Positions 1 to 64,000 of a stretch of 64,000 nt of DNA are shown one piece after another (position 1 is the first letter of the stretch; every line of letters begins with the position of its first letter). The stretch covers positions 1,612,001 through 1,676,000 of the forward strand of contig NZ_JOOA01000002.1 of the NCBI RefSeq assembly GCF_000712055.1. Reading direction: 5' to 3'. The DNA is from Ruminococcus sp. HUN007. Lineage in GTDB: Bacteria > Bacillota > Clostridia > Oscillospirales > Ruminococcaceae. The notes under the pieces are model-generated. The model was not told where the DNA came from and did no database searches. It saw nothing but the letters and a program-made list of their open reading frames with translations. Position numbers and translations under genes: made by a program.

Positions 1-64
1 TATGCGGCTGATTTTTATGATAAAATAGATAATGTACGTAAAAAAACAGTACAGGAGAGTTATA

Positions 65-1630
65 ATGAAGTTTAAATTTGACATAATGAAGTCAGAAGAA
101 TATATACGCAATATCATCTGCGGACTGATGGCAGTAATACTCGGTTTTCTGTTTGTCGAAAGCTTTATGCATACAATGGTGCTGACAAACACTCAGGAAA
201 TGTTTGAAGGGATAAGCTATCACCACGACAATTTTATTTTCAACGCCGTTTACATGGCAGCTGCGCTTCTCATATTACATCTGCTGCTTCCGAAGATGGA
301 AAAGGCGCCGGTACATCTGTACACAGCACTGCTGATGATCACAACTCTCATCGCCGGAACAGCCTGGGTAATATCGTCACAGGCCGGGCAGCAGGCGGAC
401 CAGTACATGGTATCCCACGCAGCATGGCAGGCAGCGCACGACGATCTTTCATTCATGGAAGACCGGTACTTCAGCAACTATTCGTTTCAGCTGGGCATGG
501 TACTCTTCTACGAGATACAGCTCAGACTTTTTGCGGCCAACAGTGACACCTTGATATGTATACAGATAATCAACGTCATTTATCTCGCTGCTGCATATCT
601 CGCACTCATTCTGATCATGGGAAAGCTTTTCGGGAGCAAAAGGATTCAGATAACTGCAGCAGTTACTATGATGTTCTCGGTACAGCCTCTTCTTTACACC
701 ACATTCGTATACGCTGTAATTCCTGGCATTGCAAATGTTCTTTTTTCTCTCCTTTTTGAAATAAAATACTTTGAAACCAAAAGCAAAAAGAAATACATCT
801 ATGCGGCACTGTCTGTGTTTTTCATGGTTTTTGCTGTCATGATCAAAACAAACAACTACATTGCTCTCATAGCACTGGCCGGCACTGCCCTTGTGAAATT
901 CATCACAAGACGCAAATGGACCGATCTGGTTTATATCATCATCATGGTCGTATTCTCGCTCAGCATAGTTTCCTGCGCTTCTTCATATTATGAAAACAGA
1001 AGCGGAAAAAAGCTTGAACCTTCCGTACCGATGATCGGATACGTTGCAATGGGACTCGATGATCCGAAGGGTGTTCTCGGATGCAACGCTAAGGGATGGT
1101 ACAGCAGCCACTACACAACATCGAACTACGCCTCCCATGATTACGACATTGAAGCCACAAAGGAATTCGCAATGGAAGGAATAAAGGATTCCGTGCACAA
1201 ATTTATGACCGACTACAGCTACGCCAATGATTTCTTCTACGAGAAAAACACATCGCAGTGGAATGAGCCAAGCTTTGCTTCGCTGTGGATCAATCTGGTT
1301 GTAGGCAGATACGGCGGAAAAGAAGCCGGAAAGCTCTGTGACAAGGTACTTAACACAAACGGCGGCGACAGTCATTCGGGCCTTCTGGAATACATGAACG
1401 TATGCCATCTTTTCGTTTTCGCCGGAGCTTTTGCCGGTGTGTTCGTATGCTTCAGGAAAAAGGACCTTCTGTGTTCAGCACTGATCCTTATTGTCCTGGG
1501 AGCATTTCTCTACCACATGATATTTGAAGGCAAGTCACAGTACATCATGCCTTATTACATAATACTCACAGGTTTCTCTGCCGCAGGCATCGATCTCATA
1601 TTACAGAAAATTCCGGTAAAGAAAAGCTGA
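65..1630 (+). CDS. Polytopic membrane protein, possible GT-C type glycosyltransferase
   Basis: The 521-residue protein has about ten hydrophobic segments and one large polar stretch (roughly residues 310-420) that would lie outside the membrane. This layout is seen in GT-C/PMT-like glycosyltransferases, but I see no diagnostic DxD-type motif, so the family is an inference. I chose ATG 65 over an upstream in-frame ATG at 32 because GGAGAG lies 5 nt before it. The stop codon overlaps the start of the tadA gene by one base, so the genes are probably co-transcribed. The gene supplying the promoter, if any, lies left of the window. Confidence 0.7.
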
Positions 1631-2769
1631 TGGAAAGATACATGAAAAGAGCCGTGAAACTTGCAGAACTTGCAGGTTCCACGGGTGAGATACCAGTCGG
1701 TGCGGTAGTCGTAAAGCGTGATACCGGCGAGATCATAGCAGAAGGATACAACCGCCGCGAGTCAGATAAAAACGCTCTTGCCCACGCAGAGCTCATTGCA
1801 ATAAACGAAGCCTGTAAAAAACTCGGTGGCTGGCGGCTTATCGGATGCGATCTTTACGTGACACTTGAACCATGTCCGATGTGCTGCGGAGCAATAATAA
1901 ACTCCCGTGTTGAACGTGTTATCTACGGTGCGGATGACAGCAAAGCGGGTTCGGTCTTCTCGGTACAGCAGATGTTTGAAATGCCGTACAATCACAAACC
2001 GGAGATAATACGCGGAGTACTGGCAGAAGAATGCGGAGAGCTTTTAAGCAGTTTTTTCAGAAGAATAAGAAAAATACAGAAATATATAGGAGCAGAAATG
2101 GTAAACTTTGAAAATGAATGGGACGAACTCCTGAAGGACGAGTTTCAGAAAGAATACTATCAGGATCTCAGAAAATTCTTAATAAATGAATACAAGACAC
2201 AGACCATCTATCCGAATATGTACGACATTTTCAATGCGATGAAATACACATCGTACGAAGACGTAAAAGTTGTGATACTCGGACAGGATCCGTATCATGA
2301 GCCGAACCAGGCACACGGACTTTCATTTTCCGTAAAAAAAGGCGTTGAGCCGCCTCCGTCACTGAAAAACATCTTTAAGGAAATAAACGACGAACTCGGC
2401 ATCGACAACAGCGGAAAACACGGCGAGCTGACAAACTGGGCAAAGTCGGGCGTGCTTCTGCTGAACACCGTGCTCACGGTACGCCGCGGAATGGCTAACA
2501 GTCACAAGGACAAGGGCTGGGAGCATTTCACCGACAGGGTTATCTCGCTTCTCAACGAACGTGAAAAGCCGGTCGTTTTCCTTCTCTGGGGAAACAACGC
2601 AAAAGCGAAGAGAAAACTTATTACAGGCAGACAGCATCTTGTACTTGCCTCGGCTCATCCGAGTCCGCTCTCCGCATACCACGGTTTTTTTGGCTGCGGC
2701 CACTTTGCGGAAACGAACAGATTTCTTGAAGCAAACGGAATGGAACCAGTCAACTGGTCGATAGACTGA
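1630..2769 (+). CDS. tadA-ung: TadA tRNA adenosine deaminase fused in frame to uracil-DNA glycosylase
   Basis: Residues 1-150 are a complete tRNA A34 deaminase, with the zinc motifs HAE (52-54) and PCPMC (81-85). Residues 157-379 are a complete family 1 uracil-DNA glycosylase, with the water-activating GQDPYH loop (218-223) and HPSPLS (343-348). TadA makes inosine in the tRNA wobble position; Ung removes uracil from DNA. The junction carries an in-frame ATG (2098) preceded by AGGAG (2088-2092), so Ung can also start alone. Removing one A from the A5 tract at about 2070-2074 would end TadA at a TAG (2086-2088 in the numbering given) just overlapping the Ung ribosome site. The fusion may therefore be real, or a one-base error joining two normal adjacent genes. 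Confidence 0.85.
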
Positions 2770-2785
2770 CGAAAGGCATCTGAAA

Positions 2786-3451
2786 ATGAACAGAACACTT
2801 GCTGCAATGACAGCATTTTCACTGATCAGTCTGACAACTGCCTGCAGTACGCAGAATACCGGCAGAACTGACAATTCGACGGTCACTGAAACAGTAACAT
2901 CAGCTGAGCAGGTCACTGAAAACCAGACTGAAGCTTATGAAAGTCTGACGCTGCCGGTGACAAGTCCGGTGTTTACCGCCGCGGCCGGTACAGGAACTGC
3001 TTCTTCCGTGACCTTTGTTTTTGAACCTACAAAGGAAAACATGGTAAAACCGGATGATGAAGATGACGAATCCGCCGAACTCAGTATGCTCGAAAACGCC
3101 GGAGATCCCGACTACAGCGCAGATGCTGCTATCCCCTACGTAGCGTGGACTGAGATCAACCTTGATAAATATATGTACGCTGTTTCAGTATGTACCGGAT
3201 ATTCCGCTGCACTTGAAGATGCCGGAAAAGCAATGATCTATGATCCGGGATATGAATTTCATATTATAGCAAGGACAAGCACCGGTTACTACCGTACAGA
3301 TGAGGACCTGTACATACCGTGCAGATATCTGGACAACTATCCGCCTGACGGATATGATCCGGAAAATGCCGGAAGCTACGCTCCTGCCGAAAGGCCGGAT
3401 GTAACAGAAGCACCGGCTGAAACAGACACAGACGACGGAGGTGAACAATGA
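2786..3451 (+). CDS. Secreted lipoprotein, Thr/Glu-rich, function unknown
   Basis: The N-terminus is a lipoprotein signal peptide (hydrophobic residues 5-18, lipobox-like LTTAC, Cys 20), so the protein is probably anchored to the outer face of the membrane. A Thr/Ser/Glu-rich linker follows (about 25-75), and the C-terminal part (110-200) has Tyr/Pro-rich segments without a domain I recognise. It has 221 residues. It sits 16 bp after ung and its stop overlaps the next start by ATGA, so it is translationally coupled to the following membrane protein. Confidence 0.75.
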   Translation: MNRTLAAMTAFSLISLTTACSTQNTGRTDNSTVTETVTSAEQVTENQTEAYESLTLPVTSPVFTAAAGTGTASSVTFVFEPTKENMVKPDDEDDESAELSMLENAGDPDYSADAAIPYVAWTEINLDKYMYAVSVCTGYSAALEDAGKAMIYDPGYEFHIIARTSTGYYRTDEDLYIPCRYLDNYPPDGYDPENAGSYAPAERPDVTEAPAETDTDDGGEQ

Positions 3452-4572
3452 TCTACACCGAATCAAATGACAGCGATCTTTTTGAGAGATTTGAGACAGG
3501 CGAAGTACCGGACGAAAAGGATCCTTTCTGCAACCAGACAGAAAACAGAGATTTCAGCGAATCCTATTCACACGTCATACCGTCATTTTTCTTCAGAAAC
3601 GAAAAGTGCAGAAAAAAGCCTTCCTCATACGAAAAAAGAAAGCTCAGGTATTTTTACAACATAACCGGCATACTTTTGATTTCAAAGCTTTTCATCGAAA
3701 TAGCGTCACTTCTTCTCTTCAGCATTATTATGGCTCTTCTGGCCTATTTTCTTTCACCGGGACTTAATTTTTTCTATTCAGCGCTTTCAGATGAAACTAT
3801 AAAATATGCATTCAGGATCATTGTAGTGATAATTTCATCCGGGTCAGTGTTCCTGGCGGGATGCCGTTTTTCTGAACTTAAACCCGCACATCTTCTGAAA
3901 GGCTGCCGGACAGTACGAACAAGTGACATAATTCTCTGCTTCATGACGGGAATGTTTGTCGCTGCCCTTTCGAATATAATCACCTTATCGTACCCGTTCC
4001 AGTCAGGTACATATATGCCTTCAGCGCTGTATATTGATCGCGATCCGATACTGGTTGCAGCAGCTGCACTGTGTAACTGCGTTGTTGTGCCTCTGGCTGA
4101 CGGACTGATTTTCCGCGGTATCGCACTCAAAAATCTGTCAAGGGCATCGCAGCGTTTCGGAATAATAACATCGTCAATGCTTTGTGCATTTGCCACATGC
4201 AGTCTTCCTGCAATGCTGCCTGCATTTCTCATGTCACTGCTTCTGTGCAGCACTACAGTAAAATACAACTCGGTAATACCGTCAGTACTCATACACATGG
4301 CTGTAAATATAAGCAGCATGCTCATTTCAGTCTACAGTGTTTTCGCCTGGGATCAGGGAGAGCTTCTTGTCAGGGTATGGACGATAATAACTCTGGTACT
4401 CGGTGGCATATTCACTTTTATCAGAATGATAAAGGAACCGCTTCCGAAAAACAAACCGGAACAGCGCAGACGTTCACTTCCGATACTTCTGACATCCGTA
4501 TTTGTCATTCTGCTGTTCCCGCTTTACGCACTTACATCACTGGCTAAGCTTCTGTACTTTATGTACATGTAA
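3448..4572 (+). CDS. CPBP-like intramembrane protein with degenerate catalytic motif
   Basis: A 374-residue protein with a polar N-terminus (about 60 residues) and about eight membrane segments. The region around residues 215-230 ends in IFRG, as in CPBP (Abi/CaaX-type) intramembrane proteases, where the motif is EExxxR; here the paired glutamates are replaced by Ala-Asp. A later HMAVN matches the HxxxN/B motif. I infer a CPBP relative that may have lost protease activity. Start ATG 3448 overlaps the lipoprotein stop and has a strong site, GGAGGTGA (3437-3444). Confidence 0.6.
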   Translation: MIYTESNDSDLFERFETGEVPDEKDPFCNQTENRDFSESYSHVIPSFFFRNEKCRKKPSSYEKRKLRYFYNITGILLISKLFIEIASLLLFSIIMALLAYFLSPGLNFFYSALSDETIKYAFRIIVVIISSGSVFLAGCRFSELKPAHLLKGCRTVRTSDIILCFMTGMFVAALSNIITLSYPFQSGTYMPSALYIDRDPILVAAAALCNCVVVPLADGLIFRGIALKNLSRASQRFGIITSSMLCAFATCSLPAMLPAFLMSLLLCSTTVKYNSVIPSVLIHMAVNISSMLISVYSVFAWDQGELLVRVWTIITLVLGGIFTFIRMIKEPLPKNKPEQRRRSLPILLTSVFVILLFPLYALTSLAKLLYFMYM

Positions 4573-4599
4573 GCGGCCGCAGGAAAAAGAGGTCACTAA

Positions 4600-5685
4600 T
4601 TGAAAAGAAAAAGAAATTCAAATGTCAAAAGAAGAGTAAGGACTGACAGAATATTTTTCGTTGGTTTCCTTATTATATTCATGGTCTGTTTTCTTCCTTT
4701 CGCACTGAAGAAAAAACCGGCATTAAACGAAACTGAAAAGGCCGATCCGGCAGCAGTACAGACCGATGCACCTTTCACAGTTGCCGACAAACCGGGAATA
4801 CGTCTCCGCTATTCCCGCACACCGCTTCAGGGCATCGATTACACTGTAATACGTTCAGACGCAGCTGTGCTTTACGACATGACATCCGGCGAAGTTCTTT
4901 TCAGCAAGAATCCGCAGAAGCATCTTTATCCGGCAAGTATGACCAAGGTGCTCACCGCCTGTGTAGCACTCAGATATCTTGAACCTTCAGATGAACTTAC
5001 AGTCGGATCTGAACTTGATATGCTGCAGCCTGAATCCAGTCTTGCATATCTTGTAAAGGACACAAAGATAACACTTGAAGATGCACTTTACGGACTGCTT
5101 CTTCCTTCGGGAAATGACGCAGCCTACACAATAGCTGTAAACACGGCAAGAAAAGTCTCAAACAATCCGAACATGCCGAACATAGATGCGGTAAAATATT
5201 TCGCCGCTCTTATGAACGATGAGGCACTCGATGCCGGAGCGGAAAATTCGCATTTTGTTGTTCCGGACGGATACTACGATCCGGACCACTACACAACTCC
5301 GGAAGATATGCTGAAGATCGCAATAAGATCAGCAAAATATCCGCTCATCGCTGAGATAGGTGCACATGCGGAATATGAAGCTGCCACCTCCACAGGTCAG
5401 AGCTACAGCTGGGAAAACGGAAATGCGCTTGTAAACCCTGAAGACGAGTTTTTCCTTCCGTTTGTAAACGGACTGAAAACAGGATTTTTTGACGAAGCCG
5501 GCTACTGCATGGTTGCCACAGCATCTGAGAACGACCATGATCTTATATCCGTAATAATGAAAGCTCCGTCAGCTGAAGTACGATACAATGATGTTTCAAA
5601 ACTTTTCTGGTCAGTGATCGACCCGGGACACAGCTTAAAACCGGAAGTAACAGCAGAACCTGAAGTTACCGAAGCGGTACAGTAA
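4600..5685 (+). CDS. dacA: D-alanyl-D-alanine carboxypeptidase (penicillin-binding protein, S11 family)
   Basis: Trims the terminal D-Ala of peptidoglycan stem peptides outside the membrane. The three active-site motifs of the family are present: SMTK (113-116), SGN (170-172) and KTG (293-295). A single membrane segment at residues 18-36 after a very basic N-terminus anchors it in signal-anchor orientation; the family's usual C-terminal amphipathic anchor is not evident. It starts with TTG at 4600, with GAGG just upstream. The tail is Glu/Thr/Val-rich. A strong hairpin terminator follows. Confidence 0.9.
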   Translation: MKRKRNSNVKRRVRTDRIFFVGFLIIFMVCFLPFALKKKPALNETEKADPAAVQTDAPFTVADKPGIRLRYSRTPLQGIDYTVIRSDAAVLYDMTSGEVLFSKNPQKHLYPASMTKVLTACVALRYLEPSDELTVGSELDMLQPESSLAYLVKDTKITLEDALYGLLLPSGNDAAYTIAVNTARKVSNNPNMPNIDAVKYFAALMNDEALDAGAENSHFVVPDGYYDPDHYTTPEDMLKIAIRSAKYPLIAEIGAHAEYEAATSTGQSYSWENGNALVNPEDEFFLPFVNGLKTGFFDEAGYCMVATASENDHDLISVIMKAPSAEVRYNDVSKLFWSVIDPGHSLKPEVTAEPEVTEAVQ

Positions 5686-5699
5686 TACAAAAACAGAAA

Positions 5700-5734
5700 G
5701 GCATCACGCTGATCTTTGTGGTCAGCGTGATGCC
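5700..5734 (+). terminator. Hairpin terminator after dacA
   Basis: A 15-bp stem (one G-T pair) with a short loop, followed by TTTGTTTGTTTT. It separates the dacA operon from the convergent LRR-dockerin gene. Confidence 0.8.
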
Positions 5735-5748
5735 TTTGTTTGTTTTAT

Positions 5749-5836
5749 CAGGAAAATGCTGATTCATTCATAAATCAGTGCGTGGATCCGGGACGAAGCT
5801 CCGCAAATCCCACCTCCGGAAATCAGTGTTTCCTTA
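5749..5836. repeat. MITE-like palindromic repeat, copy 1 (shortened)
   Basis: One of four copies in the window of an imperfect palindromic element. Ends are GGAAAATGCTGATT and AATCAGTGTTTCCTTA. This copy lacks the internal CCGGC-GCCGG hairpin present in the others. It ends 5 bp from the stop codon of the LRR-dockerin gene. Confidence 0.75.
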
Positions 5837-5841
5837 GATGA

Positions 5842-7584
5842 TCAGAGCTTTTCGATTTTCTTTGAAAGGTACTGTCTGAGTTTTGCAAGGTCAGCGAGAT
5901 CAACATCTGCGTCGCCGTCAACATCAAGCGCCTTTTCCTGTATATCGGTAAGTTTCCTGCCGTCAACGAGTGCAATTGCAAGTACGGAAATATCTGAAAT
6001 ATCAACAGTTCCGCTTCCGTTTCCGTCGCCGATTACAAATTCTTCCGCATTATCAGCCGGCGCTGCTGCATTATCTTCCTGCACTGTCGTATCTGCTTCC
6101 GCTGCAAGCGCCTTTTCCACTGTCACTTCTGAAGTTTTCTCTTCTTCGAGCGCTTCAAACTTAATATCACGATCCAAAGCATATTTTTCCGCAGTCGATC
6201 CCCTGTGAGCACGGATAACCATTGACCGAGGGCATAAATAAAACGCTGAATCCACTATATCGACGTTGTCGCTTAATATTGTAACAGTCTTAAGTCCACA
6301 GCTGTCAAAAGCAAATTCACCTATTTTCTCAGTTTTTTCAGGTATAACAATGCTTTCGAGTGATAAACAGCCTAAAAACGCAAATTCTTCAATGGTCTTC
6401 AGCTCTGCCGGAAGCTTTACTTCTTTAAGTTTTTCACAGTGCTCCAGCATGCCGCAATGAATAACAGTCATTTTATCCGGCAGATCAACAGATGTAAGTG
6501 CTGTACTGCTCAGTTCAGCGTTAGGGCGCATATTATTAAAGCCTTCAAAACCTTCAAAGCTTTCCGGAAACGAAATAGACTCCAGTGACTCAAAATTACA
6601 TCCAAAACCATGTCCGACCGTTGTAATGCCTTCTTCTATAACAACATTCTTTACATCTGCCACCCATTCGCTGTTAAAAATCACATCATAAACATCACCA
6701 GTACCAGTTATAGTATAAGTGCCTGTATCCTCGTCATACGACCAGTATGCTGAATCACCGCATATACCCGAAGTTTCAGTACATTCCACGCCATCCACTA
6801 CAAATCTGAGGCAGGCATTTCTGTAAGCATAGCTGCGTCCGTTAGCCCCGTCAGCAATTATCTTCAGATATTCATTATCCTCCGTCCAGTCAAATACATC
6901 TTCACCGTATGTGTCGATGGTTTCCGGAAGGCTGATCTTTCTGAGTTTAAGACAGTTTCTGAAAGCCTGCTTCCCGATAATGACCGTACCATACGGAATA
7001 GCTATCGATTCAAGTGAACAGCAGCCCTTGAAAGCTTCACTTTCAATAACCTTAAGATCATCAGGAAAAGTCACATTACGCAGTTCGTTACAGTTTCTGA
7101 ATGCTCCGTTCTGGATCACGGTAATTTTTGACGGCAGATCTATCTCTTCAAGTGAAATACAGTTACGGAACGAACCGCGTCCAAGCTCCTTCACACTTTC
7201 CGGAATCACCACAGACTTAAGTGATGTGAATTTTTCAAATGCACCGTCTGCTATGGATTCAACACCGTCTCCGATCACAATTTTTTCGACTTCTGCAGCC
7301 CATTTATGTGCTTTGTAAAACGGCTTTGCATTTTCGTCTCCGTTCTCACTCATCATCTTACCGTTTCCGCTTACAGTGAGAGTTTTGCTTTCCGGGTCAT
7401 ACTCCCATTTTACATCTTTTCCGAAACTGCCTGTATAATCTGATTTTTCTGCCTCTTCCGCACTGCTCTGAGAAGCTGCGGTAAGATCGGCAGTTTCTTC
7501 AGCAAATGCAGTAACAGTTGTTCCGGCGGCCATTACAAGTGCAGCCGCTGTCGCGAAAATTCTTCTTAATTCTGCGTTTTTCAT
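5842..7584 (-). CDS. Secreted BspA-like leucine-rich-repeat protein with C-terminal dockerin
   Basis: 580 residues: a signal peptide (ends near AFA, about residue 30), about ten LRR_5/BspA-like repeats of the form F-x-x-C-x-x-L-x-x-I-x-I-P in two blocks (about 70-270 and 310-460), a Glu/Ala/Thr linker and a C-terminal type I dockerin with two calcium loops (GDGNGSGTVDISD and DVDGDADVDLADL). It should be exported and docked on a cohesin-bearing scaffold or surface protein. I chose ATG 7584 because AGAGGT lies 6 nt upstream; ATG 7602 has no such site. Its N-terminal LRR block closely parallels the ectodomain of the adjacent anti-sigma candidate. A MITE-like repeat separates the two genes. Confidence 0.9.
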   Translation of the reverse strand: MKNAELRRIFATAAALVMAAGTTVTAFAEETADLTAASQSSAEEAEKSDYTGSFGKDVKWEYDPESKTLTVSGNGKMMSENGDENAKPFYKAHKWAAEVEKIVIGDGVESIADGAFEKFTSLKSVVIPESVKELGRGSFRNCISLEEIDLPSKITVIQNGAFRNCNELRNVTFPDDLKVIESEAFKGCCSLESIAIPYGTVIIGKQAFRNCLKLRKISLPETIDTYGEDVFDWTEDNEYLKIIADGANGRSYAYRNACLRFVVDGVECTETSGICGDSAYWSYDEDTGTYTITGTGDVYDVIFNSEWVADVKNVVIEEGITTVGHGFGCNFESLESISFPESFEGFEGFNNMRPNAELSSTALTSVDLPDKMTVIHCGMLEHCEKLKEVKLPAELKTIEEFAFLGCLSLESIVIPEKTEKIGEFAFDSCGLKTVTILSDNVDIVDSAFYLCPRSMVIRAHRGSTAEKYALDRDIKFEALEEEKTSEVTVEKALAAEADTTVQEDNAAAPADNAEEFVIGDGNGSGTVDISDISVLAIALVDGRKLTDIQEKALDVDGDADVDLADLAKLRQYLSKKIEKL

Positions 7585-7666
7585 CTTTGTACCTCTTTTC
7601 ATTTTACCATATATATTTCATCTTCCCGTGGAACACTGAACATATGATCTTCACGGCCACGTCCGC

Positions 7667-7782
7667 TTAAGGAAACGCTGATTTATTCATAAATCAGCGC
7701 GGGGTCCGGGGCGAAGCCCCGCAAATACCACCTCCGGAAATCCGGCGAAGCCGGATTTCCGATTTAATCAGTGTATCCTTAA
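7667..7782. repeat. MITE-like palindromic repeat, copy 2 (full length)
   Basis: 116 bp, with terminal inverted repeats TTAAGGAAACGCTGATT / AATCAGTGTATCCTTAA and three internal hairpins (around TTCATAA, GGGGCGAAGCCCC, and CCGGCGAAGCCGG). It lies 2 bp from the stop codon of the anti-sigma candidate. Confidence 0.85.
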
Positions 7783-7784
7783 GT

Positions 7785-8957
7785 TCAGTCTTCGATCTGT
7801 TCGTATTCAAGACCATTCTGCAAAGCATATTCACGTGTGTCTTCATAGCCTTTTATAACCAGCATACTGTTGTCCTCCTGAGGGTCAAAAACAAGACTTC
7901 CGAAACTTACCGAATGTCCGTAAATAACCGCTTCTCTGAGCATCAGGCAGTTCTGAAAAGCATTGTCTTCTATCTTTGCGGTACTTTCCGGTATAACTAC
8001 AGTTTTCAGTGAGCAGCATCCCTTAAACGTTTCGCTCCTGATTGCATCAATACCCTCAGGTATATTTACCGACTTAAGAGAGTTACAGTTCATGAATGCA
8101 CCCGTTTCTATCTCAGTTACACCTGACGGAATGATGACATTTTCAAGAGAAACACAGTTTCTGAATGAATCACTTCCGATCTTTTTCAGACTGTCCGGAA
8201 GCGAGACTGTCTTTAAAGAAACAAATTTACAGAATGTATCTGCACCTATGGATTCCACTCCTTCAGAGACCACCACATGTTCCGCATCACTGACCCAGCT
8301 AAACCGTTTCCCGTCAGTGAATATCTCATCATCTTCCGGTTCCATAAAACCGGATCCGCTTATGGTAAGAGTCCTGTTTCCGGAATCGTAATTCCAGTTC
8401 ATATTTTTTCCGTATGCTCCGGAATACTGATCACTGTTTTCTGATCTGCTTTCATGTGATTCTGTTACGATATATGTTTCTTTTGGTTCATCCGGTTTTT
8501 CAGTCATCGGCTCAGTATTCTGACGTTCGTCGGCTGATATTCCATTATTCTCTTCGTTTTTCCTGATTCCCTCGTCACGAGACTCAGTAACATCTGTACT
8601 GATACTGGTTCCTGGCGTTCCTTCGACTGGAATACAGACCGTATTTTCCGTGATCACTGTCGTTTCAGAAACTCTGACCGGAGTAACAGAAGTACCTGAA
8701 GTTTCTTCCGCCATCAAACTGTCAGCAACTGTAATGCTTGTTATCACCGGTGTGAAATTGCCGTCTTCGCTTCTTTCAGGAAGATTGGCTGTAATGAGTA
8801 ACAGGACCGCAGCGGCATATCCGGCACAGATAAAAAATATTCTGTTTTTATTTTTCCCTCCGCTTTTCTTTTCCGGATCAGCTTCAGCTATGTACTTTTC
8901 AGATATGTCTCCGAAACTTTTCAGGATCACATCGCTTTGTTTTGTATTATCACTCAT
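7785..8957 (-). CDS. Membrane anti-sigma factor candidate with extracellular LRR domain
   Basis: 390 residues: a short cytoplasmic segment (1-38), one membrane helix (about 40-58), a Thr/Ser/Glu-rich stalk (60-175), then an LRR_5/BspA-like ectodomain (about 175-380) beginning with the same GAYGKNMNWNYD-type entry motif as the neighbouring secreted LRR-dockerin protein. No enzyme motif is visible. It starts 13 bp after the ECF sigma gene, with AGGAG 7 nt before the ATG, the usual place for a cognate anti-sigma factor. The anti-sigma role is an inference from topology and context; the cytoplasmic part is too short for a recognisable classical anti-sigma domain. Confidence 0.65.
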   Translation of the reverse strand: MSDNTKQSDVILKSFGDISEKYIAEADPEKKSGGKNKNRIFFICAGYAAAVLLLITANLPERSEDGNFTPVITSITVADSLMAEETSGTSVTPVRVSETTVITENTVCIPVEGTPGTSISTDVTESRDEGIRKNEENNGISADERQNTEPMTEKPDEPKETYIVTESHESRSENSDQYSGAYGKNMNWNYDSGNRTLTISGSGFMEPEDDEIFTDGKRFSWVSDAEHVVVSEGVESIGADTFCKFVSLKTVSLPDSLKKIGSDSFRNCVSLENVIIPSGVTEIETGAFMNCNSLKSVNIPEGIDAIRSETFKGCCSLKTVVIPESTAKIEDNAFQNCLMLREAVIYGHSVSFGSLVFDPQEDNSMLVIKGYEDTREYALQNGLEYEQIED

Positions 8958-8970
8958 CTTCTTACTCCTG

Positions 8971-9528
8971 TCAGAATAGTCCGCGTTTTTTCAAGAATTC
9001 TTTCAGTTCTGTTCTGGTCCTGCAAAGCATGGTCCTGAGAGCTGCCCCGGAAATATCGTTCCGCCCCGCAATATCATCCAGCGATTCGAGATAGAAATAT
9101 CTCTGCACGAAACAGATCCTTTTTTTCTTATCAAGGGTTCCGAGAAAATCATCGAGAGCTTTCATAATTTCCTTTCGCTCTATCTCCGACACCACGTTGT
9201 CCCTGCCTTCAAGACATTCTTCAAGTTCTTCAAGTGAAAGGGCGACCTCAGAGGCGCATCTTTTGGAAGCTTTTCTTTTTTCATAGATATTGAGTGCAGT
9301 ATTTCTGGTGATCCTCGCAACAAACGCCTTCAGTATCTTCGGAACCTGCGGCGGTATTGAATTCCACACTTTGAGATAACTGTCATTCATACATTCCTCA
9401 GTATCTCCCCTGTCTCCGAGAATGTTGTCCGATATCTTTCTTAAATACGTACCGTACTTGTTATCAGTCTCTCTGATCGCATTCTCAGATCTTTCATTAT
9501 ACAGGGATATTATCTCTTTGTCTTCCAT
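8971..9528 (-). CDS. ECF-type RNA polymerase sigma factor
   Basis: 185 residues with an ECF sigma region 2 (about 25-95; TEECMNDSYLKVWNSIPP matches the core-binding/-10 recognition helices) and a region 4 helix-turn-helix (about 130-180; YFYLESLDDIAGRNDISGAALRTMLCRTRTEL-like layout). It should direct RNA polymerase to alternative promoters when its anti-sigma partner releases it. Start ATG 9528 has GGAGAG 5 nt upstream. It heads the transcript that continues into the LRR anti-sigma candidate. A vegetative-type promoter and an ECF-like motif (TGTAAC-N17-GTCATT) lie upstream. Confidence 0.9.
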   Translation of the reverse strand: MEDKEIISLYNERSENAIRETDNKYGTYLRKISDNILGDRGDTEECMNDSYLKVWNSIPPQVPKILKAFVARITRNTALNIYEKRKASKRCASEVALSLEELEECLEGRDNVVSEIERKEIMKALDDFLGTLDKKKRICFVQRYFYLESLDDIAGRNDISGAALRTMLCRTRTELKEFLKKRGLF

Positions 9529-9578
9529 AATGCTCTCCAGATCAAAATATTTTACCGGTGAAATATCCTTTCATCTTC

Positions 9579-9607
9579 AATGACAGAAAAAAACGAATAT
9601 TGTTACA
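9579..9607 (-). promoter_or_regulatory. Candidate ECF-type autoregulatory promoter of sigma gene
   Basis: On the minus strand, TGTAAC (9602-9607), a 17-bp spacer, and GTCATT (9579-9584). This resembles the TGWAAC / CGTC-type promoters of ECF sigma factors and would let the sigma factor activate its own gene. It is inferred from pattern only. Confidence 0.4.
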
Positions 9608-9674
9608 GGATTTTCTGAATTTTTTTTATTTTTCTTTTTTCGTTCGAAATACGCATTCAGCTTTATTCAATTAT

Positions 9675-9703
9675 ATTGTATTCAAATTCACAGTGCAAGT
9701 CAA
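9675..9703 (-). promoter_or_regulatory. Vegetative-type promoter upstream of ECF sigma gene
   Basis: Minus strand: -35 TTGACT (9698-9703), 17-bp spacer, -10 TACAAT (9675-9680). Confidence 0.6.
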
Positions 9704-9723
9704 TAATTTATACGGATGAAAAA

Positions 9724-9774
9724 AGCTGCCTTCGGCAGCTGTTCGATAGTATCATGCATCTCGATGCATGATAC
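9724..9774 (+). repeat. Double-hairpin repeat with T-tract, copy 1
   Basis: A UUCG-loop hairpin (GCTGCC-TTCG-GGCAGC type), a 9-nt linker TGTTCGATA, then a 12-bp stem (GTATCATGCATC... pairing) and a T-run. An almost identical copy lies at 16148-16197. It looks like a compact terminator module; no plus-strand gene ends before it. Confidence 0.75.
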
Positions 9775-9814
9775 ATTTTTTGATGGATTGCATAATTTTC
9801 TCAGAAAATTTGGC

Positions 9815-9843
9815 TTGACAGCATTATATTACTGTGTTATAAT
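9815..9843 (+). promoter_or_regulatory. Promoter of the ilvA T-box transcript
   Basis: Consensus -35 TTGACA (9815-9820), 17-bp spacer, -10 TATAAT (9838-9843), directly before the T-box leader. Confidence 0.85.
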
Positions 9844-9849
9844 ATTTTC

Positions 9850-10136
9850 AAATAAAAGCTGTGACGAAGACGGAACCTGCGATGAATTTTTCAGAGAGCC
9901 GGTGGTGGTGCGATACCGGTAAAGGACTGCAGAGCTTCTCATCCCTTCCGAGCCGGAAACCCCAAAGGTTCACACCCAGTAGGCGTTTCACGTGTATGCT
10001 GCGTCAGTGCATAGAAGTTGTCAGACTTCGAAGAGGTGGCGGATCATCGAATCCGCAATTTGAGTGGTACCGCGAGTATTAAGAACAAATACCCGTCTCA
10101 AAGCTAATACGTGCTTTGAGGCGGTTTTATTTTTGC
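9850..10136 (+). ncRNA. T-box leader, probably isoleucine-specific
   Basis: The conserved T-box bulge sequence TGGTACCGCG is at 10065-10074. Stem I has the usual CAGAGAG and GGTGGTG apical elements; on its 3' side the triplet ATC (9941-9943) sits where the specifier codon is expected (before CCTTCCGAG), which reads isoleucine. An intrinsic terminator follows: a 12-bp stem (10093-10124) and a T-run. Uncharged tRNA-Ile would favour the antiterminator and ilvA expression. The specifier call is by eye. Confidence 0.85.
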
Positions 10137-10240
10137 CTCAGAGCTTCACACAACTGCTGCATGCGGTCTGTACTGTACTGACATACAGAACAGACATGCC
10201 GTGCCGCAAACATCTGGAAGTAATGAAAGGCGGAATAATC

Positions 10241-11431
10241 ATGCTTACACTCGACAAGGTATTCGACGCACAGACAGTGCTCAAAAACATCATCAGGGAA
10301 ACAAATCTGGTAAGAGCTCACGGTATTGCACCGAAATGCGAGCTTTATCTTAAACCGGAAAACCTTCAGTTCACAGGATCGTTCAAGATCCGCGGAGCTG
10401 CATACAAGATCGCGATGCTCTCACCTGAAGAAAAAAAGAACGGCGTAATCGCGTGCTCGGCCGGAAACCATGCGCAGGGCGTTGCTCTTGCGGCAACTAA
10501 AAACGGAATAAAGTCACTCATCTGCCTGCCGGACACTGCACCTATATCTAAAATAGAAGCGACAAAAGGATTCGGTGCGGAAGTGTGCCTTGTGGAGGGA
10601 TGCTACGACGACGCATACCGCAGAGCACTTGAACTCCGTGACGAAAAGGGATATACATTCGTCCATCCTTTTGACGATGAAAATGTTATCGCCGGACAGG
10701 GAACTATCGCTCTGGAGATACTTAATGATATCGACAATATCGATGCCATCGTCGTTCCGGTCGGAGGCGGCGGACTTATTTCCGGTATAGCCTACACAGT
10801 CAAACAGATAAGACCATCTGTTAAGGTGTACGGCGTACAGGTGACCGGTGCCCCGAGCATGTTCAATTCCGTAAAAAACGGTCAGATCGAATGCCTGTCA
10901 TCCGTTTCAACTATCGCCGACGGCATTGCTGTAAAGCAGCCGGGTGAAAACACGTATTCCCTCGTAAGCGAATATGTTGACGAACTGGTTCTCGTAAGCG
11001 ACGACGAAGTCGCCAGTGCCATCCTCGCACTCATCGAAAAGCAGAAAATGGTGGCAGAAGGCGCCGGTGCTGCCGCAGTTGCAGCAGTAATGTCCGGAAA
11101 ACTCGACGTTGACGGCAAGCGTGTTGTGGCAGTAGTATCCGGCGGAAACATCGACGTTACGAGTCTTTCAAGAGTTATCGACCGCGGCCTTCTCAACTCG
11201 GGACGTTCAACAAGTCTGCTTATCGAGCTTATCGACAAACCGGGCCAGCTTAAGGAGATCTCACGTATAATCGCCGACTGCGGCGGCAACGTTACCGGCG
11301 TTCACTACGAAAAAGGTGCAACTGAAAGCGTCAACGGATGCTACCTGCGTATCAACATGGAAACAAGGGATTTCGACCACGTTGAACTTATCACACGTTC
11401 CCTCCGCGAGGCTGATTTCAAGCTTGTCTGA
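10241..11431 (+). CDS. ilvA: Threonine ammonia-lyase (threonine deaminase) with ACT domain
   Basis: Pyridoxal-phosphate enzyme that converts threonine to 2-oxobutanoate, the first step of isoleucine synthesis. The PLP lysine lies in GSFKIRGA (about residues 46-53), a glycine-rich phosphate loop is present (VGGGGLISG), and the last 75 residues form an ACT-like regulatory domain. The 396-residue length fits the short, single-ACT class. I chose ATG 10241, with AAAGGCGG about 9 nt upstream; the open frame extends left through the leader, but no ribosome site supports a longer protein. The Ile T-box leader supports the biosynthetic rather than purely catabolic role. Confidence 0.92.
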   Translation: MLTLDKVFDAQTVLKNIIRETNLVRAHGIAPKCELYLKPENLQFTGSFKIRGAAYKIAMLSPEEKKNGVIACSAGNHAQGVALAATKNGIKSLICLPDTAPISKIEATKGFGAEVCLVEGCYDDAYRRALELRDEKGYTFVHPFDDENVIAGQGTIALEILNDIDNIDAIVVPVGGGGLISGIAYTVKQIRPSVKVYGVQVTGAPSMFNSVKNGQIECLSSVSTIADGIAVKQPGENTYSLVSEYVDELVLVSDDEVASAILALIEKQKMVAEGAGAAAVAAVMSGKLDVDGKRVVAVVSGGNIDVTSLSRVIDRGLLNSGRSTSLLIELIDKPGQLKEISRIIADCGGNVTGVHYEKGATESVNGCYLRINMETRDFDHVELITRSLREADFKLV

Positions 11432-11492
11432 TCTTTCGGTTGGCAATTTCGGAATGAATGCCTGATACATTTTTTAAGGCAGCGAAAACAGA

Positions 11493-11540
11493 AAGCATCT
11501 GCAGAGTATGCGCACATATACTCATACTCTGCAGATGCTT
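11493..11540 (+). terminator. Terminator after ilvA
   Basis: A perfect 18-bp stem (AAGCATCTGCAGAGTATG and its complement) with a 12-nt loop and a run of seven T. A promoter-like TTGGCA-N17-TGATAC (11441 region) just before it resembles the 33-bp repeats near 23 kb. Confidence 0.85.
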
Positions 11541-11579
11541 TTTTTGCACTCATGGGGAGTTCCTTAACGTTCCGTTTTT

Positions 11580-11698
11580 CTAAGGAAACACTGATTAAAT
11601 CGAAAATCCGGCTTTGCCGGATGATTTCCGGAGGTGGGATTTGCGTTGCTTCGCCCCGGACCCCCACGCTGATTTATGAATAAATCAGCGTTTCCCTA
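11580..11698. repeat. MITE-like palindromic repeat, copy 3 (inverted)
   Basis: About 119 bp, in inverted orientation relative to copies 2 and 4, with the same ends and internal hairpins. It ends 9 bp from the stop codon of the gene at 11708. Confidence 0.85.
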
Positions 11699-11707
11699 AA
11701 CGATCTA

Positions 11708-12073
11708 TTATAATTCACACAGAATTTTAATATTATCAGATTCCCATTTTTCCAATAAGCGAATATACTTTTCATCACTGTTTATTATATTAATTCTGTC
11801 TCTCAGTTCACTTACCGCTTTATAAACATCATATTTTCTTAATGGCTGATTTATTCTATCCATGAATTTATTATATCTCACTAAATAATCCTCATAGTTT
11901 TGAATTAATGAATCAACTTGTTTTATCCTCGCAAGCATCAAAGATTCATTTGAAGGAAGATAATTGCCTTTTTGAAATGCATCTTCTTTAAAATACAAAC
12001 ACGATCCGGAATATTTTAAAAAGTATTCAACAGCCGAAAAAGTATCTGTCACTTCATTCAGTACTGGCAACAT
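11708..12073 (-). CDS. Unknown; second copy of a C-terminal repeat of the upstream gene
   Basis: 121 residues, alpha-helical, not recognised. It aligns with the C-terminal part of the adjacent 488-residue protein (shared MLP start, AxxYxLxY, NYLPSNESL / IFNSDETL, YEDYLVRYNKF / YEKYLIRRNEF). The reading frame stays open for about 40 codons upstream of its ATG and continues the homology (FEYANKWMLP beside YDYFEKWMLP). Restoring one A in the poly-A region near 12166-12172 would fuse it to the upstream gene as a ~650-residue protein with two tandem repeats. It therefore probably is the end of that gene rather than a separate gene. Confidence 0.5.
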   Translation of the reverse strand: MLPVLNEVTDTFSAVEYFLKYSGSCLYFKEDAFQKGNYLPSNESLMLARIKQVDSLIQNYEDYLVRYNKFMDRINQPLRKYDVYKAVSELRDRINIINSDEKYIRLLEKWESDNIKILCEL

Positions 12074-13524
12074 CCATTTATTTGCATATTCAAACGATTT
12101 TTCAAATCGGAATAGTAATTCACAATTGTTACAATCATTCGAAATCGTAGTATCTGTTTGTTTTTATTTTTATACGCCTCGCATTTTAATGCATAGCTAT
12201 CATCCTGAACAAGCTGATCAATCTTATCCGATAATTCAGCCAGTCGTTCCGGAACATTAAAACACTCTGTCAGGTTGTTCATTATTTCCAAATAAAATTC
12301 ATTTCTTCTGATTAGATATTTTTCATACTCTTTCAATAGCATATCAAGATTTTCAATTTTTAGCAAAATCAAAGTTTCATCTGAGTTGAAAATTAATCCC
12401 TTATCAAATCTTTCTTTATTAAACCTGACAAATCCGAGATTATATATCAGCATATACAAAGCAGCATCTGCAAGTGTTTTAATACGATCAAATTCTGGAA
12501 GCATCCATTTCTCAAAATAATCATATGACATTTGCATTGTATTAATGATATCCTCATTTGAAGCATCTTGTTCTACATATTGCTCACCGATTTTCCAGTC
12601 ATTTTGCAAACAATAATCATCCGGAAGATTATTTAAATAGAATGTTGATGTCATATGAAGCCACGACTGAAGTGCCTGCTCTACTGTTTCATTTAAATCT
12701 ATAGCTTTACGATAAACTGTAGAAATACCGCCGCACACAGAGTAAACAGTACGACCTATTTCTTTTTTAGTTCTGATAGTAACTACCTGCAATATTTCTC
12801 CGCCAATTACTCTGCCAAATACAAATTTACTGTTTTTCAGCTGAACAAAGCCTCTCGACTTTAAATTTTTCCAAAAAACTTGCTTAAACGCTGAATTGAT
12901 CGATAATTTCTTTTCCAGCTTGCTGTTTGTAACAGTGATCTTCGGTCTTGCTTTCTCAAAAGCTATGCTGCAATCAGATTCAATTACTTCATTAAACATC
13001 GAGCCACTATTTAAAGCAGTTGACAGCCTTGCAAGTCCGTCCTCAACAAACACATAATCTCCATGAACAATCTCAAAGAACTGTTCCCAGCTAACACCTT
13101 TATTCAAAAGAGGCTCCCACAATGATTTTTCCGGTTCCGGTATATTGTCACCGAAATAATCATCAGCTCTGCCCATAACAAGAGTATCCGCCCTGCTTCC
13201 GTTCCTGTCATAAAGTTCAAGTATCGCACAGTCACTGTCTATAACTGTTGTATTTATGCAGAATGTTCCGAGCATATTTGAGATTCGTGCGGTGTCACGC
13301 TTCGCAGTCTGATTTCCTTCTTCGTAACTTTCTGAGTATAACGTCGCCCATCTGCATCCTTTTTCATCTGAAAACGAAAAAGAATATCTGATTTCACCTT
13401 CATCTTCATCTTCGCAGGTTTCATAACCCTCGCGTTTCATCATATCGCGGAATTTCTTAAGAAAATCTTCTTTACTTAACAGTTCGTCGTTTAATATTTG
13501 TGTGGATGTGTAGAAATTTCCCAC
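12058..13524 (-). CDS. Unknown 488-residue protein with helical C-terminal repeat
   Basis: I do not recognise a family. The N-terminal 170 residues are acidic with a beta-rich pattern, residues 190-330 are mixed, and the C-terminal 150 residues are helical and repeated in the next frame downstream. There is no signal peptide or membrane segment, so it is cytoplasmic. It begins with GTG 13524, with AGGAGA 7 nt upstream, and has its own promoter (TTGACA-N18-TATAAT, 13626-13655). The C-terminal half is more AT-rich than neighbouring housekeeping genes. Lone position beside an IS suggests accessory DNA; an immunity-like role is possible but unsupported. Confidence 0.6.
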   Translation of the reverse strand: MGNFYTSTQILNDELLSKEDFLKKFRDMMKREGYETCEDEDEGEIRYSFSFSDEKGCRWATLYSESYEEGNQTAKRDTARISNMLGTFCINTTVIDSDCAILELYDRNGSRADTLVMGRADDYFGDNIPEPEKSLWEPLLNKGVSWEQFFEIVHGDYVFVEDGLARLSTALNSGSMFNEVIESDCSIAFEKARPKITVTNSKLEKKLSINSAFKQVFWKNLKSRGFVQLKNSKFVFGRVIGGEILQVVTIRTKKEIGRTVYSVCGGISTVYRKAIDLNETVEQALQSWLHMTSTFYLNNLPDDYCLQNDWKIGEQYVEQDASNEDIINTMQMSYDYFEKWMLPEFDRIKTLADAALYMLIYNLGFVRFNKERFDKGLIFNSDETLILLKIENLDMLLKEYEKYLIRRNEFYLEIMNNLTECFNVPERLAELSDKIDQLVQDDSYALKCEAYKNKNKQILRFRMIVTIVNYYSDLKNRLNMQINGCCQY

Positions 13525-13625
13525 TGTGGCATCTCCTTTCCGAAAACATATTGGCAGTACAAATCGATAAGCTCATATCAGAACTTGCAAGAATTTTTAT
13601 TCGTTTGTCTTTTAAAAATATATTG

Positions 13626-13655
13626 ATTATAACATTCTCCAAAAGCATTTGTCAA
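13626..13655 (-). promoter_or_regulatory. Promoter of the 12058-13524 gene
   Basis: Minus strand -35 TTGACA (13650-13655), 18-bp spacer, -10 TATAAT (13626-13631). Confidence 0.7.
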
Positions 13656-13784
13656 GGTGCTTAAGTGATGAAAATGAAAAGGTGAGCTGCCTTGTTACTA
13701 TTCACGACCTAATTTTCCCAGTACAAAAGAAAACAACACCACTGGACCGGTTTTATTACCGGCCTGGTGGTGCTGTATTTTTTA

Positions 13785-15542
13785 TTATTCACATTCAGCA
13801 AATATTTCTTCGACAGTATATGGGTTACCATCACATAATCTTGTTAATGCATCATATTCGTTGATTCCATTTCTTCGGCATGTTTCAATGTATGTACGAA
13901 TCATTGCATAGTTATTTGCTGTTTTTGAAGATGCGAACTGACCTGACACCTTCATTTTTGTTTTCGTCCCACGTAGTGCTCGTTCTGAGAGATTATTTGT
14001 TGTAGGCAGACTGAAATCATATACCCAGGCGAAGTAATTGCTGCGATATTTTATGATTCTGCGTATCAGAGCGCGTTCCGGACCGCCTGAATATTTTGAT
14101 GTATTCGCTTCTGCCAGCGTTTCTGCTCTTTGCAGAAGTTCTGTAAGCTTGCTTTCAAAATTTTCAAGATATCCATCATCAAATCGTGTTGTTCCTGCTT
14201 GTATCAGATTCTTTCGGTCTTTTATCGTTGCTGATATCAATGCTTTTATTTCAAGCAGTACTTCATGATTGGTTTCATCTGCAAGTTTCTGAAGATCGCG
14301 CTGCAAATGTGCATTACACTCAATATTTATGAACACAAAACGTTCATTGTAATTGATGCTGTTATGATCATGCATAACAGATGTTTCAGCAGAAAGATTT
14401 TCAAGTATTCCATCCAGAAGAATTCCGTTCATATCTTTGTTTTCATGGGCTGCAAAGAACGCGATTCTTTCGTCTCCGTAAAATCTCAGGCAGATTCTTT
14501 TGGTATCGGCGTAAACCACGGTATCATCCCAGTAAATGAGCAGTCTTTTAAGTAACTCCCTTCGCAAATCATTATGAAAAACTGCCAGTGCTTTGGCGGC
14601 TCTGGCCTGTACTTTAGCTACATACCCTTCACTCGGACTGATCTCTCCGTTTGTTATGCCCTGAAAGAATACAGGAACCTTATTTATTGACGAATTCATA
14701 ATATTCAGCAAAACAAGTATCATTGCCTGTACGTTTGCTCCATATCTTACTTTCGTTCTTTTTTCAGGTGCCGTTCTGCTGATCACCAGGGTCCCGCAAT
14801 TCTTACATTTGTAGACGTAATACTTATGCTTCACCCTCTTTACTTTAACTTCTACTTCTATTTCATAGCGATTTTCTGTTTTTCCGGTATATTCAAACTC
14901 ATCTTTTTTGCATTTCGGACAACAGTCATCTTCAGTTAAACAATGTTCCGTTATATCAGTTATTGCTTCTTCTGCAGGTGGTTCAAGCTCTGATCTTTTA
15001 TGCCCTGTTTGGCCTCCTTTGGAATTATCGGTTTCTTCTCTGCTGTTTGGTCTTGCTTTTGATTTCCCGATTGGTGTCTGCGATGTAGGCAGAGATGTAT
15101 TGGTTCCATCTCTGTCCTGTACCGCTTTCATATGCCGGATCTCGGCTTTAAGTGTTTCTATTATGGTGTCTTTCTCGTCAAGTGCTTTTTGATATTCTTC
15201 GTCCTTCTTAGCAAGCTTTTTTTGATACTCACAGAACAAATCATAGTTTTCCTGTCTTAATTTACAGATTGTATCTATCTTTTCATCAAGCTCTTTGGTG
15301 TGATTTTCGCATTCAATTACAAGCTGTTCATACCAGATATCGCGTACTTTCTTCACTGCATTTTTTGATGACCGAACTTGTCTGCAAAGCTGTTTTATCC
15401 GCCTCTGATATCCAAGATATATGAGATGATGATTATGCTGCAGTTTTTTATATCTCTCACCATTTTCAAATTCTTTTACCAGACGTTTAAGTCTTTTATT
15501 TTCATATTGTAATGATGTATTGATAAAAAACTGCCTGTTCAT
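13785..15542 (-). CDS. tnpC: IS66-family DDE transposase
   Basis: 585 residues in IS66 order: N-terminal coiled coil (about 10-145, Lys/Glu/Leu-rich), Pro/Ser linker, a zinc-ribbon (CCPKC ... CKNCG, about 215-260), and the transposase core with catalytic Asp in IYWDD (about 345), a second acidic region and the C-terminal Glu in NLSERALRG. The SGQFASSKTANNYA and C-terminal IS66_C-like segments are present. It starts at ATG 15542 with AGGAAG upstream. The gene is intact, so the element may be active. The usual TnpA and TnpB partners are absent and a different small accessory gene precedes it. Confidence 0.93.
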   Translation of the reverse strand: MNRQFFINTSLQYENKRLKRLVKEFENGERYKKLQHNHHLIYLGYQRRIKQLCRQVRSSKNAVKKVRDIWYEQLVIECENHTKELDEKIDTICKLRQENYDLFCEYQKKLAKKDEEYQKALDEKDTIIETLKAEIRHMKAVQDRDGTNTSLPTSQTPIGKSKARPNSREETDNSKGGQTGHKRSELEPPAEEAITDITEHCLTEDDCCPKCKKDEFEYTGKTENRYEIEVEVKVKRVKHKYYVYKCKNCGTLVISRTAPEKRTKVRYGANVQAMILVLLNIMNSSINKVPVFFQGITNGEISPSEGYVAKVQARAAKALAVFHNDLRRELLKRLLIYWDDTVVYADTKRICLRFYGDERIAFFAAHENKDMNGILLDGILENLSAETSVMHDHNSINYNERFVFINIECNAHLQRDLQKLADETNHEVLLEIKALISATIKDRKNLIQAGTTRFDDGYLENFESKLTELLQRAETLAEANTSKYSGGPERALIRRIIKYRSNYFAWVYDFSLPTTNNLSERALRGTKTKMKVSGQFASSKTANNYAMIRTYIETCRRNGINEYDALTRLCDGNPYTVEEIFAECE

Positions 15543-15562
15543 AGCTTGCTTCCTGTTCTGTT

Positions 15563-15934
15563 TTATTTCTGTTCCAGCGCTCTTTCTGCTGATTCCTTTA
15601 TGTTCAGTAAGTGATTTTTAAGAATAGCATTTTGTTTTTCAAGTTCGCTGATTCTTTTATCTTTCTGTATACTTTCTTCTTTTAGTTTTTTTATGATTTC
15701 CTTGTAATCCGGTTCTGCTGTTACCTTCGTTTCAACAGTATTGCTATTTGATTCTGATTTAGCCTTTCGTCCCGGCTTTCCTGTAGACGGTATCAGTTCT
15801 CCCGTTACCGGATCTTCCACTCCAAGATACTTGCGTATTGGTCTTGATTGTTTGGTTACAGGGTCGTAGTGTGATGTTGATTCATAAAGAACCACTCTTC
15901 CGGTTTTCTTATCTGTGTAGCGTACAATCGACAT
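15563..15934 (-). CDS. IS66-associated accessory protein
   Basis: 123 residues, basic N-terminus (MSIVRYTDKKTGR), a GKPGRKAK stretch, and a C-terminal coiled coil (about 75-115). It ends 20 bp before the transposase start inside the same insertion sequence, so it is part of the element. Its start at 15934 has AAAGGAAG upstream; the longer frame to 15997 has none. The role in transposition is unknown; DNA binding is plausible from its charge. Confidence 0.75.
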   Translation of the reverse strand: MSIVRYTDKKTGRVVLYESTSHYDPVTKQSRPIRKYLGVEDPVTGELIPSTGKPGRKAKSESNSNTVETKVTAEPDYKEIIKKLKEESIQKDKRISELEKQNAILKNHLLNIKESAERALEQK

Positions 15935-16059
15935 GATTTCAGCTTCCTTTCTACACTTGGTACTTATTATTATATCACATACCAACGAAAATGTCAATAG
16001 TTTTATTGGTATCTATTTAAACAAATACCACTATGCTTTTTTGTACTTTTTTTACGTAA

Positions 16060-16108
16060 AAAAACAGTGCTGAAAACATCGCATTTTCAATGTTTTCAGC
16101 ACCATTAT
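16060..16108. terminator. Hairpin at the right end of the IS
   Basis: A 13-bp stem (GTGCTGAAAACAT and its complement) inside the right end of the insertion sequence. It may insulate the IS genes from outside transcription. A comparable stem (CACCACTGGACCGG region, 13738-13773) lies at the left end after the transposase gene. Confidence 0.6.
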
Positions 16109-16147
16109 CATTTTTCTATTTTACATTATTTGGCCGTGAATAGTAAC

Positions 16148-16197
16148 GCTGCCTTCGGCAGCTGTTCGATAGTATCATGCATCGCGATGCATGATAC
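16148..16197 (+). repeat. Double-hairpin repeat with T-tract, copy 2 (interrupted by the IS)
   Basis: Same 50-bp sequence as 9724-9774 with one or two changes, ending in a T-run. Its first 8 bases are the right-hand target duplication of the IS; the left half of the original context lies at 13681-13693. Confidence 0.8.
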
Positions 16198-16301
16198 TTT
16201 TTTTATTTGTATTCAGGCAAAATTAGTGATATAATAGTAGTGTGCACATCAGGTACGGAATATCTGAATGTGACAAACATATTTTAAAAGGAGATTGTTG
16301 T

Positions 16302-16337
16302 TTGAACAATAATAACAGACCTGAGATAGCAGCGTAA
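16302..16337 (+). CDS. Possible 11-codon leader peptide before a GNAT gene
   Basis: A TTG-initiated frame encoding MNNNNRPEIAA, with AAAGGAG 8 nt upstream. Its stop codon abuts a 10-bp stem (16338-16347 with 16366-16375). The CCTCC arm of that stem could instead pair with the GGAGG of the acetyltransferase ribosome site (16396-16400). This is the layout of translational attenuators. It is an inference; no known leader family is claimed. Confidence 0.4.
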   Translation: MNNNNRPEIAA

Positions 16338-16408
16338 ACGGAGGTTTGCGAAACTATCTAACAGTAAGCCTCCGTAGTCCGGTCAAACTATTTCAGGAGG
16401 AAAAAACA

Positions 16409-17071
16409 ATGAATAAATATGACTATATTATCCGCAGAGAAACAGAAAACGACTACCGCGAAACGGAAAACCTTACCCGTGAGGCTTTCTGGAATCTTAA
16501 CACACCCGGCTGTTTTGAGCATTACTTCGTACACATCATGAGAAGTCACAGGGATTTCATACCGGAACTTGATTATGTCATCGAGCTTGACGGCAAAGTG
16601 ATCGCCAATGTTATGTACTGCAGATCAAAGCTCGTCGATGAACAGGGTAATGAGAAAAATATCATTACTATGGGGCCGCTGTGTGTACTCCCTGAGTATC
16701 AGCGTAAAGGATTCGGAAAAGCCCTTCTTGAACATACTTTTAAAATCGCAGAGTCAATGGGATTTGACGTTGTTATAAACTTTGGAAATCCTGATAACTA
16801 CGTTTCCCGCGGCTACAGAAGCTGCAGAAAGTACAATGTATGCTTCGGCGAAGGTGAAGGATTTTTCCCTGCCGCTCTTCTTGTAAAGGAACTTAAAGAA
16901 GGTGCCCTCGACGGCAGAAAGTGGTTCTATCGTCCAAGTGATGTAGATACTCCATGCGATGACGAAGCCGCAGTTACGGAATTCGACAAGCTTTTCCCGC
17001 CAAAGGAAGCCGGCTGGCAGCCAAGTCAGGAAGAATTCTATATTCACAGTCATTCGGCGATAACGTGGTAA
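16409..17071 (+). CDS. GNAT-family N-acetyltransferase
   Basis: 220 residues. The acetyl-CoA binding signature is clear: VLPEYQRKGFGKALLEHTF (about residues 95-113; Q/RxxGxG/A motif), with the preceding core strand MGPLCV and a following VVINFGNPDNYVSRGY segment. The substrate is not predictable. ATG 16409 has CAGGAGG 8 nt upstream; an upstream in-frame start at 16346 lacks one. The leader region suggests post-transcriptional control. A terminator (17104-17139) follows, so it is monocistronic. Confidence 0.85.
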   Translation: MNKYDYIIRRETENDYRETENLTREAFWNLNTPGCFEHYFVHIMRSHRDFIPELDYVIELDGKVIANVMYCRSKLVDEQGNEKNIITMGPLCVLPEYQRKGFGKALLEHTFKIAESMGFDVVINFGNPDNYVSRGYRSCRKYNVCFGEGEGFFPAALLVKELKEGALDGRKWFYRPSDVDTPCDDEAAVTEFDKLFPPKEAGWQPSQEEFYIHSHSAITW

Positions 17072-17103
17072 TACCAGATTACGTGTTATCTGTCTGAAAA
17101 AAG

Positions 17104-17139
17104 AGAACAGTCCGGTTTCACTGTAAGCCGGACTGTTCT
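17104..17139 (+). terminator. Terminator after first GNAT gene
   Basis: 12-bp stem AGAACAGTCCGG with its complement and a 12-nt loop; only a short T-tract follows. Confidence 0.65.
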
Positions 17140-17226
17140 TGTATAGTAAACATAAAAATCTGCATGCGTTCACTGTAATTCAAACGATACATCACATTTA
17201 TGAAAAACACGAACAGGAGAAAAGAT

Positions 17227-17712
17227 ATGACCAAGGACAAAGCGTATATTATAAGGAAACTCAGAACTAATGAAACTGAACTGCTGAAAGATTTTCTCTA
17301 TGAAGCCATATTTATTCCGGAAGGCGTGAAACCTCCGGAAAGAGATATTATTGAAAATCCCGAACTGAGAGTCTATACAGATGATTTCGGATCCCGCAGG
17401 GGTGACAACTGTCTTGTGGCCGAATTTAACGGCAAAGTTGTCGGTGCAGTCTGGACACGTATCATGGATGATTACGGCCATGTGGATGACGAAACTCCAT
17501 CTTTTGCGATTTCTCTGTACAAGGAATACCGCGGACAGGGCATCGGAACGGAACTTATGAAGGAAATGCTTGATGTGCTGAAAGCACAGGGATATAAACG
17601 CGCATCACTGGCAGTGCAGAAAGCCAACTATGCGGTGAGAATGTACCGAAATGTTGGCTTTAAAACCGTGGATGAAAATGACGAGGAGTACATAATGGTA
17701 TGTGATTTATAA
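17227..17712 (+). CDS. GNAT-family N-acetyltransferase
   Basis: 161 residues with the acetyl-CoA motif ISLYKEYRGQGIGTELMKEML (about 94-114, RGQGIG loop) and the C-terminal YRNVGFK segment of RimI-like enzymes. The substrate is unknown. The ATG at 17227 has AGGAGA about 7 nt upstream and is preferred to the in-frame ATG at 17200. It is not closely similar to the preceding acetyltransferase. A short hairpin and T-run follow (17729-17752). Confidence 0.85.
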   Translation: MTKDKAYIIRKLRTNETELLKDFLYEAIFIPEGVKPPERDIIENPELRVYTDDFGSRRGDNCLVAEFNGKVVGAVWTRIMDDYGHVDDETPSFAISLYKEYRGQGIGTELMKEMLDVLKAQGYKRASLAVQKANYAVRMYRNVGFKTVDENDEEYIMVCDL

Positions 17713-17993
17713 CGACCATTTACGGAAACAGCACGCAAGCATGCTGCTTTTTTAGATATATCACCTTATCAGCTCCGGCGGAATGAACGACGGATCGAAG
17801 TGTACGTGTGAATGATTGTACACGATAAGTTTATGACTGATGAGTTATCCGGTTTCCTGAGTTTACTTATTACGATATGTCTCAAACATATTATATAGTA
17901 TTCAAGTGATTTTGTCAAAAAATAATTATTAAAATCGAAAACGGCAGCACACTGATCATGACGATCGATGTGCTGCCGTTGGTTTTTTTATCT
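17713..17993. other. Intergenic region with orphan minus-strand promoter and terminators
   Basis: Holds a short plus-strand hairpin with T-run (17729-17752), a consensus minus-strand promoter (TTGACA 17913-17918, 17-bp spacer, TATAAT 17890-17895) with no minus-strand gene ahead of it, and a strong terminator-like hairpin (17941-17979). A transcript from the orphan promoter would be about 160 nt and could end at the hairpin near 17729. No protein gene is seen. Confidence 0.5.
17941..17979. terminator. ACGGCAG-family hairpin terminator, copy T1
   Basis: A 17-bp stem beginning ACGGCAGCACACTGATC, followed by a run of T. It is one of four related hairpins (others at 21625, 22335, 24467). It also faces the end of the Cys-rich mini-gene on the minus strand. 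Confidence 0.75.
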
Positions 17994-18200
17994 TTATTTC
18001 AAATCAATTTTACATTTGAAATTCTGACAAGTCTGATTTGCGGATGTATCAGTGCCCCTTTTGATACATCTGCAGCGGCCGGATGGTTCGAGATACCACT
18101 GCGTGTTTATATTCGGCTTAATATACTGACATGCCGGATCCCACCAGTATTTACAGAAAGCGCAGTACTTTACTGCTGTTAAATTGACTAACATCGCCAT
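17994..18200 (-). CDS. Cysteine-rich mini-protein, 68 residues
   Basis: Seven cysteines in 68 residues, in the order CxxC (13, 16), C24, CxC (43, 45), C58, C63, with WW and two Trp/Tyr-rich turns. The spacing suggests a zinc- or disulfide-stabilised fold. There is no signal peptide, which favours a cytoplasmic metal-binding protein. The ATG at 18200 has GGAGGA 7 nt upstream, which supports a real gene. I do not recognise the family and assign no function. It lies just downstream of the dockerin anti-sigma gene on the same strand and may share its transcript upstream. Confidence 0.6.
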   Translation of the reverse strand: MAMLVNLTAVKYCAFCKYWWDPACQYIKPNINTQWYLEPSGRCRCIKRGTDTSANQTCQNFKCKIDLK

Positions 18201-18264
18201 TTTCTTATCCTCCGTTTTCCCTTGATCATGCCATCCGATAAGGTGCTGTTTTTATAAATCAGCG

Positions 18265-19194
18265 TTAAAGATCATTTGTCGGAATTAAATATTCACCATT
18301 AATATAACCCATGATTGCTTCTGCGTCTTCAGATGTTATTTCTCTATTATCAGACGGTCTGTAAGCATCTGCATTTGCAAGCGCCTGTTCAGCAAATTTA
18401 GGATCAACGTCTTTTTGTTTTTTATAAAATTCCACCCATGATGTTCCTTCAAAATAATTAACATAGTTACGTACCAGAACAGCATCTTCAATATCAATAA
18501 TATTATCGCCGTTGACATCTCCGCACATAGTCGGCTGCAGAACTGGTTTTACAGTAGTAACAGGAATTGTTACAGCTTCTGTTTCAGGTTCCTGGGTAGT
18601 AACTTCAGGTTTTGAGGTAACAACTTTAGCTTCTGCTACTGTATTTTCAGGCTTTTCTTTATTATCATTTACATGTACATCAGCAACAGACTTTTGTGTA
18701 ACTGACGGTTTATCTGTATCAGCATTAACGGTTTTAGCTTCGGATGCCGATTCAGATGAAGGCAAAGCAGTCAGTGTATCACTTACAGGTTCAGTCACAG
18801 AAACTTCTGATGAAACTGCTGAAGTGTCATTTACAATTACGGCTTCATTCACAATTGTTGCACTAGTTGTGGTATCTTCAGTTTCAGAAGTGGTCTCTGA
18901 AACTTTATTCTGATCATTATCACCAGAAATGAGTTCATTTGTGTATTCGATAAATTTCATGAGCCCAAGGCATAATACAATACCGGCACAAAAAGCTAGT
19001 GCAGTGTAAATATGACGGATCTTAGGTGATTTTGACTGACCCTGTTCAACTACTGATGTATCGTAGGTAATATTCTGCTTATTATCAGTTTTATCTGACT
19101 TATTAGCCTGTTCCTGACGCTGTCTGATTATTTCGTCACTTCTTTTAAGTACTCTTTCGGCTATTTTCAATGTAGTTTCATCATATTCCCTCAT
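18265..19194 (-). CDS. Membrane anti-sigma factor candidate with extracellular dockerin
   Basis: 309 residues: a charged cytoplasmic helix (1-35), basic linker, one membrane helix (about 61-82), a Thr/Ser/Val/Glu-rich stalk (90-220) and an unusually long dockerin-like module (223-309) beginning CGDVNGDNIIDIED and ending ITSEDAEAIMGYINGEYLIP. That module matches module 3 of the divergently encoded five-dockerin protein, including the inserted segment between the two calcium loops. The start overlaps the ECF sigma stop by 14 bp, with GGAGGGG upstream, the layout of a sigma/anti-sigma pair. The anti-sigma role is inferred. A dockerin on a sigma regulator would tie it to cohesins outside the cell. 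Confidence 0.7.
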   Translation of the reverse strand: MREYDETTLKIAERVLKRSDEIIRQRQEQANKSDKTDNKQNITYDTSVVEQGQSKSPKIRHIYTALAFCAGIVLCLGLMKFIEYTNELISGDNDQNKVSETTSETEDTTTSATIVNEAVIVNDTSAVSSEVSVTEPVSDTLTALPSSESASEAKTVNADTDKPSVTQKSVADVHVNDNKEKPENTVAEAKVVTSKPEVTTQEPETEAVTIPVTTVKPVLQPTMCGDVNGDNIIDIEDAVLVRNYVNYFEGTSWVEFYKKQKDVDPKFAEQALANADAYRPSDNREITSEDAEAIMGYINGEYLIPTNDL

Positions 19195-19735
19195 AACTGA
19201 ACCCCTCCTTTTCTAAAATATTTCGCAGCGATTCTTTTGCGCGATACAGCAGATTTCTTATCTGCCGTTCTGTTTTTTTCATGATCGCAGCCGCTTCCGG
19301 ATTACTGAATCCTTCAAAAAACACAAGATACAAGACCTGTTTATAATCATCCTTCAGTTTTTCCATTGCTCTTAGAAGATGTCTTTTTTCTTCATCTTTG
19401 ATATAGTTTCGTTCAATATTTTCTTTATCAGCTATGCTGTAAAAGTCATCTATAGATTCTTCAGGATGTCTTGACTTTTTCTTCAGACTATTGAATGCAA
19501 TATTCTTCCCTATCGTATAGATCCATGTTTTAAAAGAACACTTCTCCGAAAACTTCGGCCTGTCAGCACATAGTTTTACGAAAGTGTCCTCGGCAAGTTC
19601 CTCGGCAGCGCAGAAATCATCAACAATGCTGTTAATAAAGAGAACAAGGCCTTCTCTGTAATCAGCTATTATATCGATAATGGCATCTCTGTCACCTTCA
19701 AGGAAACGGCGGTAATACACTGCCCCGTTGTCCAT
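19181..19735 (-). CDS. ECF-type RNA polymerase sigma factor
   Basis: 184 residues with region 2 (about 20-85; DDFCAAEELAEDTFVKL and FKTWIYTIGKNIAFNSLKKK) and region 4 (about 120-175; LYLVFFEGFSNPEAAAIMKKTERQIRNLLYRAKESL). It is distinct from the ECF factor at 8971. I chose ATG 19735, with AGGAGA 12 nt upstream, a slightly long spacing; the in-frame ATG at 19777 has no site. A consensus promoter (19805-19833) drives it. It is translationally coupled to the dockerin anti-sigma candidate. Confidence 0.9.
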   Translation of the reverse strand: MDNGAVYYRRFLEGDRDAIIDIIADYREGLVLFINSIVDDFCAAEELAEDTFVKLCADRPKFSEKCSFKTWIYTIGKNIAFNSLKKKSRHPEESIDDFYSIADKENIERNYIKDEEKRHLLRAMEKLKDDYKQVLYLVFFEGFSNPEAAAIMKKTERQIRNLLYRAKESLRNILEKEGFSYEGI

Positions 19736-19804
19736 AATAATCTCAAATCTCCTTTCAAATGTATTATAATCCCGCATTTACTCATTATAATACGTCTCTT
19801 ACCT

Positions 19805-19833
19805 ATTATATAGTATCCTGGTATCATTGTCAA
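19805..19833 (-). promoter_or_regulatory. Vegetative-type promoter of sigma/anti-sigma operon
   Basis: Minus strand -35 TTGACA (19828-19833), 17-bp spacer, -10 TATAAT (19805-19810). Confidence 0.8.
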
Positions 19834-19853
19834 AAAAATATTTTCAAAACAGG

Positions 19854-19882
19854 TGAGACAAATCAGCCGGAAGGTTGTCTAA
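19854..19882 (+). promoter_or_regulatory. Candidate ECF promoter before the five-dockerin gene, copy 1
   Basis: TGAGAC (19854-19859), 17-bp spacer, GTCTAA (19877-19882), then a GAAAG/CTTTC hairpin with a 10-nt loop that would lie at the 5' end of the RNA. Identical spacing recurs at 19949 and 22792. Confidence 0.45.
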
Positions 19883-19948
19883 GTAATGAAAGAACAATAA
19901 AGCTTTCAGAACACAGAAAACAATCTTTCAAAAAAATTTAAAAAAGGG

Positions 19949-19977
19949 TGAGACAAATTCACCGGAAGATTGTCTAA
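19949..19977 (+). promoter_or_regulatory. Candidate ECF promoter before the five-dockerin gene, copy 2
   Basis: TGAGAC (19949-19954), 17-bp spacer, GTCTAA (19972-19977), 95 bp after copy 1, followed by the same hairpin geometry. The gene start is about 100 bp downstream. Confidence 0.45.
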
Positions 19978-20079
19978 GTAATGAAAGATAAATAATTCTT
20001 TCAAAATTCCGGATGCGCATCTGAGAAAAACAAAAAAGAGTTAGAAAAATTATAACGATTTATTACGGAGGTTTCAATT

Positions 20080-21579
20080 ATGAAAACTAACAGAGTTTTA
20101 GCAGGAGTATTAGCGCTTTCATTAACAGCAGGTGTACCTGCATCTTTCGGCAGATATGAGACTACTAACCACACAGTAAAGGCGGAAGAAACAGCGTCGC
20201 TTTACGGAGACGTCAACTGCGACGGCATCGTTAATATAAATGATCTGAAGTGCATCACAGATTATTTCAGGGATCCGGAAGCTAATCCGATAACTTCTCA
20301 GAGTGAAATAAACGCACACACGGACACATGGCCGGGGCTTTCCACGGGCGATATAACCGCACTGATAAAATACCTTGCCGGTACAGTCAGTGAACTCCCG
20401 ACTGATGATTATAAAGTGATACGTTTTGAAAGAGACCCAGAAGAAACAGAAGACGGCGAACGTGGAGTAAAAGGAGATGCAGACCGTGACGGCGATGTTG
20501 ACTTCGATGATTTCAATCTTATGCTGGAATATGCTGAAAATCCGGATATTATTCCTGATACGAGTTCCCTGACATGGTGGCAATACTACATTAACGTAGA
20601 ACATACCAGCCCGGTCGGCAATGGTATGGGCGAATATCCTTTACCGTATATGCTTGATTATCTTTCAGGATTCCATGGGAAAGTATATGACTGTAAAAAT
20701 CCTCTGCTCAACGTCTACACTGACCACATGAAGTTTGAGATCACAACAGAGCCGGAATACGGTGACTATAACTGTGACGGTGTGGTTGACATTTTCGATG
20801 TATCTGAAATGCAGAATCTTATCAATCAGGTCGAAGATTTTAGAATAAGAAAAGCCGATAATCCTAATGCAGTGAGAATAACCAATTATGTTACTGCCCA
20901 GGGTTTAAGAAACGCTGATGTTTTCAATCCGGGTACAGGGATTACACAGGAAGATGTAGATACAATCATGAATTATATCAACGGTAAGAACCTTCTTCCG
21001 GTTACCGAAAAAGATTATGTAAGATTCACGCCTGTCACAGGGGATTTCAACTGCAACAACCAGTTTGATATCGGCGATGCGATCCAGCTCTGGGAATACA
21101 TCGCAAAAGACGTATCACGTGTAGAATATGATCCTACCGAACAAGGCATTAAGAACGCCGATCTGGTACAGGATTCGGAACTTGATTACGCTGACCTTGA
21201 TCAGATGTTCAAAGACCTTAAAGCCGGCAAAACGAAGGGCACAGTAACTGAACCAAAACCATCTACTGAGCCATCCGCCAATCCTTCAGCAGAACCATCG
21301 GTCGCACCGTCATCAGAGCCTTCCGTTATTCCGTCAGTCACACCAACAGCAGCACCTTCTGCTGTTGTAACAGAGCCAGATCTGACTTTGGGCGACGTAA
21401 ACTGCGACGGAAAGATCGACATTTCCGATCTTTCAAAACTTGCTATCGCACTTGTTGACAAAGAGGAACTTCCTGAGGAGTTCGTAAAGCGTGCAGACGT
21501 TGACAAGGACGGCAAGATAACTCTTACTGACCTTGCTGCTATCAGACAGTTTATTGCAAAGAAGATCACAGAGTTCTGA
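20080..21579 (+). CDS. Secreted protein with five dockerin modules
   Basis: 499 residues: a signal peptide (about 1-22), then five dockerin-like modules opening with GDVNCDGIVNIND, GDADRDGDVDFDD, GDYNCDGVVDIFD, GDFNCNNQFDIGD and GDVNCDGKIDISD. Modules 1-4 have long insertions and degenerate second loops; the last, after a Pro/Ser/Thr/Glu linker (about 395-435), is a canonical dockerin with second loop DVDKDGKITLTDL. No catalytic domain is present. Such a protein could bridge several cohesins or act as a calcium-binding structural protein. It has a strong site (ACGGAGG) before ATG 20080. It is divergent from the ECF sigma operon and preceded by two ECF-like promoter motifs, which suggests it is the target of that sigma factor. 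Confidence 0.85.
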   Translation: MKTNRVLAGVLALSLTAGVPASFGRYETTNHTVKAEETASLYGDVNCDGIVNINDLKCITDYFRDPEANPITSQSEINAHTDTWPGLSTGDITALIKYLAGTVSELPTDDYKVIRFERDPEETEDGERGVKGDADRDGDVDFDDFNLMLEYAENPDIIPDTSSLTWWQYYINVEHTSPVGNGMGEYPLPYMLDYLSGFHGKVYDCKNPLLNVYTDHMKFEITTEPEYGDYNCDGVVDIFDVSEMQNLINQVEDFRIRKADNPNAVRITNYVTAQGLRNADVFNPGTGITQEDVDTIMNYINGKNLLPVTEKDYVRFTPVTGDFNCNNQFDIGDAIQLWEYIAKDVSRVEYDPTEQGIKNADLVQDSELDYADLDQMFKDLKAGKTKGTVTEPKPSTEPSANPSAEPSVAPSSEPSVIPSVTPTAAPSAVVTEPDLTLGDVNCDGKIDISDLSKLAIALVDKEELPEEFVKRADVDKDGKITLTDLAAIRQFIAKKITEF

Positions 21580-21624
21580 TAAATCAGAGATTTATCAGTT
21601 CAATGCACTAAACAGTAAATTCAA

Positions 21625-21663
21625 ACGGCAGCACGCTGATCAAAACGATCAGCATGCTGCCGT
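21625..21663. terminator. ACGGCAG-family hairpin, copy T2
   Basis: Stem ACGGCAGCACGCTGATC with its near complement, after the five-dockerin gene; weak T-tract. Confidence 0.65.
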
Positions 21664-21768
21664 AATAAAATAAAACTATCCCCGGTCTCCGGACTGCAGA
21701 TCAGCAGATAAAGAGTACTTGAAAAAGAATAATCTGAGCTTAAAAAGAAGGAAAAAGGTGATTTAATC

Positions 21769-22302
21769 ATGAATGAAAGAGAAACATTAATACAGAATAT
21801 ATCCGCAGCATTACCAATTGCACAGCAGATGAGCCTGATTGAAGAAGAAGTCGGTAAACTGCACGAAGAAAGAGAAAAGAAAAAGAAGATCGGAGTTGGA
21901 CTGATCATACTTCTGATAATAGCAGTTCTCTGTGTTTTATACGGATTCGCTGTTATTGTGGCGGATAAACACCTTGATGGACTTTTTAATGTTGTGCTCG
22001 GAGTAATTCCGTTCGTTGCTGTATATAAGCGTCTTCAGCGTGCAAAGGAATGCCTGATCAAAATAGAAGAACTCAAAGAAAAGTATCAGGGCATGCAGAA
22101 TGATTCAAATCTTTCATGGCTTCCTATGGATTACCGTTCTTCCTTCTGTATCAGTGAAATCGCAACTTATGTGCAGAACGGACGCGCCGATACACTGAAA
22201 GAAGCGATCAATCTCTTTGAAACAGAACAGCATAATCAGCGTCTGGAAAATGCAGCAGCCTTAGGTGCATACTGGGGAGTACTTACAGGAACTGTTTTCT
22301 AA
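21769..22302 (+). CDS. Small membrane protein, unknown
   Basis: 177 residues: a charged coiled-coil N-terminus (about 20-42, EEEVGKLHEEREKKKK), two membrane segments (about 44-64 and 72-88), and a helical polar C-terminus. ATG 21769 has AAAGGTGA upstream. I recognise no family. The flanking terminator-like hairpins suggest a stand-alone transcript. Confidence 0.65.
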   Translation: MNERETLIQNISAALPIAQQMSLIEEEVGKLHEEREKKKKIGVGLIILLIIAVLCVLYGFAVIVADKHLDGLFNVVLGVIPFVAVYKRLQRAKECLIKIEELKEKYQGMQNDSNLSWLPMDYRSSFCISEIATYVQNGRADTLKEAINLFETEQHNQRLENAAALGAYWGVLTGTVF

Positions 22303-22334
22303 AGTAAAAGTGGCACCTGCGGTGCAATCAAAAA

Positions 22335-22373
22335 ACGGCAGAACACTGATCATAACGATCAGTATTCTGCCGT
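22335..22373 (+). terminator. ACGGCAG-family hairpin terminator, copy T3
   Basis: A small GCACC-GGTGC hairpin, then the long stem ACGGCAGAACACTGATC and TTTTGTTG. The same two-hairpin arrangement recurs after the ATPase gene (24439-24510). Confidence 0.75.
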
Positions 22374-22411
22374 TTTGTTGTTATACTATATACAATTTAT
22401 ATCGAATTTTC

Positions 22412-22732
22412 ATCACTATCAACAACTTAAGAACCCTATAGATTGGATCTTTTGTTGTGATGATATTTAACCTTTCTTGAATTATTATTTCTTGGCGTCT
22501 TCCCGTCATCAGGACGTACAGGAACAACGGAACGTTTGATTTCGTTCATAATCCTATTTATTTTTAACGTTCTTTTGATCGGAGATGAGAAGACAGCTTC
22601 TGCAAATTCTTCACGTAAAGAGCCAATGATGGTATTTACATTTGCCAAGTGGTATTGTGTACAAACTTTAAAAAATGATTTTGTGCATTATACCATGGCT
22701 TTATATTGGATTCTTAAGTTGTTGATAGTGAT
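22412..22732 (-). mobile_element. Internally deleted insertion sequence remnant
   Basis: About 321 bp flanked by inverted repeats: ATCACTATCAACAACTTAAG plus 2 more bases match perfectly (22 bp) between 22412-22433 and 22711-22732, with a few further matched bases inside. The interior encodes only a basic C-terminal-like fragment on the minus strand. A size far below an autonomous element and a lost N-terminus indicate a deletion derivative. The family is not certain. Confidence 0.65.
22436..22648 (-). pseudogene. Probable C-terminal transposase fragment
   Basis: About 70 residues, basic, with the pattern VVPVRPDDGKTPR followed by Asn/Arg/Lys-rich tail, as at the C-termini of some DDE transposases. 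The only start is TTG without a ribosome site. Its stop lies just inside the left terminal repeat, as expected for a transposase end. The family is a guess. Confidence 0.4.
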
Positions 22733-22791
22733 AATACATCTGATACTCATTATATTATAATCAGAGCATTTTGTCAAATTTCTTTAACAGG

Positions 22792-22820
22792 TGAGATAAA
22801 TCAGGCATTAGCTTGTCTAA
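22792..22820 (+). promoter_or_regulatory. Third copy of the TGAGAC-N17-GTCTAA motif
   Basis: TGAGAT (22792-22797), 17-bp spacer, GTCTAA (22815-22820), followed by GAAAG/CTTTC hairpin with a 10-nt loop. A divergent minus-strand promoter (TTGACA-N17-TATAAT) lies just left, as at 19.8 kb. It may be a duplicate of that intergenic region. Confidence 0.4.
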
Positions 22821-22948
22821 GTAGTGAAAGAAAAATAATTCTTTCAGAATTCTAAATGAAAAGTCTAATAAGACATTATACCTGAAACTCCTTTCGGAAC
22901 GAATAATAACTGCATTAACGACCATATACGAAACCATCTCCATGTTTT

Positions 22949-23079
22949 GGATTGGCAAATTAGAAATGAACTGCTGATTTTCGATTGGCAATTTCAAAAT
23001 AGAACACTGTTTTTCGGTTGGCAATTTTGAAGTAAAGTGCTGTTTTCCGCTTGGCAATTTCGAAATGATGTGATATAAT
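22949..23079 (+). repeat. Four 33-bp direct repeats ending in a promoter
   Basis: TTGGCA recurs at 22952, 22985, 23018 and 23051, exactly 33 bp apart, each within a TTTTCGNTTGGCAATTT context. The last TTGGCA is spaced 17 bp from TATAAT (23074-23079) and is therefore the -35 box of the ATPase gene. The three upstream copies look like tandem duplications of that half-promoter or regulator sites. Confidence 0.75.
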
Positions 23080-23113
23080 ATAGGTAACTACTGATTTTAA
23101 GGAGAGTTTCGCC

Positions 23114-24436
23114 ATGTATATACAACGTGATATAGACAAAACACTGCAGCAATGGAAAGAAGAAAAAAAGCATAAACCTTTGATTCTCCGTGGAGTAAGA
23201 CAGTGCGGAAAAACGTCTGCGATAAGACATCTATCAGAACAGTTCGAAAACTATATTGAAATCAACTTTGAAAAACACAGTGAACTTTGCAGCCTGTTTG
23301 AAGGTAACTTTGATATAAAGGCGATCATAATCAAACTTGAACTTTTTTTCTCATCGAAAATCACCACTGGGAAAACTCTTTTGTTTATTGATGAAATACA
23401 GGAATGTCCACGAGCTGTTACTGCTCTGAGATACTTTTACGAAGATATGCCGGAACTGCATGTTATCGCCGCCGGATCCCTTCTTGAATTTGTCTTAAAC
23501 GGAAAAGGCGTAAAAAAAGAAACAATAGATTTCCCTGTCGGACGTGTGAGAAGTATTTTCATGTATCCTTTTTCTTTCACGGAATATCTTCGTGGTACCA
23601 AAAAGGAAATTCTTGCAGACTATCTGAAACAACATGATGGTAACACTGACAATCCGGCTCATGAACAGCTTATAAGTGAATATAAAACTTTTCTTGTTGT
23701 AGGTGGCATGCCGGAGGCGATAGCAGAATATATTGATTCCGGAAGTCTGTTTAACTGCCAGCAGATACACAGAGATATCATAACAAACTTCATCGACGAT
23801 TTTAATAAATACCGTTCAGATGTGCCTGCCGATATTATCAGAAAAGTATTTGACTATGCTGTTCACAATGTATGCGGACAGACAAAATCATCATCGGCAA
23901 TAAAAGGAATAAGTGCATACTATTTTGATACCGGAATAGATCTTCTCCGAAGAGCCGGACTTGTTTATCCGGTAAAGGCATCATCGTGCGACACTATCCC
24001 GCTTGGCAGCTGTGAAAAGGAAACCAATAAAAAACTGCTGTTATTTGATACTGGTATCTATCTTACCGTATGCGGTCTTAATACATATGAACTCCTCAGC
24101 AGCGATATCTTTGATGAGATGAACAAGGGAAACGTTGTAGAAATGCAGACCGGACTTGAAATAATAAAATACACAAATCCGTACACTGAATCTTCCCTTC
24201 ACTACTGGTACAGAAGTGGTGCAAATGCTGAAATAGATTATGCCATCATAAAAGAAAACACTGTCATACCTGTCGAAGTAAAAGCAGCCGGAAAAGGCAG
24301 TATGCAAAGCATGCACAGTTTTCTTGAAACTCATCCGTCAAGTAAATACGGAATAAGAGTTTCACTTGAAAACTTCAATAATTACGATAATATAAGAGTT
24401 TATCCAGTTTATGCAGTAAGTAAATTCTGCAATTAA
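23114..24436 (+). CDS. AAA+ ATPase with DUF4143 domain
   Basis: 440 residues. Walker A is GVRQCGKTS (about 27-35) and Walker B is LLFIDEIQE (about 95-103); the AAA_14-type N-terminal domain is followed by a DUF4143 C-terminal domain with a restriction-endonuclease-like signature (EIDYAI ... VIPVEVKAA, about 375-395). The family is widespread in anaerobes and its cellular role is unknown. ATG 23114 has AAGGAGAG 7 nt upstream. It is monocistronic, with a repeat-rich promoter and a strong terminator. The family is often mobile and near repeats, as here. Confidence 0.85.
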   Translation: MYIQRDIDKTLQQWKEEKKHKPLILRGVRQCGKTSAIRHLSEQFENYIEINFEKHSELCSLFEGNFDIKAIIIKLELFFSSKITTGKTLLFIDEIQECPRAVTALRYFYEDMPELHVIAAGSLLEFVLNGKGVKKETIDFPVGRVRSIFMYPFSFTEYLRGTKKEILADYLKQHDGNTDNPAHEQLISEYKTFLVVGGMPEAIAEYIDSGSLFNCQQIHRDIITNFIDDFNKYRSDVPADIIRKVFDYAVHNVCGQTKSSSAIKGISAYYFDTGIDLLRRAGLVYPVKASSCDTIPLGSCEKETNKKLLLFDTGIYLTVCGLNTYELLSSDIFDEMNKGNVVEMQTGLEIIKYTNPYTESSLHYWYRSGANAEIDYAIIKENTVIPVEVKAAGKGSMQSMHSFLETHPSSKYGIRVSLENFNNYDNIRVYPVYAVSKFCN

Positions 24437-24466
24437 AAATGGTAGCACCTTCGGTGCAATCGAAAA

Positions 24467-24505
24467 ACGGCAGCACGCCGATCTTACCGATCGGTGTGCT
24501 GCCGT
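24467..24505 (+). terminator. ACGGCAG-family hairpin terminator, copy T4
   Basis: Stem ACGGCAGCACGCCGATC with its near complement, preceded by a GCACC-GGTGC hairpin, followed by TTTGTT. Confidence 0.75.
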
Positions 24506-24568
24506 TTGTTATATAAAAAATGATTTGTGAATAATTAAACAATAGTAATCAAATTATAATTTTTGATA

Positions 24569-26185
24569 TCATGCTAAAAACTGAGTTTTTAGCATAATGA
24601 AATCAAGTATGTCAACAGAGCCATTCTGATTGAAGTCAGCAGCATTAATATTAATTTCCGCACCTTCTATGTTCAGTAACCATTTTTTTAGTGCAACTAT
24701 GTCAGCTGCAGATATTGTTCCGTCGTTGTTACAGTCACCTAACACTATATCTTCATCTGTCAGCTTAATAATACTGAACTCTTTATTGTCATAATAATCA
24801 TCAAGTTCATATGTTGCCAGATTGTATGAGTTAAATTTTTCAAGATCAAATACAAGATCTGAACAAGCAGGTCGGAATATGAAACCATCATGGGATTCGT
24901 ATATGTAGAATAACTGTGCCAGATTATTAACAGGATCTATGAGCTGTATATTCGTTCCGTTTTCAGAACCAAAGTTTAACACATCCATATTTAATGATGA
25001 TGATTTATTTTTAATAAAATATCCACCATCAGAGTTTTTCGTAAAGTGCCATATTTGGTTTTCCAGATTTGATTTTTCTTCACCTGAAACATTGAACCCA
25101 TTTTCAGTCAAATAACGCTTTAATTTGCGATTGTAAATATACGCATCAAACTCATCACCGAAGTCTGATAATTTATTATCACAATAGTATTTCTTTATCA
25201 GAAATTTTTTGTTTTCGAGATTTTCATCCAAAGGATATGTCGCCAGATTAAAGTTATTAAACGTTTCAAGATCAAACACTAAATTCGAACACTTAGGTTT
25301 AATGAGATATCCGTCTCCTGCGTTATAAATATAAAATTGCTGAGCTGAATTGCCGGAAAATTCACAAAGTTGAATGTTGGTTCCTCCTGATGTTCCGTAA
25401 TTAGACACATCCAGACTTAATCCGCTTTTTCTATTTGTGATTGTATATCCGCCATCTGACTGCTTTACAAATTTCCAGAGATGTTCATCACCATCATTGG
25501 ATTTGGCTCCATATACATTACTCTCATCAAATGATAATGCAACATCTAATGATGAATTATAAATGGAAGCATAAAATTCAGATCCAAGATCAGCTTTTGT
25601 GTAGTTATTAAAAGGAGAATCCAAATTAACATCAGGCGATTCCGCGTACCAAATCTGATCAACATTATCTATTGTAAGACCTGAATTTGCATTTTGAGCC
25701 ATTTGAGTTTCAGGAAACCTTGTATAAGCAGGACCAAAACCACCTGTGTCAGCAAGGTAAAATACACCATCAGTATAGTCGGTCAGTACCATAGCATGGA
25801 TGCCTGATCTGTAAATCACAATTCCTTCAGGATGTTCTTCTAAAAGACTGATTAATCCGGCTCTTCCTGAATTGAATCTTCGATTCTTAATTACAATACC
25901 TTTATATTCAAAACTGTTAAGTAAACCAGCGCCTTCGAGCCATGCTGTACTCCTGACCGCACTTTCTGTAATGGTATCCCAGTCGCTGTCGCCACGCATC
26001 ATCGCGGTTCTTCTGAGAAGAATAGTTGCAGCAGCAAGAGTACAGGTATAATTAGTGTTCTGCGTTATAAAAACAGAAGACTGATTAATATCTTCAAATG
26101 TAGCCGCTTCCAGACTGCTTAAATTTGCCGTGTTAAAAAGAATACACAACATTACCAGTACACTTAATAATTTTTTTACTAACAT
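24569..26185 (-). CDS. Secreted papain-like (C39-type) protease-ricin lectin-dockerin protein
   Basis: 538 residues: signal peptide (1-27), an N-terminal papain/C39-like domain (about 30-195) with probable catalytic Cys 48 in NYTCTLAAA and His in SGIHAMVLTDY (about 127), two ricin-type beta-trefoil-like lectin segments (about 200-330 and 340-465, with repeated GGYTITNRKSGLSLDV / GGYFIKNKSSSLNMDV motifs) and a C-terminal dockerin (GDCNNDGTISAAD; DFNQNGSVDILD). It should be docked to the cell surface or cellulosome. ATG 26185 has GGTGAT close upstream. Protease activity is inferred. The first ~180 residues are nearly identical to the next gene, so this is a recent tandem duplication with different middle modules. 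Confidence 0.85.
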   Translation of the reverse strand: MLVKKLLSVLVMLCILFNTANLSSLEAATFEDINQSSVFITQNTNYTCTLAAATILLRRTAMMRGDSDWDTITESAVRSTAWLEGAGLLNSFEYKGIVIKNRRFNSGRAGLISLLEEHPEGIVIYRSGIHAMVLTDYTDGVFYLADTGGFGPAYTRFPETQMAQNANSGLTIDNVDQIWYAESPDVNLDSPFNNYTKADLGSEFYASIYNSSLDVALSFDESNVYGAKSNDGDEHLWKFVKQSDGGYTITNRKSGLSLDVSNYGTSGGTNIQLCEFSGNSAQQFYIYNAGDGYLIKPKCSNLVFDLETFNNFNLATYPLDENLENKKFLIKKYYCDNKLSDFGDEFDAYIYNRKLKRYLTENGFNVSGEEKSNLENQIWHFTKNSDGGYFIKNKSSSLNMDVLNFGSENGTNIQLIDPVNNLAQLFYIYESHDGFIFRPACSDLVFDLEKFNSYNLATYELDDYYDNKEFSIIKLTDEDIVLGDCNNDGTISAADIVALKKWLLNIEGAEININAADFNQNGSVDILDFIMLKTQFLA

Positions 26186-26283
26186 AATAATCACCGTTCC
26201 CTTTCAGATATATTATGGAAAATAAGACACAGATTAATATTTACCACGCCATCACAACATAAACTATTAGTCGATAGATATCA

Positions 26284-27826
26284 TTATAAAAAATGAGCTT
26301 TTAACATAATAAAGTCAAGTATGTCAACAGAGCCATTCTGATTGAAGTCAGCTGTATCAATATTAATTTCTGCACCTTCTATGTTCAGTAACCATTTTTT
26401 TAGTGCAACTATGTCAGCTGCAGATATTGTTCCGTCGTTGTTACAGTCACCTTTTAAAGAGTTCTTTTCTATTGTAAATTTAATCACATTACTCATATTA
26501 TAGGTATCATCATCAAAAATAGAATCAACATAAGCTTCATAATATCCTTTAGGAAGCAAAACATCATAAGACAGTTCAGTTAAATTACTTTTTTCAAAGT
26601 AAGAATCACCATCCCATAATTTATCTTTCCAGATTTTCAAATTGAATGATTTCGCATTTGGAATACTATTCCACTCAAATGATGTTGCTTGATTCTCCGT
26701 GCCAGTTTCAACGCTCAGTTTCGAACCGTTTTTTATTTCAAATGAAATAATATTACTCATCTTTACATATTCTTCGTTTTTGGTTGTATCTAAATATGCT
26801 TCATATTTACCAGCAGGGAGAACTGTGCTGAATTCGGTACCGGTAATCCCCCATTCTATATGATATGCTTCTCCATCCCATACTTTATGATCTTTCCAGA
26901 TTTTCAAATCATACGATGATGCCCCATCGACAGAATTCCATGAGAACACAGTCTCCGCAGAGGAGTTACCTTGTTCAAAATATAATAATGTTCCATCTTC
27001 AACCTTAAATTCAACTACATTAGTCATTTTATACGAATCATCAGGGTAAACTACATCTACGTATGCGAAATAGGTCCCGGAAGGAAGCTTTAAATCACAT
27101 TTAGTATCTTTACAATCCCATTCTGTTTTAAAATCATCTCCTTCCCAAAGCTTGTCTTTCCATATTCTTAAGTTATAATAATCAGCGTTTTCAACCTGAT
27201 TCCATGAGAATTCAGTGTTTGAAGTTGAATATCCCGCAGATACAGTTAAATCATTAGATACAATACTTACATCAGGCGATTCCACGTACCAAATCTGATC
27301 AACATTATCTATTGTAAGACCTGAATTTGCATTTTGAGCCATTTGAGTTTCAGGAAACCTTGTATAAGCAGGACCAAAACCACCTGTGTCAGCAAGATAA
27401 AAAATACCATCAGTATAGTCGGTCAATACCATAGCATGGATGCCTGATCTGTAAATCACAATTCCTTCAGGATGTTCTTCTAAAAGACTGATTAATCCAG
27501 CTCTTCCTGAATTGAATCTACGATTCTTAATTACAATACCTTTATATTCAAAACTGTTAAATAAACCAGCGCCTTCAAGCCATGCTGTACTCCTGACTGC
27601 ATTTTCCGTAATGGTACCCCAGTCGCTGTCGCCACGCATCATCGCGGTTCTTCTGAGAAGAATAGTTGCAGCAGCAAGAGTACAGGTATAATTAGTGTTC
27701 TGCGTTATAAAAACAGAAGACTGATTAATATCTTCAAATGTAGCCGCTTCCAGACTGCTTAAATTTGCCGTGTTAAAAAGAATACACAACATTACCAGTA
27801 CACTTAATAATTTTTTTTACTAACAT
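26284..27826 (-). pseudogene. Papain-like-dockerin paralogue, frameshifted in the signal peptide
   Basis: Paralogue of the 24569 gene: the same signal peptide and C39-like domain, three beta-sandwich (fibronectin III-like) modules of about 85 residues with repeating SFEWNS..NAxxxNLKIWKDKLWDGD, and a C-terminal dockerin. From ATG 27826 the frame is MLVKKNY and stop, because the poly-A tract here has eight A (27811-27818) where the paralogue has seven. One A less would restore a full 514-residue secreted protein. The open frame can otherwise only start at 27792, inside the signal peptide. It may be phase-variable, decayed or a sequencing error. Confidence 0.75.
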
Positions 27827-28158
27827 AATAATCACCGTTCCCTTTCAGATATATTATGAAAAATAAAATACAGATTAATATTTACCATGTCATCACAACA
27901 TAAACTATTAGCCGGTATCTATCATCCATAATATTGTATTTCTTAACTGACTCCTATTATATAGATAAAAAAATGGACCCTCAATAGGGTTACAAGACAA
28001 ATTTCTAAAAAATAATGGACAGGTAAAAAAAGGAGGAAAATCAGTAATCAGTATGTAGCATTGAGGTACGATATAGCTAAATCATTGAATTCACAAAATC
28101 AATGTGATAAAATTAAATAAGAATATTAGAATATAGGATAGTATTTTTGGAGGCTTAT
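27827..28158. other. Intergenic region; duplicated upstream sequence and a promoter
   Basis: About 27827-27920 repeats the region upstream of the 24569 gene (26186-26280), confirming that the duplicated unit includes the 5' region. A plus-strand promoter candidate, TTGAAT (28085-28090), 17-bp spacer, TAAAAT (28108-28113), precedes the next gene. Nothing else is recognised. Confidence 0.5.
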
Positions 28159-28713
28159 ATGGAGAAAAAAGAACAGATTAAAAATGAAAATAAAGAACCA
28201 AAAAGATTTTCATTTTCGGCTACCTATTGGTTTCTTGTCAATAAGCTTTTTAACAGACGTCAAATTAACAAGGAATTGGTTGAATGGCTTGGACTATGTT
28301 TTAACGCCCCTTTAGAAGCAATCAAAACTGAACTCACAACAGACCAGGCAAAAGAAAATATAACAGACCTTATAAACGATTTAAATTCCTTTGGCATTCC
28401 AGACAATGGAACAGATAAAAATCAGCGATTTTTTATTCTGAGAACATCAACAGTCTACCCTGAATTTCGTTACAGACTTGCAAAATTTCTGATGTCCGAT
28501 GACGAAAATTCTCTTAACCAATGCTATCTGATGCGTATTCGTAACCAAATCACAGATCAGTTGAAAATCAAAATAAATGAAGCCTGTAAAACAAATAAAC
28601 TATGTTCAACTGACAATAATCCTGACAAAGTGATTCATGACATTGTAGAAAAACTGTGCAGTTATGATCTTGCCTCGGCAAAACAACCTGAAAAACAGGA
28701 TACAAACCATTAA
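28159..28713 (+). CDS. Unknown helical protein, first of an AT-rich pair
   Basis: 184 residues, Lys/Asn/Glu-rich, cytoplasmic, with no motif I recognise. ATG 28159 has GGAGG 5 nt upstream. Its AT-rich codon use differs from the housekeeping genes. It overlaps the following TPR frame by 50 bp; deleting one A in the A5 tract near 28691-28695 would join both into one protein of about 830 residues. It may be the N-terminal domain of that protein. Confidence 0.55.
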   Translation: MEKKEQIKNENKEPKRFSFSATYWFLVNKLFNRRQINKELVEWLGLCFNAPLEAIKTELTTDQAKENITDLINDLNSFGIPDNGTDKNQRFFILRTSTVYPEFRYRLAKFLMSDDENSLNQCYLMRIRNQITDQLKIKINEACKTNKLCSTDNNPDKVIHDIVEKLCSYDLASAKQPEKQDTNH

Positions 28714-30634
28714 CAGCAAAGATCCTTACTACGCCTATACATTACTTACTATAGTCTCTCTATTCGGAGAATTACGCGGGGATGAGGTTAAACCGCATAA
28801 GAACAAATCAGAAAAGGCCATTGATCCTTCTGATGCCGCAAAAGAATTTGACAAACTCGTAACACTGCTCTCTGAAGAGGTTAAAACCGATGCAGAACTT
28901 TTACGCACAAACATCATTTCAGATTACAAAGGTGCTGAAGTTCTTTTTAACTATGAATGGGAGAATTTTATTGAATCCCGAGGCAAACGAACCGGAACAC
29001 TATCTAAAATACGTCTTGAAAAAATATTGAAATATGCTTTGGCAGTACATAAGGAAAAGCAAAAATTATTCAATATAAATAATAACAGCCATGAGGCTAT
29101 AGAGATATGTACTGCTTCAATAAATGCTGCTAAATATGAAAATCGGTTAGAAGATATATCTGTATGTCTTTATATTCTGCGTCTCTATAATGCAATCGCT
29201 ATAGACTATTGGAAAAAGAAAGATCAAATGAACTTTAGCTATTATTTCGATGAAGGAAAAAAATATCTGGGAAAAATACTTCCTTTGGTTTCCGTTCTGG
29301 ATTCAAATGATATGTCAAAAGACGCGATAAATAACAGGAATTTGCTGAAAATGCAAATAGAACAGGAAATACCTGAAACCATTAATTTCTTGCATCAGGA
29401 AGGCATATATTATTCTTTCACCCACCAATACAAAGCTTCCATCAATGTATATTACAAATATATCAACGAACTGAAAACCAGAGAAAAAAATTATTCAGGT
29501 GACTATAGAGAGCATATAAAATGGCTGATAAATTCTGCAGAGAATGACCTTGCTTTTGTAATGATGAAAGCCTATGATCTTTCATATGCTGAAAAATTTT
29601 TTGAGCATACATTAAAGAACAGAAAATCGCTTATTATTGAAAACAAAGAGCGCAAACTATCCTTAGTTTACACAAATCTTGCTCAGATAAAAAACATCAT
29701 CAATGATTTTGATGAAGCTCTGGAATATATAGAAAAAGCATACGACACACGAATGAAATTATATGATGACGAAAAACTTGGGGCAAGCTCTCCTGTTCTC
29801 TCATTAACCACCTATGCACACATTTATATACGACGTGCTGTCCAAAAGATAGACACAAGAAACGAAGATTTGAAAACAGCAAAGCAAAAACTCGATTTAG
29901 CTTTAAAACTTTATGATAAAACTCCAAAAGCTGATAGATTGCTGTGCAATAAGTCATATATCAAGACACTTATACTTATAGGAGTTATAAAAAATATTGA
30001 AAACATGATTGATTCAAAAAGCGAACCGGATAACGGCATCAGTTACCTGGAGGCGGCTGCACAATTCAATAAAAAACTCTTTACAGATAACTCAGGCGAG
30101 ATATTCAATATACCGTTTATCGAATACAAAATTAACATTCAGCTTCTGATTACAGAAATAAAAATCAAACAGTTTATGAATACAAAACCAACAAAAAAAC
30201 ACGAAGCAGAAGCTGCAGCTGATTCTGCCCTTTCTGAACTTGGAAAAGAACTTAAACCTTACTGTCGTGACTTTCTTAAAAAGCTAAAAACACTGGAAAA
30301 AGAGAACAAACCTTGCAGTTGGCAAAACATAGAATTGAACAGTTTCTCACCGTTACTTCAATGTACAATCTACATTATACTCATTATAATGCGACTTAAT
30401 GAATCGAATAAGCATAAGAGCATTAACGATGACCCGGATACAGCAATGTTAATTCAAAAATTAATTGACAGAGCAAGAAAAGGTGCAGATCTACTATGCA
30501 GTCAAACACATGACGATTACGAAAACAATAACGACAAAGCTTTTAAAACTCTCAAAAAATTTACTGATAACCTTGCTCCGTTCACCAACCCACAAACCGA
30601 ATTTTATTCAATATCATATCTCATGCTGCTGTAA
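28664..30634 (+). CDS. TPR-repeat protein, unknown function
   Basis: About 650 residues, almost all alpha-helical, with tetratricopeptide-like repeats in residues 250-440 (YASFTHQYKASINVYYKYI, LAYVYTNLAQIKN-like, FDEALEYIEKAYDTRMKLY). No enzyme domain, signal or membrane segment is seen. No ribosome site precedes the first ATG, which supports fusion to the upstream frame. The AT-rich, isolated position between dockerin genes and the trp operon suggests horizontal acquisition. TPR proteins of this layout occur in signalling and defence loci, but nothing here proves that. Confidence 0.6.
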   Translation: MILPRQNNLKNRIQTINSKDPYYAYTLLTIVSLFGELRGDEVKPHKNKSEKAIDPSDAAKEFDKLVTLLSEEVKTDAELLRTNIISDYKGAEVLFNYEWENFIESRGKRTGTLSKIRLEKILKYALAVHKEKQKLFNINNNSHEAIEICTASINAAKYENRLEDISVCLYILRLYNAIAIDYWKKKDQMNFSYYFDEGKKYLGKILPLVSVLDSNDMSKDAINNRNLLKMQIEQEIPETINFLHQEGIYYSFTHQYKASINVYYKYINELKTREKNYSGDYREHIKWLINSAENDLAFVMMKAYDLSYAEKFFEHTLKNRKSLIIENKERKLSLVYTNLAQIKNIINDFDEALEYIEKAYDTRMKLYDDEKLGASSPVLSLTTYAHIYIRRAVQKIDTRNEDLKTAKQKLDLALKLYDKTPKADRLLCNKSYIKTLILIGVIKNIENMIDSKSEPDNGISYLEAAAQFNKKLFTDNSGEIFNIPFIEYKINIQLLITEIKIKQFMNTKPTKKHEAEAAADSALSELGKELKPYCRDFLKKLKTLEKENKPCSWQNIELNSFSPLLQCTIYIILIIMRLNESNKHKSINDDPDTAMLIQKLIDRARKGADLLCSQTHDDYENNNDKAFKTLKKFTDNLAPFTNPQTEFYSISYLMLL

Positions 30635-30743
30635 TACCTATAAACACGGTAAATTGATGGAACTTCAGTTTCAGTTATTAAAGGCAGTGCATATTTGACA
30701 CATAGTTTCGGAACGAGTAAAAATTCATTAACGACCATATACG

Positions 30744-30772
30744 GAAACAGCACGCCGGCGGCGTGCTGTTTC
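30744..30772. terminator. Bidirectional hairpin between TPR gene and trpA
   Basis: A 14-bp stem GAAACAGCACGCCG with its complement and almost no loop; T/A-rich on both sides. It lies in a dispersed ~45-bp repeat (ATTAACGACCATATACGGAAA) also seen at 22915 and 17711. Confidence 0.75.
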
Positions 30773-30796
30773 TGATTATTTATTAAATTTTTCTGC

Positions 30797-31573
30797 TCAT
30801 GCTTTCCTTACAGCGTCCTTCATTGACTTTACATATTCGCCAACATACGGAGCTGCGTCTTTTCCGTGCTTTTCGAGGAGCTTGATTATTGCTGAACCAA
30901 CGATGGCGCCGTCTGAAAGGGCGGCCATTTTTTCGGCCTGCTCCGGTCTTGAAATACCGAAACCTACGGCACACGGAACGTCGGTGTTTTCGCGGATGAC
31001 CTTTATTATGCCACTGAGATCAGTTGTGATCTCGCTTCTCATACCGGTAACACCAAGGCTTGAAACTACGTAAATAAATCCTGTCGCATCCTTTGCAATC
31101 ATGGCAACGCGGTCGGCGGATGTCGGAGCGATGAGAGAGATGAGGTCAACATCGTATTTTGCCGCAACGTCAGCAAACTCCTCCTTTTCCTCGAACGGAA
31201 GATCAGGAAGGATGATGCCGTCGATACCGGTTTCATTGCTGCGCTTCATGAAACGTTCAGCACCGTATGAGAATACGACATTTGCATATGTCATGAACAC
31301 CAGCGGGATAGTGATATCCTTACGGAGCTTAGTTACAAAATCAAAGATCTTATCAGTTGTGATACCGCCTGCAAGCGCACGTATATTCGCACCCTGGATT
31401 ACCGGACCTTCAGCTGTCGGATCGGAGAACGGTATACCGAGTTCGATGAGGTCAGCGCCATTTTCAACTGCTGCACGTACTACCTTTTCAGTTGTTTCAA
31501 GGTCAGGATCACCGCATGTGATGAACGGAATGAATGCCTTTCCGTCTGCAAACGCATTTCTTATCTTACTCAT
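30797..31573 (-). CDS. trpA: Tryptophan synthase alpha subunit
   Basis: Cleaves indole-3-glycerol phosphate to indole and glyceraldehyde 3-phosphate. 258 residues, TIM barrel; the family signatures [25 protein letters not shown] (with the catalytic Glu and Asp) and GFGISRPEQ are present. Start ATG 31573 overlaps the trpB stop by 8 bp and has GGGAGG upstream; a longer frame has none. It is the last gene of the operon, followed by a terminator. Confidence 0.96.
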
Positions 31574-32756
31574 GGATATCCTCCCCTCTGTAACGTGCAA
31601 TGGCAGCACAGTCCTTGTCGCCTCTGCCTGAAATAGTGATGATGATGATCTTGTCCTTATCCATCGTCGGAGCAAGCTTCATTGCGTATGCAACGGCGTG
31701 GGATGATTCTATTGCAGGGATGATTCCCTCTGTTCTTGAAAGATATTCAAATGCATTTACTGCTTCGTCATCTGTTACCGGAACATATTCTGCACGGCCG
31801 ATGTCGTGTAAATGTGCATGTTCAGGACCTACGCCCGGATAGTCAAGTCCGGCTGAGATGGAGTAAACAGGAGCTATCTGACCGTATTCATCCTGACAGA
31901 AGTATGACTTCATGCCGTGGAAAATACCGATGCGTCCGGTGTTTACTGTAGCTGCCGTCTCAAATGTATCGATGCCTCTTCCGGCAGCCTCGCATCCGAT
32001 AAGGCGAACACCTTCATCTGGAATGAAGTTATAGAAGCTTCCGATGGCATTTGAGCCGCCGCCTACGCAGGCGATGACAGCATCAGGTAGTCTGCCTTCA
32101 GCTTCAAGTATCTGAGCGCGTGCTTCCTTTGAAATAACAGCCTGAAAATCACGGACGATAGTCGGGAAAGGATGCGGTCCCATTACGGAACCTAAGCAGT
32201 AATGCGTATCGGAAATACGCTTTGTCCATTCACGCATTGCCTCGGAAACTGCATCCTTGAGTGTTGCTGTTCCGGCTGTTACAGGGATAACTTCAGCGCC
32301 GAGAAGTCTCATACGGTAAACGTTGAGTGCCTGACGCTTTGTGTCCTCCTCGCCCATGAAAACAACGCATTCCATTCCGAGAAGTGCGGCAGCAGTTGCA
32401 GTTGCAACACCGTGCTGACCTGCACCTGTTTCAGCTATAAGACGTGTCTTGCCCATTTTCTTGGCGAGAAGTGCCTGACCGAGAACGTTGTTGATCTTGT
32501 GTGATCCTGTGTGGTTGAGGTCTTCCCTCTTAAGATAGATCTTAGCTCCGCCGAGATCCTTTGTCATCTTTTCCGCATAGTAGAGAAGTGACGGCCTTCC
32601 TGCATAGTTATTTAACAGTTCCGTGAGTTCTTTGTTGAATTCCGGATCATCCTTGTATTTGTTATATGCACTTTCGAGTTCGATAACGGCATTCATCAGT
32701 GTTTCAGGTATGTACTGACCGCCGTGAACGCCGAAACGTCCTTTTGACTGTGACAT
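31566..32756 (-). CDS. trpB: Tryptophan synthase beta subunit
   Basis: Joins indole and serine to give tryptophan. 396 residues; the PLP lysine is in [11 protein letters not shown] (about 90), the glycine-rich phosphate loop is GGGSNAIG, and GQHGVATA is conserved. It is the TrpB1 class, paired with TrpA. Its start overlaps the trpF stop by one base. Standard length. Confidence 0.97.
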
Positions 32757-33361
32757 TAAAATCTTTCCTTTCTTACTGCTTCTGCAAATTTTATCATCTT
32801 GTTTTTATCCTTTACCCCATCCGTTTCAAGCCCCGAACTTACATCTACTGCGTACGGGTGAAGGTCGTTTACTGCCCGGGATACGTTTTTCGGATCAAGA
32901 CCTCCGGCGAGGAAATACGGCCTTTTCGCATTTTTAAGAACGGACCAGTCGAAGGTAAGTCCGCTTCCCTTTCCGGAGTCGAGGAGGATATGATCGGCGC
33001 ATGAGGTTTCGGCCTTTTTTACATCATCCTCTGATTTTATCTGAAAAGCGCGGATGACCGGAACGCCGTTTTCCTGCAGGCGTTTTACCAGTTCCACAGG
33101 CTCATTTCCATGAAGCTGAGCTATTCGGATCGATCCGAGATTTACGGTATGCATGATCTCTTCAAAGTCCGAGTCAACGAAAACTCCAACCGGTACAATA
33201 CTTTTATCAAGCTTTGCTGCAAGCTCTGCCGCCTTTTCCGGTGTGACATAACGGCTGCTTTTTTTCGCAAAAACAAAACCGATGTAATCCGGTCTTACTT
33301 CATTGGCAAATGCGATATCTTCAGGTTTTGAAAGTCCGCACATTTTTATTTTCGTACTCAT
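32756..33361 (-). CDS. trpF: Phosphoribosylanthranilate isomerase
   Basis: Amadori rearrangement of phosphoribosylanthranilate to the carboxyphenylamino-deoxyribulose phosphate. 201 residues; [10 protein letters not shown] contains the catalytic Cys, and LDSG.GSG plus [10 protein letters not shown] form the phosphate site. The start overlaps the trpC stop as ATGA. It is not fused to trpC, unlike in enterobacteria. Confidence 0.95.
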
Positions 33362-34140
33362 TTTCCACCCTTTAATTCCGCAAGCTTCGCCTTCTTGTCT
33401 TCTGCCTTCATAAGTGTTTCACCGATGAGAACGGCATTTACGCCGGATTTTCTGAGTTCTGATATATCTTCAGCTGATTTTACCCCGCTCTCGGAAACAA
33501 AGATGATGTTTTCGGGAACAAGCTCACGCATTCTGCGGCTGTTGCCTGTATCGACTGAAAAATCCTTCAGGTTGCGGTTGTTTACACCGATAAGTCTTGC
33601 ACCGCAGCGGACCGCCATGGCGATCTCGTTTTCATCGTGAGTCTCAACAAGTGCGGAAATTCCGAGCTCATCGCATATGCCCATGTATTCACGTATCCGT
33701 TCTTCGGAAAGAATGGAACAGATAAGGAGCACTGCCTTCGCACCGAGGAGCTTTGCTTCGTAGATCATGTACGGATCCACTGTAAAATCCTTGCGGATAC
33801 ACGGAATATTCACGTTTGCCGTTATCTCGCGGAGATAATCGTCACTGCCGAGGAACCACTTCGGTTCGGTGAGAACTGAAATGCAGTCGGCACCGGCAGC
33901 CTCGTATTCCTTCGCTATTTTAAGATACGGAAAATCCTCCGCAATTACGCCCTTTGAAGGAGATGCCTTCTTGCATTCGCAGATGAATGCTATATCATCC
34001 TTCTTAAGCGCCTTTTCAAATTCAAAGTTTCCCTTCGGAAGCGAAAGAGCTTTTTCCTTCACTTCTTCGAAAGGATGTATTTTCTTTGCTTCAGCCACAC
34101 GTTCTTCCGCATGGTAAGCAAGTTCGTCGAGAATAGTCAT
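33358..34140 (-). CDS. trpC: Indole-3-glycerol phosphate synthase
   Basis: Ring closure to indole-3-glycerol phosphate. 260 residues; the active-site motifs CECKKASPSKG, CISVLTEPKWF, RKDFTVDPYMIYEA and IGVNNRNL are present. It lies 10 bp after trpD in the same operon. Confidence 0.96.
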   Translation of the reverse strand: MTILDELAYHAEERVAEAKKIHPFEEVKEKALSLPKGNFEFEKALKKDDIAFICECKKASPSKGVIAEDFPYLKIAKEYEAAGADCISVLTEPKWFLGSDDYLREITANVNIPCIRKDFTVDPYMIYEAKLLGAKAVLLICSILSEERIREYMGICDELGISALVETHDENEIAMAVRCGARLIGVNNRNLKDFSVDTGNSRRMRELVPENIIFVSESGVKSAEDISELRKSGVNAVLIGETLMKAEDKKAKLAELKGGK

Positions 34141-34150
34141 GTCCCGCTCC

Positions 34151-35170
34151 TTAGCTGTTTGAAATTTCCTTTACCTTTTCGAGAACTGCAAGAGCCTTGC
34201 CGGAATCGATAAGTTCGGCAGCCTTCTTTACGCCTTCTTCCATAGAAGCGGCCTTTCCGCCGATGTAGATACCAGCACCGGCATTGAGTAAAACTGCATT
34301 TCTCTTGTGTCCCTTTATCTCGCCTGAAAGGATACCGCGTGTTATAGCCGCATTTTCCGCAGGATCGCCGCCGAGAAGATCTTCCTTGCTGCAGCGTTCG
34401 AAGCCGAACTGTTCCGGTGTGATAACGTAGTTCTTCATCCAGCCGTCCTTGTATTCGCAGACCTTAGTAGGTGCACTGAGTGATATTTCATCAAGTTTTT
34501 CAGTTCCGTAAACTACCATACCGCTCTTTGAACCGAGCTTCATGAGAACTTCGGCAACAGGTTCGAGAAGAATGCTGTCGTAAACGCCGAGAAGATGATG
34601 CTTCGGGCAGGCAGGATTGGTAAGAGGTCCGAGGATGTTGAACACTGTACGGAAACCGAGTTCCTTTCTTATAGGTGCAACGTACTTCATTGATGTGTGG
34701 TACTTCTGGGCAAAGAAGAAGCAGAAACCGGCTTTGTCGAGAAGTTCACGGCACTTGTCAGTATCAAGAGCAATGTTTACTCCGAGCGCTTCGAGGCAGT
34801 CCGCAGTACCGGACTTTGATGAAGCCGCACGGTTGCCGTGCTTGGAAACGAGTACTCCTGAAGCAGCGATGACCATTGCTGAAGTAGTGGAAATGTTGAA
34901 GCTGTTTGAGTTGTCGCCGCCGGTACCTACGATCTCGAAAAGATCGTCGTCGTTTTCGAACTTTGTTGCAGCATCACGCATTGCTGCTGCACAGCCTGTG
35001 ATCTCGTCGATGGTTTCAGCCTTTGTGCTCTTGGTTGAAAGAGCTGAGAGAAATGCCGCGTTCTGTGTAGGAGTAGTCTGGCCGGACATTATCTCGGAAA
35101 TTACTGTATATGCCTCATCGTAGGTGAGGTCTTCTTTATTTACTATCTTTACGATTGCTTCTTTGATCAT
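34151..35170 (-). CDS. trpD: Anthranilate phosphoribosyltransferase
   Basis: Transfers phosphoribosyl to anthranilate. 339 residues; the PRPP-binding [15 protein letters not shown] (about 82-96) and [12 protein letters not shown] motifs are intact. It is separate from trpG. The start at 35170 has an AGAGGTG site upstream and lies 14 bp after trpG. Confidence 0.96.
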
Positions 35171-35184
35171 TTTTTACACCTCTA

Positions 35185-35751
35185 TCACATATCAATAAAA
35201 TTCTTTAACATTATCTTTCCGTCCGGAGTCATTATGGATTCCGGGTGGAACTGAACGCCGAATATCGGGTATTTCTTATGTCTTACTGCCATTACTTCGC
35301 CGTCGTCTGCAAGAGCTGTAACTTCGAGGCAGTCAGGCATTGTGGCAGGATCGGCTGCGAGTGAATGATAGCGGGCTACCGGAGCACCTTCATCTATTCC
35401 TTTAAAAAGCGGGCAGTCGTTCATGAAATTTATTACGCTCTGCTTGCCGTGCATGAGTTCCTTTGCGTAAGTTACCGTCGCACCGTAGGCTGCACATATC
35501 GCCTGATGGCCGAGGCACACACCGAGTGTCGGTATTTTTCTGCAGACCGTCTTTGCCGCTTCGATTATAACGCCGGCATCTTCCGGACGTCCCGGACCAG
35601 GTGAAAGGATGATGTGGTCAGGAGCGAGTTTTTCGATCTGCTCCACTGTCATTTCATCGTTTCTGATGACCTTAATATCCGGCTCGATCTCGCCGATGAG
35701 CTGATAAAGATTGTATGAAAAGCTGTCGTAGTTGTCAATGAGAAGTATCAT
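35185..35751 (-). CDS. trpG: Anthranilate synthase component II (glutamine amidotransferase)
   Basis: Supplies ammonia from glutamine to TrpE. 188 residues of class I amidotransferase: DNYDSFSYNL, SPGPGRP, nucleophile Cys in GVCLGHQAI (about 79), and the HPES dyad (about 168). Family relatives (PabA) are nearly identical in sequence, so it may also serve folate synthesis. The start overlaps the trpE stop. Confidence 0.94.
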   Translation of the reverse strand: MILLIDNYDSFSYNLYQLIGEIEPDIKVIRNDEMTVEQIEKLAPDHIILSPGPGRPEDAGVIIEAAKTVCRKIPTLGVCLGHQAICAAYGATVTYAKELMHGKQSVINFMNDCPLFKGIDEGAPVARYHSLAADPATMPDCLEVTALADDGEVMAVRHKKYPIFGVQFHPESIMTPDGKIMLKNFIDM

Positions 35752-37214
35752 AAGTCTGCCTCCTCTGCAAGCTTAAGTGCATTTACAACGGCTGCTGCCT
35801 TGTTTATGCTCTCCTGATATTCCTTTTCCGGTACAGAGTCGGCTACGATGCCGGCACCGCTTCTTACAAACACCTTGCCGTTTTTCTTGTACGCGATACG
35901 TATTGCAATGCACGTATCAAGATTTCCGGTGAAGTCGATATATCCGATGGCGCCGCCGTAGATGCCGCGCTTGTTGTTTTCAAGTTCTGCTATAAGTTCG
36001 CAGGCACGGATCTTCGGAGCACCTGAAAGAGTTCCGGCCGGTAAAACTGAGCTTACCGCATCGAGTCCGTCAAATTCATCACGTATCTCGCCGCGTACTG
36101 TTGAACCGATGTGCATTACGTGTGAGTAGCGTTCAATGCTGTGAAGCTTTTCAACTTCGACTGTGCCGAACCTGCTTATTCTGCCGAGGTCGTTTCTTCC
36201 GAGATCAACGAGCATGTTGTGTTCTGCGAGTTCCTTTTCATCGGCAAGAAGATCAGCTTCAAGAGCCTTGTCTTCGGCATCGGTCTTTCCTCTCGGGCGT
36301 GTGCCTGCAAGCGGGAATGTGTGGAGCACACCATTTTCAAGCTTTACAAGAGTTTCAGGTGAAGCACCTGCTATTTCAACGTCTGTTCCTGAGAAGTAAA
36401 ACATGTACGGTGAAGGATTTATTGTTCTTAATACGCGGTAGGCATTTAAAAGGCTTCCTTCATATTCAGCACTTAAGCGGTTGGAAAGAACTATCTGGAA
36501 AATGTCGCCCTCAAAAATGTGGCGCTTTGCCTTTTCTACCATTTCACAGTACTGCTCCTCATTGAAAAGCGGTGTAACTTCGCTCTTAAGATGACCTGCC
36601 GGCTCATTTTTCGGTGTGCCGTTTTTAAGGATATCAGCCATCTGACGAATCTCAAGCTTTGCCTTGTTGTATCCGGCCTCGCCTTCCTCAAGACGCATGT
36701 TTGCGATGAGGATTATCTTCTGACGGAAGTTGTCAAATGCGATGACCTTGTCAAAGAGCATAAGGTCAACGTCCTTGAAGTTTTCAGTATCTTCGGTATC
36801 TATTCTCAGCGACTTTTCCCTGTAGGAAAGAAAATCGTATGAGAAATAACCGGTAAGACCGCCTGTGAATGAAGGCAGATAGTCGAGTTTCGGGCTTCTG
36901 TAGTTTGAAAGCACCTGTCTTATCTGAACAGCCGGATCATCGGTCTTCATCTTCACATCTCCGATGGTAAGATCTTCGCCGGATGCTGTGATCGTAAGCT
37001 TCGGATCAAATCCTAAAAATGTGTAGCGTCCCCACTTTTCCTTTTCCGCTACTGATTCGAGCATGTAGCAGTGAGTGGAAATACTCTTGAGCTTTTTTAT
37101 CGCCTCGATAGGCGTGCAAATGTCTGAAAGGATCTCAAGGCTTACCGGAACAATGTCGTACTCTCCGCTCTGAGCATAGCCTTTCACAGTTTCAAAATCA
37201 GGTAAAAAATTCAT
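35748..37214 (-). CDS. trpE: Anthranilate synthase component I
   Basis: Converts chorismate to anthranilate with TrpG. 488 residues; the chorismate-binding motifs FEGDIFQIVLSNR, GASPETLV, PLAGTRPRG, DLGRNDLGR and the C-terminal GGAIGYIDF ... RIAYKK are present. I chose ATG 37214, with GGAGG 9 nt upstream and directly after the T-box terminator; the frame runs further upstream through the leader RNA without a start signal. First gene of trpEGDCFBA. Confidence 0.96.
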   Translation of the reverse strand: MNFLPDFETVKGYAQSGEYDIVPVSLEILSDICTPIEAIKKLKSISTHCYMLESVAEKEKWGRYTFLGFDPKLTITASGEDLTIGDVKMKTDDPAVQIRQVLSNYRSPKLDYLPSFTGGLTGYFSYDFLSYREKSLRIDTEDTENFKDVDLMLFDKVIAFDNFRQKIILIANMRLEEGEAGYNKAKLEIRQMADILKNGTPKNEPAGHLKSEVTPLFNEEQYCEMVEKAKRHIFEGDIFQIVLSNRLSAEYEGSLLNAYRVLRTINPSPYMFYFSGTDVEIAGASPETLVKLENGVLHTFPLAGTRPRGKTDAEDKALEADLLADEKELAEHNMLVDLGRNDLGRISRFGTVEVEKLHSIERYSHVMHIGSTVRGEIRDEFDGLDAVSSVLPAGTLSGAPKIRACELIAELENNKRGIYGGAIGYIDFTGNLDTCIAIRIAYKKNGKVFVRSGAGIVADSVPEKEYQESINKAAAVVNALKLAEEADL

Positions 37215-37247
37215 TGAAAAGCACCTCCGAAAATCTTTTGTCTGCAA

Positions 37248-37535
37248 AAACAAAAACGTCCTTGACAGACTCGTTAAAAATCTGTCAAGGACGAATAAAT
37301 TATCCGCGGTACCACCTTGATTCACAGCCTTATGCTGCGCACTTAACAGGATACTATCATATCCCTGATGCTTAACGCACATCGTAACGTCGCCGAATAC
37401 TCTGGATCAGATGATCCATTTGACTGCGCCCTCAGCGGTCCATTTGCTAACCTGTTTTTCATCCGGCTCTCAGCTTACCCGGACTCTCTGTAGAAGCATA
37501 ACTAGCTTTATCTCCGCGTCAACGGTTTTCAATGT
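37248..37535 (-). ncRNA. Tryptophan T-box leader of the trp operon
   Basis: Minus strand. The T-box sequence TGGTACCGCGG maps to 37304-37314. The specifier triplet at 37440-37442 reads TGG (tryptophan), on the 3' side of stem I before ACCGCTGAG. A 14-bp terminator stem (CGTCCTTGACAGAC and its complement, 37257-37294) with a T-run precedes trpE. Uncharged tRNA-Trp should allow read-through into the operon. Confidence 0.93.
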
Positions 37536-37540
37536 GTTCA

Positions 37541-37569
37541 TTATATCACCAAAGTCACAGCTTGTCAAT
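37541..37569 (-). promoter_or_regulatory. Promoter of the trp operon
   Basis: Minus strand -35 TTGACA (37564-37569), 17-bp spacer, -10 TATAAT (37541-37546), just before the T-box leader. Confidence 0.88.
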
Positions 37570-37589
37570 AGGTTTTATGCAAAAAATTC

Positions 37590-37616
37590 CCGTCAGTCTC
37601 AGGAAGACCGACGGGA
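37590..37616. terminator. Terminator between the adhesin gene and the trp operon
   Basis: Stem CCCGTC(A)GTCT with its complement, with T-runs on both strands; on the minus strand it ends the adhesin transcript. Confidence 0.8.
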
Positions 37617-37686
37617 TTTTTTACTGTGGATTCCGGTAAAAAACACCGGAATTCTTTTCACTGAACCGGAAAACCCTGATCAGTGA

Positions 37687-40600
37687 TCACTTATTCTTTC
37701 TCTTTAAAGCAAAGGCCATTGAAAGTGCAGAGCCTGCCATGAATATCATAGCGATTGCTGTGCTTCTGCCGTCGCCTGTGCTTGGTGTTGAAGAAACGCT
37801 CTTTGCAGTAAGCTTTGTTACTGATGTTGTTTCAGCAGGTGTTGTTTCAGGAAGAGTTGTTGTCTCTTCTGTTGTTTCCTCTGTTGTCGCTTCAGTAGTA
37901 GCTTCTGTTGTGGCTTCAGTGGTTTCCTCTGTTGTTTCTTCTGTAGTTTCTTCAGTAGTAGCCTCTGTTGTGGCTTCAGTAGTTTCCTCTGTTGTTGTAA
38001 CTGTTGTTTCAGTCAGAGTAACATCTGTTACAGGAATACCTGTATTAGCCGGACCCATTGTGAAGATAAGATCAGGGGCTGTTACTGCCGGAGTTGTTGC
38101 TTCAGTTGTAGTTACTGTTGTTGTGGCAGCTGTAGTAGTCGCCTCAGTAGTAGTAACTGTTGTAGCTTCTGTTGTTACAGTCGTAGTAACTGTTGTTGTT
38201 TCTTCAGGTGTTGTTACTGTTGTGGCAACTGTTGTTGCTTCAGGTGTAGTAACTGTTGTAGCTACTGTTGTTTCCTCAGGTGTCGTTACTGTTGTAGCCT
38301 CTGTTGTTGTTACAGTTGTAGTAACTGTTGTTGTAACTACAGGAGCAAGAGCATCTATCATTGTGATAACGCTGTCTGTTCTTCCCTTTACAACGCCGTT
38401 TTCAACAGTGAATGAGATCGATTCTGAGATCTCATATCCTTCCGGTGCCTGTGTTTCTGTAAGAACATAATCACCGTCCGGGATACCTGTAATAGTTGTT
38501 TCCTTAGCACCTGAAATGAATGAGATGCTGTCTGCGCTCTTGACAGTGTCAGTAGCGCCGCCGCTTACCTTAACTCCTGTAAGAGGTGTCTTATTGCCCT
38601 TAACTGTAAGTGTAAGCTTTGCACCCTTTATCTCTGTGCCGGCAACATCAGTCTTCTTTATAACCACTTCAGAATATTCATCCTTCATAACAACTGATGC
38701 TGCAGAAGGAATACCGTTTGTTACGGTAAATTCTGCTGATTCCGTAAGCTTGTAGCCGTCAGGAGCCTGTGTTTCCTCGATAATGTACTTACCGTCCGGA
38801 AGTCCCTTTATAACTGCAGTCTTACCAGCTTCGGAAGTCCATGAAACTGATGAACCTTCAGTCTTTATCTTAGTTGTTTCAGATGTTACTGATGTAAGAT
38901 CCTTCTTGTCTGCAGATGTGATCTTAAGTTCTGCGCCTGGTATTTCCTTGCCTGTGATATCAGTCTTGCTTACAGCGATCTCTGAGAACTCGTCGAGCAT
39001 GATAACTCTGTTGTTGTCAGTATCAACTCTTCCCTCGTTCGGCTTAGGAGCTGTTGCTGTATCGGCTGTGATAACACCGTCTGTGATGCTGAATCTGATC
39101 TTGCCTGTGAACTGTGTGAAACGGTCCGGAGCAACATTTTCAGCAAGTTCGTAGTCACCGTCAGGAAGTCCTTCGATCATTAACGCCTTGTTTCCTGAAG
39201 TCCATGTTACTGCTTTGTTTTCTGAACCTTCAACAAGCTTAAGACCTGTGTTGCCAGCAGCTGCCTTCTTAAGATCAGCAGCTTCATTCTTGGAGCCCTG
39301 CTTAAGTGTAAGAGTAAGTGTCGCACCCGGGATCTCTTCGCTCATTGCCATGTCCATCTTGCTTATCATGATCTTTGACTCAGTGTCAGTCATTACAACT
39401 GTATCTGCGTCTCCGACGAGTTCAGCATCCTTTACTGTAAACGAAACAGATTCTGTGCTGAGCGTATAACCGTCAGGTGAACGTGTCTCAGTAAGTTCAT
39501 ACTTACCATCCGGAAGTCCTGTAAGAAGTACAGGTGCCTTGCCTGAAGTAAATGATACTGAATTTTCTGTTTTTGTAAGCTTAACGTCACCGTCAGCCTG
39601 TACATTTTCAAGTGTTGCGCTGTTTGATTCCGGAGTTACGAGCTTAACTGTAAGAACAGCTCCCGGGATCTCTTCTGTTCCGTTGATATCTCTCTTGCTG
39701 ATCTTCACTTCTGAAGGAGCATCCTTCATAACGATAAGGTTCTTGTCGATACCAACTGTTACGCCATCCTTAAGAGTGAACTTAATGCTGTCTGTTACCT
39801 TGAATCCGTCAGGTGCGATGCTCTCTTCAAGAGTGTAATCACCGTCAGGAAGTCCCTTGAGTACGAAAGGTGATTTGCCTGATACCCATGAAACTGCACT
39901 GCTAAGGATCTCAGCTTCCGCAGAAGCAGTTACCTTGCTTAAGTCATTCTTTTTATCTGAAGGAATGAGTCTGAGGTGTGCGCCCGGGATCTCATCCTTG
40001 CCTGTGATATCTGTTTTGCTGATTACAACTTCGCTCGGTACTTCCTCAGCATCGATCATAACGATCTTACCGTCAGGATAACCTGTAACTACGCCGTTTT
40101 CAACTGTGAATGTGATGGATTCTGCAATAGTGTATCCTTCAGGAGCCTGTGTTTCAGTGAGTTTGTACTTACCGTCAGGAAGTCCTGTAAGAACTGCCGT
40201 TTTATCTGCTTCTGATGTCCAGGATACTCCTGCAACATATGTTTCACCATCAGAACCATCGAATCCTTCAACTATTGTGTTTACGTATTTGAAAGGTGAT
40301 ACGTTAGCCTTTACTTTACTAAGGTCCTTTTTGTCAAGTGAAGTAAGTTCCAGCTTTGCTCCGGCAATCTCCTTGCCTGCTACTGACTGCTTGCTGATCT
40401 CAACTTCTGAAAGCGCATCACGCATTTCAACGAGGTTTTCAGCATTTTCCTTAACTACACCGTTTTCAACAACGAAGCTTATTGAATCGGTAATTGTGTA
40501 ACCGTCCGGTGCTACGCTTTCTTCAAGTCTGTACTCACCGTCAGGAAGTCCCTTGAATTTTACAGGGGCATCAGCTGTTGTCCATACTGTTGCACGCTTT

Positions 40601-43600
40601 GAATCTTCTGAAAGTGTGATAGCACTGTTACCAGTCTTCTTTATCGCATCTTCAAGTGTTGTGTCAGTTGTCTTTGAAGCCTTTACAAGTGTAAGCATGA
40701 GCTTTGCACCCGGAACTTCATCAGCACCGCTTATTGCCTTCTTGCTGATCTCGATCTCAGACGGCTTGTCGAGCATTTCGACCTCTTTACCTGAAACGAG
40801 AACACCGTTTTCAACTTCAAAGCTGATGGTCTCATCACTTAATGTATATCCGTCAGGTGAAGTTGTTTCAGTAAGTGTGTACTTACCGTCAGGAAGTCCT
40901 GTAAGAACTGCTGCTGTCTTGCCTGAAGTAAATACTACCTTTGTTTCAGAAGAAACAGCATCTACAGCACCGCCGCCGACTTTGATATCCTTAAGACCTG
41001 CGCCTTTTTCAGCAGCTTCCTTAAGTTCAATCGTGAGCTTAGCACCCGGAAGTTCTTCAGTTCCGTTGATAGCCTTCTTGCTTACTGTTACTTCAGAAAG
41101 CTCGTCGATCATTACGATCTTGTTTCCTGCCAGGTTCTTTACATTACCGTTTTCAATAGTGAACTGAATGCTGTCAGTTACCTGATATCTGTCAGGAACA
41201 ACTGTTTCGGAAAGCTTATAATCGCCGTCCGGAAGTTCTGAAAGAATTGTCGGCTTTGTACCTGATGTCCACTTTACTGCTGTCTTGGCATCATTTGCAG
41301 CCTTTACAGTATCGTTTATCTGATCTTCAAGAGTTGCCTTTTCATTCTTTGCAGGCTTTATAAGTTCAAGTGTAAGTTCTGCGCCTGGGATCTCATCGCC
41401 AGTTACGTCAGACTTGCTTATTGTAACGGAAGAAGGTTTGTCAAGCATCTTTACGATGTTGCCGCCGACTGCATTTCCGTTTACTACTTCAAATTTTACT
41501 GATTCTTCATTAACAGTATATCCGTCAGGTGAAGTGATCTCAGTAAGAGTGTACTTACCGTCAGGAAGCTTTGTTAAAACTGTTTCTGTTTCTCCGGAAA
41601 CGAATGTGATCTCCTTTGCTGAAACAGTTGGATTTCCGGAAGCAGCTTCGACCTTAACGCCGAGAAGATCTGTCTTTCCTTCATCCTGCGTGATCTTAAG
41701 AGTTGCACCCGGAAGTTCCTCTGTATCGTTGATGTCTCTCTTGCTGATCTTTATCTTTGAAACTTCATCTCTCATAACGACTTTGCCGCCTTCAGCGTCA
41801 ACGTTCTTGTCGTCTGACTTGAGAAGTCCGTTTTCGATCTCAAAGTCAATGCTCTCTGTTACGAGATAGCCGTCAGGAGCTGATGTTTCTGTGAGTGTGT
41901 ACTTACCGTCAGGAAGTCCTGTAAGAACTACAGGCTTTGTTCCTGATGTCCACTTTACTGCTGTATTGTCAGCAGCTGCTGCCTTTACAGTGTCATTTAC
42001 CTGAGCCTTGAGTGAAGCAGGCTGGTGTGCAGCTTCAACAAGTGTAAGTGTAAGTTCTGCGCCTGGGATCTCGGCCGAACCGTTTACTTCCATTTTGCTT
42101 ATGCTGATCTCGGAAGGCTTGTCAAGCATTGTTACTTCATCGCCTGAAGTAAGCTTGCCGTCCTTGATGCTGAACTTTATTGTTTCGTTGTTTACTGTGT
42201 AGCCGTCAGGTGAAGTTGTTTCAGTAAGTGTGTAGTCACCGTCAGGAAGTCCTGTAATTTCAGCAGGTGTCTTGCCTGATGTGAACTTAACTGTCTTTGC
42301 ACCTGAAACTGCGTCGTTTGCACCGCCGCTTACTGTAACTTCTGTAAGTGATGAATCTGCTTCATCGGCCGGCTTGACAAGTTCAATTGTAAGGCCTGCA
42401 CCAGGAAGCTCTTCAGTGCCGTTGATCGCCTTCTTGCTTACGCTGATCTTTGATTCAGGCTTAGGAGGAACTTCTTCCACCTTGTCCTTCATAACAACAA
42501 AGTTTGTCTTTGAATCAACCACGCTGTCTTCAGGACTTGTTACTGTTGCCACTGATGATTCGACAACACCGTCAACGATCTTAAACTTAACGTCTGCTGT
42601 TACCTGATATCCGGCAGGTGCTGAAACTTCCTTGAGTCGGTATTCACCGTCAGGGAGTTTTCCGAAAACTGCAGGAGTATTTGTTGATACCCACTTTATA
42701 GTAGTATCATTGTCCTCAAGTTCGAACTTTGCATCGCCTGATTTTTTTACATCAGTGAGCTTGATGTTCGGAGTCTTTGATGACTTTTCAAGTGTGAGTG
42801 TGAGTTCCGCACCAGGAAGTTCCTTCTCATTTGTTACATCGACCTTGCTGATAGTAACCTCTGAAGGAGCGTCGATCATTTCGACCGGTGTTTCAACCTT
42901 GCCGTCCTTTACTGTGAACGGAACTGTTTCTGCATTTACTGTATATCCGTCAGGTGAAGTGAGCTCTGTGAGTTCGTAGTCACCGTCAGGAAGATTTTTA
43001 ATAGTTGTTGATTTTTCACCTGAAGTAAATGTTACCTTGTCCTTTTCAGCCTTTTCAGTACTGTTGTTCGGAGAAGTAACTTCAGAAAGATCTGCATCCT
43101 TGTCCTTAGGTGTGATAACAAGAACTGCGCCCGGGATCTCAGGACCGCCTGTGATCTCCTTCTTGCTTACTGTTATCTCTGAAACCGGCTTTTCAGGAAC
43201 CGGCTTAACTACCTTCTTAGGCGGATTGAATGTTATACTGCCGGCCTGAATACCAAAACTTTCTGCTGACTTTGATATTGTTGAACCTGAAACGTGTCCG
43301 CCGAGTTCACCTGATACATTGGCGTTCGGTGCAAGAACACTTCCCTGCATTGATCCGGTGTACTTTATGTTTTCAGCATCCGGAACATTGTAGAGGATGT
43401 GTCCGCAGAGCAGCATGTTGTCTGTGAATGAACCGTCTTCTTTTCTTGAATCCTGCTGAACGTTGAGCTTGTCAAGAACTTTTATCTGACCGCCTTCGTC
43501 AAGTACCGGATTTCCGTCGGAATCAGCTTCATACTGAACGAATTCAAGTGAGTAATGCGGCATGTCAAGATCGCCTGAGCCCGGAACATTGATGAACACA

Positions 43601-44343
43601 TACTGATCCATGATCTTGCCCGGAACATAGATCTGAATGAAGTTGGACTTCGAGAATGCTTCCCAGTCACCTTCAGGAATGTTGAAGACATTTACTCCGT
43701 CTTCCTTACCGATAAGACTGTAGGCACCCCACTGTTCCTTAAGTTCACCTGTAGGCTCATAGCCCTTGATCTCGCTTGAGAGCTGCTCTACCTTTGCAAA
43801 CTCAGCATCAAAATCAATAAGGTCATCGACAATGTAGAAATTCTTCAGATACTGCGAATAGTCATCTTTATTGATATTTGTATCGGAAGTAACGGCAAAT
43901 ATTCTATTTTCCGCACCGTTGGCAGCAGTCGGAAGTATCTGCTCGATATTTCCTCCGCCGGTGATAACGGTAGCACCCTTGCCGGTGTACTTGCTTCCGA
44001 TATCGTAAGTACCTCTTTCATTTTCAATACCGCCGCCTGCGGCAACTCGTCCTTCGATATCAGCTGACTGCTGAGGTATCGTGAACTTGTCCTTTACGAA
44101 GATCGTAAAGTCTCCGGCCATGCCAAGGAACTTGTCTTCGGCATCCGGCACGTCAAGAAGTTCGGCTTTTTTCTGTGCATTGCCTGTCACATTTTCGATC
44201 TCACTGATCGAGTCAGCTCTGTCTGCGTAAACGCTTAATGAACTGCCAAGTGTTGTGAAAGACATGAACGCCGCGGTCAGCGCACTCAGAAAACGCTTTT
44301 TCTTCTTGTCTGCGTTTCGGATCTCTTCAATCACATTAAACAC
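37687..44343 (-). CDS. Giant surface adhesin with 14 Cna_B/SpaA repeats
   Basis: 2218 residues: signal peptide after KKKKR (ends near VYA), a choice-of-anchor A-like domain (about 60-380), 14 SpaA/Cna_B-type prealbumin-fold repeats of about 105-125 residues (each with S-x-I-x-(I/V)SK at the first strand, (E/D)xPGAxL, LPDGxYxLxE and PDGYxV), a Thr/Val/Glu stalk, and a C-terminal sorting signal: TPSTGDG, hydrophobic stretch, KRKNK. The conserved Lys, Glu and Asp/Asn positions fit intramolecular isopeptide bonds. TPSTG replaces the usual LPxTG, so a variant sortase is implied. GTG 44343 with GGAGGAG 8 nt upstream is my start; 49 upstream codons lack a ribosome site. Confidence 0.9.
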   Translation of the reverse strand: MFNVIEEIRNADKKKKRFLSALTAAFMSFTTLGSSLSVYADRADSISEIENVTGNAQKKAELLDVPDAEDKFLGMAGDFTIFVKDKFTIPQQSADIEGRVAAGGGIENERGTYDIGSKYTGKGATVITGGGNIEQILPTAANGAENRIFAVTSDTNINKDDYSQYLKNFYIVDDLIDFDAEFAKVEQLSSEIKGYEPTGELKEQWGAYSLIGKEDGVNVFNIPEGDWEAFSKSNFIQIYVPGKIMDQYVFINVPGSGDLDMPHYSLEFVQYEADSDGNPVLDEGGQIKVLDKLNVQQDSRKEDGSFTDNMLLCGHILYNVPDAENIKYTGSMQGSVLAPNANVSGELGGHVSGSTISKSAESFGIQAGSITFNPPKKVVKPVPEKPVSEITVSKKEITGGPEIPGAVLVITPKDKDADLSEVTSPNNSTEKAEKDKVTFTSGEKSTTIKNLPDGDYELTELTSPDGYTVNAETVPFTVKDGKVETPVEMIDAPSEVTISKVDVTNEKELPGAELTLTLEKSSKTPNIKLTDVKKSGDAKFELEDNDTTIKWVSTNTPAVFGKLPDGEYRLKEVSAPAGYQVTADVKFKIVDGVVESSVATVTSPEDSVVDSKTNFVVMKDKVEEVPPKPESKISVSKKAINGTEELPGAGLTIELVKPADEADSSLTEVTVSGGANDAVSGAKTVKFTSGKTPAEITGLPDGDYTLTETTSPDGYTVNNETIKFSIKDGKLTSGDEVTMLDKPSEISISKMEVNGSAEIPGAELTLTLVEAAHQPASLKAQVNDTVKAAAADNTAVKWTSGTKPVVLTGLPDGKYTLTETSAPDGYLVTESIDFEIENGLLKSDDKNVDAEGGKVVMRDEVSKIKISKRDINDTEELPGATLKITQDEGKTDLLGVKVEAASGNPTVSAKEITFVSGETETVLTKLPDGKYTLTEITSPDGYTVNEESVKFEVVNGNAVGGNIVKMLDKPSSVTISKSDVTGDEIPGAELTLELIKPAKNEKATLEDQINDTVKAANDAKTAVKWTSGTKPTILSELPDGDYKLSETVVPDRYQVTDSIQFTIENGNVKNLAGNKIVMIDELSEVTVSKKAINGTEELPGAKLTIELKEAAEKGAGLKDIKVGGGAVDAVSSETKVVFTSGKTAAVLTGLPDGKYTLTETTSPDGYTLSDETISFEVENGVLVSGKEVEMLDKPSEIEISKKAISGADEVPGAKLMLTLVKASKTTDTTLEDAIKKTGNSAITLSEDSKRATVWTTADAPVKFKGLPDGEYRLEESVAPDGYTITDSISFVVENGVVKENAENLVEMRDALSEVEISKQSVAGKEIAGAKLELTSLDKKDLSKVKANVSPFKYVNTIVEGFDGSDGETYVAGVSWTSEADKTAVLTGLPDGKYKLTETQAPEGYTIAESITFTVENGVVTGYPDGKIVMIDAEEVPSEVVISKTDITGKDEIPGAHLRLIPSDKKNDLSKVTASAEAEILSSAVSWVSGKSPFVLKGLPDGDYTLEESIAPDGFKVTDSIKFTLKDGVTVGIDKNLIVMKDAPSEVKISKRDINGTEEIPGAVLTVKLVTPESNSATLENVQADGDVKLTKTENSVSFTSGKAPVLLTGLPDGKYELTETRSPDGYTLSTESVSFTVKDAELVGDADTVVMTDTESKIMISKMDMAMSEEIPGATLTLTLKQGSKNEAADLKKAAAGNTGLKLVEGSENKAVTWTSGNKALMIEGLPDGDYELAENVAPDRFTQFTGKIRFSITDGVITADTATAPKPNEGRVDTDNNRVIMLDEFSEIAVSKTDITGKEIPGAELKITSADKKDLTSVTSETTKIKTEGSSVSWTSEAGKTAVIKGLPDGKYIIEETQAPDGYKLTESAEFTVTNGIPSAASVVMKDEYSEVVIKKTDVAGTEIKGAKLTLTVKGNKTPLTGVKVSGGATDTVKSADSISFISGAKETTITGIPDGDYVLTETQAPEGYEISESISFTVENGVVKGRTDSVITMIDALAPVVTTTVTTTVTTTEATTVTTPEETTVATTVTTPEATTVATTVTTPEETTTVTTTVTTEATTVTTTEATTTAATTTVTTTEATTPAVTAPDLIFTMGPANTGIPVTDVTLTETTVTTTEETTEATTEATTEETTEETTEETTEATTEATTEATTEETTEETTTLPETTPAETTSVTKLTAKSVSSTPSTGDGRSTAIAMIFMAGSALSMAFALKRKNK

Positions 44344-44806
44344 AATCAAACTCCTCCATCTCTGATTATTTGGGCTTTGACCCATAAATATCTTATCGTA
44401 ACCACCCACCTGATACATAGCATTCATCAATTTTGTCTGTTTCCTGTTTCTGCCGAAGTGCAGAACAGTTAGCATCTGCACTTTACACATCTTGTCTCAG
44501 TAGAGTATTACTGTTAGATATTTTGAATGATTATCTCGGTGAAAACGCATGCTTTTTACATATTTTTGCATCACTTTCGATAATAATTGTATTTTATATC
44601 ATACCACAAAGTGCGGCGTATTTCAATTAAATTTTGTACCGTTTAAGCAGTTTGAGATAATTCTGTTAAATGTACACAATAGACCGGCGTTAACATATAA
44701 CTTTTTAATAAAATTATATTGACCGCAGACAAGACCTGCTTTCACCGGCAATGAAATTTGTACACAAAAATCCCCAGAACTTGTATGTTCCGGGGAGGCT
44801 GAAATT
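44344..44806. other. Long 5' leader and promoter of the adhesin gene
   Basis: A minus-strand promoter candidate, TTGAAA (44621-44626), 17-bp spacer, TATGAT (44598-44603), implies a leader of roughly 250 nt. It contains an 8-bp hairpin AGTGCAGA/TCTGCACT (44457-44482) and a GGGTCAAAGCCC element near 44375. This could hold a riboswitch, but I cannot match a known class. Right of 44630 I see nothing further until the repeat at 44807. Confidence 0.45.
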
Positions 44807-44923
44807 TTAAGGAAACGCTGATTTATTCATAAATCAGCGTGGGGGTTCGGGGCGAAGCCCCGTAAATCCCACCTTCGGAAATCCGGCGAAGCCGGATTTC
44901 AGATTTAATCAGTGTTCCCTTAA
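44807..44923. repeat. MITE-like palindromic repeat, copy 4 (full length)
   Basis: 117 bp, same orientation and internal hairpins as the copy at 7667. It ends 6 bp from the stop codon of the gene at 44930. Confidence 0.85.
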
Positions 44924-44929
44924 GTATTT

Positions 44930-45751
44930 TTATTTCTTTTCGCTGTCGTTTCCGAATGTATTCTTAAGCTCGTTTACGATCTCGTCCTTCATGGATTTGA
45001 TGTCATTGTAAATGTCTTTTCTTACACTCTTGTTAACTTCACGCTGAACATCACGCTTTACCTGTCTGGCAAATTCGTTGAAAGCTGCAAAAGGATCGTT
45101 TGCACTGTTTTCATTTGCCTTGTTCTCAGTCTTTGTGCTGTCAAACTGGCTGAAGAAATCCTTAAAGCCGTCTGAAATATTCTTGAACGGATTCTGCTCA
45201 TCAGATGTTTCAGATTCATCTGCTGTATCCTGTGCCTGCGAAGTGTTTCCGTAAACGTTCTTATCATCCTTCAGTGAAGCGTAGTTTGCTGCCTCACGTC
45301 CCGGAATTATGCTGCACTGTGCATTCTTTGCAAAGAAGCGAAGCTGTGTATATTCGTTGTCCTCTGTAACGAACGGTATCTCGAAAAGCTGCCATCCGTC
45401 AACAATCTTGGAAGGTCTTATATTTCCGTTGCTTAAAACGTACACTCTCTTGTTTTCAAAGTCGCCGTTGTACACGATCTGGAGCTGGCACACAGCCTCG
45501 TTTTTAGGGCTGCGTTCGATCTTCACCCAGAAGTAAAAAGTATACTTCGTGTTCTTGTCAAGAATGAGCTGCTTTGTACCGATCTCGGTAACGTTCTGGC
45601 TTCTGTCACCGATGCAGTACGCCTCAGAAAGTCCGCCTTCAAAGTCCGTTACAAACGTTCTTTCGCCCTTTGAGGAGGATGCATCAGAGCAGATGCTCCA
45701 TTCTCTTGCGTTAAAATAGATCTTGTTTTCTGTGTATTTTGTGTCTTCCAT
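44930..45751 (-). CDS. Unknown protein, beta-sandwich N-terminus and helical C-terminus
   Basis: 273 residues. The first 150 have a jelly-roll-like pattern reminiscent of CBM-type modules (LDKNTKYTFYFWVKI, WQLFEIPFVTEDNEYTQLRFF), followed by a disordered Asn/Gln/Asp-rich linker and an amphipathic helix (about 215-270). There is no signal peptide, which argues against a secreted carbohydrate-binding role. ATG 45751 has AGGAAAGGAAC upstream. I do not recognise the family. Its own promoter carries a perfect palindrome. Confidence 0.65.
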   Translation of the reverse strand: MEDTKYTENKIYFNAREWSICSDASSSKGERTFVTDFEGGLSEAYCIGDRSQNVTEIGTKQLILDKNTKYTFYFWVKIERSPKNEAVCQLQIVYNGDFENKRVYVLSNGNIRPSKIVDGWQLFEIPFVTEDNEYTQLRFFAKNAQCSIIPGREAANYASLKDDKNVYGNTSQAQDTADESETSDEQNPFKNISDGFKDFFSQFDSTKTENKANENSANDPFAAFNEFARQVKRDVQREVNKSVRKDIYNDIKSMKDEIVNELKNTFGNDSEKK

Positions 45752-45797
45752 TTTTCTGTTCCTTTCCTGCCGTTACCAGCTGTTGTTTTTCATTTAC

Positions 45798-45856
45798 AGT
45801 GAACGGACAAATTTCTCCGTTCACTATATATTATACACGATAAAGATTAAAATTCA
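45798..45856 (-). promoter_or_regulatory. Promoter with a 10-bp palindrome at the start site
   Basis: Minus-strand TATAAT (45830-45835 region) with TTGAAT 16 bp upstream, followed at once by the inverted repeat AGTGAACGGA / TCCGTTCACT (45798-45807, 45816-45825). It may be an operator or a 5' RNA hairpin. Confidence 0.5.
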
Positions 45857-45991
45857 ATTAAAATCCGTATAAAAATCTTCAGAAAAGTATTTCAGACAGG
45901 AAGGGTGTACAGTACAAGACAACGTATTACTGTCTTCGCAGTTCCGGTCAAACCGTGACTGCGTCTTATTCAGTATTTTCTCAGATCACGG

Positions 45992-46819
45992 TCACTTGCT
46001 GTTCGTGTCCTTTTTCGCAATTTTCTGTTTAAGTGTTGCAAGATCGACGATATCCGTTTTTCCGTCATAGTTCATATCCGCCATATCAAGCTGATACCGA
46101 TCAAGTTCCCTGTCACCCACAAGATAAAGCGAAAGTTCAGTAAGATCTGTTACATCCACTTTGCCGTTTCCGTCAAGGTCACCGTCAGGTCTCATTGCAA
46201 CGCCTGCGGTCGGGATCAGATTTTCCTGCACGGTCGTCACTGCCGGAGTTGTGATATCAGGCGGCATCGCTACTCCTGCTTCAGGGAGCAGCTCTTCCGG
46301 TACCGTTGTCACTGCCGGTGTGGTAAATTCAGGCGGCATTGCTTCTCCGGCTTCAGGAATGAGTTCTTCTTCGGTGTCGCTGAAATCAGGAACCGGGAAT
46401 CCTCCTGCCACCGGATATGTCTCCTCTGTCTCAGTATAGTCAGGCGGCATCATGTCACCGGCCGTTCTGAACATTTCTTCGCTTGTTGTAACCGGCACCG
46501 GATCATCTGTGATCTCAGGAGTTTCAGTATCATCCGGCATCATAAAGCCCGGACTTGCAGGCATTTTTGTAACCGCCTCCGTTTCCTCAGGGTGCATTAC
46601 AGCCACACCTGCGGTTCTCTGCAGTACCTCCGGTTCAGTTTTCGTAACATCCGGCATAGTCACCTGTCCGGACAACTGTATCGGCTGGTTCTCACATATA
46701 GTATCTCCGCCGCAGTTTCCGGGATCTGCCTGCGTAACTGCATTTACTGATGCACACGCCATCGTTCCCGCTGTTACTGAGGCTATGAGCATCGATATTT
46801 CTTTAGTAAACTTTCTCAT
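45992..46819 (-). CDS. Secreted dockerin protein with proline/acidic repeats
   Basis: 275 residues: signal peptide (about 1-28), a segment with two Cys (GNCGGDTIC), a low-complexity middle with five or six copies of an (A/T)AG-x-AMPPD-x-T(D/T)-type unit followed by VTT / EEL stretches (about 65-205), and a C-terminal dockerin (GDLDGNGKVDVTD; DMNYDGKTDIVD). No catalytic domain is present. It starts 34 bp after a radical SAM/SPASM gene on the same strand. The repeated motif could be a modification target, an inference from the neighbour only. Confidence 0.8.
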   Translation of the reverse strand: MRKFTKEISMLIASVTAGTMACASVNAVTQADPGNCGGDTICENQPIQLSGQVTMPDVTKTEPEVLQRTAGVAVMHPEETEAVTKMPASPGFMMPDDTETPEITDDPVPVTTSEEMFRTAGDMMPPDYTETEETYPVAGGFPVPDFSDTEEELIPEAGEAMPPEFTTPAVTTVPEELLPEAGVAMPPDITTPAVTTVQENLIPTAGVAMRPDGDLDGNGKVDVTDLTELSLYLVGDRELDRYQLDMADMNYDGKTDIVDLATLKQKIAKKDTNSK

Positions 46820-46853
46820 TTGATTGCCCTCCCTTTAAAATCATGTTTTCTTT

Positions 46854-47888
46854 TTAAGTTACAGATTTGCCGGACTGCTTTACCGGCTTTTCTTCAGTTT
46901 TCTTCTTTCGCCGCTGCGATTCCGCTATCTGCTCGAGCGCAGTAAGAATGTGCACCTGTTCCTCCATGCACGCCGCCTCAGAAATATCGGTCAGCGTTCC
47001 GGTAGTGCCCATCTTCCTGCATGCGCATGAATTGCGGCAGTATTCACGTATCTCGCAGCCTTCACATCTCGCCGACATCACCGAATAATCCGGATGCGCC
47101 TTTTCAGCTTCCTTTGTCAGTATGCCGGTGTTCACGTCACCGCAGCGGAATCCGCTCAGGTTCTGGAACTGTATGCACGGATAAAAGTTCCCATCCCAGT
47201 TGATGTAGACCTTCTTTTTACATATTTCACACTTCGGTCTGATGTTCTCCTTGATAAACTTGCGTTTGGCGGTGAGTTCGTGCATTGATACACCACGCAG
47301 ATGTGCGAGTTTATCCCACTGTTCACGCATGAGATCACCGAAACTGTCAGGATCGGCCGGTGAAGCAAACCCGTCAAGCGCTGCAGACACGTTCTTTACG
47401 CCAAGCCCCTGCAGATGCAGAACGTTGTCATAAAGATCCGGCAGCGTCTGTTCGGTGTAGACGAGCTGAATGAGCGTGTCCTCCTGATACTTAAGCAGCA
47501 TCTTCACTTTCTCATCAAGCAGATCAGGATCGGCACCGCGGTCAGCACAGGTTTTTCCGTCATGGGACATATTTATACGGACATTTTTCCCGCTCTCTTC
47601 AAAGCACCATTTAACGAAATCTTCATCGAGAAGAGTGCCGTTCGTCGTGATGACGTATTCCCTGCCGTCATCTATTCTTTCAATGAACTGTTTCACCCTG
47701 TCACTGTAAAGAAGAGGTTCGCCGCCGAAAAGATAGACCGTTCCGGCATCGTGACGCCTGTTGATAAAATCAATGATCTTTTCAGCAGTTTCATCACTTA
47801 TACAGCCGAACTCCGTGTTCAGGTGCCTTTCATAGCAGTAACTGCAGTGCAGATTGCACCGGTTCGTTATGCTGATAGTGTATTCCAG
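46854..47888 (-). CDS. Radical SAM/SPASM enzyme with non-ATG start
   Basis: About 344 residues. The [4Fe-4S]/SAM motif CNLHCSYCY (codons near 47844-47870), GGEP (about 47730) and a C-terminal SPASM domain with many cysteines (CEICKK ... YPCIQF ... CEGCEIREYCRNSCACRK) are all in one frame. The frame lacks ATG, GTG or TTG before the Cys motif; a ribosome site AAGGGGGCGG precedes a CTG at 47888, which I take as the most likely start. An ATG-, GTG- or TTG-only search would start at GTG 47696 and lose the SAM motif. SPASM enzymes typically modify peptides or proteins; the dockerin protein just downstream is a candidate target. Confidence 0.75.
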   Translation of the reverse strand: MEYTISITNRCNLHCSYCYERHLNTEFGCISDETAEKIIDFINRRHDAGTVYLFGGEPLLYSDRVKQFIERIDDGREYVITTNGTLLDEDFVKWCFEESGKNVRINMSHDGKTCADRGADPDLLDEKVKMLLKYQEDTLIQLVYTEQTLPDLYDNVLHLQGLGVKNVSAALDGFASPADPDSFGDLMREQWDKLAHLRGVSMHELTAKRKFIKENIRPKCEICKKKVYINWDGNFYPCIQFQNLSGFRCGDVNTGILTKEAEKAHPDYSVMSARCEGCEIREYCRNSCACRKMGTTGTLTDISEAACMEEQVHILTALEQIAESQRRKKKTEEKPVKQSGKSVT

Positions 47889-48296
47889 ACTTACCGCCCC
47901 CTTTTGTTTACATTTTTCTCATATCCACTTTCATTATACAATGCAGCTTCTGAAAAAGCAATACATATATAAAGGTATAAACGAACGGATATGATATTTA
48001 TCTCTCTATCTTAAAACTGTACGCGAGCCGTACCGTGCCGGCATTTCACGTTATATGAAAACAGAATACCTCGTTTATGCCTTCTGCCTATAGAGACAAC
48101 GTTCAGAAATTTTAATTACACTTTTTTCAGAAAAAATATTGCCGCCTAATGATTTTATGCATATTCCACTATAACAGCATATAAAAATCTACTTGTAAAA
48201 ACAGGATTTTTATGTTATTATTAATAAGAATGAAATCAAAAAGAAAAATCATTCCCGTAACGGCAGGGGATGATCATGAAAGGACTTTGACATAAT
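47889..48296. other. Intergenic region with ychF promoter and leader hairpin
   Basis: Plus-strand promoter TTGTAA (48193-48198), 17-bp spacer, TATTAT (48216-48221). A 9-bp hairpin, ATCATTCCC with GGGGATGAT (48248-48275), lies just before the ychF ribosome site. The first 280 bp contain nothing I recognise. Confidence 0.55.
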
Positions 48297-49391
48297 ATGA
48301 AATTAGGCATGGTCGGACTTCCTAACGTAGGAAAAAGTACACTGTTCAATGCACTTACAAATGCCGGTGCAGAATCTGCAAACTATCCGTTCTGCACTAT
48401 CGATAAAAATATAGGCATCGTTTCCGTTCCTGACGAGCGTCTCGATGCTCTCGCAAAAATGTACAATCCTGACAAGTTCACACCGGCAACTCTCGAATTC
48501 GTTGACATCGCCGGTCTCGTAAAGGGCGCTTCAAAGGGTGAAGGTCTCGGAAACAAGTTCCTCGCAGACATCCGTGAAGTTGATGCTATCGTACACGTTG
48601 TAAGATGCTTTGAAAGCATGGACATCATCCACGTTGACGGCTCAATAGATCCGGCCCGTGACATAGAGACCATCAACCTTGAACTTATCTTCTCTGACGT
48701 CGAAATGGTAGACAGAAGAATTGACAAGGCAAAGAAAATGGTAAAGGCAGACAAGAAGTACCAGGCAGAAGTTGATTTCTTCGAAGGTCTCAAAAAGCAT
48801 CTCGAAGACGGCAAGCCGGCACGTTCCTACGAAGCAACTGAAGACGAGGAAGAAATGCTTAAGACATGCCCTCTCCTCTCACTCAAGCCGGTCATCTACG
48901 CTGCAAACTTAAGTGAAGATGACTTCAGAAACAACATCGACACAAACGAACACTACAAAGCAGTATGCAGAATAGCTGAAGAAGAAAAAGCAGCTATTTT
49001 CCCGATCTGCGCTCAGATAGAAGCAGAGATTTCAGATATGGACGACGAAGACAAGGCAATGTTCCTCAGTGACCTCGGCCTTGAAACATCCGGTCTCAAC
49101 CGTATAATCAAGGAAGGCTACTCACTTCTCGGCCTCATCTCATTCCTGACAGCAGGCCAGCCGGAAGTTCGTGCATGGACTATCAAAAAGGGTACAAAGG
49201 CTCCTCAGGCAGCCGGCAAGATCCACACAGACTTCGAAAAAGGCTTTATCCGTGCTGAAGTCGTTGCATTCGACGACCTCATGGCATGCGGCTCAATGGC
49301 AGCAGCCAAGGAAAAGGGCCTCGTAAGACTTGAAGGCAAGGAATACGTTATGAACGACGGCGACATCGTTCTCTTCCGCTTCAACGTTTAA
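48297..49391 (+). CDS. ychF: Obg-family ATPase/GTPase YchF
   Basis: Ribosome-associated P-loop NTPase of the Obg class (Ola1/YchF), implicated in translation and stress. 364 residues; the P-loop GLPNVGKS (7-14), switch DIAGLVKGASKGEGLGNKFL (about 69-88) and the C-terminal TGS domain (from about 275; FLTAGQPEVRAWTIKKG) are all present. The ATG has AAAGGA with a rather long spacing (12 nt). A terminator (49429-49456) follows. Confidence 0.97.
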   Translation: MKLGMVGLPNVGKSTLFNALTNAGAESANYPFCTIDKNIGIVSVPDERLDALAKMYNPDKFTPATLEFVDIAGLVKGASKGEGLGNKFLADIREVDAIVHVVRCFESMDIIHVDGSIDPARDIETINLELIFSDVEMVDRRIDKAKKMVKADKKYQAEVDFFEGLKKHLEDGKPARSYEATEDEEEMLKTCPLLSLKPVIYAANLSEDDFRNNIDTNEHYKAVCRIAEEEKAAIFPICAQIEAEISDMDDEDKAMFLSDLGLETSGLNRIIKEGYSLLGLISFLTAGQPEVRAWTIKKGTKAPQAAGKIHTDFEKGFIRAEVVAFDDLMACGSMAAAKEKGLVRLEGKEYVMNDGDIVLFRFNV

Positions 49392-49428
49392 TAAGACAAT
49401 TTAATTCCCCATTCAATATAAAGAAAAT

Positions 49429-49456
49429 GCAGGTCTCTCCCCCGTAGGAGACCTGC
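49429..49456 (+). terminator. Terminator after ychF
   Basis: 9-bp stem GCAGGTCTC with its complement, followed by GTTTTTTG. Confidence 0.85.
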
Positions 49457-49491
49457 GTTTTTTGTTTATCCGCCTTAACATAAACCGGAAA

Positions 49492-49521
49492 AGCCCCGTC
49501 GGTAAACTCACCGACAGGGCT
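49492..49521 (-). terminator. Terminator of the small membrane-protein operon
   Basis: Stem AGCCCCGTCGGT with its near complement; T-rich on the minus strand after the stem. Confidence 0.65.
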
Positions 49522-49544
49522 CTGCCTCCACAATATTATCATTA

Positions 49545-49796
49545 TTATTTATGTTCAGCGATCATATATATTATAGCAAAGCAATAAGGGACGAGTAATG
49601 TTAAAATAACAATAATGACGGATGATATGATCCATGTTTTTCTTTGAACGTAAGTCAATTTATTTTTTCTGCATAAGAACCTGAAGATAAATATTACGCC
49701 ATATATCATAAGACTTATAATGCCGTACCTCAGCAGGATATAAATGTTGAGTAAAATCATATAAGCATCATGTTCACTCAGAAGTTTAATGTCCAT
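49545..49796 (-). CDS. Small membrane protein, two helices
   Basis: 83 residues with two membrane segments (about 22-44 and 57-78) separated by a basic loop (CRKNKLTYVQRKTW). ATG 49796 is preferred to the in-frame GTG at 49805, which lies inside the ribosome site AGGTGA. It is 14 bp after a 46-codon gene on the same strand. Function unknown. Confidence 0.6.
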   Translation of the reverse strand: MDIKLLSEHDAYMILLNIYILLRYGIISLMIYGVIFIFRFLCRKNKLTYVQRKTWIISSVIIVILTLLVPYCFAIIYMIAEHK

Positions 49797-49810
49797 TGCC
49801 GTCACCTTCT

Positions 49811-49951
49811 TTATTTACAGTTGCTTTTTTTTGCAGCTATCTTTTTCACTGTAAGGTGAATCAGATAATACGGAATCAAATAAGCTGCCAAAAAAGGAAT
49901 TTCTCTATACGGCTGACTTTCAGCAATATATTCCATTATCCTTTCTATCAT
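49811..49951 (-). CDS. 46-residue membrane-associated peptide
   Basis: A short frame starting ATG 49951, with AGGAGG 9 nt upstream. The peptide has one hydrophobic segment (IPFLAAYLIPYYLIHL) and a basic end. It heads a two-gene unit with the 83-residue membrane protein and has a promoter (50031-50059). The pattern of acidic start, one membrane segment and Lys-rich tail could suit a toxin-like or regulatory peptide; this is not shown. Confidence 0.5.
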   Translation of the reverse strand: MIERIMEYIAESQPYREIPFLAAYLIPYYLIHLTVKKIAAKKSNCK

Positions 49952-50030
49952 TTCCCCTACCCTCCTGATTAGCACACTTTATCAAATATACTTGTACCAA
50001 TAATTAATAAATCAACGTAATTATACAAAG

Positions 50031-50059
50031 ATTATATCATAGCAAAAGGGAAATGTCAA
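50031..50059 (-). promoter_or_regulatory. Promoter of the small membrane-protein operon
   Basis: Minus strand -35 TTGACA (50054-50059), 17-bp spacer, -10 TATAAT (50031-50036). Confidence 0.75.
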
Positions 50060-50172
50060 TTATAATTCCCAAAAAGTACAGCGATTGTCGAAAAAAATTA
50101 AACAGTTTCTCTAAGCGTTTAATGTTTCATATTGTATATGAAGTAAAAGGAATATTCATTTCTGTTAGCTGT

Positions 50173-51297
50173 TTAAAGCAGTTCTCTGATCACAGTTTCC
50201 TTTATAAAGCTTATCATATCCATCGCCCTTATGCGGCTTATTCCGGCTTTAACTGCAACATTCAGCAGTTCTTTCTCTCCGGGATTTTTACCGTTGCCAT
50301 CCACTGATGTTGTATGCTCACCAAACCACGTATCACTGTACGTCAGGTCATATGCAGGGCTGAGGCGCCATGTGTTTTCGTCTTCATTGTAAAGAAAAGT
50401 AAAATTCTTCGCATGATCATCCCTGTTATGTGCAAACACATTAAAACACGCTCTGCGGAACATGTTTTCGATATCTTCCCTATTCTCGTCTGTTATTATT
50501 CTCGTAAGTTTCATAAGAGAATTGTAATCAAGACACGGACTGTTAAAGTCTGCTTCCAGCAATGCAGCTGCCGTTGCCATATGTATCTTTCGTCCGTTTT
50601 CGCGGTCAAAGCGGACTGTACCGAAATAGCCTTCACATTTTTCAGACGGGAACAGTCGGGTTTCCGTCATTTTAATCCCGCATTTCTTCGCGCATTCAGA
50701 ATATTTATACTCTTTGATTCCGATATCAGGTGAGTCAGAATGAGCCGGAAATTTGATTATCCAGTCCTTGTTTTCAAGCTTCGTCATGATCTTAGGTCTC
50801 GCACCGCCGCTGCTTCCGCCAAGTCTGTACAGACCATCGAGCTCTTCTGAATATTCTGTTTTCAGTATCTTGCGGCACTCCTCAGAAAGATAATCAAAAT
50901 CCTTCAGTTCTTCGCCGCCGGAAAGATCATAATCCGGCTCATATTCAAGTGCCCCCATACCCGATCTTCCTACAAGTGCAAGTCTGTCGATAACCGTAGC
51001 CTTTCCGTCCGGATCATGCTTTTTCAGAATTCTGTCAACGAGCAGACGTCCCCATGCATCCGGAAGACTGTCTGCAAAAATACCGAACAGACCTTCAAAA
51101 TGTTTCTTTTTCGGGATGAAGACCTTTTTCTCCAGAGGAAGCGAAAAAGGGCTTATGGAAAATCCGGACTCTATCCATTCATCGTCATATGAAAATGCCG
51201 TTTTTCCATTGTTTGAAAGAGCGACAGTACCGACATACCGTCCCGCATATTTCACCCTGACCGCCTTAAGTCCGAATTTTATATCATTTCCACTCAT
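50173..51297 (-). CDS. hipA: HipA-family serine/threonine kinase toxin
   Basis: 374 residues. HipA domains are in order: N-terminal subdomain with GTVALSNNGKTAFSYDDEW, then the kinase core with GGSSGGARPKIM (nucleotide loop), HNRDDHAKNF (catalytic Asp) and SPAYDLTYSD (metal site). HipA kinases phosphorylate aminoacyl-tRNA synthetases and slow growth. The ATG at 51297 overlaps the antitoxin gene by 14 bp and has GAGGTAC upstream. The motifs are intact, so the kinase may be active. Confidence 0.88.
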   Translation of the reverse strand: MSGNDIKFGLKAVRVKYAGRYVGTVALSNNGKTAFSYDDEWIESGFSISPFSLPLEKKVFIPKKKHFEGLFGIFADSLPDAWGRLLVDRILKKHDPDGKATVIDRLALVGRSGMGALEYEPDYDLSGGEELKDFDYLSEECRKILKTEYSEELDGLYRLGGSSGGARPKIMTKLENKDWIIKFPAHSDSPDIGIKEYKYSECAKKCGIKMTETRLFPSEKCEGYFGTVRFDRENGRKIHMATAAALLEADFNSPCLDYNSLMKLTRIITDENREDIENMFRRACFNVFAHNRDDHAKNFTFLYNEDENTWRLSPAYDLTYSDTWFGEHTTSVDGNGKNPGEKELLNVAVKAGISRIRAMDMISFIKETVIRELL

Positions 51298-51565
51298 TGA
51301 GTACCTCCTCGATAGACTTGTACGGAACGTCCTCAAACAGCGCTTTTATCCCATCAACAGCATCCAGGGCGACAGCTATCTTCGTCAGTGAAAGAAAACT
51401 GATATTTCCGGTCTGCTCAAACCTTTTTAACGAGCCGAGGCTCACACCGGAACGTTTGCTAAGCTCCTGCTGCGACATCTTAAGCCTGCGCCTTATTTTC
51501 CTCGCCCTCTCAGCAACCGCAAGATCAATTTCATCCGCCGTTTCCCAGACATATTTTTTCTGCAT
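51284..51565 (-). CDS. hipB: HipB-like antitoxin, HTH Xre family
   Basis: 93 residues with a helix-turn-helix (about 25-80: KMSQQELSKRSGVSLGSLKRFEQTGNIS). It should bind HipA and repress the operon. ATG 51565 has GGAAGGTGG upstream; the longer frame start at 51583 has no site. The paired palindromic operators upstream support autoregulation. Confidence 0.88.
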   Translation of the reverse strand: MQKKYVWETADEIDLAVAERARKIRRRLKMSQQELSKRSGVSLGSLKRFEQTGNISFLSLTKIAVALDAVDGIKALFEDVPYKSIEEVLNEWK

Positions 51566-51598
51566 ACAACCACCTTCCCGCATTTTTACTCTAATATA

Positions 51599-51660
51599 AT
51601 TATAGCTAATATATTAGCCAAAATCAAGTGTTTTTGAAGGTTTTGGATAATATATTAGCC
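51599..51660 (-). promoter_or_regulatory. hipBA promoter with two operator palindromes
   Basis: Minus strand -35 TTGATT (51622-51627), 17-bp spacer, -10 TATAAT (51599-51604). The spacer contains a perfect palindrome GCTAATATATTAGC (51605-51618), and a second, one-mismatch copy lies at 51645-51660, 41 bp upstream. Binding there would block RNA polymerase. Confidence 0.75.
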
Positions 51661-51895
51661 GGATAGTATTATAGCAATCGGCGCATCGCAGAGGCGGCGA
51701 TTACCATTTGGCGGCGATGCTGGAGCATCTGTAAATACAGCAATATTTGTATAGACAAACAGAAAAAATTTGTATATATTTAAAGCAAACAACAATACTT
51801 ACGGCCGTTACAGCACACGGAACTGCGGGCTTGAACGTCCTGAATTCCGGCATTTTCAAAAAACATTCATGAACAAACTACAGGGAGGAGTTACA

Positions 51896-53158
51896 ATGAA
51901 CAGAAAATACACTACACAGATATCCGCTCTTTTAATGAGCGCTGCCGTAACTGCGGCTTCCTGCCCGCCGGCAGCACTGGTAAGGGCAGTAGATCTGAAC
52001 GAAACCGGAACGGCAGGCGGATACACTTATAATTTATGGAACCAGAACGAAACCGGAGATGTGGAGTTCACACCTGACGCTGACGGAAAACTGGATCTGA
52101 AATATTCCGGCATAGAAGACATTATGCTTACCAAAGGCACCAGATTCGGATCAGAATACAAATGGAGCAGTTACGGAAAGATAACAGCAAACTATGACAT
52201 TGATTATTCTATAACTGAAGTCAAACCTGAAACAGAATTCACGGCCAGCACTGCACTTTTCGGCATATACGGCTGGACAGAAAATTCCAGAGTCAAAACA
52301 AAGACAGATTATGCTCCGGAAAACACCAGAGCTGAGTATTATGTTGTGGAAGGCTGGTATAAATGGAGACCGCCGGGATCAGGTACACTGCTTGAAACTG
52401 TGGAAATAGACGGAAAACTATATGATATCTATGCTACACGCACAATTACAATGGGCGGTATAATGGGCACTGATAACGGCTGGCAGCAGTTCTGGAGCAT
52501 AAGAAGAGACAGCGAAATTACGGACACTTCAGCCAATATCAGCGGTACAGTCACACTTTCCGAGCACTTCAAAGTATGGGAAAAGTACGGATTCGATCCT
52601 GACTCTGATCTCTACGACACCACAGTCAGCGCTGAAGTATACAGATGCGGCGGACAGATCACCATGAATAAAGGCTGCGAAGTTCTGACTGAATATACGA
52701 ATGAACAGTTAGCGAAAACCGGACCGGCTGAAACGGTTGTCACCGATCCGAAACCGGAAATAACAGCGTCTGAAGATACGGTCACACCGGAGATCACAGA
52801 TGTCCCTGAAACCGAACCTGCGGTAACTGATCTGGCCGCTCCGGAAGAAAATCCTGCAGTCACAGATCCGACTGTTCCGGAGGAAAAACCTGCAGTTACA
52901 GATCCAGTGGCATCTGAAGAACCGGAAATCACCGATCCGGACAAACCGGATCCTCCATCAGCTGAACCTGAGATCATACCTGGTGACGCTGACGGAAACG
53001 GTTCAATTAACTGTGCCGATCTTATCGCTATGAAAAAGGAACTTCTTTATTCGGACAGCAAACATGACATCACTCCGTTCGATCTGAACAAAGACCGGAA
53101 AATCAACATTGTCGATTTCATACTGTTGAAAAACGCTATCATGTCAGACGGCAGATAA
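51896..53158 (+). CDS. GH11 endo-1,4-beta-xylanase with C-terminal dockerin
   Basis: 420 residues: signal peptide (about 1-31), a GH11 catalytic domain (about 40-262), a linker of TDP/EEKPAVTDP repeats (about 275-360) and a dockerin (GDADGNGSINCAD; DLNKDRKINIVD). GH11 hallmarks: YNLWNQ, the nucleophile Glu 147 in AEYYVVEGW with RPPG, and the acid/base Glu 247 in SAEVYRCGG. It should cleave xylan as a cellulosome subunit. ATG 51896 has GGGAGGAG 7 nt upstream; the frame extends left without a site. Monocistronic. Confidence 0.9.
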   Translation: MNRKYTTQISALLMSAAVTAASCPPAALVRAVDLNETGTAGGYTYNLWNQNETGDVEFTPDADGKLDLKYSGIEDIMLTKGTRFGSEYKWSSYGKITANYDIDYSITEVKPETEFTASTALFGIYGWTENSRVKTKTDYAPENTRAEYYVVEGWYKWRPPGSGTLLETVEIDGKLYDIYATRTITMGGIMGTDNGWQQFWSIRRDSEITDTSANISGTVTLSEHFKVWEKYGFDPDSDLYDTTVSAEVYRCGGQITMNKGCEVLTEYTNEQLAKTGPAETVVTDPKPEITASEDTVTPEITDVPETEPAVTDLAAPEENPAVTDPTVPEEKPAVTDPVASEEPEITDPDKPDPPSAEPEIIPGDADGNGSINCADLIAMKKELLYSDSKHDITPFDLNKDRKINIVDFILLKNAIMSDGR

Positions 53159-53175
53159 AACTTAAATATAAAACT

Positions 53176-53217
53176 CATCCCCCTTATACGCATTATTACT
53201 AAGCGTGTAAGGGGGAT
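53176..53217 (+). terminator. Hairpin after the xylanase gene
   Basis: A 16-bp stem CATCCCCCTTATACGC with its near complement and a 10-nt loop; little T-tract. Confidence 0.65.
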
Positions 53218-53300
53218 GTTAGCATTATTCACGCAAACACTTGATTTGGAAGCGTATAAATGCTACAATTACAAATGAACAACTTGAAAAGAGGTGCGCC

Positions 53301-54435
53301 ATGAAATACATTCTTATGCATAAGAACATCGAAACTGCTCTTATAGATATCGACGATGTACTCGGAGGAATTAGTGTAATTGAAGATATTTACTCGGAGA
53401 AGCATCTTCCGGTGGGTGTGATAACTTCGAAAGGGTCAAATGAAAAAGCTGTCCGTAGCTCACTTAACAGATGGTGGCGCGGCAGATGTATTCCGGCGAG
53501 CAGAGCCGGCATAAATGAAGCACTGGAAACGATCGGAGCTGACGACACCTCTCTGCTTCTCACACGCTGTCTGGGACTCAGTCTTTCGGATCATTACTGG
53601 ATAAGGCCTGCGGACTCGGATCTGAAATGGGAAAACATAAACTTCTTCGAGAACGATTTTTCCGATGACATGGGCGACGTACTGTTCGGTAAAAAGATAA
53701 GCCCGTCGGACATTGAGTTTCTTTCGCCGGACAACACATCTGACGGCGACCTGAAAAAAACGATGGAAGATCATCGACGGAAAGCGCTGTCTGATAAAAG
53801 GCGGATCATACCCGTACCGCCAGCAGCCGTATAACGAAGTCATAGCCTCACTGATCGCGGAAAAGCTCGGCATAGCACATGTACACTACGACATGATAAC
53901 CATAACCGGCGAACCTTTCAGCATTTGCGAGGACTTTGTGACCACACACACTGAACTGGTCAGCGCATACAGGATAATGCAGATACGCGAGCGTAAAAAC
54001 CACGAAAGCGAATACATGCACTACGTAAACATATGCAGGGAACTGGGCGTAGATGTCGTTCCGGCACTCGACGGAATGATAACCCTCGACTACATTATCG
54101 CAAATGAGGACAGGCACTTCGGCAACTTCGGCCTTCTCCGCAATCCGGACACGCTGGAATGGATAGGAGCCGCTCCGGTTTTCGACAGCGGCACATCCTT
54201 ATGGTACAACCGCTCCGACGACCAGATAACCACAGCGAACATCATCTGCAAGCCCTTCAGAAAAACGCACAGCGAGCAGGCAAAACTCATTTCGGACATA
54301 TCAAAGCCGGATCTTTCCGCACTCGACGGCATAGGAGCTGACATTTTACGCATTCTCTCATCGCAGAAGCCGGAACGGACCGCGCTTATAGCCAAATGTG
54401 TCATGAACAGGATCGAAACGCTGAAAAAACGATGA
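53301..54435 (+). pseudogene. HipA-like kinase gene split by a frameshift
   Basis: Two frames together encode a HipA-related kinase. The first (53301-53834) contains the N-terminal domain. The second continues with WKIIDGKRCLIKGG ... (nucleotide-binding strand), NEDRHFGNFGLLRN (catalytic loop) and APVFDSGTSLWYN (metal site). They join if one A is removed from the A7 tract at 53754-53760. ATG 53301 has AGAGGTG upstream. No HTH partner is adjacent, as in stand-alone HipA-like proteins. It may be a pseudogene or a sequence error. Confidence 0.75.
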
Positions 54436-54451
54436 AACTGTGGATTTAATA

Positions 54452-54480
54452 TTGATGTTTTATTTATTCTGTGATATAAT
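54452..54480 (+). promoter_or_regulatory. Promoter of the aminotransferase gene
   Basis: -35 TTGATG (54452-54457), 17-bp spacer, -10 TATAAT (54475-54480). Confidence 0.65.
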
Positions 54481-54597
54481 AGATGAATAATGTGGTTTTT
54501 TGAAGGCACGTTATTCTGACACAGAACTGATCTTACTGCCTTAACGGGTAAAATTTCATAAATTCAAATTATTCTTATAACAAGAGAGGTGTAATAT

Positions 54598-55789
54598 ATG
54601 GACTATCATTTTTCTGACAGAGTCTCAAAACTCAAACCTTCCGCTATACGCGAAATACTCAAGCACACTTCCGAACCGGGCGTTATCCCTTTTGCAGCCG
54701 GAAGTCCTGCTGCTGAAGCCTTTCCGACAGAAAGCATAAAGGCCATTTCAGACAGCATACTTGCATCAGATCCTATCGGTGCACTGCAGTACAGCATTAC
54801 CGAGGGCTATACCCCGCTGAGAGACCGTCTTAAAAATGAACTGGCGAAGAAAAAACTGTTTCACCGAGGGACGTGACGATCTCATCATCACATCCGGTGC
54901 GCAGCAGGCAAACGAACTTGCGTGCAAGGTGCTGTGCAGCGATGGTGACACACTTATCTGCGAAGCTCCGAGCTTCATCGGTTCACTCAACGCATTCAAA
55001 TCCTACAACGTAAACATCGTAGGCGTTGAAATGGAACACGACGGCATAAATATTGAAAAGCTTGAGGAAGCACTTAAGGCAAACAAAAAGGTAAAACTTC
55101 TTTATCTTATAACCAACTTCCAGAACCCGACAGGAAACACTCTGTCTCTGGAAAAGAGAAAAGCAGTCTACGAACTTGCAAAGAAATACGACTTTATCAT
55201 TCTCGAAGACAACCCTTACGGTGACCTTCGCTTTGCAGGCGAGGACATTCCTTCGATCAAGTCGATGGACACTGAAGGCCGCGTTATCTACAGCAGAACA
55301 TTTTCCAAAGTACTTGCACCGGGCCTCCGTGTAGGCTATGTAAGCGCCCCTGCTGAAATAATCGCAAAAATGGTAGTATGCAAGCAGGTAGCTGACGTAC
55401 ACACCAACATATGGGCTCAGCAGCTGTGCGACCGATTCATGGAAACGACAGATATGAATGAGCATCTGGCTTCACTCAGAAAAGTATACAGACGCAAGTT
55501 TACACTTATGGAAAACGGAATAAAGGAACACTTCGACCCTTCAGTAAAGGTAACCGAACCTGAAGGCGGACTGTTCATATGGGCTACTCTCCCTGAAAGC
55601 ATCGACATGCTTGAATTCTGCAAAGTCGCTGTTGAGAAGTACAAGGTAGCTGTTGTTCCGGGCACTGCTTTCATGATAAATGAAAATGACAAAACCAACT
55701 CTTTCCGTCTTAATTTCTCAACACCTTCTGACGAGCAGATCGTCCGCGGATGCGAGATACTCGGAAAGCTTACCAAAGAAAAATTTTAA
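54598..55789 (+). pseudogene. PLP-dependent class I/II aminotransferase, frameshifted
   Basis: The N-terminal frame (54598-54876) and C-terminal frame (54836-55789) together form a ~395-residue fold-type I aminotransferase of the MocR/LysN/AadAT-like group, which acts on 2-aminoadipate, aromatic or branched amino acids. YSITEGYTPLRDRL, FQNPTG, EDNPYGDLRF and SRTFSKVLAPGLRVGY (PLP lysine) are present. Removing one A from the A6 tract near 54848-54853 restores the frame (KK-NCFTEGRDD). Intact motifs elsewhere suggest a very recent event or an error. ATG 54598 has AGAGAGGTG upstream. Confidence 0.85.
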
Positions 55790-55828
55790 CATACTGCCGT
55801 AAAAGCGGCAGAGAAACGGAGATCCATC

Positions 55829-56341
55829 ATGGCAAATTTTGAACGTTACAATGTTTGTGAACCATATCTTCTTGCAAGAATCAAGGCACTCAGAATGCCT
55901 CCTGCAGTTATCGGCATCAAGCTCACAGACGACAAGCAGGTATACAGTGCAGTAGTTGACATCCCGATGGGCAGAGGCCTTCTCGGTACACTCGTATGCC
56001 TTGCAAACGGCGCAGTAAACATCTACTTCAACAACGGAGCTCAGATAACAGGTCTTGCAGCAAACCATCCTGCACTCGCGCAGGCATGCCGCTCATTCCT
56101 CGCAAGTGCAGGACAGTCACTCCCTGTATGCGAAAGAACATCTGTATTCGATCTTCCTACAGATCCTGCCGTACATTTCGTTCACCTTATGACAAGAAAG
56201 GGTGTTTACAAGACGATCGTAAACCCAATGACAGCAGGCTCTGAAGAGGGCAAGATGAGAGCATTCCTTCTCCACCTTTACCAGAAGGTAATGAATGAAG
56301 TGCAGAACGCTCAGACAAAGGACGCTTCTGCTAAAAAGTGA
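55829..56341 (+). CDS. Conserved-looking unknown protein
   Basis: 170 residues, soluble, mixed alpha/beta, no motif I can name. ATG 55829 has ACGGAGAT 8 nt upstream. It lies 39 bp after the aminotransferase and 20 bp before trpS on the same strand, so it is in that operon. Codon use is like the housekeeping genes, which argues for a conserved function rather than recent transfer. Confidence 0.7.
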   Translation: MANFERYNVCEPYLLARIKALRMPPAVIGIKLTDDKQVYSAVVDIPMGRGLLGTLVCLANGAVNIYFNNGAQITGLAANHPALAQACRSFLASAGQSLPVCERTSVFDLPTDPAVHFVHLMTRKGVYKTIVNPMTAGSEEGKMRAFLLHLYQKVMNEVQNAQTKDASAKK

Positions 56342-56361
56342 TACCTGAAAGGACGTTAATA

Positions 56362-57369
56362 ATGCCAGAAACAAGCGAAAAGAAGACCATTTTCAGCGGA
56401 ATACAGCCGACAGGTGTTTTCACACTCGGAAACTATATCGGTGCTATCAGAAACTGGGGACCTCTGCAGGACGAATACAACTGCATTTATTCCATAGTTG
56501 ACATGCACGCTATCACAGTAAGGCAGGAACCGGCAAAGCTGCGTCAGAACACGCTTCAGGCCTATGCACTTCTTCTTGCGTGCGGTATCGACCCGAAGAG
56601 ATCAATAGCTTTCATACAGAGCCACAACCCGAACCATGCGGAACTGAGCTGGATACTTTCCTGCTCGACACAGTTCGGTGAGCTTTCACGAATGACACAG
56701 TTCAAGGCGAAGAGCCAGCAGCACGCTGACGACATCAATGCAGGTCTTTTCACATACCCGGTACTCATGGCTGCTGACATTCTTGCATATAACGCTGATC
56801 TCGTTCCTATAGGAGCTGACCAGAAGCAGCATCTTGAACTTGCAAGAAACATTGCAGGAAGATTCAATCAGAAATACGGTGACTTCTTCACTGTACCAGA
56901 GCCGTTTATTCCTAAGGCAGGTGCACGTGTAATGTCACTTCAGGATCCTGCTAAAAAGATGTCCAAGTCGGATGAAAACCCGAATGCATGCATATTCATA
57001 CTTGATGACAAGGATACGATCATCAGAAAATTCAAGCGTGCCGTTACTGACTCAGATGCAGAAGTATGCTACAGGGAAGGCAAGGACGGCATCAACAACC
57101 TCATGACCATTTATTCGGTTATGACAGGAAAGTCGCTTGATGAGATCACTTCTGAGTTCTCCGGAAAAGGCTACGGCGATTTCAAACTTGCAGTCGGTGA
57201 AGCAGTAGCTGACCACCTTGAACCTGTACGTACTGAATTTTCAAAACTTGTAAAGGACAAGGATTATCTTAAGGAATGTTACACTGCCGGTGCTGAAGCT
57301 GCGGGCAGAATAACAAGAAAAACTCTTTCAAAGGTTTACAGAAAAGTCGGTTTTGTCGATGCAAGATAA
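56362..57369 (+). CDS. trpS: Tryptophanyl-tRNA synthetase
   Basis: Charges tRNA-Trp. 335 residues, class I: the HIGH-equivalent in PTGVFTLGNYIGA, and KMSKS in AKKMSKSDEN (about residue 203). ATG 56362 has AAAGGACG upstream. No T-box leader precedes it, unlike the trp operon. Standard length for bacterial TrpRS. Confidence 0.97.
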   Translation: MPETSEKKTIFSGIQPTGVFTLGNYIGAIRNWGPLQDEYNCIYSIVDMHAITVRQEPAKLRQNTLQAYALLLACGIDPKRSIAFIQSHNPNHAELSWILSCSTQFGELSRMTQFKAKSQQHADDINAGLFTYPVLMAADILAYNADLVPIGADQKQHLELARNIAGRFNQKYGDFFTVPEPFIPKAGARVMSLQDPAKKMSKSDENPNACIFILDDKDTIIRKFKRAVTDSDAEVCYREGKDGINNLMTIYSVMTGKSLDEITSEFSGKGYGDFKLAVGEAVADHLEPVRTEFSKLVKDKDYLKECYTAGAEAAGRITRKTLSKVYRKVGFVDAR

Positions 57370-57541
57370 GTGAAAGCACGTTTTTATCATGTGTTTTTTA
57401 ACCATAATCACTTAATACTTAATGATTTATTCTATAAATATTACAAAATTGCTGAAAATGCTTGCTTTTTCAGATAGTTTGAGGTACTATAATTAAAGGC
57501 TTCACAAAGCCCGAAGTAATGACGTTCCAAGAGGTTTTTAC

Positions 57542-58333
57542 ATGTTTGAATTTAAAGATCACTATGACATAAACGATCTTATCGGGATCGTAAAAATACT
57601 CAGAAGTGAAAACGGCTGTCCGTGGGACAAAGTTCAGACCCACAGCTCGATTCGTGCAGACTTCATAGAAGAAGTTTACGAAGTCGTTGAAGCCATTGAC
57701 ATGAACAGCGCTGAAATGCTCCGCGAGGAACTCGGCGATGTACTTCTTCAGGTCGTTTTTCATTCCCAGATAAAAACCGAGGAAAATGTCTTCAGCTTCG
57801 AAGATGTCTGCAACGATGTCTGCCAGAAGCTTATAATCCGTCATCCTCACGTTTTCGGAGAGGTAAAGGTAGACGGATGCGAACAGGTACTGAACAACTG
57901 GGAAAAAATAAAGCAGCAGACCAAGGGACAGACCACATTCACTGAAACTCTTGAAAGCGTTCCGAAAACCTTCCCTGCTCTTATGAGAGCCCAGAAGGTA
58001 GGAAAAAGAGCTGCAAAATCCGGAATGGATTTCGCTGATCTCACTTCCGCTCTTGAAGGTCTGAAGAGCGAAATAGCCGAACTTGAAGCGGCTGTCGCTG
58101 AAAATGACCAGGAAAAGATAAAAGAAGAATTCGGTGATGTACTTTTCTCATGCACCAACGTTGCAAGAAAAGCCGGTGTCGATTCAGAAACCGCACTTTC
58201 CGAAGCAACTGAAAAGTTCATGAAGAGATTTGCAAAAACTGAGGAATTAATAAGGCTAAAGGAGATAGATATGACATCTCTTAGCATAGATGAGCTTGAT
58301 GAATACTGGAAACAGGCTAAAGCTCAGAATTAA
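57542..58333 (+). CDS. mazG: MazG nucleoside triphosphate pyrophosphohydrolase
   Basis: Hydrolyses (d)NTPs to monophosphates. 263 residues with two MazG domains: EEVYEVVEAID ... EELGDVLLQVVFHSQI (metal-binding EExxE ... EExGD, about 43-80) and a second copy GLKSEIAELEAAV ... KEEFGDVLFSCTNVARK (about 170-215). CPWDKVQTHSSIR at the N-terminus is typical. It lies just upstream of HU. Confidence 0.93.
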   Translation: MFEFKDHYDINDLIGIVKILRSENGCPWDKVQTHSSIRADFIEEVYEVVEAIDMNSAEMLREELGDVLLQVVFHSQIKTEENVFSFEDVCNDVCQKLIIRHPHVFGEVKVDGCEQVLNNWEKIKQQTKGQTTFTETLESVPKTFPALMRAQKVGKRAAKSGMDFADLTSALEGLKSEIAELEAAVAENDQEKIKEEFGDVLFSCTNVARKAGVDSETALSEATEKFMKRFAKTEELIRLKEIDMTSLSIDELDEYWKQAKAQN

Positions 58334-58357
58334 ACCATAAAACGGAGGTAAATAAAA

Positions 58358-58648
58358 ATGACAAAGGCAGATTTAATCAATGCTATAGCAGAAAAAGGCG
58401 AATACTCAAAGAAGGACGCTGACAAGGCTCTTGCTACTGTAACATCAGCTATCACAGAAGCTCTTGCAAAGGGCGAAAAGATCCAGCTCATCGGCTTTGG
58501 TACTTTTGAAGTTCGTGAAAGAGCAGCTAAGGATTCAAAGAACCCAAGAACAGGCGAAACAATCCACTGCCCAGCAAAGAAGGCTCCTGCATTCAAGGCT
58601 GGTAAGGCTCTCAAGGATGCTGTAAATACACCTGCTAAGAAGAAGTAA
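58358..58648 (+). CDS. hup: DNA-binding protein HU
   Basis: 96 residues: [25 protein letters not shown] start, the [22 protein letters not shown] beta-arm that enters the DNA minor groove, and a Lys/Pro/Ala tail. It compacts the nucleoid. GGAGGT lies upstream of ATG 58358. The mazG-hup-rqcP order is a common Firmicutes arrangement. Confidence 0.96.
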
Positions 58649-58672
58649 GATTTACACATAACAGACTTTAAA

Positions 58673-58710
58673 AGCACAAGGCATCAGATCAATGACCTGA
58701 TACCTGTGCT
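58673..58710 (+). terminator. Terminator after hup
   Basis: Stem AGCACAAGGCATCAG-type with its near complement, then seven T. Confidence 0.85.
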
Positions 58711-58768
58711 TTTTTTGTTGGTAAACGCAGAACCGTTATCTGTGATTACCGTATTTTCGGAGGAAACT

Positions 58769-59011
58769 ATGCGACTCGACAAATATCTGAAAGTAACACG
58801 TCTCATAAAACGCCGTACAGTGGCGAATGAAGCCTGTGACGCAGGCAAGGTAATGGTAAACGACAAGATAGCCAGAGCCTCCTACGACGTCAAGGTAGGC
58901 GACGTGATAACCATCACCCTTGGACAGAAACCGTTAAGTGTAAAAGTGACGAACGTCACTGAACACGTTACCAAGGACAGTGCCGCAGAAAACTATACGG
59001 TACTTAACTGA
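58769..59011 (+). CDS. rqcP: S4-domain RNA-binding protein RqcP
   Basis: 80 residues, a single S4 domain (MRLDKYLKVTRLIKRRTVANEACDAGKVMVNDK). In Firmicutes this family (YabO/RqcP) binds the 50S subunit and helps alanine tailing in ribosome quality control. ATG 58769 has CGGAGGA upstream; the longer frame has none. It may be partly expressed by read-through from hup. Confidence 0.88.
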   Translation: MRLDKYLKVTRLIKRRTVANEACDAGKVMVNDKIARASYDVKVGDVITITLGQKPLSVKVTNVTEHVTKDSAAENYTVLN

Positions 59012-59032
59012 TACATATTCTGTACCGGAAAA

Positions 59033-59102
59033 ACGCAGTTACGGTTTAAAGCCAGGCAGACAGGCCGCACCGGTCCGTTCACCCTGATCACCGCGGCTGC
59101 GT
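59033..59102 (+). terminator. Terminator after rqcP
   Basis: AAACGCAG ... CTGCGTTTTTTC closes a long branched stem-loop. Confidence 0.7.
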
Positions 59103-59240
59103 TTTTTCATTTTATACAAAAATCCGACTAACAAGATAAACAAAAATCCAGTGTTAAAACACGTCAAAACGTAAATTTTTCAATACAGCACTTGTCTATT
59201 ATCTATTTTTAGAGTATAATAGTAACAAGGAGATGATAAC

Positions 59241-59495
59241 ATGAATGGACCAAGCGATGCTACAATGAGGTTCTCAGTAAATGAAGACAAAGAAAAAGCT
59301 CTGAAGAAAGACCTCACTATCATCTATGATGCGCTCAAGGAAAAGGGATATAATCCGGTAAACCAGATCGTAGGTTATATTCTTTCCGAAGATCCTACAT
59401 ACATCACAACATATCAGAATGCAAGGAACATCATAAGACATATAGACCGTGATGAACTGCTTCAGATACTCGTAAGATCATATATTCAGAACTGA
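59241..59495 (+). CDS. IreB / UPF0297-family regulatory protein
   Basis: 84 residues; MRFSVNEDKEKALKKDLTIIYDALKEKGYNPVNQIVGYILSEDP matches the UPF0297/IreB family. In Enterococcus faecalis, IreB is a substrate of the PASTA kinase IreK and affects cephalosporin resistance. In Firmicutes the gene often precedes a Holliday-junction resolvase gene (ruvX), but here a terminator (59499-59523) follows. AAGGAGATGA lies upstream of ATG 59241. Confidence 0.92.
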   Translation: MNGPSDATMRFSVNEDKEKALKKDLTIIYDALKEKGYNPVNQIVGYILSEDPTYITTYQNARNIIRHIDRDELLQILVRSYIQN

Positions 59496-59498
59496 TAT

Positions 59499-59523
59499 AA
59501 AACATGGTTTCACGCCATGTTTT
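59499..59523 (+). terminator. Terminator after the IreB-like gene
   Basis: 9-bp stem AAAACATGG with complement and a T-run. Confidence 0.85.
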
Positions 59524-59535
59524 ATTTTTTTAAAC

Positions 59536-59579
59536 AAAAATCCGTTACGCATGATTCAGCTCATACGTAACGGATTTTT
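59536..59579 (-). terminator. Terminator of the GH26-GH130 operon
   Basis: A 14-bp stem AAAAATCCGTTACG with its complement; T-run on the minus strand, right after the GH130 stop. Confidence 0.85.
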
Positions 59580-59581
59580 AC

Positions 59582-60583
59582 TTATCCGGCAGCCGGAGCG
59601 CCTGGATCATTTTTAATAAAGTCTATAACGTCGTCAACGGTCGTGAAGCAGAGGCCAGTACAAGTATCGGCACATCCGTAGTAGATGGCTATACGGCCTG
59701 TGGCTGCGTCTACGATGTTAGCACACGGGAAAGTAACATTAGGCACGTCGCCGACGCACTCATAAAGCTTCTGAGGACTTATGAGATACTGCCGCGGACG
59801 CTTAATGACCTTCCACGGCTCATCCCTGTCAAGAAGAGCTGCTGAAAAGCTGTAGACAAATCCGTTGCACGAAGTAAGCACTCCGTGGTAGAACACGAGC
59901 CAGCCCTCTGAAGTCTCTACAGGCACAGGACCTGCACCCGTCTTGGTACTCTGCCATCCTTTTACCGGCGCCATAACGTGCCTGTGGCGTCCCCAGAAGG
60001 TCATGTCCGGACTTTCGCTGTAGAATATGTCTCCGAAAGGCGTATGCCCGTCGTCTGACGGACGTGAAAGCATTGCATAGTTTCCGCTAATTTTTCTCGG
60101 AAAAAGCACTCCGTTCCTGTTGAACGGCAGGAATGCGTTTTCCATCTGATGAAATGTCTTAAAGTCCTTTGTCCAGGCAATACCGATAGTCGGCTTGAAT
60201 TTATATCCGTTGCACCATGTAAGATACCAGCGGTCTTCAATAAATACAACTCTCGGATCATATCCGTAACAGAACTCAGCTATTTCAGGATCATCCGATT
60301 CAAACACGATCCTTTCACTGCAGATGTCCCAGTGTATTCCGTCCTCTGAAAAACCGGCATGAAGCTCCATGTCCCTCGCCCTGTTATCAACACGGAACAC
60401 CCCTGCAAATCCGCCCTCAAACGGCACAGCCGCACTGTTGAACACACTGTTTGAGCAGGGAATGATATCCCTTTCGATTATCGGATTGGCATCAAACCTC
60501 CAGACGGTGTCAATGCATCCGGCCGGTCTGTCCTGCCACGGTATGTTTTTTACTTCCTTTTCGCCGAATATCTGATACTTCAT
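59582..60583 (-). CDS. GH130 beta-mannoside phosphorylase
   Basis: 333 residues, no signal peptide, five-bladed propeller family. The region [23 protein letters not shown] contains the conserved catalytic Asp, and PCANIVDA and FYHGV are typical. GH130 enzymes phosphorolyse beta-mannosides to mannose 1-phosphate in the cytoplasm; close relatives (R. albus RaMP-type) act on 4-mannosyl-glucose or mannooligosaccharides. Exact substrate is not decided. AGGCGG lies upstream of ATG 60583. It is 38 bp downstream of the GH26 mannanase gene. Confidence 0.9.
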
Positions 60584-60621
60584 TCCCCGTACCGCCTTTC
60601 ATAGCTGTCAGTTACTGAAGA

Positions 60622-62520
60622 TCACTCCCATTCGTCTTCGTAGTACCCGTCATCGTCGTCATAATCGTCGTAGTACTCTTCATCATCGTCCTCATCATCG
60701 TCGTAATCGCCGTCATCTTCCTCAGGTACCGTCGTTACTGCCTCGGTCACTGTCACAGTAACCGCCGCCGGAGCTGTTGTCACAGGAACAGATGTTACAG
60801 GAGTTTCCTCTTTGAAAACTGACTTGTTTTTGTATTTGTCGAGGGTGATCGTCCTGTTTGAATTGTACATTTTCACAAGATCTTCCCGCGTATTGTACTT
60901 TTCCGAAAGATCACCGTTCTTGTCAAGAAGATAGTCGCCGTACCAGAGGCCGAAGAAAGACCATACTGCACGGTCACGGAAGGTAAGCTCCATATCCGGC
61001 AGTGTACCGCATTCACTGAGCGCTATAAGTTTCTGACCGCCTGTGAGCGAATAGATCCACTGATACTGCTTGTAGTAGCTTGTATTGTCTGTATTGTCGC
61101 TGTAAAGATCGACAGAAGCAATGTCAAAAGCGGCATTTCCGACGAAATAGTCCGTTCCCTGGGCACTCCATATCCAGATGAGGTTATCGAGTCTGTGGTA
61201 TTCCGTCTGTCTTCTGTAAAGAAGATTCCAGAGCCACTTGTAGGAATCCGCACCGGCACTTCCCCACCAGAACCAGTCTCCGCTTGCTTCGTGAAGAGGT
61301 CTCCAGAGCACCGGAATATGCTTGTCCTTAAGACGTGCAAGCTGTGCCGATACATTGTCAATATCGTGTATCAGCAGAACAGTTTCGGCTGTCAGTGAGC
61401 CTTCCTGATAAAGCTCGTCTATCTTTTCAGGTGAAAGCAGTGCCACATCAATGTCAGTGACCGCAAGTGCCAGATCAAAGTCAGTCTTTTCGGAATAGAA
61501 TTCATTCTCGTAAAGAGGAGCCTTCCAGTGCCAGATATATCCGACAATACCGCCCTTTTCAGCCCACTTTACAGCAGACTGAACGTCATCCTCCTCAGGC
61601 GGCACCGGCTTTGCAGCATTTACTGAATACGGGCTCATGTCGCCGAATCTGATTGCAGGGTAATTTAAAGTGTTTTCATATATTTTTTCAAGTTCAATAT
61701 CACGCCAGTCAGAAACATACTGGCCTGTAAGTATTCTTTTACCGAAATTGGACGTCAGATACTTCATCAGTTCCTTTGCTTCTGCAGATGCATTCGGATT
61801 GATAAGCGATGGAGAAATGTCCGTCCTTGAAGAGTAGATTGACTGGTTATTCCTTATTCTCAGATAGTCAAGATCGATACCGCCCTCTATCTCGTGAACG
61901 GTAAGGGTGGTCTCTCCCGGTTCGAAAAAGACGCCGTAATAGGTCTTTACAACGAAACGTCCGACCGTTTCTTCAGTACACTCAAAATCAAATAGCTGCT
62001 CTCCGTTTAAGCATACCTCATTTCTTACGATGTCATCTGATGCAAAGCACACAGAAATATCGTAGTGCTGGGCTGCCGGAATGTCAAACCTGAAAAACAG
62101 GGAGTTTCCCGCATCCACGTCAAAGTCTGTAAGATAGCCGCTGCCTGAATATCCGGGTCTGTAGTCGGCCTCGGTAAGACACCAGTTCCCCTCTGTTTCC
62201 TCAGCTTCAATGGTCTGATCATAAGCTGTCGGGTCAATGGTCTCAGCATTGAGAACATACTCTGACACAGTTTCACGGGGTTCTTCGGTTATTTCGGTTT
62301 CCGCAGGCCCGGTAACGATCTCGTCCGGATTTGTGTCACCGTCAACAGTTTTTTTGTTAACTGAAAAGTCCTGCAGGAAATTAAGAATAAGTACAGCAGC
62401 AGCTATGAAAGCCACAAACAGAGCAAGAAACAGCACAAGTACTTTTCCGGTGACCTTTTTTTCAGCCGTAACGCTTGCAAAGATCGTTTTTATTTTTCCT
62501 TCTGTCTTTTTTTTACTCAA
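60622..62520 (-). CDS. Membrane-anchored GH26 beta-mannanase with CBM35-like module
   Basis: 632 residues: basic cytoplasmic start, one membrane helix (about 26-46), Thr/Glu linker, a CBM6/35-like module (about 95-225; YSGSGYLTDFDVDAG), a GH26 domain (about 235-545) with acid/base Glu in WRPLHEASGDWFWWG and nucleophile in IALSECGTLPD, and an acidic Asp/Tyr tail (about 590-632). It degrades mannan at the outer surface; the GH130 enzyme encoded next uses imported products. TTG 62520 has AAGAGGA 6 nt upstream; promoter at 62545-62574. The Asp-rich tail is unusual. Confidence 0.9.
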   Translation of the reverse strand: MSKKKTEGKIKTIFASVTAEKKVTGKVLVLFLALFVAFIAAAVLILNFLQDFSVNKKTVDGDTNPDEIVTGPAETEITEEPRETVSEYVLNAETIDPTAYDQTIEAEETEGNWCLTEADYRPGYSGSGYLTDFDVDAGNSLFFRFDIPAAQHYDISVCFASDDIVRNEVCLNGEQLFDFECTEETVGRFVVKTYYGVFFEPGETTLTVHEIEGGIDLDYLRIRNNQSIYSSRTDISPSLINPNASAEAKELMKYLTSNFGKRILTGQYVSDWRDIELEKIYENTLNYPAIRFGDMSPYSVNAAKPVPPEEDDVQSAVKWAEKGGIVGYIWHWKAPLYENEFYSEKTDFDLALAVTDIDVALLSPEKIDELYQEGSLTAETVLLIHDIDNVSAQLARLKDKHIPVLWRPLHEASGDWFWWGSAGADSYKWLWNLLYRRQTEYHRLDNLIWIWSAQGTDYFVGNAAFDIASVDLYSDNTDNTSYYKQYQWIYSLTGGQKLIALSECGTLPDMELTFRDRAVWSFFGLWYGDYLLDKNGDLSEKYNTREDLVKMYNSNRTITLDKYKNKSVFKEETPVTSVPVTTAPAAVTVTVTEAVTTVPEEDDGDYDDDEDDDEEYYDDYDDDDGYYEDEWE

Positions 62521-62544
62521 AACATTCCTCTTCCTTCTGAATTA

Positions 62545-62574
62545 ATTGTACCATATAATTAACTTACATGTCAA
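62545..62574 (-). promoter_or_regulatory. Promoter of the GH26-GH130 operon
   Basis: Minus strand -35 TTGACA (62569-62574), 18-bp spacer, -10 TACAAT (62545-62550). Confidence 0.75.
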
Positions 62575-62689
62575 TATAATTTAATGTAATTTCCTTAATA
62601 TTTAAGATTTAATTTAAGTGATTTAAGAAAGTGCTGAAACGCACACACTTTATAGTATATTATTTTTATGACTTTTTTGCAAGTCAAAA

Positions 62690-62718
62690 TTGAAATCGCA
62701 CCGGTTTTACGCTATAAT
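62690..62718 (+). promoter_or_regulatory. Promoter of the TtcA-like gene
   Basis: -35 TTGAAA (62690-62695), 17-bp spacer, -10 TATAAT (62713-62718). Confidence 0.75.
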
Positions 62719-62763
62719 TATAATGAATGCCAGAATATTTTTTTACGTTCGGAGGATTTAACC

Positions 62764-63474
62764 ATGCAGAAAATGCTCGGATATATGAGAAAGGCTATAC
62801 AGGAATACCGCATGCTCTCAGACGGCGACAGCGTGGCTGCAGGCATATCGGGAGGCAAGGACAGTCTTGTTATGCTCCTGGGTCTTAAGCTGCTCACACG
62901 CTTCATAGGCATCGATTACAGCGTACATGCTCTCGCAATCGATCCTGTATTCGGCGGAAAAGAAACTGACTACACCGCCATCCGCTCGCTGTGTGACGAA
63001 TATGAAATTCCATTTACCGTGATTCCGACTCACATAGCTGAAATAGTATTCGATATACGCCGTGAACCTAATCCGTGCAGTCTGTGTTCCCGCATGAGGC
63101 GCGGAGCGCTGCTTGAAGCCACAAGAGAGATCGGATGCAGCAAGCTTGCTCTTGGCCACAACAGGGACGACGCTGTTGAGACCTTCTTCATGAATCTTTT
63201 CAACGAAGGACGCATAGACTGCTTCTCCCCCGTTTCCTATATGTCTCATCACGACGTTACCGTGATCAGGCCGCTTATAAATGCTCCGGAGCGCGAAGTA
63301 GCCGGAACCGCCCGAAAACTTGAACTTCCCGTTTTAAAGTCAGCTTGTCCTGAGGACGGTCACACAAACCGCGAAACGGTCAGACAGTTCATTCTTGAAA
63401 AGGAACGCGAAGACCGCAGATTTCAGGATAAGATAACCGGCGCCCTCAGACGTGCAGGGATCAGCAGATGGTAA
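62764..63474 (+). CDS. TtcA-family tRNA thiolation protein
   Basis: 236 residues with the PP-loop SGGKDS (about 28-33), CSLCSRMRR (about 107-115, iron-sulfur/thiol motif) and GHNRDDAVETFFMNLF, all typical of the TtcA/TtuA group that 2-thiolates tRNA. Without the terminal zinc finger of TtuA, TtcA-like is the closer fit. ATG 62764 has GGAGGATT upstream. Terminator at 63518-63566. Confidence 0.85.
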   Translation: MQKMLGYMRKAIQEYRMLSDGDSVAAGISGGKDSLVMLLGLKLLTRFIGIDYSVHALAIDPVFGGKETDYTAIRSLCDEYEIPFTVIPTHIAEIVFDIRREPNPCSLCSRMRRGALLEATREIGCSKLALGHNRDDAVETFFMNLFNEGRIDCFSPVSYMSHHDVTVIRPLINAPEREVAGTARKLELPVLKSACPEDGHTNRETVRQFILEKEREDRRFQDKITGALRRAGISRW

Positions 63475-63517
63475 TCAGTCTCTGTCAGTATTTATCCGGT
63501 CTTCCGCATAACACAAA

Positions 63518-63566
63518 AGCAGCATATCAGAAACTGCGCTAAAATAGCGTATTCTGCTATGCTGCT
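63518..63566 (+). terminator. Terminator after the TtcA-like gene
   Basis: Stem AGCAGCAT ... ATGCTGCT with an inner stem, followed by TTTTTT. Confidence 0.85.
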
Positions 63567-63674
63567 GTTTTTTCGTAATACCGACCATGGAATCCGCCTG
63601 ACTTCATAAATGAAGCTTCAGCCCTGATCCGGTACCCCTGCTGTGATCAGCAGGCGGAGTCAGTCTTACTTTTA

Positions 63675-64000
63675 TTATTTGAAGAATGTTTCCCAGAAAG
63701 AATTATTTTCTATCTTGCTTCCTGTCAGAAGAGCTCTGAGAATATATGTAGCGTCTGTCTGCTTGAATGACTTGCCGCTTTCGGAACCGTCAACGTCTGC
63801 TGACGCATTTGCAAGTTCGAAGATCTTATCCTTTGATTCGTTCTTAAGATCTTCACGGATGCTGCCCTTTATCAGATCATAAAGAACTCCGGCTTTGTCA
63901 TTTGAAAGTGAGCTTTCAAGCAGATATCTCAGCATGAATGTCGCATCGATCTGTGATACCTTGCCGTCAAGATTGAAGTCACCCTTCAGAATATCTGACT
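63675..64000 (-). CDS. C-terminal dockerin of a protein truncated by the window edge
   Basis: The frame is open past the right end. About 108 residues are visible: dockerin loop 1 KGDFNLDGKVSQIDATFMLRY, a longer helical linker, then loop 2 SADVDGSESGKSFKQTDATYILRALLTG. The second loop has a small insertion. The catalytic or binding modules lie outside the window. Hence the protein is one of the cellulosome-type components of this region. Confidence 0.75.
   Translation of the reverse strand, partial: SDILKGDFNLDGKVSQIDATFMLRYLLESSLSNDKAGVLYDLIKGSIREDLKNESKDKIFELANASADVDGSESGKSFKQTDATYILRALLTGSKIENNSFWETFFK

Follow-up and report, generated by a model that had tools for sequence, protein, structure and literature searches.

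Paired ECF sigma factors and one-helix membrane proteins in Ruminococcus sp. HUN007, with ectodomains that in part mirror neighbouring secreted proteins

Two sigma factor modules and their secreted neighbours

The window (the whole analysed stretch of 64,000 nucleotides) contains two modules in which a gene for an ECF sigma factor is followed by a gene for a membrane protein with one single hydrophobic helix; genes, strands, coordinates, gene order and one-helix topology are all as the first-pass annotation had described them. Sigma factor 1 (8971-9528, minus strand, 185 amino acids, family A) exceeds the cut-off of the ECF family TIGR02937, is barely over the Pfam cut-off for Sigma70_r2 and under the one for r4_2; the profile of family A matches ECF structures such as SigW along almost all of its own length. 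TM protein 1 (7785-8957, minus strand, 390 amino acids), a probable anti-sigma factor delineated by topology, Pfam and alignment, is encoded on the same strand at a distance of 13 nucleotides, and the next gene of the putative operon (5842-7602, minus strand) encodes a secreted protein of 586 amino acids that was recognised by its open reading frame and Pfam matches and consists of two LRR blocks and a C-terminal dockerin (5866-6030, minus strand, PF00404, E-value 1.3e-6).

TM1 has a cytoplasmic segment (residues ~1-39), a membrane helix (40-58), a stalk rich in T, S and E and an LRR ectodomain (residues 177-382; 7812-8429, minus strand; LRR_5, E-value 1.1e-33). Residues 161-382 are 42-43% identical to the first LRR block of the secreted neighbour (residues 40-263; 6814-7485, minus strand) and this parallel, already proposed from the sequence, is the best match in the entire 4.2-Mb genome (187 bits, with 97.6 bits at the second-best place). 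TM1 homologues at 60-64% identity have a conserved LRR end (alignment of seven proteins including TM1 itself), and in one further genome of the genus (G004) 71 bp separate the TM gene from a secreted LRR-dockerin gene behind it, with 44% identity between ectodomain and neighbour. The interval between TM1 and the secreted gene contains a palindromic dispersed repeat (7668-7780, minus strand) that is longer than the entire 71-bp gap in G004; one of its ends recurs at 44808-44839 and similar ends are found upstream of the loci L047 and L054.

Sigma factor 2 (19181-19777, minus strand, 198 amino acids, family B) has both Sigma70_r2 and r4_2 above cut-off. Its gene overlaps with that of TM protein 2 (18265-19194, minus strand, 309 amino acids) by 14 nucleotides; of the overlaps mentioned in the first-pass annotation only this one exists, the first module having the gap of 13 nucleotides. 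TM2, too, is a probable anti-sigma factor. Topology, AlphaFold2 and homologue alignment delineate a cytoplasmic helix, a membrane helix (62-88; hydrophobic stretch at 64-82), a stalk of ~120-130 residues and a dockerin ectodomain (residues 222-306; 18277-18531, minus strand); AlphaFold2 predicts both helices and, with confidence, the C-terminal domain, with low confidence for the stalk (90-209). Database searches returned 20 homologues, and the alignment of TM2 with 19 of these has a variable stalk with conserved ends on both sides. Foldseek had no match to the whole TM2 model at an E-value of 0.001 (best 0.003); both Foldseek and VIA-align were queried with this whole model only, which hardly probes the cytoplasmic part.

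The divergently transcribed gene (20080-21579, plus strand) encodes a secreted protein of 499 amino acids, and its five dockerin-like modules described previously correspond to five PF00404 stretches. The third of these (20752-21027, plus strand) is the closest relative of the TM2 ectodomain in the genome: it matches TM2 residues 223-307 with an E-value of 1.5e-6, the next match having 0.0102, in a ranking of at least 150 dockerin matches (150 of 309 candidates were scored). In pairwise comparisons with the ectodomain, dockerin-like module 3 reaches 49.7 bits and modules 2, 4 and 5 reach 19-26 bits, with none reported for module 1. As had been noticed before, dockerin-like module 3 and the TM2 ectodomain have in common an unusual long insertion ahead of the second loop. 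Profile and fold (paired loop-helix units) of the ectodomain are those of a type I dockerin; its first calcium loop is canonical and the second is lengthened and non-canonical, yet conserved among homologues, and cohesin binding may therefore be lost or altered. The same genome encodes cohesins, two of which (L066 and L067) resemble lipoproteins. The ten fetched cohesin loci (L065-L074; short loci, several with incomplete frames) have no sortase motif.

A family of sigma factor pairs and the extent of mirroring

Both modules belong to a large set. The stretches fetched around search matches, which are not a genome-wide census, contain 28 related ECF sigma genes of the same genome, 25 of them with a one-helix protein as the next gene (one of these partners, L051c, being a piece of 68 amino acids). 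Absence of sigma-TM co-occurrence elsewhere had been named in advance as evidence against the proposal; across the genus, the next gene encodes a one-helix protein for 97 of the 105 scored sigma genes, which are distributed over 10 of 11 genomes (G007 has none) and remained after 17 of 122 sigma matches with less than 80 bits were dropped. Outside the genus, 72 loci have a downstream open reading frame that can be read, and the same adjacency is found in 66 of them (6 of the 80 loci of the broader locus set have no such frame).

The cytoplasmic segment of the TM proteins is conserved, with a motif like L..AIG.IDDKYI.EA, and its divergence tracks the divergence of the sigma factors (r = 0.58 for 49 pairs; the maximum of 5,000 permutations was 0.22), a pattern that adjacent genes inherited together would show as well. 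The TM proteins are probably anti-sigma factors, judging from these sequence features. No named anti-sigma domain was detected with Pfam and NCBIfam in 67 of 68 TM proteins from the cross-genome contig set (L125, with 1,752 amino acids, was omitted; 65 of the 67 are from outside the genus and L139 and L151 are from genus genomes, 100% identical to L207 and L212), nor with Pfam in 78 of the 97 TM proteins of the genus, the 19 omitted ones including several very long proteins. Those 67 proteins also had no match to a dockerin or LRR family; the 78 genus proteins include six with dockerin, six with LRR_5 and three each with PASTA, transpeptidase and solute-binding family matches.

In a permutation test on the fetched stretches, the best match of the ectodomain was the neighbour in 8 of 16 modules (1.35 expected), with some orthologous modules counted in more than one genome, one open reading frame dropped because it was judged to be a fragment of an anti-sigma gene, and L050c, whose neighbour sits in the next fetched locus, counted as near. 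Mirroring in this genome exceeds chance (p = 0.001), with three of seven matchable modules having their best match elsewhere; for seven smaller genomes combined, one of three was near (p = 0.33). The first-pass annotation had described two such modules: both are real, but many sigma/TM modules exist and, of 15 tested in this genome, four match their neighbour. Iterated profile searches detected no neighbour match for the other 11 (L047, L048a, L048b, L049a, L049b, L050a, L050b, L051a, L052, L053 and L055). A match within the own genome was shown for 24 of 97 genus ectodomains, and one search for recurrence of mirroring scored 150 of 199 candidates. The modules that mirror are of unlike types (LRR, dockerin and the types of L210, L214, L236 and L254). 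Mirroring thus recurs beyond the two modules but is not universal.

Promoter-like boxes

Upstream of sigma1 is an ECF-like promoter (9567-9607, minus strand) with the sequence TGTAAC-N15-CTGTCATT, then GATGAAAGG, and similar boxes are present upstream of L047 and L054. The first promoter pattern for family A matched at least 20 of the 105 sigma upstream regions and was too strict; since the upstream regions were read by eye and the strict pattern failed, autoregulation of family A via an ECF-like promoter is only weakly suggested.

Sigma2 has a housekeeping-type promoter (19805-19833, minus strand; TTGACA-17-TATAAT, 12 of 12 positions). Between this and the secreted gene are two repeat copies, 82% identical and 95 bp apart (19835-19911 and 19930-20006, plus strand), each with an ECF-like box, the first directed towards the secreted gene (19855-19892 and 19950-19987); the secreted gene is thus preceded by two tandem boxes similar to the ones found upstream of related sigma genes. 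A third copy of the box with one mismatch (22793-22830, plus strand) precedes an AAA_14/DUF4143 gene (23114) by ~280 bp. Since TATAAT is part of the GTGTATAATA box, a housekeeping promoter plus an activator site is possible. The family-B box pattern was derived from sequences that it later matched exactly, and with one mismatch it was found at 5 places, versus 6 for the reversed control. The genes behind the box that precedes another family member are mostly of secretion type, as judged by eye; of 21 places at which a box was located, five had served to define the pattern. By a simple rule, the background of secretion-type genes is 55 of 236 genes of at least 150 amino acids in the own-genome stretches.

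A possible switch and its relation to known systems

We consider it about an even chance (probability roughly 0.5) that the modules are ECF sigma/anti-sigma switches of a Clostridia type, in which ectodomain and secreted product have a ligand in common, whose availability the ectodomain signals. A one-helix anti-sigma factor, of a type found throughout Clostridia, would keep the ECF sigma factor at the membrane, its short N-terminal cytoplasmic segment (residues 1-38 of TM1 and 1-60 of TM2) being the putative sigma-binding part. Within the genus, the extracellular end appears to have been swapped repeatedly for a module that is also present in the secreted protein encoded at the same locus, which often bears a dockerin, and sensor and product would thereby have a common binding partner, for the second module probably a cohesin at the cell surface and for the first some LRR ligand. 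As long as the partner is unoccupied, the long stalk would let the ectodomain reach and bind it, binding would cause proteolysis or release, and the sigma factor would transcribe the secreted protein until the product occupies the sites and thereby ends the signal; that binding activates, rather than represses, is suggested by analogy to RsiV and RsgI. In a more specific version, which is tentative and less likely than not, cellulosome-forming ruminococci would monitor how their own surface complex is assembled: membrane-tethered decoy dockerins and LRRs would vie with the secreted subunits for vacant sites and tune the output of exactly these subunits in parallel paralogous switches, each adapted by copying a module from its own product.

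Plain local duplication would leave local likeness of this kind as well. The switches could be real and the resemblance to the neighbour a by-product of duplication and shuffling in a genome rich in dockerins and LRRs, with the ectodomain sensing something unrelated. Duplicates land close by default, LRR and dockerin modules are abundant in this genome and 11 of the 15 tested modules have no neighbour match. Against this, several dissimilar types of modules mirror their neighbours, the TM2 dockerin is conserved despite its variable stalk, and the pair in G004, together with the conserved LRR end of the TM1 homologues, makes the duplication look old and retained; we regard this explanation as rather doubtful.

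Ectodomain and partner module are paralogues and repeat proteins often self-associate, so that the ectodomain might also contact the secreted protein directly (LRR to LRR, or dockerin to dockerin-like module), as product feedback or a quorum-like sensor. Dockerins, however, are known from solved complexes to bind cohesins, and the TM2 ectodomain shares their fold; we find direct contact improbable. Least probable of all, with only a slim chance, is that the TM proteins are membrane anchors that show dockerins and LRRs and are regulated by the adjacent sigma factor without any anti-sigma role: this would agree with the failure of Pfam and NCBIfam to recognise a known anti-sigma domain in the scanned proteins, but a conserved cytoplasmic segment, constant gene order and parallel divergence across unlike ectodomains fit an ECF anti-sigma factor.

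If the shared-ligand reading holds and ectodomain and product bind the same partner, the neighbour becomes a guide to the target of each sensor, and the cell, a fibre-degrading gut bacterium, may sense whether the docking sites of its secreted protein are filled. According to a comparison of genomes (PMC4081043), the control of cellulosome components of ruminococci in the rumen still awaits explanation, and a 2024 survey concludes that a suite of RsgI receptors is found in Acetivibrio-type producers only (PMC11557425). A large ECF set with ectodomains of cellulosome type would give rumen fibre degraders a testable regulatory system, for which the promoter-like boxes name candidate target genes.

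The sigma/anti-sigma kind itself is already known, from SigI/RsgI and sigma24C-Rsi24C; neither dockerin ectodomains nor neighbour mirroring came up in searches of the open-access literature. SigI/RsgI of C. thermocellum and Acetivibrio form paralogous pairs, often near dockerin genes, with autoregulation (PMC3413522, PMC6056542). Shared features are the many paralogous pairs in a cellulosome producer and the build of the anti-sigma factor, here a probable one, in which an extracellular module is joined through the membrane to a part that binds the sigma factor. However, SigI is described with SigI-C instead of region 4 (PMC6056542), and the sigma factors here have regions 2 and 4; the ectodomains described for RsgI are CBM, PA14 and GH, whereas those here are dockerin, LRR and others, some mirroring the neighbouring secreted protein. 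Membership in SigI/RsgI was ruled out, as the sigma factors carry ECF regions 2 and 4 and there is no RsgI-type Pfam or NCBIfam match. The first-pass annotation was right to separate the families from SigI/RsgI, but left out a precedent of the sigma24 type: sigma24C-Rsi24C of C. thermocellum (Cthe_1470-1471) combines a sigma24-type factor with a GH5-like membrane protein (PMC3990059). It is likewise a pair of sigma factor and membrane protein in a cellulosome producer (compared by description, with sigma24 read as ECF from the name), but a single one, and the available text describes neither a dockerin or LRR ectodomain nor mirroring of a neighbour.

In SigV-RsiV of Bacillus subtilis, also an ECF sigma factor with a membrane anti-sigma factor, RsiV is itself the receptor of a protein ligand and is cleaved after binding lysozyme (PMC5014341); the ligand is thus lysozyme, and the accessible part of that source indicates no likeness of the ectodomain to a secreted product of the operon. 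For Ruminococcus flavefaciens, similar LRR-dockerin proteins are described that are secreted, as are cohesins of the cell surface with group 2 and 4 dockerins as their partners (PMC2930009, PMC5429695), but in the available sections of these papers none of the dockerins is part of a membrane anti-sigma factor. Searches of the open-access literature yielded no dockerin- or LRR-bearing anti-sigma factor, no neighbour mirroring and no ECF system for the R. flavefaciens cellulosome. One feature of the membrane helix is a possible hint at RsgI-like processing: an Ala-Ala site is missing from the helix of TM2, but is found in 67 of 80 and 59 of 66 helices of the family, in comparison to 81 of 192 control helices, which are themselves above their own shuffles.

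Sigma genes and their one-helix partners

The first-pass annotation had described two modules, each consisting of an ECF sigma gene, a gene for a one-helix membrane protein (TM protein, a probable anti-sigma factor) and a gene for a secreted protein. In module 1 these are sigma1 (8971-9528, minus strand), TM1 (7785-8957, minus) and an LRR-LRR-dockerin protein (5842-7602, minus); in module 2, sigma2 (family B, 19181-19777, minus), TM2 (18265-19194, minus) and a divergently encoded protein with five dockerin-like modules (20080-21579, plus). All six genes were confirmed at these coordinates and their domains, originally assigned by eye, were borne out by domain search. The 4.2 Mb genome (four contigs, with the window at C2:1612001-1676000) has at least 150 dockerin matches and 24 cohesin stretches past the cut-off if counted singly, with five more once neighbours in frame are considered. 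With large multi-cohesin frames clustered at C2:1.47-1.48 Mb, it has the appearance of a Ruminococcus flavefaciens-type cellulosome producer.

Modules 1 and 2 are two among many. Within the stretches fetched around profile matches, the genome has 28 related ECF sigma genes, and in 25 cases the next gene encodes a one-helix protein. For the genus, 11 genomes were searched and the neighbourhoods of matches fetched: of the 105 sigma genes scored, which come from 10 of these genomes, 97 are followed by a one-helix protein. A wider collection contains at least 589 confirmed sigma relatives; among the best 80 of these loci (two from genus genomes), 74 have a readable downstream ORF, with a membrane helix in 68 (66 of 72 outside the genus). 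The TM proteins have a short cytoplasmic motif in common, roughly L..AIG.IDDKYI.EA, which has no Pfam or NCBIfam name in the TM proteins scanned. Divergence of motif and sigma factor is correlated (r 0.58; 49 representatives of 85), as would be expected of partners and equally of co-inherited genes. Modules are densely clustered at C2:1.98-2.19 Mb (L048-L053), and in at least four of these (L048a, L050a, L050b, L051a) the TM gene is followed, 11-96 bp later and in the same orientation, by a secreted gene.

Ectodomains and their resemblance to neighbouring secreted proteins

Dockerin and LRR ectodomains are each present in six of the 78 genus TM proteins scanned and in none of the 67 scanned in the wider collection, of which two lie in the genus and 65 outside it. 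PASTA and transpeptidase domains occur in three of the 78 each, and the one-helix sigma partner at L263:5500-7245 (minus) has an ectodomain matching a penicillin-binding transpeptidase. Other sigma partners (L201:4448-7003, L212, L232, L235-L237, L243, L244, L246) are about 850-1,090 aa long, with large ectodomains in which a propeller-like region and a solute-binding protein appear to be joined, judged from inspection by eye and from matches to a solute-binding family in 3 of the 78; in our genome the copy, L053, seems to be divided by a frame change.

In a third module, L051b, the closest genome dockerin to the dockerin ectodomain is encoded immediately upstream (68% identity; 96.8 bits versus 92.7 for the next non-TM place, with 150 of 199 candidates scored). 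At L210 of the genus genome G004, the ectodomain matches the product of the next gene with 48% identity over 104 residues; this is a secreted protein with dockerin-like repeats, judged by eye, for which Pfam gave no match. Further types of such mirroring are seen at L214, L236 and L254. In permutation tests within genomes, with "near" meaning a best match within 6 kb of the module, 4 of 7 matchable modules of our genome (G000) had a near best match (0.66 expected, p 0.001), as did 3 of 6 in G004 (p 0.003) and 4 of 6 in G008 (p 0.0003); seven other genomes together yielded 1 of 3 (p 0.33). For G000, G004, G006 and G003 pooled, it was 8 of 16 versus 1.35 expected, equalled in none of 20,000 permutations. 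Mirroring is not universal: L047, L048a and L052 have their best match elsewhere, and iterated profiles detected no neighbour match in 11 of 15 tested modules of our genome, several of these 11 being followed by secreted dockerin genes.

A possible sensing mechanism

Gene order, topology and conserved ends are consistent with ECF sigma/anti-sigma switches. Sensor ectodomain and secreted product are paralogues, which suggests a common ligand. By analogy with RsiV and RsgI, an ectodomain binding a vacant site would activate the sigma factor, and the secreted product would then occupy vacant sites. For RsiV, ligand binding to the anti-sigma factor is described as initiating its cleavage (PMC5014341). 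A cell-surface cohesin would be the natural candidate ligand for module 2, since in R. flavefaciens dockerins of groups 2 and 4 attach to surface cohesins (PMC5429695) and the genome encodes two adjoining cohesin proteins with lipoprotein-like starts (Cys after the signal peptide; L066 and L067, C2:3096511-3097927), possible membrane-bound partners of tethered dockerins.

The general kind, a sigma/anti-sigma switch with a sensing ectodomain, is known from SigI/RsgI, and the pair sigma24C-Rsi24C has a GH5-like ectodomain on Rsi24C (PMC3990059). Dockerin or LRR ectodomains and the mirroring of an adjacent secreted protein appear new: the open-access literature searched yielded neither of these on an anti-sigma factor, nor any such ruminococcal system, and regulation of ruminococcal cellulosome components is described as yet to be understood in PMC4081043.

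Promoter-like boxes and other window features

Upstream of sigma1 lies a putative ECF-like box, TGTAAC-N15-CTGTCATT (9567-9607), recognised from sequence only; similar boxes precede L047 and L054. The module-1 secreted gene is on the same strand as TM1, and in G004 its counterpart lies 71 bp after the TM gene. In our genome the two genes are separated by a palindromic dispersed repeat (7668-7780, minus; one end also at 44808-44839, minus) ending in ATAAATCAGCGTTTCCTTA, and L047 and L054, two further sigma genes, have this end upstream as well.

The sigma2 promoter is of housekeeping type by sequence (12 of 12 positions). Upstream of the divergent secreted gene are two tandem 77-bp repeats, 82% identical and 95 bp apart, each with TGAGACAAAT..GTCTAAGTAATGAAAG, an exact pattern without further occurrence in the genome. 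Spacing and core of these boxes recur in the upstream regions of L049a, another family-B sigma gene of our genome, and of some family-B genes of relatives. The looser pattern GAC-N17-KWCTAANNNNTGARRG occurs at exactly three places (both module-2 boxes and L049a), from which it had been built, and this shows rarity of the pattern, not promoter function; at one mismatch there is no excess (5 places versus 6 for the reversed control). One such copy lies at 22793-22830 (plus), roughly 280 bp ahead of a gene for an AAA_14/DUF4143 ATPase, and may mark an additional target or be a relic.

The third family-B sigma gene, L049b, is preceded by AGATAWYY-N11-GTGTATAATA, defined on its upstream region and four nearby secreted genes; from this position we infer that the box belongs to L049b. 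When up to 2 mismatches are allowed, 21 places carry it, versus 2 in the reversed control. Eleven of the 21 have at most 1 mismatch. One of these lies before the sigma gene; of the remaining 10, 9 stand before a gene whose product has a secretion-type N-terminal sequence (one is a lipoprotein), and at least 4 of these 9 products have dockerin-like loops by a simple pattern. Without the five pattern-defining places, a secretion-type product follows 5 of 6 boxes; the background is 55 of 236 genes by a rough rule in the fetched stretches of our genome.

Elsewhere in the window, 37687-44490 (minus) encodes a surface protein of 2,267 aa that has 14 SpaA stretches in addition to an ice-binding-like adhesive domain. 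Downstream of it is an Rfam T-box leader (37284-37531, minus), which overlaps the start of a 544-aa gene (35748-37382).
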